Positions 1-38,782 are shown, counted from the stretch's first letter. The stretch: 38,782 bases of DNA from an uncultured Ruminococcus sp. (GCA_902797885.1 CADBUP010000104.1:1-38782); one strand, 5' to 3'. The notes: generated by a model not told the origin, from the letters alone. Program-made: numbers and translations.

Positions 1-113
1 ATTTCTCCGCAGGAATACCTTATCAGACGGCGAATAGAGAAATCGAAACAGTTATTAACAAATAACGGCGCAAGGCTTTCAATCAAATTTGTACCATTGT
101 TTTAAACAGATAG
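1..113 (+). pseudogene. AraC-family regulator, degenerate 3' remnant
   Basis: Reading from base 1, the open frame gives ISPQEYLIRRRIEKSKQLL and stops at 103-105. This matches the linker helix between the two helix-turn-helix units of an AraC/XylS DNA-binding domain (pattern SPxEYLxxxRIxxAKxLL). The second unit (usually SIxEIAxxVGFxDxxYFxxxFK) is missing. After LSIK, another frame reads QICTIV before a stop at 111-113, as expected for the start of the second helix after a small deletion and frameshift. The gene body lies upstream of the window. I see a broken regulator tail; its former role as regulator of the GH39 genes is an inference. The promoter of the next gene appears to sit in this decayed tail. 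Confidence 0.6.
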
Positions 114-125
114 ATTTAGTAAAAT
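97..125 (+). promoter_or_regulatory. Putative sigma-A promoter for the GH39 gene
   Basis: TTGTTT (97-102) and TAAAAT (120-125) are separated by 17 bases, about 37 bases before the start codon at 162. The -10 box matches the consensus well and the -35 box is partial. Confidence 0.45.
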
Positions 126-161
126 TAAAATAGATCTTATAGAAACTACGGAGGAACAAGT

Positions 162-1688
162 ATGATTAGCTTAAAGAATATTACGGACCGAAGGGTTGAA
201 TTTCCCTGTCTTAAAAGTATTTCAATCGGACGTGCGTATGAACTGTTAAGGGCTGATGTCAGAGAATACTTAACTAAAGCGAGGGCGGAAATAGGTTTTG
301 AGTATTGTAGATTTCACGCATTATTTCATGATGATATGAATGTTGTATATACAAAAGAAAACGGTGAAATTGGCTATCATTGGCATCACATTGATGAGAT
401 TTATGATTTTTTACTGTCTATAGGCATGAAACCGTTTGTTGAGCTTAATCCGATGCCGGAAGCTCTTGCGAGCGGAGATGCAACTATGTTTTGGTATAAA
501 ATGAATGTAACACCGCCAAAAGATATGAAGCAATGGTCTGAGCTTGTTTTTAATTTTGTTAAGCATCTGTCTGAGCGATATGGGAACGAAGAAGTGTCAA
601 AATGGTATTTTGAAGTCTGGAATGAGCCAAACCTTGAATGCTTTTGGACCGGCACACAAAAAGAATATTTTGAGCTGTACAGACACTCAGCACTGTCGAT
701 TAAGGCGGTTGATAACAGATTTAAGGTAGGAGGTCCGGCAACTGCCATTGCCGACTGGATAGGAGATACTATAGAATTTTGTTCAGATAATGATGTTCCG
801 CTGGATTTCATAACCACTCATGTATATCCGATGGATGAGCATTGCAGATACAAGGACGGAGCTTCACCGTATAAACCGGGAGAGTTCTATAGGACAATAG
901 TTAAAGGTGTTTATGATACGGTTAAAAATTCAAAAATGCCCGATTTAAAGATTTATTGGACAGAGTACAATACGCTTTCGTGTAATAGCTCGGAAACAAT
1001 ACAGTTTCTCGGAAACCCTGCGCTTGACCGCCTTTATGCGGCAAGCTGCATTGTCAGAAATATGACCGAGGCGATGGGCTTATGCGAGAGCATTTCGTAT
1101 TGGGTAGTGAGTGATATATTTGAGGAGGCGAGGATGCCGCTCCTCCCGTTTTCCGGAACATATGGACTGCTGACGGTAAACGGTACAAAGAAGGCAGCTT
1201 ATAATGCTTTTTTGTTTATGAAAAAGATGAGAGGAAGGCTTATTGAGGTTGATTGCGATGCGCCTGTTGGCGCCGGAATTATTGCAGCGGAAGAAAACGG
1301 GGTGTACAGGCTTTTGCTCTGGAACAATATTATCCCCGAAACGAAAGGTCGGGCACCGTGGAAGGATAAGATAAAGCTTAATATTGAAAGGCCGGATTGC
1401 TATTTGGCTGAAGAAGCTCGGATAAGAGAAGGCCAGGGCAGCGCTTATGAGGTGTGGCTGAAACTTGGCAAGCCGTCAAATTTATCTCCGTTTAACGAAG
1501 AAATTCTTCGGGCAAAAAGCGAACCGGAATATACGTTTTATAATATAGAAAAGAGCGGAGAAATAGAATTTTCTCTCGGACCCGATGAGGTTGCTTATAT
1601 AGAAATATCCGCGAGGGATTACAGCAACGCTGAAGGCGGCGTAAAAAGCAGTAACCCGGAGTTGGAGGAAAAGCTTAAAACATATTGA
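162..1688 (+). CDS. Cytoplasmic GH39 beta-xylosidase-like glycosidase
   Basis: A 508-residue glycoside hydrolase with the length and layout of bacterial GH39 beta-xylosidases: an N-terminal (beta/alpha)8 barrel followed by a beta domain. The acid/base is predicted as Glu155 in VWNEPN and the nucleophile as Glu268 in WTEYN. These positions are close to Glu160 and Glu277 of the well-studied Thermoanaerobacterium enzyme. There is no signal peptide or membrane segment, so it should act in the cytoplasm on imported oligosaccharides. The start is set by GGAGG about eight bases upstream. It lies just after the AraC remnant and 158 bases before a second GH39-like gene. The activity could be beta-xylosidase or another GH39 specificity such as an arabinoside-cleaving one. 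The family call is firm and the substrate is not. Confidence 0.85.
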   Translation: MISLKNITDRRVEFPCLKSISIGRAYELLRADVREYLTKARAEIGFEYCRFHALFHDDMNVVYTKENGEIGYHWHHIDEIYDFLLSIGMKPFVELNPMPEALASGDATMFWYKMNVTPPKDMKQWSELVFNFVKHLSERYGNEEVSKWYFEVWNEPNLECFWTGTQKEYFELYRHSALSIKAVDNRFKVGGPATAIADWIGDTIEFCSDNDVPLDFITTHVYPMDEHCRYKDGASPYKPGEFYRTIVKGVYDTVKNSKMPDLKIYWTEYNTLSCNSSETIQFLGNPALDRLYAASCIVRNMTEAMGLCESISYWVVSDIFEEARMPLLPFSGTYGLLTVNGTKKAAYNAFLFMKKMRGRLIEVDCDAPVGAGIIAAEENGVYRLLLWNNIIPETKGRAPWKDKIKLNIERPDCYLAEEARIREGQGSAYEVWLKLGKPSNLSPFNEEILRAKSEPEYTFYNIEKSGEIEFSLGPDEVAYIEISARDYSNAEGGVKSSNPELEEKLKTY

Positions 1689-1782
1689 AACGGTTGCTGT
1701 TTATTGTACAAATATCTTTTTTTGCATTAGGTGAAAGAGAGTAATATGTCCTAATAATAGAATAAATTTCCGTTTTATGCCG

Positions 1783-1811
1783 TTGCTTTATCATTAAAAA
1801 TTTATTACAAT
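1783..1811 (+). promoter_or_regulatory. Putative promoter for the second GH39-like gene
   Basis: TTGCTT (1783-1788) and TACAAT (1806-1811) are separated by 17 bases. Transcription would start near 1818, which argues against translation from the upstream TTG at 1817 and for the ATG at 1847. Confidence 0.45.
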
Positions 1812-1846
1812 TAGAATTGATAAACTATTTTTGGGGGTATTTTTTG

Positions 1847-3883
1847 ATGAAATACGAAAAGATTGAAATTATCGGCGGATCCGGAACGAAGCAGAAAACC
1901 TATGAGGGGAAAAAAGCAACAATGCTTTTTCCTGCCGAATTGACACGCTGCGGAAAATGGGGCTATGACGAAAAGAAGTTTGAACCGCAAAGCTGTTTGA
2001 ACGTAACCGTTGACAGTAACTTAGAGACGAGGTACGGAATATGCGAGAGCGTCGAAGTGACCGTAAATTACTTTGACGCGGGAGAAGGCTCATTTACATT
2101 ATTATATGACGGCGAGGACAGCGAGGAAGCGCTTACTGAAATCGTTGACCTTCATAACAGTATGAAGTGGAGAGATTATACATTTTATATAAAGAATCCG
2201 CATTTTAAAAAGCGGTGCGGCGGATATGATATTCGTGTATCCGTATTTTCACGGGTAATGGGTAACTCGTTTGAGCCTGTTGCTATAGGCGATGTGTTTG
2301 TCAAGAAGACGGGAAGGATAAGCCCGGTACTCATTCATCCGGCAAAGTCCGAAAATCCCGGAAATATATTCTTTAACGGCGATAAGATGTCATTTACATC
2401 AAAGCTTTCAAACAGAACCGGTGAAAAACTTTCGCTTAAAGCGAGGTATTCGTTAATCGACAGAGATACATTCAATACTGAATGGGAGACGGAAGATGAA
2501 TTAGGGCTTGAGCCGAACGGCGAGACAACGGTAACTGTTGAACCTAAGACAAACAGTTATGGCGTTTACCTGCTTAAGATTGAGTTGTTTGACGGAGACG
2601 GTGTGTATAGCAGCAAGAACACAAAAGCGGCATATGTTAATTCTTCGCTTGATGTTGCCGCAAATATGACGCTTGGCTTTTCGGACCACTTTGCACAGGG
2701 GTTTAAAGGAAAACCTGATATTCCCGTAATGCTTATGAGAAAGGGCGGCTTCGGAATAAATCGCGACGAAATCCTGTGGCAGGATTACGAGCTGAAAGAC
2801 GGCGAATACAAGGTTCCCGATTTTGAAGAGGACTATTTGGAGGTTGCCGCGAAATATGGAATAGAGCCTTGTTTTACATTAGGAAAGAACAATATGAACA
2901 TCGGGGTTGAACATTGCCCGGCGAGAACAGCGGAAGAGCAGGAGCGTTTCAGGCTTTATGTAAGGAACGTTGTAAGTGATTTAAAAGGCCGCGTTAAGTA
3001 TTATTCTATATACAATGAGCCGAATTTATCTTTTAAAAAGGTTGAAAACGTGCATTGGTATGTTGAAGATTTGAAAATTGCGTATGAAGAAATAAAGGCG
3101 GTTGATCCCGATGCGTTGGTTATAGGTTTCACCGTGGCGAATATTCCGTATTATTGGTTTGAAGAGGCATTTAAACAAGGCGCGCTTAATTATTGTGACG
3201 TGGTTGATATTCATCCGTATTGCTGGAATACCTCGCCTGAGGAGTTTGACTTTGTCGAGAGGGTAAAGCGTGTATATGATTTAATCAAAAAGTACGGCGG
3301 AAATCAGCCGGTCTGGAACACGGAATTCGGATATCCCGTTATGACGAAGGGGTGCGGAATTCCCAACGAGAACCTTCAGGGTGAGTATATTATGCATACA
3401 TATATGTACTGTCGGATGAACAATATATTGGATAAGTTCTACATTTATCAGTTTGCGGACTCAAATAATCTGGACCGGAGAAATTGCGAAGCAAACTTCG
3501 GAATGCTTTATTCAAGGGAACCGGGAAACCACGAGACACCATATGCGGCAAAGCCGGCATATCTTATGCTTGCAAATATGAATAATCTTCTTCAGAACGC
3601 TAAATGCCTCGGTGAATTTTTCTGTCATGACAGAATGACAATGGCGAGGTTTGAAAGACCTGACGGAACGGGAGTTTTTGCATATTGGGCATACTGGAAT
3701 ACCGCGATGAACTATTTGACGATGGATTTGGGAACCGATACGATTAAAATGTATGATAAATACGGTAATGCAGAGACCTTAAAAAGCGAAAACGGAATTT
3801 ATGAAATTCCCGTGAAAAAAGAAACAATATTTATCGAGGGAAAATTCACAAGGTTTGAGGATTTGTCGGAATATCCCGCATAA
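1847..3883 (+). CDS. Cytoplasmic multidomain GH39-like (clan GH-A) glycosidase
   Basis: This 678-residue protein has no signal peptide. The start at 1847 is chosen because GGGGG (1833-1837) lies just upstream; a TTG at 1817 in the same frame lacks a ribosome site. Layout: beta-sandwich at about 1-165, Ig-like strand-rich segment at about 170-265 (GNIFFNGDKMSF), TIM barrel at about 270-575, and a beta domain at the end. The predicted acid/base is Glu391 (YNEPN) and the nucleophile Glu493 (WNTEFG), with a conserved HPY between them. The post-barrel motif YAAKPAYLMLANMNNLL and a later KYGNAE segment recur in the secreted enzymes at 11790 and 16915, so the three are paralogues. It is probably the intracellular counterpart of those enzymes and acts on imported fragments. 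Family membership is inferred from motifs; GH39 or a neighbouring clan-A family is likely. Confidence 0.75.
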   Translation: MKYEKIEIIGGSGTKQKTYEGKKATMLFPAELTRCGKWGYDEKKFEPQSCLNVTVDSNLETRYGICESVEVTVNYFDAGEGSFTLLYDGEDSEEALTEIVDLHNSMKWRDYTFYIKNPHFKKRCGGYDIRVSVFSRVMGNSFEPVAIGDVFVKKTGRISPVLIHPAKSENPGNIFFNGDKMSFTSKLSNRTGEKLSLKARYSLIDRDTFNTEWETEDELGLEPNGETTVTVEPKTNSYGVYLLKIELFDGDGVYSSKNTKAAYVNSSLDVAANMTLGFSDHFAQGFKGKPDIPVMLMRKGGFGINRDEILWQDYELKDGEYKVPDFEEDYLEVAAKYGIEPCFTLGKNNMNIGVEHCPARTAEEQERFRLYVRNVVSDLKGRVKYYSIYNEPNLSFKKVENVHWYVEDLKIAYEEIKAVDPDALVIGFTVANIPYYWFEEAFKQGALNYCDVVDIHPYCWNTSPEEFDFVERVKRVYDLIKKYGGNQPVWNTEFGYPVMTKGCGIPNENLQGEYIMHTYMYCRMNNILDKFYIYQFADSNNLDRRNCEANFGMLYSREPGNHETPYAAKPAYLMLANMNNLLQNAKCLGEFFCHDRMTMARFERPDGTGVFAYWAYWNTAMNYLTMDLGTDTIKMYDKYGNAETLKSENGIYEIPVKKETIFIEGKFTRFEDLSEYPA

Positions 3884-3913
3884 TATGCAGACAAATATCG
3901 ACAAATAAAACCA

Positions 3914-3941
3914 TTGACAAAAGGCCGATTTTGTGTAAAAA
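3914..3941 (+). promoter_or_regulatory. Putative promoter of the sensory operon
   Basis: A perfect TTGACA (3914-3919) is followed after 16 bases by TAAAAA (3936-3941), 37 bases before the preferred start codon at 3978. It would drive the sensor, response regulator and kinase genes. Confidence 0.5.
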
Positions 3942-3977
3942 TATATTAGACATATGTTTTTGGGGGGAGAGGATAAA

Positions 3978-4964
3978 ATGAGTTCAGAAACAAAGAAAAG
4001 TATTTTTTGTGGTCTGAGACGCAGACTGGCGGGGTGGATTCTGGCCGCCGTTATGCTCTTCCTCGTGACACTTTTTGTTATGCTTTATTTTTCATTTTCA
4101 AAGGTAATATGTGATGACGGAATCGAAAAGGCAAAAAAGTTTTCCGAACAGAGCGTGTGGGACGTTGAACAAAAGCTCGGCAGAATAGAAAATCTTATAG
4201 ATGAGTCGATAAGTAAATATATTTTTTTAAAGACAAATTCATCGGATGGAAGTTATTACGGTATAAGCTACTTGCTTTCGGACATCAGAAAGGCATATTA
4301 TGTGGCGACCAACTATGAACTTAATGCTTTTACATATTCGAACGGAGAAGTGGATGTTTATCACGGTGAGTTGGCAAGGTCTTCGGGATTGAAGAATTTT
4401 ATTTCCGAAAAATATGATGATATTTTAAACGGCCTTGCTCAAAACGGAGTATACTATACCTGTATGGACGATGAAATCTTTTGTGTTAAGCAAACACCTC
4501 TTCAGGATGAGGGGTGTTTGCTTGGCGTTCAAATTCCGTCAAGACTTTTTGCCAAATCAATATATAATTCAAAAAATATTTTTTTAAAAGCGGTTAATAT
4601 TTTTATCTCATTTAATGACGGCGAAATTATGCAGATAGATATGGGAAATATATTATTTTCAAATACAAAAACAGCGGAAAAATATATTGCATCCGGATTT
4701 AAAGAATATGATAATAAAGGAATCATCATCACGGGAAAGAATATTAAAAATAGTAATTATACAATAATTGCCATACAGAACACTGACTTTGTAACCGATA
4801 TAAAGACTAAGATAATACTGCTTTTATTGATTGCGTTTTTGATTATATTCTTTGTATGCGTTATCCTTTTCAGAAGAATAGTTTCTAATATTATAAGTCC
4901 TATGGATGACTTGTATATGCAGATGAATAATTACGGTAAGATAGGGGGCGAGCGCAATGTTTGA
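3978..4964 (+). CDS. Membrane sensor lacking a kinase domain (Cache-like extracytoplasmic domain)
   Basis: This 328-residue protein starts at 3978, five bases after the purine-rich ribosome site GGGGGGAGAGG; an in-frame ATG at 3954 precedes that site and is less likely. A membrane helix lies at about residues 17-39, then about 235 extracytoplasmic residues, then a second helix (ILLLLIAFLIIFFVCVILF). It ends with only the start of a HAMP-like stretch (IISPMDDLYMQMNNYG). This is the sensory half of a YesM-type histidine kinase without the His-box and ATPase domains. The reading frame runs into the next gene, overlapping it by eight bases, so no kinase remnant is left. It may be an accessory receptor that works with the kinase at 6548, or a trimmed former kinase. 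The topology is clear; the role is an inference. Confidence 0.7.
   Translation: MSSETKKSIFCGLRRRLAGWILAAVMLFLVTLFVMLYFSFSKVICDDGIEKAKKFSEQSVWDVEQKLGRIENLIDESISKYIFLKTNSSDGSYYGISYLLSDIRKAYYVATNYELNAFTYSNGEVDVYHGELARSSGLKNFISEKYDDILNGLAQNGVYYTCMDDEIFCVKQTPLQDEGCLLGVQIPSRLFAKSIYNSKNIFLKAVNIFISFNDGEIMQIDMGNILFSNTKTAEKYIASGFKEYDNKGIIITGKNIKNSNYTIIAIQNTDFVTDIKTKIILLLLIAFLIIFFVCVILFRRIVSNIISPMDDLYMQMNNYGKIGGERNV
4488..4523 (+). repeat. Strong inverted repeat inside the sensor gene
   Basis: The arms 4488-4502 and 4509-4523 can form a 15-bp RNA stem (13 Watson-Crick pairs and 2 G-U pairs) with a 6-base loop. It lies within coding sequence and is not followed by a T tract. Its function is unknown and it may be fortuitous. 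Confidence 0.6.
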
Positions 4965-6510
4965 TATTATGATAGTCGATGACGATGAAATATTATTGTA
5001 TGGACTTGAAAAAACAATCGATTGGGCGGCTATGGATTGCAGAATTGTCACAAAGTGTACGGATGCTGATGAGGCGATTGAGAAATTCAAGAGAATCAGG
5101 CCCAGAATAATAATAACGGACATTTGTATGCCGGGGGACAATGGGTTTTCGTTGATTGAAAGCGTACAAAAAATAGACAGTGATGTACAGTTTATAATTC
5201 TCTCGGGATACCCGAACTTTGATTTTGCCAAAAGTGCAATCGAAAAGAATGTCGGGTCGTTTCTGCTCAAGCCGACTGACACAAACGACGTTATTGAAGC
5301 GGTTGAAAAAGCAAAGGAAAAGTTAAATCGTCAAAAATTAGTAAATACGCTGCTTAGGAACGAGGCTTTAATTAATGTTCTCGAGGGCGATTCCAATATA
5401 AATGATTTCTTGAAAGCGGTATCATCATCGTCTGTAGGAATTAAAGATAATTACACCGTTGCGGTTCTTGCAATCGATAATTATAACGGAATTTCCGACA
5501 AGAAAAAAGTGTCTGCATCGCTTGCCGAGATTACCGAGCGAAGCGTCAGTATGAGCCGAAGTTATATTCTCCAGTGCAAAATAGAGAAATCAAAAATATT
5601 TCTTTTGATTTTTCTTAAAGAAATTTACAGTAATATATCGTTTTTCGATTTGTTGAAAAATATTCAGCTGTTGTTTCTTCAAACAACGGAACAAACCTTG
5701 ACCATAGGCGTAAGCGGAATATATAAGAACCTGAATATGCTTCATCGAGCGTGGGAGGCGGCCGAAAAAGCCGTCGGACAGAGGGCGCTCCTCGGAAACG
5801 GACGAATAATCGATTATACGCGGCTTGACAATACCGGCATGGGTCAGCCGCAGTTCACGGTTGAAGAAATGCACGAGGTAATTCTTTCTATAAAGAAAAT
5901 GGATAAAAAAGCGGCGCTTGAGATAGTAGACGATTATTTCGGAAAGGTTAATTGTGCAAAGTACCTTGAGGCTGAGGATGTTCGAAACAATATAGAAGAG
6001 CTTGCTATTTTGATAATACACAATTGTGTGAAAAACCAGGCCGAGATGGAAAAGCTGTTTGGCAGGATAGTGAAGCCCGTGGTCGAAATTGAAAATATTG
6101 AATTGGTTTCCGAAATCCAAAAATGGATTACCGAAATAATTTCGACTATTATAGACGAGCCTCAGACTATGATAACGGGAATAAATAAGCCGCTTGTTCA
6201 AAATACTGTTTTATATATAATGAAGCATTATGAAGAACAGCTGACAATAGAAAATGTTGCTGAAAGTATGTTTGTAAGCGTCAGACATCTTTCACGGCAA
6301 TTTAAGCTTGAAACGGGAAAGACCTTTGTGGAATATCTGACCGACTACAGAATGCAGATTGCGATGGAGCTTTTGAAGAATAGCGCCCAAAAGGTATATG
6401 AAATCAGCCAGGAGGTTGGCTATAAGAGTCTTAAATATTTTTGTAAAATATTTAAAGAACGAACCGGATTGACGCCGCTGGAGTATCGAAACAGCGTAGA
6501 CATACAGTAG
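4957..6510 (+). CDS. YesN-type response regulator (REC plus AraC HTH)
   Basis: This 517-residue regulator has an N-terminal receiver domain: acidic pocket Asp8-Asp10, phospho-acceptor Asp55 in TDICMPG, Ser83 and Lys105. A middle region of about 280 residues follows. An AraC-type double helix-turn-helix occupies roughly residues 415-515 (ENVAESMFVSVRHLSRQFK, then VYEISQEVGYKSLKYFCKIF, ending LTPLEYR). Proteins of this architecture activate carbohydrate-utilisation operons when phosphorylated by a YesM-like kinase. Its ATG overlaps the end of the sensor gene (AATGTTTGA), which implies coupled translation, and the kinase gene follows after 37 bases. Likely targets are the promoters at 8404 and possibly 26747, 1783 and 35928. 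No binding site can be defined from the sequence alone. Confidence 0.92.
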   Translation: MFDIMIVDDDEILLYGLEKTIDWAAMDCRIVTKCTDADEAIEKFKRIRPRIIITDICMPGDNGFSLIESVQKIDSDVQFIILSGYPNFDFAKSAIEKNVGSFLLKPTDTNDVIEAVEKAKEKLNRQKLVNTLLRNEALINVLEGDSNINDFLKAVSSSSVGIKDNYTVAVLAIDNYNGISDKKKVSASLAEITERSVSMSRSYILQCKIEKSKIFLLIFLKEIYSNISFFDLLKNIQLLFLQTTEQTLTIGVSGIYKNLNMLHRAWEAAEKAVGQRALLGNGRIIDYTRLDNTGMGQPQFTVEEMHEVILSIKKMDKKAALEIVDDYFGKVNCAKYLEAEDVRNNIEELAILIIHNCVKNQAEMEKLFGRIVKPVVEIENIELVSEIQKWITEIISTIIDEPQTMITGINKPLVQNTVLYIMKHYEEQLTIENVAESMFVSVRHLSRQFKLETGKTFVEYLTDYRMQIAMELLKNSAQKVYEISQEVGYKSLKYFCKIFKERTGLTPLEYRNSVDIQ

Positions 6511-6547
6511 ATATACGTATACAATAGTATAAACAGGAGCAGATGTT

Positions 6548-8275
6548 ATGAAATTTCTAAAGAAGATTTCAATACGAATACAGTTTTTATGTTTTATTTT
6601 GTTGTTCACATTGCTGCCTACTCTGATTGTTTCGTTTATAATCAACCGATATTGCATCAAGGTTACAGATAAGACGGCGGAACAATATATTGAGGCTGTT
6701 TATAAAAAGATGGATAATAATATATCCGAATATTTATTTTATATAAAGACTATAAGTAATCAGATACTCTCGCTCAATCCGCTTTATAATATCCTGACAG
6801 ATGATAATAAGTCATTTAATGAGAAAAACGACTTTTTAAATGAAGCTATGGGTGTGCTTCTTTCAGAAAGCAACTCTGAAAATAATGGAATTTATGCGGC
6901 TGAGATTATTACGGGCGGGGAAAGATTTTGTTATCCAAAGAACAAAACCGAAAGCAAATATAAACCGTCTGAGGAGTTTTTGAAGAAATGCAATCGTACG
7001 AATATAACTGTCGACAAAAACATAGTATCAACAGATGACGGAAACTTTCTGGTGCTCGGGCAGAGAATGTATAATTTCTACAGCGGTGCGGATATAGGCT
7101 GGCTTATTCTGTATGTTAACGAAGAGGAAATGTGGCAGAATTATAAGGATATTATTCTCGAGGACAGCTCGGTATATATGACGATTGATGACAATGTTAT
7201 ATCTCATTCGGACAAGAGCATGCTCGGTTATAAGGTTATGTTTCCGAATATGAGCAATATGGATATATATTCATATGATGTACATAAATCGGACAATCTG
7301 TTTCTGATAAAGAATGAAATCAGTTCAAACCTAATGGCACCGAAACCTCAGATTGTTCAGGTGCTTTCTGTCAGCAATGTATTTAAGTCAACACAGCGTA
7401 TCAGAAAAAACATTTTAGAAATAGCGCTTTTCGGAATAATTCTGTCTATTCTCTTATCGGTGTTTATTCCGAACAAGCTTCTCCGCGGGCTTGTTGTGCT
7501 GAAAAATCGAATACTTATGTATATGTCGGGAGTGCTGTCCGGAGCACCCGAGTTGTTTCACAATGAGGTTGCTGTTTTAGAGGACAGCTTCTATAAGATG
7601 ATAGGACAAATTGAGAAGCTGAACGAAAGAAATAAGGCCGAAATGAAGCAGAAAAAGGATGCTGAGCTAAGGGCGCTCAGCTCGCAGATAAACCCGCATT
7701 TTATTTACAACGCTTTGGATACGGCGGTATGGACAATCAAACTGGGAAACCCCGAGGACGCGGAAAAGATACTCCGCGCTCTCGGAATGTATTACAGAAT
7801 CGGCTTGCATAAGGGCTCGCTGTTCATCAGCGTAAGAGAAGAGCTTGAGCATGTAAAAATGTATATCGAAATAGAAGCGATGAGACATATGTCAAGAAAG
7901 TTTTCGATAGAATATGACGTCCCGCCGGATATTCTGGATTATTATATATTAAAGATTGTGCTTCAGCCCTTGGTCGAAAACTGTATAAAGCACGGATTTA
8001 AAGGAATTAAAAGCGGCGGAATTATCCGGATTCGCGGAAGAATGAACGAGAATAAGGATATTGTTTTTACGGTGGAGGATAACGGTACCGGCTGTAGGCA
8101 AACACCCCTTGAAATTAAAAAGGATAAAAAAGATATGTCGGGGTACGGAATTAAAAATATAAACGAAAGGCTTATCCTGGAATACGGCGAGGATTATGCG
8201 CTGAGGTTTTCCGAAAGTGAGCTTGGCGGTCTGTGCGTGACGGTAAAGCTGAAGCCGCTTACCGAATTACCGTAG
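6548..8275 (+). CDS. YesM-type sensor histidine kinase
   Basis: This 575-residue kinase has a membrane helix at about residues 10-32, an extracytoplasmic sensory domain to about 285, and a second helix at about 290-312 (ILEIALFGIILSILLSVF). A coiled linker (LNERNKAEMKQKKDAELRAL) leads to the His_kinase domain with phospho-acceptor His384 in QINPHFIYNALD. The HATPase domain shows an N box around Asn478 (LVENCIKHGF), a G1 box at Asp511 (EDNGTG) and a G2 box (GYGIKNINERL). All catalytic motifs are intact, so this is the working kinase for the response regulator encoded just upstream. AGGAG lies eight to nine bases before the ATG. The gene ends 33 bases before a strong terminator, which separates it from the transporter operon. 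Confidence 0.92.
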   Translation: MKFLKKISIRIQFLCFILLFTLLPTLIVSFIINRYCIKVTDKTAEQYIEAVYKKMDNNISEYLFYIKTISNQILSLNPLYNILTDDNKSFNEKNDFLNEAMGVLLSESNSENNGIYAAEIITGGERFCYPKNKTESKYKPSEEFLKKCNRTNITVDKNIVSTDDGNFLVLGQRMYNFYSGADIGWLILYVNEEEMWQNYKDIILEDSSVYMTIDDNVISHSDKSMLGYKVMFPNMSNMDIYSYDVHKSDNLFLIKNEISSNLMAPKPQIVQVLSVSNVFKSTQRIRKNILEIALFGIILSILLSVFIPNKLLRGLVVLKNRILMYMSGVLSGAPELFHNEVAVLEDSFYKMIGQIEKLNERNKAEMKQKKDAELRALSSQINPHFIYNALDTAVWTIKLGNPEDAEKILRALGMYYRIGLHKGSLFISVREELEHVKMYIEIEAMRHMSRKFSIEYDVPPDILDYYILKIVLQPLVENCIKHGFKGIKSGGIIRIRGRMNENKDIVFTVEDNGTGCRQTPLEIKKDKKDMSGYGIKNINERLILEYGEDYALRFSESELGGLCVTVKLKPLTELP

Positions 8276-8308
8276 GAGGATTTCATAAAAAATATTTATT
8301 AAGAGAAT

Positions 8309-8354
8309 ATTGGAAAACCGGGAATTTATTCAAAGGTTTTCCAATTTGTTTTTG
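8309..8354 (+). terminator. Rho-independent terminator after the sensory operon
   Basis: A perfect 11-bp stem, ATTGGAAAACC (8309-8319) with GGTTTTCCAAT (8335-8345), has a 15-base loop and is followed by a T-rich tract (TTGTTTTTG). Confidence 0.8.
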
Positions 8355-8403
8355 TATGCTGAAAATATGTCATAATTGTAGAACAAATGGCAGAATTGTG
8401 CCC

Positions 8404-8433
8404 TTGTTTATTTATGATGAAATAAGATATAAT
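8404..8433 (+). promoter_or_regulatory. Promoter of the ABC transporter and surface-enzyme operon
   Basis: TTGTTT (8404-8409) is followed after 18 bases by a perfect TATAAT (8428-8433), about 40 bases before the start codon at 8474 and just after the terminator of the sensory operon. This is the likely target of the response regulator. A direct operator sequence is not evident. Confidence 0.6.
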
Positions 8434-8473
8434 TATAGTATAAATTAAACAATAAATTAAGGAGTTGAAAAGT

Positions 8474-9871
8474 ATGAAAAAGGCATTGTGCATAACGCTT
8501 GCGGCGATAATAGGCTGTTCGGTGTTTGCCGGATGTAATTCAACAAAGAAGTCGGCGGACGCCGAGAACGGAGATAAGATTAATCTTCCTATAGGCGCGT
8601 GGGTACGAAAGGACGAAAACCCAACGGCTTATGAACAGTCGCTTAAAAATGTTGAGGAGTTCGAGAAGCAGAATCCCCAGTATAAGATAGAACCGGTTGA
8701 GTGGTCCTATGACTTATCGACGTTTTTGCCAAAGGCGGCGGCGGGCGAGCTTCCTATCTGTTATGATGTGGCGTTTACCGAGGTTAAGAGAATTGTGAGC
8801 TCGGGCTATGCCGCGGATGTGACCAAGTATCTTAAGGAATACGGGTATGAGGACAATATTAAAAAAGAAGTGTGGGACTTGCTTACATATGACGGAAAAA
8901 GGTCATTCTTCCCGACCCGTACATATATAGAATCGCTGTTTATAAACAAAAACCTCTTTAAACAGGCGGGACTTGTGAATGAGGACGGAAGCGTGAAGAT
9001 TCCTCAGACCTATGATGAAATGATTGAGTATGCGGGAATAATCAAACAAAAAACCGGAAAGTACGGCTATGCGATTCCCACCACAAACCGTGAAGGCGGC
9101 TGGGCTTTTATGAACATCGCATGGTCATACGGAACAGAGTTTATGAAGCAGGATGAGAACGGAAAGTGGAAGGCGACGTTTGACTCACCCGAGTGTGCCG
9201 AGGCGCTTAATGTATTAAAGCGTGCGAAATTTGAATATGATGCCGTTCCGCCCAATGTTTTGTTGAATCCGTCGGAGCTCGGTAAGTTATTCGCCAGCGA
9301 TCAGCTTGCTATGTACATAATTCCGCCTCCACAGAGCGATCTCTTTAAAACCTATGGTATGAACCCTGATGATTTGGTTATTGCAAAGACCCCGGCGGGA
9401 AGCAAGAACAGATGTACCCTGCTCGGCGGTGCGCTTTTGGCGTTTGCCTCAGGATATACCGATGAACAGTATGAAGGTGCGTTTAAGTGGCAGGAATTTA
9501 TAGGAAACGGAACCAAGCTCAAAGACGGAAGTGAGCAGAAGCTGGAACAGGATTATCAGACCCAGAAGAATGAGAACCTGATGATCGGCGTTCCGCAGTT
9601 CACATTCTGGAAGGATGATGTAGAGCGCATAAAGAAGGACAGAGAGCTTCAGCAAAAATATGCGACAGTTAATCTTGATAATGTAAAGGATTTTGTCGAT
9701 ACCACAGGGGTTACCATCAAGCCCGAGGAGCCGACAAATTGTCAGCAGTTATATGAGGTTCTTGACACGTGTATTCAAAAGGCATATGAATCAAAGGATT
9801 CCGATATAAACAAGATCCTTAAAGAGAGCTGTGAATTCTTCCAGAAAAATTATTTGGATAAATCCAATTAA
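8474..9871 (+). CDS. Sugar ABC transporter substrate-binding lipoprotein
   Basis: A 465-residue extracellular solute-binding protein of the family-1 (MalE-like, CUT1) type. The N-terminus MKKALCITLAAIIG is hydrophobic and ends in a lipobox VFAGC with the lipidated Cys21, so it should be a lipoprotein on the outer face of the membrane. The mature part has the usual two-lobed profile, with segments such as LPKAAAGELPICYDVAF, SLFINKNLFKQAGL and IPQTYDEMIEYAGIIKQKTGKYG. The ATG at 8474 is preferred over an upstream TTG at 8465 because AAGGAG lies nine bases before it. It is the first gene after promoter 8404-8433 and is followed by two permease genes. It probably binds oligosaccharides released by the secreted enzymes of this locus; the ligand is unknown. 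Confidence 0.92.
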   Translation: MKKALCITLAAIIGCSVFAGCNSTKKSADAENGDKINLPIGAWVRKDENPTAYEQSLKNVEEFEKQNPQYKIEPVEWSYDLSTFLPKAAAGELPICYDVAFTEVKRIVSSGYAADVTKYLKEYGYEDNIKKEVWDLLTYDGKRSFFPTRTYIESLFINKNLFKQAGLVNEDGSVKIPQTYDEMIEYAGIIKQKTGKYGYAIPTTNREGGWAFMNIAWSYGTEFMKQDENGKWKATFDSPECAEALNVLKRAKFEYDAVPPNVLLNPSELGKLFASDQLAMYIIPPPQSDLFKTYGMNPDDLVIAKTPAGSKNRCTLLGGALLAFASGYTDEQYEGAFKWQEFIGNGTKLKDGSEQKLEQDYQTQKNENLMIGVPQFTFWKDDVERIKKDRELQQKYATVNLDNVKDFVDTTGVTIKPEEPTNCQQLYEVLDTCIQKAYESKDSDINKILKESCEFFQKNYLDKSN

Positions 9872-9892
9872 AACTAAGTAAAGATTATTTAT

Positions 9893-9927
9893 ACAAAATG
9901 TGGCAGTAACCAAATGTCGCATTTTGT
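9893..9927 (+). repeat. Intercistronic hairpin between binding-protein and permease genes
   Basis: ACAAAATGTGGCA (9893-9905) pairs with TGTCGCATTTTGT (9915-9927) to form a 13-bp stem with two G-U pairs and a 9-base loop. No T tract follows, so full termination is unlikely. Hairpins at this spot commonly protect the binding-protein message and keep its level above that of the permeases; that role is inferred here. Confidence 0.65.
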
Positions 9928-9962
9928 GCTTTAAACGGTAAAATTAAACGGAGGGATATTAA

Positions 9963-10895
9963 ATGACAAGAAGAAATGCGGCTAAGGCAACAGACACCGC
10001 CGCTCTTAAAAGACATAAATTAAAACAGGAATTTTTGTCGGATTTCGGGGCGTGGATGCTTATGCTTCCGTCTTTATTGGCGATGGTTATATTTTCGCTT
10101 CGTCCGTTATGGATGAGTATGGTATATTCGACATTTGAAATGCACGGGTTTGAGCCGGTGAGATTTATAGGACTTGCAAATTTCAAGAGCGTTATAGGAG
10201 ATTTGCTGTTTAACAAGGCCTTGTTAAATACAGTAAAATATGTGTTTTGGTCATTGATTATAGGCTTTTTGCCGCCGATAATTTTAGCAATATTATTAAA
10301 TGAAGTAACCGTTTTTAAAGGCGGATTTAGATTTTTAACCTATTTTCCTACAATTGTTCCCGGGATGGTAGCTTCACTTCTTTTTGTGTTTTTGTATTAT
10401 CCCGACAGCAGCGGGCTTTTAAATATGCTCCTCGGTATGATTGGAGTTGAGCCGAAAATTTGGCTTGATAATAAAAATCTGACCATAATGCTGATAATTG
10501 TTTCGGCGTCGTGGACGGGAATAGGCGGAACGGCGCTCTATTATCTCGCCGCACTTCAAGGAGTAAACCGCGATCTTTATGAGGCGGCGATGATAGACGG
10601 AGCGGGAATTTTTACCCGATTAAGAAAGATAATGCTTCCGCAGCTTGTTCCGGTTTTTATGCTGTTTTTGGTAAGGCAGATGATAGCTGTGTTCGGAATA
10701 ATGCAGGAACCGCTTGTTATGACCGGCGGCGGACCGGATAACGCTTCCTTGTCTATTGGACTGCTCACTTACCAGTATACATTTACATACGGATATACGG
10801 ATAAGGGCCTTGCGCTTGGCGTTATACAGTTCCTGCTCGGACTTGTGATGACTGTCTTCTATATATTCTTAGACAGAAAATTGAATAAAGATTGA
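9963..10895 (+). CDS. Sugar ABC transporter permease, first subunit (CUT1, MalF/UgpA-like)
   Basis: A 310-residue integral membrane protein with about six hydrophobic helices, starting with FGAWMLMLPSLLAMVIFSL near residue 30. The cytoplasmic EAA loop is clear (YEAAMIDGAGIFTRLRKIMLP, Glu207), where the ATPase subunit docks. A conserved MTGGGP segment lies further on. The start has GGAGG about seven bases upstream. It pairs with the second permease, whose gene begins 10 bases downstream, to form the membrane pore for sugars delivered by the lipoprotein at 8474. No ATPase gene is present in the window. In Firmicutes such importers commonly use a shared MsmX-type ATPase encoded elsewhere. Confidence 0.93.
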   Translation: MTRRNAAKATDTAALKRHKLKQEFLSDFGAWMLMLPSLLAMVIFSLRPLWMSMVYSTFEMHGFEPVRFIGLANFKSVIGDLLFNKALLNTVKYVFWSLIIGFLPPIILAILLNEVTVFKGGFRFLTYFPTIVPGMVASLLFVFLYYPDSSGLLNMLLGMIGVEPKIWLDNKNLTIMLIIVSASWTGIGGTALYYLAALQGVNRDLYEAAMIDGAGIFTRLRKIMLPQLVPVFMLFLVRQMIAVFGIMQEPLVMTGGGPDNASLSIGLLTYQYTFTYGYTDKGLALGVIQFLLGLVMTVFYIFLDRKLNKD

Positions 10896-10905
10896 GGGTG
10901 AAGAT

Positions 10906-11793
10906 TTGAAGATTAAAGAAAAAAATATAACCGGTGTTGTCGGTTATACCGAATTAAAAAAGCCATCGGTAAGGATTTATCACTTCCTTATTGCGGCTGT
11001 ACTCGTATTACATATAGTGGTATTTTTACTGCCCTTACTGTGGCTTATTCTGTCCGCGTTTAAAAGCACAAAGGAGTTTTTACAGATTCCGCCCACAATT
11101 TTTCCGAAAAAATTTCACTGGGAATATATACCTAAGGTGTGGAATAGGTGCAAATTCGGCATTGCTTACCTGAATACAGGAATAATCGCGGCGGGAGGCT
11201 GTGTGTTTAATATAGTGTTTAACGGCCTTACCGGATATGTTTTGGCGCATTTAAGACCGAGGGGATCAAAGCTGGTTAACACCCTGATATTTTGGATGAT
11301 GCTTCTGCCGGGGGGAATGAGTACCGTTCCTTTGTATATGACTTATACCAACTTCCCGATACTTCATATATCGTTGGTTAACACCTTTTGGCCGTTCTGG
11401 CTTCCGGCGATGTTTAATTGCTTTAACATATTGTTATTCAAGAGCTTTTTTAACGGAATATCCAAAACGTACATTGAGGCTGCCAGAATTGACGGCTGTG
11501 GAAATTTAAAAGCATTCATAAAGATAATCCTTCCGCTGAGCAAGCCGATAGTAATGACTCAGGCGGTGTTCAGCGTAACGGGAAGCTTAAACGATTTCTT
11601 TTGGCCGCTGCTGATTTTGACAGATGATAAGCTAAAACCTATTGCTCTTAAACTATATGCGCTTAAGGGAATGATGACACAGAACGAGTACCTGCTGGCA
11701 ATGCTCATTGTTACATTTATAGCGGCAATTATCTTTCTTATGTTCCAAAAATACATTGTACAAGGTATAAGTCTGGGAGGTATTAAAGAATGA
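10906..11793 (+). CDS. Sugar ABC transporter permease, second subunit (CUT1, MalG/UgpE-like)
   Basis: A 295-residue membrane protein with about six helices and an EAA loop (YIEAARIDGCGNLKAFIKIILP, Glu191), followed by a typical second-subunit ending (FQKYIVQGISLGGIKE). The only plausible start is a TTG at 10906, six bases after GAGGGTG; the first in-frame ATG would remove the first membrane helices. The N-terminus LLPLLWLILSAFKSTKEF is the usual first helix and periplasmic-side motif of this subunit. Its stop codon overlaps the start of the following secreted glycosidase by four bases (ATGA), tying import and extracellular hydrolysis into one translational unit. Confidence 0.93.
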   Translation: MKIKEKNITGVVGYTELKKPSVRIYHFLIAAVLVLHIVVFLLPLLWLILSAFKSTKEFLQIPPTIFPKKFHWEYIPKVWNRCKFGIAYLNTGIIAAGGCVFNIVFNGLTGYVLAHLRPRGSKLVNTLIFWMMLLPGGMSTVPLYMTYTNFPILHISLVNTFWPFWLPAMFNCFNILLFKSFFNGISKTYIEAARIDGCGNLKAFIKIILPLSKPIVMTQAVFSVTGSLNDFFWPLLILTDDKLKPIALKLYALKGMMTQNEYLLAMLIVTFIAAIIFLMFQKYIVQGISLGGIKE

Positions 11794-14700
11794 AAAAATT
11801 TTTATACAGAATATTCGAAACGGTATTTATATTTATATTTATATTTCAAAGTACGTGTATTTGTGCCGAAACCGGAGAAACAGCCGTATCAACGGTGAAT
11901 CCCGCCGAGATAAGCTATACGGTCGGCGGAAAGTCAGAAGGTCTGAGAGGGTACTTCCCGTCGGGAGTAAGAATGACGGAAAAAACCTTGCAGGGAAAGC
12001 AGGTATATACTCTTGAGGCAAAGGGAACGGATGATAAAAAGACAATGTATTTCAGCGTAGACGATCAAAAGGTTAATAGGGAAGTTTTAAACGGAAACGG
12101 CGTTGAAATCACGGTAGAATACCTTGACAGCGGAAGCGGAATCCTGACGCTTGTGTACGATGAGGTGTTTGACGAAATAGAGGACGGAAGCTATGAAGGC
12201 GTGAAAAGATGGGAAGATCCTATTCAAGGTAAGTACGGCGGGTTTGTTGATTTAGAGGACAGCAAGCTCTGGAAGACGCATACCTTCTATATTCGTGACC
12301 CTAAATTTCTGAAACGTCTGCCGAATAATTCTGATTTTTATTTTTCGATTAACAATCCTTACAGCGGAAATTCTTCCGATGATGTTTCGATAGCTTCGGT
12401 AAGTGTAAAACTTATGGATACCAAGAGCCCTGCCAGAGTATTTTCTACCACCGGAGAGGTAGGAAACATTTTCTACAGCAATGAAGAAGTGAAGTTTAAT
12501 ACGGATATAATAAGCACGGTTAATTATAATTTCAGCGGTGAGGTTGTATTTTCGGCGCTTAATATAAATGATGCGGCAACAAGGTTTGATAAAACAATAG
12601 AGCCTATGCGTCTGGAACGCGACGGCACGCTTGATAAAAAGTATATTTTATCACAAAAACGTGAGACCTTAACATTGAACGCAGGGGAAACAATTAATAG
12701 GACTGTAACTTTTGACGACTTGAATTGGTTTGGATGTATGACGTATCGGGTCGAGCTTATAGATGATAAAAACGGAATATACACCGTGTATGACAAGTCG
12801 TTTTCGAGAGTGCCGAGAGCAAAGGGGGAGCCGTTAAACCAGAATTTAGGTATGTCCATGCATTATTTCGGAGACGCGTCCGAGAACAGCGCATATGCCA
12901 GAAACGGCTTTGAACTTTTGGACAGATGCGGAATCAGCTGGATTCGCGGCAATGTAATGTGGCATTATACCGAACCGAAAAAAGGTCAGTACAAAATGTA
13001 TAAGGGCACGGAGAATTTCTTTAAAATCAATAAAGAAGAGTACGGCGGAAGGTTTCATATGTATCCCATAATGGATGGGGGAAACCATAATTTGGGGTCA
13101 AACGGAGAATTTGAGTATAAAAATTTTTCAGATAAAAATGCAACAGACGCTTTCGGAGAATTTGTAAAAGCATACGCCGATCTCACCAAAGAATATAATA
13201 TTGATACGTTTGAAATAATCAACGAACCCAATCTTAATGTGTTAACGCCGAAAATGTATGCCGGTCTTTTGAAATCCGTAAACGAAAAGCTTAAGCCTTA
13301 TTATCCTAAGGCGAAGGTTGCGGGTCCTGCTGTGGCGGAGGTTCCGGTAGACGCCGATATTGAGTACATCCCACAGCTGTTTAAATTCGGCGGACTTGAT
13401 GACCTCGATATTGTTTCGGTTCATCCGTATAACTGGCGTTTTTCTCCCGAATTTAACGGAAATATTGAAAGATTGAAAAAGCTTAAACAGCTATGCGAAC
13501 AGTACGGAAAGCCGAATATTGAAATTTGGGCAACAGAAACGGGATTTCCGACGGCAAGCAACAATCCGAATATACGTGTACCCGGAAACGATACGGGCGT
13601 ACTCGGCCAGGCAGAGTGGATGGTAAGGACATTTATCATGAATTATGCCGAAAAGACAATGAATAAGATGTTTATATATACCATGCATGATGGAGTAGAC
13701 CGCTCAAACAGCGAAGCAAGATTCGGTATTACCGTGGGAGGTGAAAACCAATACGAGCCATATGCGGCAAAGCCCGCTCTTGTTGCCGTTTCAAATGCAA
13801 GCAGACTTCTTGATAATGCAGAATTAAAAGAAAAAATCGAGGTCGGAAACAGAGAAGAGCTTGCATATTTGTTTAAGCGCGAGGGCAAGGAAGATATTAT
13901 CGCTTTGTGGTCGACCAAGGAGAAAGCTCAGCTTGCGTTAGACCTCGGCGTATCGGAAATAACCGTATGCGATATGTATGGAAACGAATCTAAAAGATAT
14001 TCCGAAAACGGGGTATATGAGTTTGTTCTTGATGGACAGCAAACATATCTGACAGGCAAGTTTAAGAATTTTAAAAAGGTTGATTCCGGACTAAGCTATG
14101 ACACAGGTTTGGTGTATAATGCTGTTCCCGACGATACATATGATTTTGAGATTTCGAATAACAGCGGCTTATCCCTTACGGCTAAGACAGAAGGAATAGG
14201 AAATATAAGCGTGGTTAAGCCCGTTGAGTTCGATGAAGCCGGTAAGGGAAAGGGCAGCTTTATGCTGAACAAAGGAAATAATTCAGAGATTGTTGTCAAG
14301 CTGTATAACGGGGATAAGCTATATACCGAGGTTTCATTTGTGGTCAAACCGACAGACCGGCTGACTATTGAAGTTGAAAAGTGCGAGCCATATAACAGCA
14401 GCAGTCTAAACAGATGGGCTGTTACACTTCTGATTACAAATAACGGCGTTGCATCAGATGTTTCGGGATATATAAAGCTTCAGTCTCCGGAAAGCGTTGC
14501 GGCAAACCTTTCGGATATACAGGTAGGAGCTATTCCGCCCGGAAAACAGCGAAGGGTTACCTTCTATCTGCCCGAGATGAACAAGAAGTATAAGGAAAAT
14601 CTTGCGGGTATATTCTACATGTCGGACGGAAATGAGCAGTATATTTCGTTCGGAGTCGATTTTACGCTGGCGTTGTATACGGATAAGCCGCCGGTTATAG

Positions 14701-15296
14701 ACGGTAAAATAGAAGAAAACGAGTGGACGCGCGGAGCGTGGCTCTATCTTGATAAAGCAACTCAGATACGACAGCTTGAGGATTGGAAAGGTCCGGAGGA
14801 CTTAAGCGGACGTGTAAATATTATGTGGGATAACGAAAACCTCTATCTTGCTTCGGTAGTACAGGACGACATTTTCGGAGAAACAGAGGAGAGACCGGGA
14901 ATGGTATGGGCAAATGACAGCCTGCAGATTGCGCTTAAATGTGATATGACAACCGAGATGTACGCATTTAACGAGATGGCAATTTCTAAATTAAAGGGAG
15001 AAACCATAATATACAGAAACAAGGCGGAAGGAACGGCTACGCTCGGATTGGTCACTGACTTTAAAGGAAAAATAGTAAGAGATGAGATGAAAAAGACTAC
15101 AACATATGAAGTGGTAATACCGTGGACAGAGCTTACCACCTCGGATTTTAAAATAAATCCGGGAATCAGCATCGCTTTTTCAATGCTGATAAATGATAAT
15201 GATGGAAAGGGCCGCCGGGGATGGATTGAGCTTACGCCCGGTATTGGATACGAAAAAGATCCGAGTTTATTTACCAATATAAAACTTATAAAATAA
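11790..15296 (+). CDS. Secreted multidomain GH39-like glycosidase with C-terminal CBM9
   Basis: This 1168-residue protein has a signal peptide (about residues 1-26). Layout: beta-sandwich (30-215), Ig-like domain (215-345, GNIFYSNEEVKF), TIM barrel (350-665), post-barrel beta domain (YAAKPALVAVSNASRLL, then MYGNES), two more strand-rich segments (760-970) and a C-terminal CBM9-type domain (975-1168). The CBM9 signature is IDGKIEENEWTRGAW, then IMWDNENLYLASVVQDD and WANDSLQIAL. The predicted acid/base is Glu479 (INEPN) and the nucleophile Glu583 (WATETG). The core is paralogous to the proteins at 1847 and 16915. It should cut a glycan outside the cell, with CBM9 (known in xylanases to bind chain ends) holding the substrate. 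Translation is coupled to the upstream permease gene by an ATGA overlap. It has no SLH or sortase signal of its own. Confidence 0.8.
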   Translation: MKKFLYRIFETVFIFIFIFQSTCICAETGETAVSTVNPAEISYTVGGKSEGLRGYFPSGVRMTEKTLQGKQVYTLEAKGTDDKKTMYFSVDDQKVNREVLNGNGVEITVEYLDSGSGILTLVYDEVFDEIEDGSYEGVKRWEDPIQGKYGGFVDLEDSKLWKTHTFYIRDPKFLKRLPNNSDFYFSINNPYSGNSSDDVSIASVSVKLMDTKSPARVFSTTGEVGNIFYSNEEVKFNTDIISTVNYNFSGEVVFSALNINDAATRFDKTIEPMRLERDGTLDKKYILSQKRETLTLNAGETINRTVTFDDLNWFGCMTYRVELIDDKNGIYTVYDKSFSRVPRAKGEPLNQNLGMSMHYFGDASENSAYARNGFELLDRCGISWIRGNVMWHYTEPKKGQYKMYKGTENFFKINKEEYGGRFHMYPIMDGGNHNLGSNGEFEYKNFSDKNATDAFGEFVKAYADLTKEYNIDTFEIINEPNLNVLTPKMYAGLLKSVNEKLKPYYPKAKVAGPAVAEVPVDADIEYIPQLFKFGGLDDLDIVSVHPYNWRFSPEFNGNIERLKKLKQLCEQYGKPNIEIWATETGFPTASNNPNIRVPGNDTGVLGQAEWMVRTFIMNYAEKTMNKMFIYTMHDGVDRSNSEARFGITVGGENQYEPYAAKPALVAVSNASRLLDNAELKEKIEVGNREELAYLFKREGKEDIIALWSTKEKAQLALDLGVSEITVCDMYGNESKRYSENGVYEFVLDGQQTYLTGKFKNFKKVDSGLSYDTGLVYNAVPDDTYDFEISNNSGLSLTAKTEGIGNISVVKPVEFDEAGKGKGSFMLNKGNNSEIVVKLYNGDKLYTEVSFVVKPTDRLTIEVEKCEPYNSSSLNRWAVTLLITNNGVASDVSGYIKLQSPESVAANLSDIQVGAIPPGKQRRVTFYLPEMNKKYKENLAGIFYMSDGNEQYISFGVDFTLALYTDKPPVIDGKIEENEWTRGAWLYLDKATQIRQLEDWKGPEDLSGRVNIMWDNENLYLASVVQDDIFGETEERPGMVWANDSLQIALKCDMTTEMYAFNEMAISKLKGETIIYRNKAEGTATLGLVTDFKGKIVRDEMKKTTTYEVVIPWTELTTSDFKINPGISIAFSMLINDNDGKGRRGWIELTPGIGYEKDPSLFTNIKLIK

Positions 15297-15311
15297 GAGG
15301 AGATGACATAT

Positions 15312-16877
15312 ATGAAAAGGTTAAAACGATTATTTATATGCGGTGCGCTTTGCGCCGCGGTACTGACGTCGTCATACGCGTTTCCTGCCTTTGCGGCAGA
15401 AAACAAACACTATTATTTTAATGATTTTACAAATGATACTTCCGATAAATATGTAAAAAAGCTTGAAGACGGAGAATGGGTAAGATCGGGCGAAGATGCG
15501 ATGGAAGTGTTTAGAAGTAATCCGATAAATTCCGGGAAGCTATATATGGGTCTTGATGCTAACTGGGAAACCTTATCGGGAGACGTACAGAGTATATGCT
15601 TGATTCCGGTGAATGGAAACTGGATAACGCTGTTTGGCGGATATGGGGGAGCGGTTAAGTATGTGGGAGAAGATTCAACTGACTGGCAGCCGTGGGAGGG
15701 ATCATATGACGCGCCGCTTAATACATGGATTCATTTTGATTTACTGATTGATCTTGACACCGGTAATATTGATTTTTATCATGATGGAGAGAAATGGGGA
15801 AGTCAGGTTTTGTCAGCGAAGGCCATGGGTTTTGTGAAAAACGGAATAAAAGGCTTTCAGTTTAGGAGTGGTACAGCTCCGGGGTGCCGAACCTGGTATA
15901 TTGATAACCTCCTTTTGACCGATATAGATGATTATATCAGACCGACGTTAAATGTGAATAAAAATGACAGCTATATAGACATTAATTTTAATGCGCCGCT
16001 GTCAAACGAGGATAAGGCGGCGATTACAACGTCGTATGTAAAGATTGCCGAAAACGGCGGATCCGGAAAGTTAAATACAGACAGCGTAACGAAATTATCA
16101 GCAACATCATACAGAATTAAATACAGCGGTACGCTTGATAACACTAAAGAATATTATGTTGAATTCCCCAATACTGTTACAGGTCTGTTTAATCAAAAGC
16201 TTTCGGATAACAGAGTATATTTCTCGGGCTCGGGGAGCAGCGTGATTTCTGCGATAACGCTTATTGACGCAAAGGGAAATGAAGAAGGAATTTTATCTCC
16301 GAATGATGAGATAGCGCAGATAAAATTTGAACTGAATTCCGGCATCGCTAAGTCCGACCTTGATAATATAACTCTTGCGGTCGATGGAGAGACCGTCGAG
16401 ACAGAGCGAGAGCTAAACGGGAATATTTATACGATGAGGTTTGATGATATTATCGGTGCGGGTAAAGAATGTGTGCTTAATATCCCGTCAAGTGTAAGCG
16501 AAGTTGATAATTCAACAAGAAAGTTCACGACCGGAGCCGGAAAGTTTGAAATGCGAAGCCTTAAGTTTGAAAAAAACGACGGCACGGAAGCCGCGGCTAT
16601 ATCGGAGGCAGATAGCCTTAACGCAGAGATAATTAATACCAACAATAGCGAAAAAAACATCTATGTTTTATTCTGTGCATATGACAGCGCCGGAAAAATG
16701 ACTGATTTTAAGCTAACAAAAGCTGATTTAACGCGTAAAAGAACAGAGGCTAAAATTGACAACTTAAGTGCAGGCGGCGCGAACAAAATTAAGGGCTTTA
16801 TTATTGAAGAAACTCAGTCGAACGAGAGCTATATAAGGAATCCTCTTGTAGCCGCCGTTGAACTTAAAGCAGAGTGA
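15312..16877 (+). CDS. Secreted non-catalytic LamG-like / Ig-like protein
   Basis: A 521-residue secreted protein. The start at 15312 is preferred over ATG 15303 because AGGAG (15298-15302) would abut the latter. A signal peptide covers about residues 1-29 (ending AFPAFAA). Residues 30-210 look like a concanavalin/LamG-type sandwich (YYFNDFTNDTSDKYV ... WYIDNLLLTDIDDY). Residues 215-310 resemble an SbsA-type Ig-like domain (DINFNAPLSNEDKAA ... YYVEFPNTVTGLFNQKLS), and another Ig-like stretch follows. The last 100 residues carry the module that recurs in six proteins here (IYVLFCAYDSAGKM). No catalytic motif is visible. It sits 15 bases after a secreted glycosidase and before another, so a glycan-binding or adhesive accessory role is likely but unproven. 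Confidence 0.65.
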   Translation: MKRLKRLFICGALCAAVLTSSYAFPAFAAENKHYYFNDFTNDTSDKYVKKLEDGEWVRSGEDAMEVFRSNPINSGKLYMGLDANWETLSGDVQSICLIPVNGNWITLFGGYGGAVKYVGEDSTDWQPWEGSYDAPLNTWIHFDLLIDLDTGNIDFYHDGEKWGSQVLSAKAMGFVKNGIKGFQFRSGTAPGCRTWYIDNLLLTDIDDYIRPTLNVNKNDSYIDINFNAPLSNEDKAAITTSYVKIAENGGSGKLNTDSVTKLSATSYRIKYSGTLDNTKEYYVEFPNTVTGLFNQKLSDNRVYFSGSGSSVISAITLIDAKGNEEGILSPNDEIAQIKFELNSGIAKSDLDNITLAVDGETVETERELNGNIYTMRFDDIIGAGKECVLNIPSSVSEVDNSTRKFTTGAGKFEMRSLKFEKNDGTEAAAISEADSLNAEIINTNNSEKNIYVLFCAYDSAGKMTDFKLTKADLTRKRTEAKIDNLSAGGANKIKGFIIEETQSNESYIRNPLVAAVELKAE

Positions 16878-16914
16878 TTCAAACGAATAGCGGAATGTTT
16901 ACGGAGGTGAGCGT

Positions 16915-19900
16915 ATGAGATTGTATCGGTTTACCGCTGTTTTTGTAATCTGCAGTATTATTGTCACTTTAAGCCCGGCCTTTGCCGCAGACCAAAAACC
17001 GACATCGGAGGATGCGGGGGTTTTACTGGATGAGGATTTTTCGCAATACTTCGGAGGTGAGGTCAGCGGAGCGGGCAACTCTCAGGGAAATGCACAAGAG
17101 GTCAGTGATTTTCAGGGGACATCATTTCAGTGGAAAAATCCGTATGTAAGCGACAGCGGAGAAGTAGAATCTCAGCTGTGCGATCGCTTAACGTATAATT
17201 TCGATACCGCATTGTCAAGCGGAAAGTATATTCTTAGCTTTGACTTGATGCTTGATAATGTTCCGGATACGGAAGCGGGCGAAACAGGAAGATTGTTTAT
17301 GTGCAGACTCGGAAAAGCGTCCGGTGGATATGACATGGGTCAGACATTTATGGTAGGGGATGGATACATCGGATATTGCCCGGGTATGGAGAGCTGGGGC
17401 GCTTATAACGACAGCAGAATAAAATATGAGAAAAACAAGTGGTACAGTGTGTCCATGGTTCTTAATATCGGAGACAATAATACAATAGATTATTATATAA
17501 ACGGTGCGTACATCGGAAACGATTCTATCATTGAAAAAATAATGTATCCTATATCAAGAATTGAATTTGCCTTGGAAGACAGACAGTCAAAGGGTTCGCT
17601 GTATATTGACAACATTAAGCTGACAAAGGGAATGCAATGCCGAAAAACAAAAATTATATCAGAGATTGAGGCGGGCGATAAACAAATTGATATCAGACTC
17701 CCTTTTGATATTAAGCCCGACAGCGGAATAGGAAAAAATGAGATAAGCATAGTGTCGGTTGAAAGCGGTGAAAATCTTTCGATTTCGAGTACGGAAATGC
17801 TTGACGCAGGCGTGTGCCGTATTCATTTTCAAAACGGCATAGAGGCGGGAAGTTATAAATGTATAATTAATTCGGAAGCAAAAGACTTTCTGGATAATCA
17901 AAGTCTGAAAAACACAGAACTTAATTTCGAGGCGTACGGAAGCGGAGATATAAGTGATAGATTTGATCTCGGAAGTACATATGCGGATTTTTCGAAAGAA
18001 AATCAGGTCAGTATGGGTATGAGAGCTTATTCGGTTAACGGGCAGGATGCGGAAAAGGTTAAGTGTAACGGAATAAACGGATGGCGGCTTACTTCGTCCA
18101 AAGATAAGCATAGCATACTCTTTGATGTTACCGATGATGAATTGACAAATATATCGGATGGAAGCGATGTTGAGCTAAGGGTAGTATATTTTGACTCGGG
18201 TCAAGGCGAAATCAGCTTGTTTTATGATTCACAGTATCTTTCAAAGGAATCCGGCGGAAAAATAAAGTTTGATAACACAAACAAATGGAAAGAAAAAACC
18301 GTTGTCCTAAAGGCGCCGAAATTTAACGGAGGTATAGAATACGAAAGTAACTCCTATGATTTTATGGTGGGTACATACAGCTATGCCGACGGATATCTGA
18401 AAAATTCGTGTGTTATCGCTGCCGTTTCGGTTAAGAAGATTAAATCGGGAGTTCCGGTAAAAATATCGGCAGACAGCGGAAGAACAGGCAATATTTTCTA
18501 TACGGGCGATGAGATTTCTTTTGACATAAAGCTGTTTGATATGGGGCAGACGAAGAAAACTTATCAAAAGACAATAAGTGTTACTGATAAAAACGGGAAT
18601 GTCTGCTATACGAAAACGGATAATGCGGAATTTGTATCATCACCGGTTATTAAAGAAAAAGTGATTTTCCCGCCAAACAAGTACGGAGTGTATACCCTGA
18701 ATATTAAGCTGATCGACGGAGGCGGCATAGCAGAAAGGAGCTATGAGTTTTCATATGTGAATTCCGGGCGCGGTGAGATTCTAAACGATAACCTCGGTAT
18801 ATGTATGCACTATTCGCTCGGCGATCACATGAACTGGAACAATTCATCCGAGACCGTTCTCGATTTATTCTCAAACGCCGGTATAGGCTGGGTCAGGGAT
18901 AATGTTGACATAGCCAATTATGTGGTCAAAAACAATGACGGAACATACACGCGAAAAATTCCGGCTGTGCTGAGCGAATACATTAGTGAAATTACTACGC
19001 GAAAGATGAAGTTTATGCCGATTTTGGAAGGCGGATTGTTCACTGACGAATATCCCTTGTATACCGACGGGGCACAGAAGACGTTTGCCGAATATGCCGC
19101 GTATTATGCAAAGGATCTTGAAGCCATGGGCGTTAACTGCTTCGAACTGTGGAATGAATACAACAATGACGCATTTAATATTCCACCGAAAAGTTATTGG
19201 CAAGATGACGCTTATTATGAAAAGGCAAAGTATTATGTGAATTTTCTTGATTATGTATACACAGCCGTTAAAAAAAGTTCTCCCGATTTTAAGATAATCG
19301 GCGGAGCAATATCAAATATTCCTCTTGTATGGATTAATAATATGCTTGAGGGAATAAAAGAAAAAAACAAAGGTCCGCTTATGGACGTGCTGAGCATCCA
19401 TCCGTATATTCCGGACCCGTCGGTTTCAACGCTTGTCAATAGAATCGAGGAGATAGATGAATCCGCCTATGGACTGGAAAATTACCCGATCTGGGCAACG
19501 GAATTCGGAGCGTCGACCTCGGGCACAGACGCTCCCACACCCGAGCGTCAGGCACAGATAATCACTTCATACTATATTTTGGCAAACGCTCATAAGACGT
19601 TTGATAAAATGTTTATATACTCATGGAGAGACGGCGATACGGATAAAGGGGAAATAGAGGCTCAGTATGGAATTTTAAAGGCAAACAGAAGCGATCTTCT
19701 TGATGTTCCCTGTGCGGCTAAACCCGCGTATCTTGCCGTTTCAAATATGAATGTTCAGATAGGCGATGCAGTATCATCTGAGGTCATATACGATGAGGAC
19801 GGTAAAAATCTATATAAGTACGCCAAGAAAAACGGCGATATGGTATATGCGGCGTGGGGAAGCGGAGAATTAAGCTATGATTTTAAGTCTCCGCGGATAA

Positions 19901-20871
19901 TTATAGCCGATATTTACGGAAACGAAACGGTTTCAGAGAGTGAGAGCGGAAAATATGAAATTGAGCTTTCGGGCGATGTCTCATATATAAAAGTACCGAA
20001 GTACAATATTCCGACTTATACCGTGAATCGCGAAAGTAAGACGGCGCGCATAAATTTAGGTGCGGATTCCGGGGTTTCGGAGGAAAACAAGCCGACAATC
20101 AGCACGAGTGACGGAAATAGTGTAAATTATGAGTTAAAAAGAGACGGAGAAGCTTATTATGCAGAGGTAAGTTCGGAAAATAATTATACGGTTATATGGA
20201 CGGAAAACGGATATATAAACCGTTTTAAAGCAGCACCGGCAGATAAAAAGTCTCAATTTTCAGATTCGGCTTCGGCATACTGCATAGGCATTAACTCTGC
20301 CGAAGGCAAGGTTAAGTTCAGCGGCGTATCGGACAGCAAAAATGCCGAGCTGTGCACGGCAGCGTTCTTCCCGTCACAGAAAAAGAGCGTTTCGCCGTCA
20401 AACGGAATACCCGCGTGGTACGATAATGCTTTAACCGATGAATACGGACGGTACTCTGCTTCGTTTAAGACGGAGATAACACCCGGAACGTACACTTTAA
20501 CATTGTCCTCGGACAGCAAAATTGAAACGGAGGTTATGTTTGAGCTGAAGCAGGATATAGAAACAAGTCTTAAGCAAGGAAAAAAGCTTGTCAGAGACGT
20601 GAAAGATATCGATGCGGCTGAGCCGGTTTCCGTTTCGGCATATTTTAAGAACCCGAACGAGTATAAAAATGCAGTTCTTATTCTCGCGGTTAAAGCGGAT
20701 AATCAGCTTAAATATACCGAATATAGGACGGTGAGCGAATGCGTGGATGTCGGCGGCGGTAATTATCGGTTTAATGTAGACGGAAGCGTTTTTAAAGGTG
20801 CTGACGGGACGCAGGTTCTTCTTTGGGAGGACTTAAAGACCTTGTCGCCGCTTAAAGAGATTATGAAATAA
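16915..20871 (+). CDS. Giant secreted GH39-like glycosidase with N-terminal LamG-like module
   Basis: A 1318-residue secreted enzyme; GGAGGTGAG precedes the ATG. Layout: signal peptide (1-25, ending PAFAA), LamG-like sandwich (35-240, ending LYIDNIKLTKG), SbsA-like Ig domain (240-345), beta-sandwich (345-505), Ig-like domain (515-620, GNIFYTGDEISF), TIM barrel (620-910), post-barrel beta domain (CAAKPAYLAVSNMN, then IYGNET), further strand-rich segments, and the recurring module at the C-terminus (LLWEDLKTLSPLKEI). The predicted acid/base is Glu748, but its motif is WNEYN instead of the usual NEP. The nucleophile is Glu863 (WATEFG), with HPY in between. It is a paralogue of 11790 and 1847. 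It differs from 11790 in having the LamG-like module in front and no CBM9, suggesting a different binding target on the same or a related glycan. Confidence 0.75.
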   Translation: MRLYRFTAVFVICSIIVTLSPAFAADQKPTSEDAGVLLDEDFSQYFGGEVSGAGNSQGNAQEVSDFQGTSFQWKNPYVSDSGEVESQLCDRLTYNFDTALSSGKYILSFDLMLDNVPDTEAGETGRLFMCRLGKASGGYDMGQTFMVGDGYIGYCPGMESWGAYNDSRIKYEKNKWYSVSMVLNIGDNNTIDYYINGAYIGNDSIIEKIMYPISRIEFALEDRQSKGSLYIDNIKLTKGMQCRKTKIISEIEAGDKQIDIRLPFDIKPDSGIGKNEISIVSVESGENLSISSTEMLDAGVCRIHFQNGIEAGSYKCIINSEAKDFLDNQSLKNTELNFEAYGSGDISDRFDLGSTYADFSKENQVSMGMRAYSVNGQDAEKVKCNGINGWRLTSSKDKHSILFDVTDDELTNISDGSDVELRVVYFDSGQGEISLFYDSQYLSKESGGKIKFDNTNKWKEKTVVLKAPKFNGGIEYESNSYDFMVGTYSYADGYLKNSCVIAAVSVKKIKSGVPVKISADSGRTGNIFYTGDEISFDIKLFDMGQTKKTYQKTISVTDKNGNVCYTKTDNAEFVSSPVIKEKVIFPPNKYGVYTLNIKLIDGGGIAERSYEFSYVNSGRGEILNDNLGICMHYSLGDHMNWNNSSETVLDLFSNAGIGWVRDNVDIANYVVKNNDGTYTRKIPAVLSEYISEITTRKMKFMPILEGGLFTDEYPLYTDGAQKTFAEYAAYYAKDLEAMGVNCFELWNEYNNDAFNIPPKSYWQDDAYYEKAKYYVNFLDYVYTAVKKSSPDFKIIGGAISNIPLVWINNMLEGIKEKNKGPLMDVLSIHPYIPDPSVSTLVNRIEEIDESAYGLENYPIWATEFGASTSGTDAPTPERQAQIITSYYILANAHKTFDKMFIYSWRDGDTDKGEIEAQYGILKANRSDLLDVPCAAKPAYLAVSNMNVQIGDAVSSEVIYDEDGKNLYKYAKKNGDMVYAAWGSGELSYDFKSPRIIIADIYGNETVSESESGKYEIELSGDVSYIKVPKYNIPTYTVNRESKTARINLGADSGVSEENKPTISTSDGNSVNYELKRDGEAYYAEVSSENNYTVIWTENGYINRFKAAPADKKSQFSDSASAYCIGINSAEGKVKFSGVSDSKNAELCTAAFFPSQKKSVSPSNGIPAWYDNALTDEYGRYSASFKTEITPGTYTLTLSSDSKIETEVMFELKQDIETSLKQGKKLVRDVKDIDAAEPVSVSAYFKNPNEYKNAVLILAVKADNQLKYTEYRTVSECVDVGGGNYRFNVDGSVFKGADGTQVLLWEDLKTLSPLKEIMK

Positions 20872-20930
20872 TTAAAGCGACTGTAGATAATGGTCGTGAT
20901 TGAATAAAACAGTAGGAGGAATGAGCATAG

Positions 20931-22652
20931 ATGAAAAAGCTTTATGTGTTTGGAAGTTTACTTGCGGCGGCATTAATTCTGCAGGCCGGAGTATCAGCAG
21001 AGGGACTAAAGATTGAGCCGAAAGGCTCAGAGGGCGCATACAAAATCAGCGGAAAGGCAGAAGGGAACGCGCAGGTTCTTCTTCAAATTTTTGTTAAGGA
21101 TGGAGAAAAGTGGAATAAAAAATCGCTTGAAAGGGCTGTTGATAACTCTGTGAACAAATATGTCGGTTTTATTGATCAGACCGATGCCGATGAAAACGGT
21201 GAGTTCACGTTTGATTTAAGCGTTGCGGGGAACAGCGAGAATTATGAAGCGTATGCATACAGCGGAGGTACACAGATAGGAAGTGGAGAATTTAATTTCA
21301 GTAATAACAAAGAGTTTAAAGAAAAGGTCGGAGCTCTTACCGATATTGCAAAGGGAAGCGATACGGATGAGAAGAAAATTTCCGATATAGCGGTTTATAT
21401 AGAAACAAATAAAAAAGCACTCGGCCTATCATTTGAGCTTTATGAAAATTTGAATGCCGCGGCGAAGAAAAACCTCGCAGAGCTGTTATTTAACAACGGG
21501 TTAAAGGACGGAAAGTTAAAAACCGAAGCAGACTCGGATATAGAAAAGGGAAAGCTCGCCTTACGTAATCTTTCGGCTGCTGCGGCCTTGAACGGAAGCC
21601 AAACGCAGAATATTTTTGATTATAAAGAAGAGCTTGATTTTAAGTCAAGCGATATAAAGGATTGGTATAACAGAGAGATTGTTGACGAGACGATGCAAAG
21701 GGCTGTAACCGCCCGAATAAGCGGGAAGGGGTTTAAGACCGAGAAAGAATATAATGATAGTTTAAAAGAGGCTTTAATACTTGAGGTTATTAAGAACCCG
21801 GACGGTTGGGGAAATGTAAAGGCTATAATGGAGGATTTCTCCGGCTTTATCGAAATAGACACTTCGATAGGTACTCAAGGACGGTATCAAAGCCTTGTTA
21901 AAAGGCAATTTGCGGATAAGGCTGCTTTAAAGACGGCATATACCAATTATAAAGAACCGTCAAAAGGCGGAAGCAACGGAACCGGCGGAAGCAGTAGAGG
22001 CGGATTCAAGGCTGATTCGAGCATTTCAAGGGTAACGCCGCCTACACCGATTTCCACCACGGATACGACAAAACAGCCGGTTCAGTTTACGGATCTCGGT
22101 GATGTTGAGTGGGCAAGGGACGCGATAAAAGACCTGGCTGAAAAGGAAATCGTTTCGGGAAAGGACGCCGAGCATTTTGCACCGAACGACAATATCACAA
22201 GAGAAGAGACTGCGAAAATAATCGCGGGGATATTTAAGCTTTCGGGGTCGGGAAGCGTTCCGTTTAGTGATGTGAAATCCGATGACTGGTTTTACCCGTA
22301 TGTTTCGGCAGTTTACAACAACAAAATTGTAAACGGAATAAGCGAAAATATGTTCGGAAGCGGCCTTCCGGTAACAAGACAGGATATGTGCGCGATGATT
22401 TATAATGCGGTTTCGGCAAGCGGAACAGAGCTTGATAAAAAATTCGCTCAGAAGACATTTGAGGATAATGATATGATTTCACCGTATGCAGCCGAGGCTG
22501 TCGCTGTTCTTCAGACCGCTGGAATCATAAGCGGAGATGAAAATAATGAGTTCAGACCGCAGGACGGTGCGACACGTGCCGAGGCGGCGGTAATGCTTCA
22601 ACGGCTCTTGGCGTATGTAAGCGTTTCGGAAACAGAGAATATGTCAAACTAA
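20931..22652 (+). CDS. SLH-domain surface protein with C-terminal SLH triplet
   Basis: A 573-residue protein with a signal peptide (1-24). Residues 25-125 form a sandwich-like module (SGKAEGNAQVLLQIF ... YVGFIDQTDADENGEFTF) that also occurs at the N-terminus of the three SGNH esterases downstream. A mainly helical region (125-340) follows, then a Gly/Ser-rich linker (GGSNGTGGSSRGG). Three SLH repeats occupy about 382-437, 440-495 and 505-560, with TREE-, TRQD- and TRAE-type motifs. SLH triplets bind pyruvylated secondary cell-wall polymers, so the protein should be held on the wall with its N-terminus outward. No enzyme domain is visible. Sharing a module with the esterases makes an anchor or scaffold role attractive, but that is inference. 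Confidence 0.8.
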   Translation: MKKLYVFGSLLAAALILQAGVSAEGLKIEPKGSEGAYKISGKAEGNAQVLLQIFVKDGEKWNKKSLERAVDNSVNKYVGFIDQTDADENGEFTFDLSVAGNSENYEAYAYSGGTQIGSGEFNFSNNKEFKEKVGALTDIAKGSDTDEKKISDIAVYIETNKKALGLSFELYENLNAAAKKNLAELLFNNGLKDGKLKTEADSDIEKGKLALRNLSAAAALNGSQTQNIFDYKEELDFKSSDIKDWYNREIVDETMQRAVTARISGKGFKTEKEYNDSLKEALILEVIKNPDGWGNVKAIMEDFSGFIEIDTSIGTQGRYQSLVKRQFADKAALKTAYTNYKEPSKGGSNGTGGSSRGGFKADSSISRVTPPTPISTTDTTKQPVQFTDLGDVEWARDAIKDLAEKEIVSGKDAEHFAPNDNITREETAKIIAGIFKLSGSGSVPFSDVKSDDWFYPYVSAVYNNKIVNGISENMFGSGLPVTRQDMCAMIYNAVSASGTELDKKFAQKTFEDNDMISPYAAEAVAVLQTAGIISGDENNEFRPQDGATRAEAAVMLQRLLAYVSVSETENMSN

Positions 22653-22680
22653 GCAAAATGTTACGGAGGGTTTAACAATA

Positions 22681-25365
22681 ATGAAAAAACGATTATTCTA
22701 TAAGTATATTATTTGTATGCTGACGGTGGTTTCGGTATTTATGACTGCGTTTTCATCTGCTGCCTTCGGCGCGGAAAACGAAGCACCGAAAGCGGCGGAG
22801 GATGAAAGCAAGCTTATGAATTCGGAAAGCCTCGGTGTTCTTTCGGCTGTTGGAATCATAACCGCGTTTGACGACGGCACCTATGGACTCGATCAGAATC
22901 TGACAAGAGCAGACCTCGCCGTTTATGCGGCGCGTATGCTTGGCTATAACGAAGCCGAAATAACCGAGAATACATATTTTAAAGACGTTCCCAATTATCA
23001 TTGGGCGGCATCGAGCGTCGAAAAGCTTGTTCAGCGCGGAATCATCTCTCCCGATACCGAATACAGGCCCGATGATAATGCGACTATGCTTGAGGTGATA
23101 AAAGTTATGGTTGGGCTTGCCGGATATGACACTCTTGCTAAAGCAAAGGGCGGCTACCCGACAGGCTACCGGAGCGTTGCAAGCCAAATCGGAATTTTAA
23201 ACGGTGTTGACGGAGTCGGAGGAGATACCTGCCTTCGCTATAAGGCGTTCGAGATTATGTTTAATACGATGACGATAGATGCGCTTGAACAGACAATGTA
23301 CGGCGGCGAAACAGGTAAGTATGAAAAAACAGGCGAGACTATGCTCTCACTTTATCACGATATTTATAAGATCGAGGATAAGGTAAACGGCGTTTGGGGA
23401 ATAAGTATTGACGAAAAAGAGAAGCCCGAGAAGGGAAAGCTTCGAGTTGGTGATAAGCTTATGTCGTCAGAGAATATAAAAAATTCCGAGAGCTTTCTCG
23501 GACATAGCGTTATATGCTACTTCCGCGACAACGGCAGTACATCTTCGGATGAATTCACGGCGGTTTACATAAAAGACGATGATGAAAGCATCAAAATAAA
23601 TGCGGATGATATAACAGAATATAACAATTATCAGTTAAGATATAACGATAAAAAAGATAAAAAGAGCAGTCTTTCGATAGATAGTGCGGCGATTATTATT
23701 AAGAACGGTGCGGTTGTGTCTCAGAATATCAGCAAGGCTTTTGACATAAAAGCCGGAACGGTAGAGTTTATAGGCGATTCGCCCTATAAAATGGTTATTA
23801 TAAACGAAATTCAAAATGTTGTTTGCGGAAGCATTGATTTGACAAACTCGTTAATCTATGCGGAACGCGGGAAAATACCGCCGATAAATGTTAAAGAAAA
23901 CGGAGAAAGGACAGTAAGACTCCGTCAGGACAGCGGTATGGAAATTGAACTCTCGGATATATCGCACGGAGAACTGTTAAATGTTATACAGTCCGAAAAT
24001 TATGTTGACATTTCGGTTTCGACTCAAAGCCTGACGGTTAAGATAGACAGTATAAACGTTGATGATAAATATGCGATAATCAAATCCGGTGATGAGGAAT
24101 ATAAGATTCCCATCGATGTGTATACGGCGGAAAAAATAAATATTTCCCCGGGGAAATCTGTTAGGCTTCAGCTCAATTCACTCGGAATAGCGGCGGATGT
24201 GGATTACTCAAACGGTGATGCTGCGGAAAAGTGGGGATATGTATATAAGGTATCCGCACAAAGGGCGTTTGGGTGTGATATAAATCTGAAGGTCTATACC
24301 TCCGAACAGGAGATAAAAATAATGAAGCTTGCTGATTCGGTTAAGATGGATGAAAAAAAGTATGATTTAAGCAAGGAGTCGGATGCCAACGCGGTTTTAT
24401 CACGTCTTAACGCTCGTCAGATTATTGTTTATAAAACAAATGCAAACGATGAAATTTTTAATATCGACACCGGAGAAAGAAGTACGGCCGAAAACGAAAA
24501 TACATTGAAGTGTGACCTGGAATGGGGAATGCACAACTTTATACCGTGGAAGCTTTTTCAGCCGATGAGCTATGTGGAAGAATCCACAATGGTTCTGTCG
24601 ATACCCAGCGATGACGAGATAGGTGACGCAGAGGAAAGCGATTTCAGCGTTAAACCGATAAATGAGGCTATAAAGTTTCAGTGGGCAAGGGATTATAAGT
24701 GTGCGGCATACAAGTTTAACGGAAACAGCTTTCTCTGCGACATAATCGTTATGGATTTGTCTTCAAACCAGAAGATCGGTATGGACGAGTCATGGAACTA
24801 TTTGTTTGTTGTGGATGATGTAATAAGCACGGTGAACAGCAAGGGCGATGTTGTGACGGCGATAGACGTTTGTACCAGAGAAGGCGCACATGCAATATAC
24901 ACTATGGCTGATAATAAGCCTATATGCGATTCAAGAGGCGATACGGGAAACCGTGCCGTGGAAAAGGGCGATTGCGTTATGGCCGCTTTTCAGACCGATA
25001 CCGAGATGCTTGAGCTTCAGATTATGTATGACGCAAGCGAAAAGCAATGGCTCGGCAGTCTTGACGGCACTAACCGAAGAAACGGCATCGGCGCGGACAA
25101 CCGTGTATCACTTGCATATTTCAGTAAGTTCTACGGCGAATACGGAACATGGGCGTATGAGATAGGGGGAGAAGCAAAAGAAGGCGGAAAGCTGTCTGAC
25201 GCTCCGATGATTAAGGTTGAAAATATCGGCGGAAAAATAAGGATTGACAAAGCGGATTCCTCCGCGCTTCGAAGCTATGAGGACGCAAAGAGCAACTGCT
25301 CTAAGATTATAGCTCAGGCACATGCGGGAGAGTTAAATATGATAGTAATCTATGAAGAAGATTAG
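22681..25365 (+). CDS. Large SLH-domain surface protein with N-terminal SLH repeats
   Basis: An 894-residue protein with a signal peptide (about 1-31). Two clear and one weaker SLH-like repeats lie at the mature N-terminus (about 45-210), for example LTRADLAVYAARMLGY and TYFKDVPNYHWAASSVEKLV. The remaining 680 residues are strand-rich and match no family I can name. They contain segments such as WGYVYKVSAQRAFGCDINLKV and a C-terminal part with several Trp and Tyr residues. SLH-first architecture with a long unknown tail is common among clostridial surface proteins. It follows the first SLH gene after 28 bases and precedes a third after 16. Wall binding is well supported; the function of the large C-terminal region is unknown. 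Confidence 0.75.
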   Translation: MKKRLFYKYIICMLTVVSVFMTAFSSAAFGAENEAPKAAEDESKLMNSESLGVLSAVGIITAFDDGTYGLDQNLTRADLAVYAARMLGYNEAEITENTYFKDVPNYHWAASSVEKLVQRGIISPDTEYRPDDNATMLEVIKVMVGLAGYDTLAKAKGGYPTGYRSVASQIGILNGVDGVGGDTCLRYKAFEIMFNTMTIDALEQTMYGGETGKYEKTGETMLSLYHDIYKIEDKVNGVWGISIDEKEKPEKGKLRVGDKLMSSENIKNSESFLGHSVICYFRDNGSTSSDEFTAVYIKDDDESIKINADDITEYNNYQLRYNDKKDKKSSLSIDSAAIIIKNGAVVSQNISKAFDIKAGTVEFIGDSPYKMVIINEIQNVVCGSIDLTNSLIYAERGKIPPINVKENGERTVRLRQDSGMEIELSDISHGELLNVIQSENYVDISVSTQSLTVKIDSINVDDKYAIIKSGDEEYKIPIDVYTAEKINISPGKSVRLQLNSLGIAADVDYSNGDAAEKWGYVYKVSAQRAFGCDINLKVYTSEQEIKIMKLADSVKMDEKKYDLSKESDANAVLSRLNARQIIVYKTNANDEIFNIDTGERSTAENENTLKCDLEWGMHNFIPWKLFQPMSYVEESTMVLSIPSDDEIGDAEESDFSVKPINEAIKFQWARDYKCAAYKFNGNSFLCDIIVMDLSSNQKIGMDESWNYLFVVDDVISTVNSKGDVVTAIDVCTREGAHAIYTMADNKPICDSRGDTGNRAVEKGDCVMAAFQTDTEMLELQIMYDASEKQWLGSLDGTNRRNGIGADNRVSLAYFSKFYGEYGTWAYEIGGEAKEGGKLSDAPMIKVENIGGKIRIDKADSSALRSYEDAKSNCSKIIAQAHAGELNMIVIYEED

Positions 25366-25381
25366 GAGGAGAAGCAGCAAA

Positions 25382-26704
25382 ATGAGAAGAATATTAAAGC
25401 ATTTTAAAAGAATAGCGGCTCTGTTATCGGCTGTCACCTTGGCTGCTGCGGCTGTCCCCGCCGCCGCGGCAGAAGCGGAGCTTCCGGAAAAATGGGACAA
25501 GCCGAGCAATATAACAATACGCGATAAATCAAATACAACAGTAAAATATCTGTATAATTTTACGCTGAATATATCGTTCGACAAGGGAGATGACTTATCC
25601 CGATTCTTATCTATGGATGAAGGAGAAAGAATCTCCGCTTACGGAAAGAACGCGGAAACGGTAAATGCAAAGGCTCAGATAGATTGGTCGATAGATAATA
25701 CCGAATCATGGGTCTATGACAAATACCGCTCCGAGTGGGATACATTGTCAAGCAAGAATTCAGAGGTTTGGGACTATTCGGGAAGCTCTGAAAGATCCGA
25801 ACAACTGACAGGCGCAAAGACCGAGGAGAGGGATATACTTAATTTGTACAGCGATGTTAAAAGCGAATGGCTTACGACAGGGCTTAATGAATTGATGACT
25901 CCTTATGTTTATAAGCTTCAGGACGCGTATTTTAATAATGTGAGCTTGATTGATCTTAAACTTCACACGATATATATCAGAATCAGATTTGTTACCAAGC
26001 TTTCCGACGGCTCTTTTATATACTCGGATTGGTCCGACACGGCGGCGATAGGCAAGGAAGCAAAGCCGTCTGATAATCCGGGAATCGACAATCCGGATAA
26101 GAACAACGAACCGAAAATCGACGTTACCTGGTCGGGCGTGTCCGACTGGGCGGCGGATTCGGTGAAGACCGCGGCTGAGCTCGGACTTTATCCGAAAGTT
26201 TTGGATAAAGAAAACCTCACCCGTTCGATAAACCGCCGCGAGTTTGCGGGGATTGTCGTTTCGCTTTTAAACGGTCTCGGGTTGGAGACAACGCTTCCGA
26301 AAGAAAATTCGTTCTCCGACACGCGCGATATAAACGTGCTTATGGCGTATAATGCGGGCGTTATGCTCGGAAAGTCAGCCGATATGTTCATTCCCATGGA
26401 GGCGATAACCCGTGAAGAAACAGCGGTGATTCTCGACAGAGTATACAAGACGGCATATGACAGAGGCTTGATGAAAGAGCTTTCGGCGGTTAAAGAAGTG
26501 AAATTTTCAGACGACGGGGATATTTCTGTCTGGGCTAAAGACGCGGTCTATGAGATGGCGTCGGCCGGAATAATCGAAGGTGTGGGCGACGGTAATTTCG
26601 CGCCGAAAAACATCACCGCCGAGCAGGTAAGAGCAGGCTATGCAAACACCTCTATAGAACAGGCGCTAGCACTCTCTCTGAGACTTTACAGACTTAAAAA
26701 ATAA
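25382..26704 (+). CDS. SLH-domain surface protein with short N-terminal domain
   Basis: This 440-residue protein starts at ATG 25382. An in-frame ATG at 25352 lies inside the preceding gene and has no ribosome site, while AGGAGG (25365-25370) sits before 25382, somewhat far away. A signal peptide covers about residues 1-30 (Ala-rich, ending VPAAAA). Residues 30-225 form a domain I do not recognise, with YLYNFTLNISFDKGDDLSRFL and several Trp residues. A linker (KPSDNPGIDNPDKNNEPK) leads to three SLH-like repeats to the C-terminus (WAADSVKTAAELGL; FSDTRDINVLMAYNAGVM with TREET; WAKDAVYEMASAGIIEGVGDGNFAPKN in part). It is the last of three consecutive SLH genes and is followed by a probable transcription boundary. 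Confidence 0.75.
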   Translation: MRRILKHFKRIAALLSAVTLAAAAVPAAAAEAELPEKWDKPSNITIRDKSNTTVKYLYNFTLNISFDKGDDLSRFLSMDEGERISAYGKNAETVNAKAQIDWSIDNTESWVYDKYRSEWDTLSSKNSEVWDYSGSSERSEQLTGAKTEERDILNLYSDVKSEWLTTGLNELMTPYVYKLQDAYFNNVSLIDLKLHTIYIRIRFVTKLSDGSFIYSDWSDTAAIGKEAKPSDNPGIDNPDKNNEPKIDVTWSGVSDWAADSVKTAAELGLYPKVLDKENLTRSINRREFAGIVVSLLNGLGLETTLPKENSFSDTRDINVLMAYNAGVMLGKSADMFIPMEAITREETAVILDRVYKTAYDRGLMKELSAVKEVKFSDDGDISVWAKDAVYEMASAGIIEGVGDGNFAPKNITAEQVRAGYANTSIEQALALSLRLYRLKK

Positions 26705-26719
26705 AAAGATGTCCGAAAT

Positions 26720-26758
26720 GAGGGTGTATTTGGCACGTTTGTGTCCTTGTATGCCCTC
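26720..26758 (+). repeat. Weak hairpin, possible transcript end
   Basis: GAGGGTGTAT (26720-26729) can pair with GTATGCCCTC (26749-26758) using three G-U pairs, with a 19-base loop and no T tract. It may mark the 3' end of the SLH transcript, but this is weak. Confidence 0.3.
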
Positions 26759-26775
26759 TGACCAATTGTTATAAT
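26747..26775 (+). promoter_or_regulatory. Putative promoter of the LamG/SGNH esterase operon
   Basis: TTGTAT (26747-26752) and a perfect TATAAT (26770-26775) are separated by 17 bases, giving a leader of about 90 bases before the gene at 26874. Within the leader, CGGCAT (26794-26799) and ATGCCG (26846-26851) could close a long stem-loop, but the pairing is short. Confidence 0.5.
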
Positions 26776-26873
26776 AATGTTATAAATTAAGCGCGGCATA
26801 TGTGATAAATGCATAAACATTAAATGCTTTTATTATAAATTTAAGATGCCGTGAAATAAGAGGAGGAAATATA

Positions 26874-29141
26874 ATGTTAAAAAAAGGGTTTAAAAAACTA
26901 ATGTCGTGCTTCCTGTCGGTATGCACAGCGGTAACACTTTTGTCGGGAATCTCTGTTCCGGCCTATGCGGATGAGACGAATTCTAACGTTCTTTTTGATG
27001 ATGATTTTAGTGCCGATAAACCGAAAGTAGGTGTAAGAGGCTTCCAGGGATGGCCTACTACTGATGCAAATAAGTTTAAAGTTGAAAATAATGAGCTTTT
27101 AGCTATAGGCGATATCAAGGTATTTATGGGATTTGGCAGTACTCTTGACGATAACTCAAAAAACTTTAAGACGGATGACGGCGTTCTGCGTATCAAATTT
27201 GATATGAAGATAAAAAGCTATCCGAATGACGACATATCTAAATTCCTTCTTGTCGGCGATGATAATTCAGTTTATCCTTTTATGCAGTTATTGAGTAACG
27301 GCACCATTTTGCGGGCGCCCGCAACAGATGGCAATTGGCAGGGTGATTTTAACGCCGCGACAGAAAAGATAGATACAACGGGTGTCAACAATTTTGAGAT
27401 TCTTGTCGACCTGAAGAATGATATAATAGGATACAAAATAACAAATACGAACGGGGAAATTCAGTTTATAAAACAAGATATCTCAAAAGTACCTTGGTGG
27501 ACTGAAAATAACAAGAAAAAACTTACGAGCATAAAAGGTTTTTGCTTAATAGCAGGCGGAACAAGCGAAATATATTATGATAATGCATATGCCGAAAAAG
27601 TGCCGGGTAAGTCTCTTAATGATCTTATGTTCACAGGCGTTTATGATATTCCGGCATTTGTCGACTTTGACAGCTTCATCGCGGGCAAGGACGGTATGGC
27701 TAACCTCCCGACATTGGATAATTCTTCAAATATCGCTCATAAGGGTAATATAGATATTTCGTTTAATCAGACATATAATACCGGAAGGGTTTACATCGGA
27801 TTTGATATAACCGAAGAACTTGCAAAGGAAGAATTTAGCACAAAAGATAAGAAAAGAAATTTTAATGTAAAAGTCGGCAACGGAGCAGAGTATCGTATAA
27901 TGGGAGAATGTTATCAACGTTTCGGACTTGCGACAAACACAACCGATTGGCAATACTTTGGAGGACATGTTGCTTACGACTGCGGACCGGCAATAACTCA
28001 CCGCGCCGATATGATTCTTGATTTTGATAAAGGAATGATAATCGGCTACTTTGACGGTAAAAAGCTGAGCGAGGTCTCGATGGAGCTAGCTGGCGGAGAA
28101 AATGACTGGTCGGCATTAAAAGAAAAAGGAGTTAAAGGATTCGAAAGCAGCTCTGAGAATGGTGAAGATTACTACATTGATAACTTAAAAGTCACACACT
28201 TTGACGAGGGTCTTACCGCTCTTCCGACTGTTGACCAAACTAATAAAACAGTAGATATCGAGTTCGGAACATCTCTTACCGAGGACGAAATTACAGCGCT
28301 CACTAACAAGGATAATTGGAAGGTTGATAATAGCATAATGGTAACCGAAGCGAAAAAGCTCACTCAAAGCAGGATTCGCCTTACCGTAAGCGATATAGCG
28401 GATAATACGGTTTATACTCTTACCGTTCCTAAGGTTACCGACGCTGACGGAAATGAGCAGGCTATATCGGGCGTGGCGGAGACTAAATTAAACTGCGATA
28501 CGATTAAGTATTCTGTATCGAAAAAAATAAAGAACATTACGCTCACCGGAGTTGACGGCAAGTCAATGTTCCTTTCAGACGCCGAGCCCGGCGCAAAGGT
28601 GATCAGCGTTGACGCTGACTTTACCCCGTCAAGCATTACCTTGAAAAAAGGTGTAACGGAGGTAGCCAAAGCTGAAAACGGAAATATTATGACACTTGAT
28701 AACTTCCTTGCGGCGGGCCACTACACCCTCGATGTAGACGGCTTTGTATATGACTTCACCGTAGGCGAGGGAAGCTATACCATTTCGGACTATGGCTTTG
28801 TTAAGGTTAATGAGGATAACACCGAAAGCGCCCTTACAGATGAAAAGGCGATGTTAAACGGCGGAAACTATAAGTTTAAAGTTTCGGCTAAGAACACAAC
28901 GGGCGACAGCTCTAAGTCTTTATACGCGATTGTTGCATATTACGGCGAGAATAATAAGATGCTCGGAGTGGAAAAGACCGAGGTCAAAAATGCAGAAGGA
29001 AACGTTGACGGCTATGCTATGCAGAGTGGAGATGTATCGTTTAGCGTTCCGGAGGGCGGAAGTGTAAAGTGCGTCAAGGCGTTTATGTGGGACAGCCTTA
29101 ATACAATAAAGCCGATAGTGAAGAGTGTAGAGGTTAAATAA
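26874..29141 (+). CDS. Large secreted non-catalytic LamG-like / Ig-like protein
   Basis: A 755-residue secreted protein with GAGGAGG nine bases before the ATG and a signal peptide (1-33, ending VPAYA). Two LamG-like sandwiches follow: residues 38-245 (FDDDFSADKPKVGVRG ... EIYYDNAYAEKV) and 258-450 (ending DYYIDNLKVTHFDEG). An SbsA-type Ig-like domain (455-545) and a second Ig-like region come next. The C-terminal 100 residues carry the recurring module (AIVAYYGENNKML ... FMWDSLNTIKPI). The layout is an extended form of the protein at 15312. No catalytic motif is apparent. It appears to be the first gene of a new transcript that continues into three esterases, so it may be a substrate-binding partner for them. 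Function is inferred from context only. Confidence 0.65.
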   Translation: MLKKGFKKLMSCFLSVCTAVTLLSGISVPAYADETNSNVLFDDDFSADKPKVGVRGFQGWPTTDANKFKVENNELLAIGDIKVFMGFGSTLDDNSKNFKTDDGVLRIKFDMKIKSYPNDDISKFLLVGDDNSVYPFMQLLSNGTILRAPATDGNWQGDFNAATEKIDTTGVNNFEILVDLKNDIIGYKITNTNGEIQFIKQDISKVPWWTENNKKKLTSIKGFCLIAGGTSEIYYDNAYAEKVPGKSLNDLMFTGVYDIPAFVDFDSFIAGKDGMANLPTLDNSSNIAHKGNIDISFNQTYNTGRVYIGFDITEELAKEEFSTKDKKRNFNVKVGNGAEYRIMGECYQRFGLATNTTDWQYFGGHVAYDCGPAITHRADMILDFDKGMIIGYFDGKKLSEVSMELAGGENDWSALKEKGVKGFESSSENGEDYYIDNLKVTHFDEGLTALPTVDQTNKTVDIEFGTSLTEDEITALTNKDNWKVDNSIMVTEAKKLTQSRIRLTVSDIADNTVYTLTVPKVTDADGNEQAISGVAETKLNCDTIKYSVSKKIKNITLTGVDGKSMFLSDAEPGAKVISVDADFTPSSITLKKGVTEVAKAENGNIMTLDNFLAAGHYTLDVDGFVYDFTVGEGSYTISDYGFVKVNEDNTESALTDEKAMLNGGNYKFKVSAKNTTGDSSKSLYAIVAYYGENNKMLGVEKTEVKNAEGNVDGYAMQSGDVSFSVPEGGSVKCVKAFMWDSLNTIKPIVKSVEVK

Positions 29142-29157
29142 TTAACGGGAGAAAAAA

Positions 29158-31263
29158 ATGATCAGACGATTTTTAAGTGTGCTTGCCGCATTTACCGTTA
29201 TCGTTTCGGCGGTAACCGCGGTACAGGCAGAAGAACCGAATACAAAATCAACTAAAATATATGACGATATGGTTTATGTAGAAGGAAGGCTTCCCGCTTA
29301 TCAGCTTGATAAGGATGAGAGCATAACGCTTATGATGGTTAAAAAAGGCGTGGACTTAGATACACCCGAAGGCTTTGCCAAAGGAGTGGGATATATCGAT
29401 GAGATATATCCCGACTTCGACGGCGGATACAAGCTTATGTTTGAATTCGACGGTGAAGTTTCGGATTATTCACTTATGATGAAGCTGGGAAGCAATGATG
29501 TAACAAACTCGGTTATCGAGGCGGCTTCCTTTAAAGACATTATAAACGTGGATATTTATGACGGTGCGTCGAGCGGACTTGTTGAGTTTTGTACAAAAAC
29601 CGTTAATAAGTATAAAGACCAAAAGAATTGTTCAATAGTCTTCGCGGTATACGATAAGGACGGCATGCTCTGTGACACGGTAATATCGGACAAAGCACTG
29701 ACGGGAACCGAAAATTCATTCAGGACATATCTTAAAAGACCTGAGAACATGTCGGCGGCTAAGGCGTTTGTCTTTAACAGTATGACCGATATTAAGCCGC
29801 TGACCGAGAACTTCGTCAAAGGCGAAGATAAAAGACTTTCGCCCGTCACGGCGAGATATATCGGCGGCGAAAACTATAATACATCAAAGTCAAATGGCTT
29901 TATACGCAGCGTAAACGATTTAAACGAATACGGCGATAAGCAAGAGGGGAATCCGTACGGCGCGGAGTTGACCAAAACGGGCGGATTTATTGCGTTTGAC
30001 GATGTCGATATGACGGATATGAACGCGATCCAGATGTATGCCGGCGCAAGCTCCGAGTCGTTTAAGCTTGGAATTTATGCCGATGAGATTAAAACCGAGA
30101 ACAAAATCGGAGAATATGTTATAAACGGATATTCAAACAATCATTACATTGCCGTTTACGGAAGTGCGGATCTTTCTAAGATGCTGAGCGGAAGGCACAC
30201 GCTTTATATAAAGAGTGAAGAACAAAGCGGAAGCTGCAAGATTAAGTTTATCCGCCTGACCGATAAGGCCGATAAGAAGATAAAGCCCGACGTGATAAGC
30301 AATACTGACGGAAATATTAAATACACCGGAAGCTGGAGTGTAAGTGGAAATGAAAATGAAAATAAATATAAAGAATCCGGTGAGAAAAATGCCTCAGCAG
30401 AGCTTAAATTCAGCGGAACTGCCGTGGATATAAACGGCGTTATCGGAAGTGACTGCGGCTATGCGGACGTATATATCGACGGTGTGTTTGATAAAACTTT
30501 AAACCTGTATAACAAAAAAACGCTTGCCCGCTGTGTTTATACCAGGGCGAATCTGTCGGACGGCGAGCATACGGTTATGATAAAAAAGATAACGGGCGAA
30601 AAGCTTTATCTTGACGGGTTTAAGGTTTATCATTCGCCGATACGCGTGGTATGTATAGGCGACAGTATTACCCAGGGAACAGGCTCAACCGAACAGGGGA
30701 GTTTCTCGTGGCCGGCACAGCTTCAAAAGCTTTTGGGAAGCGGATATGTTGTCTTTGATAACGCAAAGCACGGCTGTACCTTAGAATCATGGCAGGGTGA
30801 GTGGATGAAACAAAGCACAAGCCTTTTAAACGCGGATATTGTTATATGCGCTATCGGAACCAACGATTACTGCGGCGGCTGGGCGTCGTTTAATGCCGAA
30901 ACATATAAGAAAGATTATACAGATTTTATGAATATGATAAAGGGTTATAGCGAGGTTTCGCCGAGAATGTATATTTCAAAGCCGCCGCTCAGAGAAAAAA
31001 GCGTTGCGGAGGCAAAAGCTGTTGTATGGAAGATGTTTGACGAAATATCAAGCAAAAACAACTGGCCGATAGTTGATTTTTTAAGCTCGCTTTTGGACGA
31101 AGGTCAAAATTATACGGACGGTCTGCATTTAAACAACAGAGGATACGGAATTATGGCCGAGATAGCGAATTTCTCCCTTCCCTGTCCCGAGATAATGAAT
31201 AAGAAAAAGCTTGATTATGCAATTTCGGAATTAAATAAAAGAAACGCGGAGCTATCAGACTGA
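29158..31263 (+). CDS. Secreted multidomain SGNH/GDSL esterase, copy 1
   Basis: A 701-residue secreted enzyme. Layout: signal peptide (1-24), N-terminal sandwich-like module (about 35-125), recurring module (125-220, FVFNSMTDIKPL), CBM6-like module (235-375, FIAFDDVDM), small sandwich (380-490, GYADVYIDGVFDKTLNLY) and C-terminal SGNH hydrolase. The nucleophile is Ser503 in IGDSIT, the block III Asn is Asn569 in IGTND, and the Asp-His pair is Asp654 and His657 in DGLHLN, so all catalytic blocks are intact. SGNH enzymes with carbohydrate-binding modules usually remove acetyl or other acyl groups from polysaccharides, so a carbohydrate esterase is likely. It starts 16 bases after the LamG protein gene and is the first of three tandem paralogues. 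Confidence 0.85.
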   Translation: MIRRFLSVLAAFTVIVSAVTAVQAEEPNTKSTKIYDDMVYVEGRLPAYQLDKDESITLMMVKKGVDLDTPEGFAKGVGYIDEIYPDFDGGYKLMFEFDGEVSDYSLMMKLGSNDVTNSVIEAASFKDIINVDIYDGASSGLVEFCTKTVNKYKDQKNCSIVFAVYDKDGMLCDTVISDKALTGTENSFRTYLKRPENMSAAKAFVFNSMTDIKPLTENFVKGEDKRLSPVTARYIGGENYNTSKSNGFIRSVNDLNEYGDKQEGNPYGAELTKTGGFIAFDDVDMTDMNAIQMYAGASSESFKLGIYADEIKTENKIGEYVINGYSNNHYIAVYGSADLSKMLSGRHTLYIKSEEQSGSCKIKFIRLTDKADKKIKPDVISNTDGNIKYTGSWSVSGNENENKYKESGEKNASAELKFSGTAVDINGVIGSDCGYADVYIDGVFDKTLNLYNKKTLARCVYTRANLSDGEHTVMIKKITGEKLYLDGFKVYHSPIRVVCIGDSITQGTGSTEQGSFSWPAQLQKLLGSGYVVFDNAKHGCTLESWQGEWMKQSTSLLNADIVICAIGTNDYCGGWASFNAETYKKDYTDFMNMIKGYSEVSPRMYISKPPLREKSVAEAKAVVWKMFDEISSKNNWPIVDFLSSLLDEGQNYTDGLHLNNRGYGIMAEIANFSLPCPEIMNKKKLDYAISELNKRNAELSD

Positions 31264-31268
31264 GAGAG

Positions 31269-31286
31269 CGGCAATTAGCTTTGCCG
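31269..31286 (+). repeat. Small intercistronic hairpin between SGNH copies 1 and 2
   Basis: CGGCAA (31269-31274) pairs with TTGCCG (31281-31286) around a 6-base loop. No T tract follows. It may stabilise or tune the message. Confidence 0.35.
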
Positions 31287-31302
31287 GAAAAGGAGTAAGG
31301 AA

Positions 31303-33480
31303 ATGAAAAAGAGTTTTTATGGGATATTTTCGGGCATTGTTGCCGGTGTTATGATTGGTACGTTATCTGTTGCGGCTTCGGCTGAAGCCGCGGCAGATAA
31401 TAAAAGCGTTCAGGCGAGATATATTGAAAAAAGAGTGGTAGTGAGCGGACATATAGATCAGTCTGAGGCGCTTGAAAACAATATGCTTACAATATTGCTT
31501 TCGGATGAGAACAATAATATTGCATACATAAATGAAGCGGCTGTCGATGATTACGGCGACTATAAGCACAGCTTTGAATTTATGGGTGGAAATAATATTG
31601 ACAGCTATACTTTAAAGGTTAAGGCCGGTGAAACGGATGTCACCGAAACTGCGAAATCCATTGGGTGTTTTACCGATATGATTGAAGCCGACGCAGTGAA
31701 AAGCAATGAAAATGAGAATGGTTCGGTAGAAATCGGAGTTAAGCTTATAAACGATTATTATATGAACCGGGATTATACTATGTATGCGGCGGCATACAGC
31801 ACGGACAATACGCTGATAGACGTGAATGTATTTCCGAACAGCTTAAATTCATCGGACGGCATGATGAGAAAATTTCTTAAGCTGAATAATAACGGGGGCA
31901 AAAATATTTCCGAGGTCAGACTATACGTCTGGGATAAAGAGAACGGCATAAAGCCGCTCGGAAAGGTGTTTGTCTTCGGCGGAGATAATGCGGATAAAAT
32001 AAAGAACACCGCGGAAAAAACCGTGTACAAACGCATTGAAGCCGAAACGTTTTCAGAGGAGAATTCTAAAAATGTCAAAGCAGATGACAGAAGCTTCGGT
32101 GTTCAAAATAAAGAGTGTAAAAAAATGGATACCCATATGTGCTTTAAAGATGTAGACTTGGCAAATGTCAAATCTGTTATCGCGCTTGCTGACACAAACA
32201 GAGATAATGAATATCTTGAGTTCAGAATAGGCGGCCCGACAGGCGACCTCATCGGAAAGCTTCCGCTGGTGAACGGCGGTGGAAGCGCACATGACTCAGA
32301 CTTAAGCTATACTCTTACATATGCCGGAATTAAAGAAACAAGCGGTAAACACGACCTGTATATCGTTAGACCGGAGGGAAGCACGGCCAATTTTATACTT
32401 GAGCATTTTGTATTGTCTTCGGAGAGGCTTTCGGAAGACGGCGAGGACAGCAAGCCGTTTTATTCGAAGGAAAATGATATAAAGTTCAGCAACGATAATA
32501 AGACGGCCGAGTATTCGTTTTATGGAACGGGAATAGATTATATCACGAATCTTTCGAAGGATGCGGGACAGGTTGAAATTTTTATTGACGGAAAAAAAGA
32601 TAAAACGATAAATTTAAATAAGGATCAGGAACTTAAAGACCGTACTGTGTATACAAAGACGGGTCTTTCCAAATGGAATCACACGATAAAGATAGTAAGC
32701 GATAGAGCCATAACCGCAAACGATATTAAGTTTAAGGTTTATCAAAGACCGATTATTGTTGCTTGTATGGGTGACAGTATAACGGACGGCGTCGGCACGG
32801 CAAACCACATTTTTTCGTGGCCTGCACAGCTTCAGAAACGGCTCGGAACAGGGTATTATGTTGTTGACTGCGGTCACAACGGCTCGACCACCGAAGGAAT
32901 CTTTGTGTTTTCGCAGGGAAAGACCGCTCTTAAGCTTAATGCGGATATTTTCATAAACGCGCTTTATACAAATGACTCAGAAAATGTTTACGGAACTAAA
33001 GATGAAGTGAACAATGGCGGCAAAAAGTTTAAAGACACTTATCAAAGCGTAATGGGTAAGCTTAAAGGCTCGTCTCCCGATGCGCGGATGTATGTTGCTA
33101 TTCCGCCTTGCGGAAACACGAATGATGATTTTAAACCCTGGTGGGAGACAAAGAAAAAATGGACGGAAGAGCTTGCGGCTAAGAATAATTGGCCGGTAAT
33201 TGACTTTGATTATGTGCTTAAAGACCATCGTAACGATGGGGTTGCAGAGCGTGGCTTCTATTTTATAGATGTCGTTCATCCGTCGGAAAAGGGATATTCG
33301 TTTATGGCCGCCGCGGCAAAGATGAGCCTTCCTTGTCCCGAACTATTGGATTCAACGGCTCTTGATAATGAAATCAAGAGGCTTGACGCGTTAGACAGTT
33401 CTGATAAATATAATCACAGTCAACTTGAAAGTGAGCTTAACAGCTTAGATGAGTCGGGGAATCTGCCGGCAAATAACTGA
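31303..33480 (+). CDS. Secreted multidomain SGNH/GDSL esterase, copy 2 (variant block III)
   Basis: A 725-residue paralogue of the previous gene with the same order: signal peptide (1-28), N-terminal module (about 35-125, IAYINEAAVDDYGDY), recurring module (VWDKENGIKPL), CBM6-like module beginning RIEAETF (about 245-385), sandwich (QVEIFIDGKKDKTINL) and SGNH hydrolase. The nucleophile is Ser492 (MGDSIT), block III Asn is Asn557, and the Asp-His pair is Asp656 and His659 (DVVHPS). In block III the usual Gly before TND or YND is replaced, giving ALYTND; an active enzyme is still plausible because Ser, Asn, Asp and His remain. The C-terminus has an acidic, Ser-rich tail after the fold. Likely a carbohydrate esterase with altered acceptor specificity. 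Confidence 0.82.
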   Translation: MKKSFYGIFSGIVAGVMIGTLSVAASAEAAADNKSVQARYIEKRVVVSGHIDQSEALENNMLTILLSDENNNIAYINEAAVDDYGDYKHSFEFMGGNNIDSYTLKVKAGETDVTETAKSIGCFTDMIEADAVKSNENENGSVEIGVKLINDYYMNRDYTMYAAAYSTDNTLIDVNVFPNSLNSSDGMMRKFLKLNNNGGKNISEVRLYVWDKENGIKPLGKVFVFGGDNADKIKNTAEKTVYKRIEAETFSEENSKNVKADDRSFGVQNKECKKMDTHMCFKDVDLANVKSVIALADTNRDNEYLEFRIGGPTGDLIGKLPLVNGGGSAHDSDLSYTLTYAGIKETSGKHDLYIVRPEGSTANFILEHFVLSSERLSEDGEDSKPFYSKENDIKFSNDNKTAEYSFYGTGIDYITNLSKDAGQVEIFIDGKKDKTINLNKDQELKDRTVYTKTGLSKWNHTIKIVSDRAITANDIKFKVYQRPIIVACMGDSITDGVGTANHIFSWPAQLQKRLGTGYYVVDCGHNGSTTEGIFVFSQGKTALKLNADIFINALYTNDSENVYGTKDEVNNGGKKFKDTYQSVMGKLKGSSPDARMYVAIPPCGNTNDDFKPWWETKKKWTEELAAKNNWPVIDFDYVLKDHRNDGVAERGFYFIDVVHPSEKGYSFMAAAAKMSLPCPELLDSTALDNEIKRLDALDSSDKYNHSQLESELNSLDESGNLPANN

Positions 33481-33531
33481 TATAGCTGATTGTAAAATAA
33501 AAAAATCGAAAACTGTGGATAACTCATATAT

Positions 33532-33616
33532 CCCCCCGTCAGACGCTCGGCGAAAGCCTCCCTTGCCTAAAGAGAGTGGGACCGCCGAAGGCGGTGGAGG
33601 GATTCTGAGAAATTAA
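33532..33616 (+). repeat. Degenerate palindromic intergenic repeat element
   Basis: This GC-rich insert in an AT-rich gap contains the perfect hairpin ACCGCC-GAA-GGCGGT (33581-33595). It is flanked by a CCTCC/GGAGG pair and by an outer CAGA/TCTG pair. The pattern, especially the ACCGCC hairpin followed by GGAGGGATT, resembles a dispersed palindromic element I recall from Oscillospiraceae-type genomes. The stem CTCCCTT/AGAGAG is imperfect, so this copy looks degraded. It lies between esterase copies 2 and 3. Confidence 0.6.
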
Positions 33617-33635
33617 AAAAAGAGGAGAAAATGAA

Positions 33636-35756
33636 ATGTTTAAAAGAATTTGTTCGTTAACATTGGCTTTGGCTGTTATACTTCCGTTCGGCAACATATT
33701 TGCAGAGACATCGGGAACGAAAGTCGGCAATAACGTCAATATGTATTATGTCAGAGGTCAGCTTAAAGCAGATGAGCTAAGTTTTGGAGACAGACTGACG
33801 GTTCTTATGAAGGATAACCAAAATGATATTAAATATATAAATGAGACAGAAGTTAACCCCGACGGTTCGTATTCGCTTGCATTTGAATGTGAAAATGCAG
33901 ACGGTAACAATAATATATTGGTAAAAGCAGGGGACGCCGTTGTAAGCGACAGTACATGCTATGCCGGAACCTTTGAGGATATGATAGACACAAGCATAGT
34001 CAAAACCGCTGACGGTAAAAACATTAAAATCTTTGCTGAGGTCATAAATCCGTATCTGATGGAACAGAACTATACTATGCTTGCCGCCGAGTATGACATA
34101 AGCGGGAAATTAAAATCCGTTAAGACGAAGAATGAGAGCTTAGACGGAAAAAAATCCGATAACAGATATCTTTTCACATTTGAAACGGAGAATACAAGTC
34201 GAGTGGCTCTCATGGTGTTTGAAAGCTTAAGTAACATTGTTCCGCTTTGTAAGAGTTTTTCGGCAGATAATTTAAATAAAGTTCCGCTTGAAACAGACGT
34301 TTTTTATAACAGATACGAGGTTGAGGACTCGAAACACAATGACGGTTTTGTGGAAAATAATGATATGAACGCCGGACGGTATTTGACAAAAACGGATAAA
34401 AGCGGATACTTCGCGCTCGAAAATGTTGATATGACCGGCATAAGAACCGGCATAATAAACGCGGGTTCAACACTCGGAAACAGAAAGCTTGAAGTTAGGT
34501 TAGACAGTAAAAACGGGAAGAAAATAGGTGAGGTAACTTTAAATCCGACCGAAACACAGTTTACGTTTAAAACTACCGAGTTTAAGATTAATGCGGCTGA
34601 TGTGACAACCAAAAAAACGCACGATATTTATTTTGTGGATAACTCAAAGGACGTGGATTATACTGTTGATTTTGTTATTCTGACCAACGAGAAAACCTCA
34701 GAGGAATCAGGCGCAGGCGCGCCGACCTATGTGAATAATACGAATACGAATATTGTTTACACAGGCAAGTGGGAGAATAACACCAATAAGGGCAGTTTTT
34801 ATCAAAACGGTGACGCGGCTGTTCTGACAGGCGAAGGAAGTATAAAATATGATTTTTACGGTACCGGAATTGACTTAATTTGTGACGTAACGGCTTCAGA
34901 TTGTAATATCGATATTTATATTGACGGTATCAAAGAAAAAACTCAGAATCTTAAAAACCTCCTGAATTCGGGACAATCGGCGCCGGCCAGAACCGTTTTC
35001 ACCAAGACCGGGTTAAAGAGATGGAAGCATACAATAGAGATTAAATCTCAAAGCGGCGGAGTTACCTTTGACGCGTTTAAGGTTTATACAAGGCCTATAC
35101 GTGTTGTTTGCGTCGGTGACAGTATCACCGACGGCAAGAGAAAGCGTGTAGATATTAACGGGCCGAAAGACAGAGAGCTTTCGTGGCCTCATAGGATGAA
35201 TGAAATGCTCGGCGGCGGATATATGATATTTAACTGCGGCAAGGGCGGAATATGCGCGAATAATTATGACAATGCGGACGTTTATGTTTTTAAAACAGCT
35301 AAATCAGAGGACGCGGACGTTGTCATAAATGTATTAGGCTATAACGATTATTGGACAGAAGACTTTACTGTAGACAGCTTCAAAAAGAATTTTGTTGATA
35401 AAATGGATAGAATCGGAGAAACCTGTACCACGCCGCCGAGATTTTATATAGGCTTGACACCGTTCGGTAGGCAGGAAACAGCGGATCAGAAGAATCAAAT
35501 AGCCGGAGTGGCGACATTAAAGGCATTATCCTCCGAAAAGAATTGGCCTATTGTTGATTTTCTTGATTATATGGCGCCTTATCGGGATAACGGAAAGTAT
35601 TTCCCGGATGGCACACACCCGTATACGTATGAGGCGAACAATATGATGGCGGCTATTGCAGTAGGACAGTTACCCTGCGCCGAGCTGTGCAACGCGGAGG
35701 AACTTAAGAATTTAGTTAATAACTATTCTGAAACGGCGGAAGAACAGACAAAATAA
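33636..35756 (+). CDS. Secreted multidomain SGNH/GDSL esterase, copy 3
   Basis: A 706-residue third paralogue, separated from copy 2 by 155 bases that hold a palindromic repeat. An ATG at 33631 is out of frame; ATG 33636 has GAGGAG eight bases upstream. Layout: signal peptide (1-23, ending NIFA), N-terminal module (30-120, IKYINETEVNPDGSY), recurring module (FESLSNIVPL), CBM6-like module beginning NRYEVED (about 225-355), sandwich (CNIDIYIDGIKEKTQNL) and SGNH hydrolase. The nucleophile is Ser496 (VGDSIT), block III Asn570 (LGYND), and the Asp-His pair Asp658 and His661 (DGTHPY). An insertion after GDSIT (GKRKRVDINGPKDREL) distinguishes it and may reshape the active-site rim. It is the last gene of the secreted cluster. 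Confidence 0.85.
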   Translation: MFKRICSLTLALAVILPFGNIFAETSGTKVGNNVNMYYVRGQLKADELSFGDRLTVLMKDNQNDIKYINETEVNPDGSYSLAFECENADGNNNILVKAGDAVVSDSTCYAGTFEDMIDTSIVKTADGKNIKIFAEVINPYLMEQNYTMLAAEYDISGKLKSVKTKNESLDGKKSDNRYLFTFETENTSRVALMVFESLSNIVPLCKSFSADNLNKVPLETDVFYNRYEVEDSKHNDGFVENNDMNAGRYLTKTDKSGYFALENVDMTGIRTGIINAGSTLGNRKLEVRLDSKNGKKIGEVTLNPTETQFTFKTTEFKINAADVTTKKTHDIYFVDNSKDVDYTVDFVILTNEKTSEESGAGAPTYVNNTNTNIVYTGKWENNTNKGSFYQNGDAAVLTGEGSIKYDFYGTGIDLICDVTASDCNIDIYIDGIKEKTQNLKNLLNSGQSAPARTVFTKTGLKRWKHTIEIKSQSGGVTFDAFKVYTRPIRVVCVGDSITDGKRKRVDINGPKDRELSWPHRMNEMLGGGYMIFNCGKGGICANNYDNADVYVFKTAKSEDADVVINVLGYNDYWTEDFTVDSFKKNFVDKMDRIGETCTTPPRFYIGLTPFGRQETADQKNQIAGVATLKALSSEKNWPIVDFLDYMAPYRDNGKYFPDGTHPYTYEANNMMAAIAVGQLPCAELCNAEELKNLVNNYSETAEEQTK

Positions 35757-35792
35757 AACGGACAACCGTGAATATTCGTACCAGAGAGCTTT

Positions 35793-35832
35793 TTCGTAAA
35801 TATGTGCGAAAATTTTCGCACATATTTACGAA
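35793..35832 (+). repeat. 40-bp perfect palindrome
   Basis: TTCGTAAATATGTGCGAAAA is followed directly by its exact reverse complement, giving 20 perfect base pairs with no spacer. No T tract follows on either strand, so it is not a standard terminator. It lies 37 bases after the stop of esterase copy 3. Confidence 0.9.
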
Positions 35833-35918
35833 GGGCAAGGTCAGACCTGATTTACATTTCCTGCGTTTTGTTTATGACGCTTTTGGAAATGACGATGAAA
35901 ACTTATGAATACTGATAT

Positions 35919-35947
35919 AAAAGAGGCTTGACAAACCCTCTTTTTTT
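35919..35947 (+). terminator. Rho-independent terminator before the GH65 gene
   Basis: AAAAGAGG (35919-35926) pairs with CCTCTTTT (35937-35944) around a 10-base loop, and the T run reaches 35947. It would end readthrough from the esterase operon. Its loop contains the -35 box of the next promoter. Confidence 0.7.
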
Positions 35948-35957
35948 ATGGTAAAAT
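35928..35957 (+). promoter_or_regulatory. Promoter of the GH65 phosphorylase operon
   Basis: A perfect TTGACA (35928-35933) is followed after 18 bases by TAAAAT (35952-35957), preceded by TGG (extended -10 TGN). A second TATAAT occurs at 35966-35971. The -35 box lies in the loop of the upstream terminator. Confidence 0.65.
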
Positions 35958-36072
35958 TATGATAGTATAATATAAAAAACCTGCTAAACAATATGCTCAT
36001 TTTATTGCAGTACGACTAAGAGTGTAGATGATAGAACCAATGCACATGGATGTTAAACAACTAAATAGGGAC

Positions 36073-36077
36073 GGAGG
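36073..36077 (+). promoter_or_regulatory. Ribosome binding site deciding the GH65 start
   Basis: GGAGG lies seven bases before TTG 36085, while the upstream ATG codons at 36028, 36040 and 36046 have no such site. It therefore favours TTG as the start. Confidence 0.6.
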
Positions 36078-36084
36078 CAGAACA

Positions 36085-38256
36085 TTGAGAGAATTAACAA
36101 TAACATCAAATAAGTTCGATAAGGACGACATTCCGCATAACGGGAATAAATTCCTGACGGGAAACGGCTACTTCGGCGTTCGCGGAACGCTTGAGGAATA
36201 TGACAAGAATAATATGTGTGCGATTAACCTCGCCGGAATTTATGACAGAGTGGGTGATTCGTGGCGGGAGTCGGTAAACGCGCCGAATCCGCTTTTTACT
36301 TATATTCTAATAGACGGCGTAAAGTATTCGGTCTTGGAGGCTGAGCCGGCCGAGCATACACAGACGCTCGATATAAACCGCGGAATCCATACCCGCAGAA
36401 CGGTATGGAAAACCCCAAAGGGAAGCATAACCGTTGAATGTGAACGCTTCGCATCAATGGCAAGCCAGCATTTTATGGGCATGAAATACACGGTTTCCGC
36501 CGACTTTGCATGTGACGTTGAGGTTGTAACGGGAATTGACGGTGATGTTTGGGATATAAACGGCCCGCACTTTAAAGAGGTGAAGATAGAAAATTCGGAC
36601 GGAATTAAATCGGTGACGGGAATCACGGGCGAAAAAGGAATCTCGGTAAAGACCGAGGAATACATAAAAATTGATTTTGACGCGGAACGCGAAAAGAAGC
36701 TTTATGATAAATTCGCGCTTGAGCATATATGCTTTACCGCTGAGCCATCAAGGAAATATTCAATAGAAAAGGTTGCGGCGGTATCGACCTCGGCGGATGA
36801 GAACAAGCTGAACGAAAGCGCCGCAAATATAGACTATTCGGCGCTCAAAGGCGCGCATATAAAGGCGTGGGAGAAGATATGGGATATGTCATATGTGGAG
36901 ATAGACGGCGACGATAAAGCCGAGCTTTCGCTTAACTATTCGATATACCACTTAAACTGTATTGCGCCGAGAAATATGAAAAGTATGTCAATTCCTGCGC
37001 GCGGCCTTTCGGGTCAGGTGTATAAAGGTGCGGTTTTCTGGGACACCGAGATGTTTATGATAGACTACTTTATCTTCAGCGACCCGAAGATAGCGAAAAC
37101 GCTGATACAGTACAGGATAGATACCCTCGGCGGAGCGAGAACAAAGGCGAAGGAGTACGGACTAAACGGCGCATATTATGCGTGGGAGAGCCAGGAGGGC
37201 GGCTATGAGGCCTGCTCAAACTATAACGTGACTGATATTTTCACAAACAGACCGATGCGGACGTATTTCAGAGATAAACAGTACCATGTATCGGCGGCGG
37301 TTGTGTATGCAATAATGAAATACATAGAAGCAACCGGCGACTATGGAATTTTGTCGGACGGAGCGATGGAAGTAGTCATCGAATGTGCAAGAATGTACCG
37401 TTCGCTTTTGATAAAGAAAGCGGACAGCCGATTCTATGAGATACGCGATGTGGTAGGCCCCGATGAATACCACGAGAGGGTCAACAACAACGCATATACC
37501 AACCGAATGGTCAAGTTTGTTTTTGAAACAGCGGTGGACCTTTCGGATAGGCTCAAAGAGCTTGATGAAAATTGCTATGATTCACTCAACGAAAAATATG
37601 ACTTGAATAAGCTTAAAGAGGTGTTCGAGGATTCGGCCGAGAATATGCTGATAAAAGAGCCGAACAATAACGGAATAATCGAACAGTTCGACGGATATTT
37701 TAAGCTTGAACATACAAGCGTAGATGAGGTTAGAAGCAGACTTCTTAACCCAAAGGAATATTGGGGAGGTGCATACGGCGTGGCCGCGGACACACAGGTG
37801 CTTAAACAGGCGGATGTTGTGGCTATGCTGAGTATGTTCAAAAACGACTACAACAATGACATAATGAAGAAGAACTGGGAGTATTACGAGCCGATAACAG
37901 AGCACGGCTCATCGCTTTCGGCGTGTATGTATTCGCTTCTTGCGTGCTATATAGGAAAAACGGACTATGCGTATCCGCTGTTTATAAAGTCGGCGGCAGC
38001 CGACCTGAACAAGGGCGGAAAGGAATGGCTCGGGACGCTGTATATAGGCGGAACACACCCTGCGTCAGAGGGCGGAGCCTGGATAGTTGCGATAAAAGGC
38101 TTTGCCGGGATTGAAATAACCGACAGCGGCTTAAAGTGTACGCCGAGGCTTCCTGAAGGATGGACAAAAATGGCGTTTAAGCTTGAATATAAAGACAAGG
38201 TTTACAAGGTCGAGATAAAGGACGGAAAGGGAAGCATAACGGAGGTAGGCAAATGA
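36085..38256 (+). CDS. GH65 family glycoside phosphorylase (alpha-glucoside phosphorylase)
   Basis: A cytoplasmic enzyme of 723 residues from TTG 36085 (742 if ATG 36028 were used). The N-terminus has the family pattern (GNGYFGVRGTLEEYD), followed by a beta-sandwich and an (alpha/alpha)6 barrel with FWDTEMFM. The predicted general acid is Glu461 in VVGPDEYHERVNNNAYTN. The phosphate-site region near the C-terminal end reads GGTHPASEGGAW. GH65 phosphorylases split alpha-linked glucosides such as maltose, trehalose, kojibiose or nigerose with phosphate and release beta-glucose 1-phosphate. The stop overlaps the start of a beta-phosphoglucomutase gene, which fits this chemistry exactly. The YHE form of the motif recalls kojibiose/nigerose-type members more than maltose phosphorylases, but specificity cannot be assigned. 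It has its own promoter, so its tie to the GH39/SGNH genes is by position. Confidence 0.9.
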   Translation: MRELTITSNKFDKDDIPHNGNKFLTGNGYFGVRGTLEEYDKNNMCAINLAGIYDRVGDSWRESVNAPNPLFTYILIDGVKYSVLEAEPAEHTQTLDINRGIHTRRTVWKTPKGSITVECERFASMASQHFMGMKYTVSADFACDVEVVTGIDGDVWDINGPHFKEVKIENSDGIKSVTGITGEKGISVKTEEYIKIDFDAEREKKLYDKFALEHICFTAEPSRKYSIEKVAAVSTSADENKLNESAANIDYSALKGAHIKAWEKIWDMSYVEIDGDDKAELSLNYSIYHLNCIAPRNMKSMSIPARGLSGQVYKGAVFWDTEMFMIDYFIFSDPKIAKTLIQYRIDTLGGARTKAKEYGLNGAYYAWESQEGGYEACSNYNVTDIFTNRPMRTYFRDKQYHVSAAVVYAIMKYIEATGDYGILSDGAMEVVIECARMYRSLLIKKADSRFYEIRDVVGPDEYHERVNNNAYTNRMVKFVFETAVDLSDRLKELDENCYDSLNEKYDLNKLKEVFEDSAENMLIKEPNNNGIIEQFDGYFKLEHTSVDEVRSRLLNPKEYWGGAYGVAADTQVLKQADVVAMLSMFKNDYNNDIMKKNWEYYEPITEHGSSLSACMYSLLACYIGKTDYAYPLFIKSAAADLNKGGKEWLGTLYIGGTHPASEGGAWIVAIKGFAGIEITDSGLKCTPRLPEGWTKMAFKLEYKDKVYKVEIKDGKGSITEVGK

Positions 38257-38782
38257 TAAAAGCGGTAATATTTGATTTGGACGGAGTGATAGTGTCGACG
38301 GATGACTGTCATTTTCGGGCATGGAAGAGGATGGCGGACGAGGAGGGAATATACTTCGACCGCGAGATAAACAACAGGCTCCGCGGAGTGAGCCGAATGG
38401 CGAGCCTTGATATTGTGCTTGAAAGGGCAAAGAGAGAATATTCCGAAAGCGAGAAGCAGGAGCTTGCGGAGCGAAAGAATGAATATTATAAAGAGCTTAT
38501 CTGTGAGCTTACGCCCGACGATATTTTGCCGGGGGTTATGGATAAGCTGGAGAATCTTAAAGAAAACGGGATAAAGATTGCCATAGGCTCGTCAAGTAAG
38601 AACACGCCGATAATACTGAAACAGATAGGACTTGACGGTTATTTTGATGCGGTGTCGGATGGGAATAACATCACACATTCAAAGCCCGACCCGGAGGTGT
38701 TCTTAAAGGCGGCGGAGATGCTGAATATTTCGCCGGAGGATTGTATGATAGTCGAGGACGCGGACGCAGGAATAGAGGCCGG
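38253..38782 (+). CDS. pgmB: Beta-phosphoglucomutase, partial (runs off the window)
   Basis: The first 176 codons are present; the 3' end lies beyond the window. The start ATG overlaps the GH65 stop (ATGA), with GGAGG shortly upstream. HAD-superfamily motifs are clear: FDLDGV with the nucleophile Asp8 and acid/base Asp10, a cap segment RLRGVSRMASLDIVL that matches the substrate-specificity loop of beta-phosphoglucomutases, GSSSKN (motif II), KPDPEVF with the motif III Lys, and VEDADAGIEAG (motif IV). The enzyme converts beta-glucose 1-phosphate to glucose 6-phosphate. With the adjacent GH65 enzyme it forms a compact phosphorolytic route into glycolysis that saves one ATP per glucose. Confidence 0.92.
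   Translation, partial: MIKAVIFDLDGVIVSTDDCHFRAWKRMADEEGIYFDREINNRLRGVSRMASLDIVLERAKREYSESEKQELAERKNEYYKELICELTPDDILPGVMDKLENLKENGIKIAIGSSSKNTPIILKQIGLDGYFDAVSDGNNITHSKPDPEVFLKAAEMLNISPEDCMIVEDADAGIEA

Follow-up and report, generated by a model that had tools for sequence, protein, structure and literature searches.

Sequence comparison identifies SLH-A and SLH-B, two adjoining genes in the window (the whole stretch of 38,782 nucleotides analysed here, from a gut MAG related to Monoglobus), as a conserved two-gene cassette that is co-inherited and has been duplicated into many glycan operons. We put a probability of about 0.6 on the reading that the locus belongs to the Gram-positive polysaccharide utilization loci and has as its surface part a locus-specific SLH-A/SLH-B pair, with SLH-C as an optional third member. 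One strand of the window carries an ABC importer, two secreted GH39-related giants, two LamG/Ig/KPL proteins, three SLH proteins and three SGNH esterases; Pfam searches of the window proteins reproduced the gene content and order given in a preliminary description of this DNA. Intergenic gaps inside the block range from -14 to 169 bp, so that its wording "almost without gaps" is fair, but its starting point of 8404 was set too early, as the first ORF begins at 8465. The genes upstream, encoding a cytosolic GH39, a cytosolic GH39-like enzyme, an AraC response regulator and a histidine kinase, are also part of the locus. The features are as follows.

162-1688, + strand: cytosolic GH39 (PF01229, 318.9 bits)
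1817-3883, + strand: cytosolic GH39-like enzyme (56% identity to the opening gene of the G152 block, see below)
4957-6510, + strand: AraC-type response regulator (Response_reg, HTH_18)
6548-8275, + strand: histidine kinase (His_kinase)
8465-9871, + strand: SBP of a CUT1-type ABC importer (PF01547)
9963-10895, + strand: permease 1 of the CUT1-type ABC importer (PF00528)
10906-11793, + strand: permease 2 of the CUT1-type ABC importer (PF00528)
11790-15296, + strand: giant 1, secreted, GH39-related, 1168 aa, with a GH39-like core and a C-terminal CBM9 (CBM9_1, 5.7e-15)
15303-16877, + strand: secreted LamG/Big_5/KPL protein, 524 aa (weak Pfam Big_5 and Laminin_G_3; KPL 439-504)
16915-20871, + strand: giant 2, secreted, GH39-related, 1318 aa, with a C-terminal KPL module (weak PF00150/PF11790 matches)
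20931-22652, + strand: SLH-A, 573 aa, with a signal peptide, beta domain X1, helical HX, a Gly/Ser linker and three C-terminal SLH (Pfam SLH x3)
21558-21932, + strand: HX module of SLH-A, ~125 aa (the genome search returns exactly these coordinates)
22681-25365, + strand: SLH-B, 894 aa, with an N-terminal SLH and ~560 aa of predicted small beta-barrel domains (16-copy paralog family)
25352-26704, + strand: SLH-C, 450 aa, with an N-terminal region of no assigned type and a C-terminal SLH (Pfam SLH)
26874-29141, + strand: secreted LamG/KPL protein, 755 aa (in-house profiles LamG1, LamG2 and KPL; no Pfam match)
29158-31263, + strand: secreted SGNH/GDSL esterase-like protein (PF13472)
31303-33480, + strand: secreted SGNH/GDSL esterase-like protein (PF13472)
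33636-35756, + strand: secreted SGNH/GDSL esterase-like protein (PF13472)
36028-38780, + strand: GH65 protein (PF03632, 310.8 bits) and HAD/beta-phosphoglucomutase-like gene (HAD)

The last two genes are possibly a neighbouring unit, set off by a gap of 271 bp. Scans for promoters and terminators turned up numerous consensus matches, but these were near shuffle expectation or lay inside genes, and were set aside.

The pairing of SLH-A with SLH-B carries most of the argument. SLH-A lies directly upstream of SLH-B on the same strand at 50 of 76 SLH-B loci, with a median gap of 11.5 bp, compared with 26 of the 866 other genes from these regions. The pairing was also checked from the other side, by locating the HX module genome-wide first and examining the downstream gene for SLH-B afterwards. 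SLH-B was directly downstream of the HX protein at 16 of 20 and 19 of 20 fresh loci (35 of 40), and all seven HX matches in the own genome were B-paired; HX proteins lacking an adjoining SLH-B occur at L180, L184 and L194. Within the first set (1029 proteins, 183 with SLH) HX was confined to SLH-A, all 40 HX proteins being B-paired SLH-As. The own genome, for which the gene tables comprised SLH neighbourhoods, encodes 16 SLH-B paralogs, 13 of which accompany an SLH-A, mostly in glycan operons. Enzyme, CBM or KPL genes were found within four genes of 44 of 54 paired SLH-Bs, versus 3 of 21 unpaired ones, and the genes adjoining the pairs include GH10, GH2, rhamnosidase, GH42, CBM9, GDSL, two-component and ABC genes.

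Co-inheritance was examined with a distance-based mirror tree (Mantel), to which best-hit agreement was added, as the former was equivocal in one genome. The Mantel test of A against B distances gave r 0.26 (p 0.001) overall and zero within the own genome, where the paralogs are saturated near 20% identity. On the other hand, when B identity was below 50%, the best matches of A and B lay in the same locus in 39 of 77 cases, against an expected ~1%. SLH-A and SLH-B of the window are 45% and 42% identical, respectively, to those of a collinear locus in a genome of another family (G152), compared with ~31% (A) and ~27% (B) for their best-scoring home paralogs.

In that genome, eight genes are collinear with the window at 31-56% identity, in the order cytosolic GH39-like enzyme, giant 1, LamG, giant 2, SLH-A, SLH-B, SLH-C and LamG/KPL, indicating that the arrangement is not due to chance. 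Importer orthologs adjoin this block and are also present in G109 and G077. An SLH-C ortholog (L198_2, 52% identity) likewise directly follows SLH-B. The preliminary description had proposed to look for the same gene order in related genomes, and had held that a lack of co-occurrence of SLH genes with the enzymes would count against it; the order from giant 1 through LamG, giant 2, SLH-A and SLH-B to SLH-C recurs in another family and A/B pairs stand in glycan operons of relatives, so the SLH genes and enzymes do belong together.

Regarding the enzymes, giant 1 aligned with the GH39 structure 5jvk at E 1.3e-12 with both conserved Glu in register, and giant 2, which is directly upstream of SLH-A, at E 2e-5; both giants are distant from characterised members, and their G152 orthologs show 51% and 36% identity, respectively. 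The two LamG/Ig-like non-enzymes of the preliminary description are present, but the LamG assignment is weak (E 0.006 for one, the second protein having no Pfam match), and the LamG/KPL proteins were grouped by in-house profiles. Pfam gave no enzyme match in the 524-aa protein, which is 31% identical to its G152 ortholog, and the C-terminal 105 aa of the 755-aa protein are 40% identical to the G152 gene at the same place. The three SGNH proteins have X1-KPL N-termini (X1 and KPL profiles) and CBM6/CBM35-like or CE2_N-like middles; we regard them as accessory because they are missing from the G152 block.

The preliminary description further held that the enzymes lack SLH, dockerin and sortase signals while the SLH proteins lack enzymes. 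This is true of the window: Pfam found neither SLH nor dockerin on the window enzymes and no enzyme match in the three window SLH proteins, the window enzymes had no C-terminal LPXTG-like motif, and a sortase search gave no match in the own genome. As a rule, however, it fails in sister loci, where SLH-bearing enzymes occur, namely GH39L-CBM9-3xSLH proteins (L028_2 and L116_3), a heparinase-type lyase with 3xSLH (L139_8) and an NAGPA with SLH (L030_3). Strict division of labour between enzymes and anchors is thus a local feature. Similarly, the absence of cellulosome parts holds for the window but not for the genome, which has two cohesin matches (C56 and C123) and two dockerin matches (C24 and C56), none of them on the window contig C104; one cohesin-SLH/dockerin gene pair is found outside the window, at one of the core SLH-B loci.

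Gene fusions connect the SLH proteins with each other and with the glycan-active modules. L213_2 is a clean A-B fusion in which the signal peptide of B is missing; it is the sole A-B fusion seen, and comes from a draft assembly. In L183_4, from the same genus, SLH-A is fused to a GH39-like enzyme (GH39L-HX-SLH); this is the only enzyme-A fusion seen, in a draft assembly and cut by the contig end, and Pfam misses its enzyme part. LamG or KPL modules are joined to further SLH-As, indicating that in some loci SLH-A and an enzyme or glycan-binding module have one anchor in common. The A-B cassette, its co-inheritance and these fusions of enzyme, LamG and KPL modules to SLH-A therefore support the idea that enzymes and anchors would share a surface platform.

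How such a platform might work can be outlined from domain content. SLH-A has the features of a wall anchor, namely three SLH repeats with TRAE-type motifs (ITREE, VTRQD and ATRAE, at aa 422, 481 and 547) and CsaB encoded in the genome (TIGR03609, 279 bits); at least two such motifs were present in 53 of 54 SLH-A segments. It would thus be the firm anchor, its three canonical repeats binding the pyruvylated secondary wall polymer made with CsaB. SLH-B, with a predicted SLH trefoil whose binding motifs appear mostly degenerate (only 0-1 TRAE-type motifs in 47 of 54 paired SLH-B proteins) and a chain of small beta domains, may be a surface-layer-like partner, and the helical, SLH-A-specific HX module is the likely contact between the two. 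Together, A and B would form a wall platform beside which the giants, the LamG/KPL proteins and the esterases work, and oligosaccharides released there would pass to the ABC importer. An enzyme or LamG module is fused onto SLH-A in some loci, with separate chains serving in the window. In organisational terms, the platform would take the part marked by the SusC/SusD pair in Bacteroidetes. A more specific version, in which a stable locus-specific A-B complex held through HX is the functional counterpart of SusC/SusD, a constant surface core of each glycan locus to which enzymes and glycan-binding proteins are added in trans, as in the window, or by fusion, is put forward tentatively, and we rate it below even odds.

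The preliminary description had suggested that separate enzymes are held through protein-protein contacts with SLH anchors. One form of this, in which the enzymes dock directly onto the SLH proteins via the recurring KPL, X1 and LamG modules as a cohesin/dockerin-free cellulosome analogue, appears rather unlikely to us. It would fit the conserved operon with its separate chains, the X1 domain common to SLH-A and the window esterases, the LamG, KPL and GH39L modules fused to SLH-A elsewhere, and the recurrence of KPL in enzymes and non-enzymes but usually not on SLH proteins (2 of 46 KPL proteins in the first set). However, several proteins, some of them from other sets, combine KPL and SLH in a single chain (L133_3, L159_5, L186_3, L189_3 and one protein of L197), indicating that a substitute anchor in the form of KPL is unnecessary; loci in which the enzyme has its own SLH (L028, L116) still have A and B, and the KPL profile found no match in giant 1. 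KPL, the best candidate for a docking module, was rejected as a general SLH substitute, as the two did not overlap in the first own-genome set but did so in relatives.

That A and B are instead a substrate-induced surface-layer patch which remodels or opens the wall or S-layer, the enzymes being free or glycan-bound via CBM9, CBM6 or LamG, we consider unlikely. Three core paralogs (B0, B1 and B2) do lie in constant, enzyme-poor loci, with B0 conserved at 53-72% within the family, the SLH part of B matches S-layer SLH structures, and giant 1 and two esterases have glycan-binding modules of their own. Against this, SLH-As in which an enzyme, a lyase or a LamG module precedes the SLH put glycan-active parts on the anchor, and the weak resemblance of B to an S-layer self-assembly domain (Z 7.0) was at noise level. 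With 129 SLH repeat matches in the genome some SLH adjacency is to be expected, but the notion that these genes have no part in glycan use and sit here by chance or as passengers of the operon is highly improbable, being contradicted by the upstream counts given above, the cross-family collinearity, the A-B co-inheritance and the fusions. The recurring pair suggests a dedicated Gram-positive surface platform, as far as sequences can tell.

All three minimum parts of a gpPUL, i.e., a degrading enzyme, a carbohydrate transporter and a transcriptional regulator in one locus (Sheridan et al. 2016, PMC5320581), have counterparts in the window: GH39 and the GH39-related giants as predicted enzymes, an ABC importer (SBP_bac_1 and two BPD_transp_1), and AraC/two-component regulation (AraC regulator/histidine kinase). 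The gpPUL description has no SusC/SusD counterpart and suggests glycan binding via CBMs in enzymes (PMC5320581), whereas the window locus has a dedicated SLH-A/SLH-B surface pair that recurs from locus to locus. This pair resembles SusC/SusD in being a two-gene, paralogous, locus-specific surface pair, found again in many glycan loci and co-inherited with these; the analogy is organisational and no homology is claimed. The proteins here are wall-anchored SLH proteins of a Gram-positive with an ABC importer for transport, and Pfam found no TonB-dependent transporter or SusD-family lipoprotein among 20 window proteins. Enzymes anchored by SLH, such as Cel5I of Ruminiclostridium cellulolyticum (PMC4976890) and those of Caldicellulosiruptor, are likewise displayed without dockerins, and sister loci here have comparable enzyme+SLH chains (L028_2, L139_8); in the window, however, SLH and enzyme belong to different polypeptides, the constant part being a non-enzymatic SLH pair. 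As in cellulosomes, several enzymes encoded by separate genes would be displayed at the surface, but no window protein has a dockerin match, and the window has no cohesin-bearing scaffoldin. Monoglobus pectinilyticus is a related bacterium by named orthologs. A 2019 study of it by Kim and colleagues reportedly proposed that its SLH surface proteins aid polysaccharide degradation, and is said to stress SLH fused to pectin enzymes; a description of the A-B pair is not known to us.

The SusC/SusD pair marks Bacteroidetes glycan loci, making them findable and comparable. To our knowledge, Gram-positive glycan loci have had no such marker so far. They can be sought by means of the SLH-A/SLH-B pair and its diagnostic HX, given that the HX search returned ~90 matches across the own genome and 17 of 60 relatives, and that 26 of the 222 genera sampled in the class have the pair; HX was not found in G022 and most of its genus, though some B genes are there. 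The pair also makes testable how clostridia without cellulosomes retain at the cell the enzymes they secrete and the sugars that are released, and the natural A-B and enzyme-A fusions are ready constructs for contact tests. If true, a SusC/SusD-like A-B complex would be an undescribed way of organising glycan foraging in Clostridia.

Finally, SLH-B was modelled. The window SLH-B model, built with 23 B0 orthologs, was of low confidence (pLDDT 54.7) and too poor for structure search. The B0 ortholog model (pLDDT 68.3) matched SpaA-SLH over all three repeats of its SLH part (Z 19), and its beta region had no PDB relative above noise. Foldseek matches to DDB1 were of the low-TM repeat kind and were discarded. 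Note that a scan with a single SLH-B query gave no named match, but the B0 alignment did give named orthologs. SLH-B alone was also found in core loci without glycan genes; therefore, the ancestral role of B is not glycan use.

Gene and domain calls bore out the gene content that the preliminary description had assigned to positions 8404-35756, with every gene of the block 8465-35756 on the + strand and intergenic gaps of -14 to 169 bp. Note that gene calls were longest-ORF calls, and that the profiles HX (a helical module of SLH-A), X1 (a beta domain), KPL (a module of enzymes and non-enzymes), LamG1 and GH39L were built for this analysis.

Genes of the locus and KPL module copies in the window
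8465-11793, + strand, importer (SBP and two permeases)
11790-15296, + strand, giant 1 (secreted enzyme, GH39-like core and CBM9)
15303-16877, + strand, LamG/Big_5-like protein
16915-20871, + strand, giant 2 (secreted GH39-related enzyme)
20931-22652, + strand, SLH-A
22681-25365, + strand, SLH-B, 894 aa
25352-26704, + strand, SLH-C
26874-29141, + strand, second LamG-like protein
29158-35756, + strand, three SGNH proteins
16617-16814, KPL copy
20632-20859, KPL copy
28878-29120, KPL copy
29593-29808, KPL copy
31732-31962, KPL copy
34029-34253, KPL copy

Two cytosolic enzymes, one GH39 and one GH39-like, are encoded 5' of the importer, as are an AraC response regulator and a histidine kinase, and a 271 bp gap separates the SGNH genes from a GH65 and a HAD gene on the 3' side. 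A 336-aa membrane sensor-like protein (3954-4964), whose gene overlaps that of the response regulator, gave no kinase domain match and looks like a kinase-less sensor; the complete histidine kinase comes later, at 6548. Both giants could be aligned to the solved structure 5jvk (record title, 'Uncharacterized protein'), which we take to be a GH39, and the NEP and TE glutamates of giant 1 aligned with the NEP and TE of 5jvk. Neither a dockerin or SLH match nor a C-terminal LPXTG-like motif was found in any window enzyme, and no sortase was matched in the own genome, a 2.58 Mb draft (98% complete). Six window proteins, and 46 among those of the first set of loci, carried the KPL module, which is approximately 75-80 aa long and ends in ...AF-W-S---IKP; Pfam gave no match at E 0.1 over the KPL stretches of the window proteins.

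The own genome contains 129 SLH repeat matches, many of them in neighbouring gene pairs encoding proteins of ~560 and ~900 aa. With profiles built from the fetched neighbourhoods, the window SLH-B was one of at least 16 own-genome paralogs among the candidates scored, whose 560-aa C-terminal regions aligned end to end at ~20% identity; 13 of the 16 had an SLH-A type partner beside them. Across the own genome and 60 further neighbourhoods from relatives, 50 of 76 B loci had an SLH-A gene immediately upstream of SLH-B and in the same orientation (median gap, 11.5 bp); of the 866 other genes in these regions, only 26 had such a neighbour. GH39-like, LamG, KPL, CBM9 or SGNH genes were found within four genes of 44/54 paired Bs versus 3/21 unpaired Bs. 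The partnerless genes mostly belonged to a few conserved core groups with constant, enzyme-poor neighbours, namely B0 (~990 aa), B1 (~1045 aa) and B2 (~950 aa). Given that named-record orthologs of one core SLH-B belonged to uncultured 'Ruminococcus' RUG MAGs, Ructibacterium gallinarum and uncultured Monoglobus, the organism is a gut/rumen relative of Monoglobus.

The usual architecture of SLH-A is X1, then HX, then a Gly/Ser linker followed by three SLH repeats. Of 1029 proteins, 40 had HX, all 40 being B-paired SLH-As though 183 SLH proteins were present; 15 further B-paired SLH-As fell under the threshold set for HX. So that the choice of loci would not depend on SLH-B, whole genomes were searched with HX alone, and 40 new loci were then fetched. 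SLH-B was directly downstream of the HX protein in 16 of the first 20, one of the remaining four ending at a contig edge, and in 19 of the second 20. The twentieth locus of the second batch encodes a single 1412-aa chain (L213_2) comprising X1, HX, three SLH repeats and the entire SLH-B; the SLH-B signal peptide is absent at the junction, which is what a true fusion, and not a lost stop codon, would be expected to leave. A 2.9 Mb draft genome of the same genus (G002; L175-L188) had 22 HX matches, mostly in A-B cassettes, and thus carries paired SLH glycan loci at very high density.

The two genes are also co-inherited. The locus with the best B match was also that with the best A match for 49 of 89 A-B pairs, and for 39 of 77 where the best B match was below 50% identity, against ~1% expected. 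Specifically, the window proteins were closer to a pair in another family of the class (G152; SLH-B 42%, SLH-A 45% identity) than to their best-scoring home paralogs (~27% and ~31%). Among the relatives' genomes, which are mostly drafts, the G152 locus is collinear with the window, running from a 672-aa GH39-like enzyme (56% identity) through giant 1 (51%), LamG (31%), giant 2 (36%), SLH-A, SLH-B and SLH-C (52%) to a KPL protein, followed by an SBP and two permeases. The SGNH esterases and GH65 are missing from this block and are therefore probably accessory. In another genus, two genomes (G109, G077) show the order importer, giant 1-like enzyme, SLH-A, SLH-B and short SLH-C. SLH genes and enzymes therefore do co-occur in relatives; the lack of such co-occurrence, which would have counted against the preliminary description, was not what the genomes showed.

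The division of labour previously described, enzymes lacking SLH and SLH proteins lacking enzymes, holds within the window but not as a rule. Beside other A-B pairs, L028_2 and L116_3 combine a GH39-like core, CBM9 and three SLH on one chain. L139_8 (L139:11096-18352), in the SLH-A position, is a 2418-aa protein with two CBM96, heparinase II/III-type lyase domains and three SLH, and the own genome encodes an 875-aa protein (L030_3; L030:7085-9712) with a phosphodiester glycosidase (NAGPA) domain and three SLH repeats. L183_4, from the same genus, is a GH39-like enzyme fused to X1, HX and three SLH, with SLH-B directly after; some other SLH-As have N-terminal LamG or KPL modules. Since such modules are fused to SLH-A elsewhere, their counterparts on separate window chains would act at the same place as SLH-A. 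By this fusion logic, these cases support the earlier proposal that the enzymes are kept at the wall, by whatever means separate chains might be held there.

Nearly all SLH-As have two or three canonical TRAE-type motifs, and 47 of 54 SLH-Bs have none or one. The own genome encodes CsaB, which is needed for the pyruvylated wall polymer, the known ligand of SLH; the SpaA-SLH and Sap structures matched in our structure search were solved with pyruvylated wall-polymer ligand. The predicted structure of a B0 ortholog includes a complete SLH trefoil, matching SpaA-SLH at Z 19, together with a string of small beta domains that have no clear relative. Linkage, co-inheritance, fusion and anchoring motifs are seen in the sequences themselves; going beyond these, we propose that SLH-A would be the firm anchor and SLH-B a surface-layer-like partner contacted through HX, the pair forming a platform beside the importer that could retain enzymes and perhaps participate in glycan capture or transfer.

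Kim et al. in 2019 reportedly proposed that SLH surface proteins of Monoglobus pectinilyticus aid pectin use. SLH-displayed enzymes are already known (PMC4976890), and the window locus fits the definition of a Gram-positive polysaccharide utilization locus given by Sheridan et al. 2016 (PMC5320581), whose work on Roseburia and Eubacterium rectale revealed no counterpart of SusC/SusD. Like SusC/SusD, the A-B pair is a locus-specific surface pair, but it does not belong to that family. No description of the pair was found in the literature searched, the coverage of which is incomplete, so that its novelty is provisional.

As a core gene, B0 (L023:6042-9014; orthologs, L078-L110) is strongly conserved, at 53-72% identity within the family; it lies divergent from a gene for an N-terminal SLH protein and is the sole SLH-B among the matches listed for the small genome G038. 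Possibly it encodes the housekeeping surface-layer protein that gave rise to the copies in glycan loci. At the own-genome B1 locus (contig C56; L009:8133-13650), the core SLH-B adjoins a 478-aa cohesin protein with three SLH and a 325-aa dockerin-bearing protein, and in G022 (L170:12064-14580) a neighbouring 838-aa ORF has SLH, dockerin and cohesin matches on a single chain; this looks like one cohesin/dockerin pair that has been conserved in an otherwise non-cellulosomal lineage.
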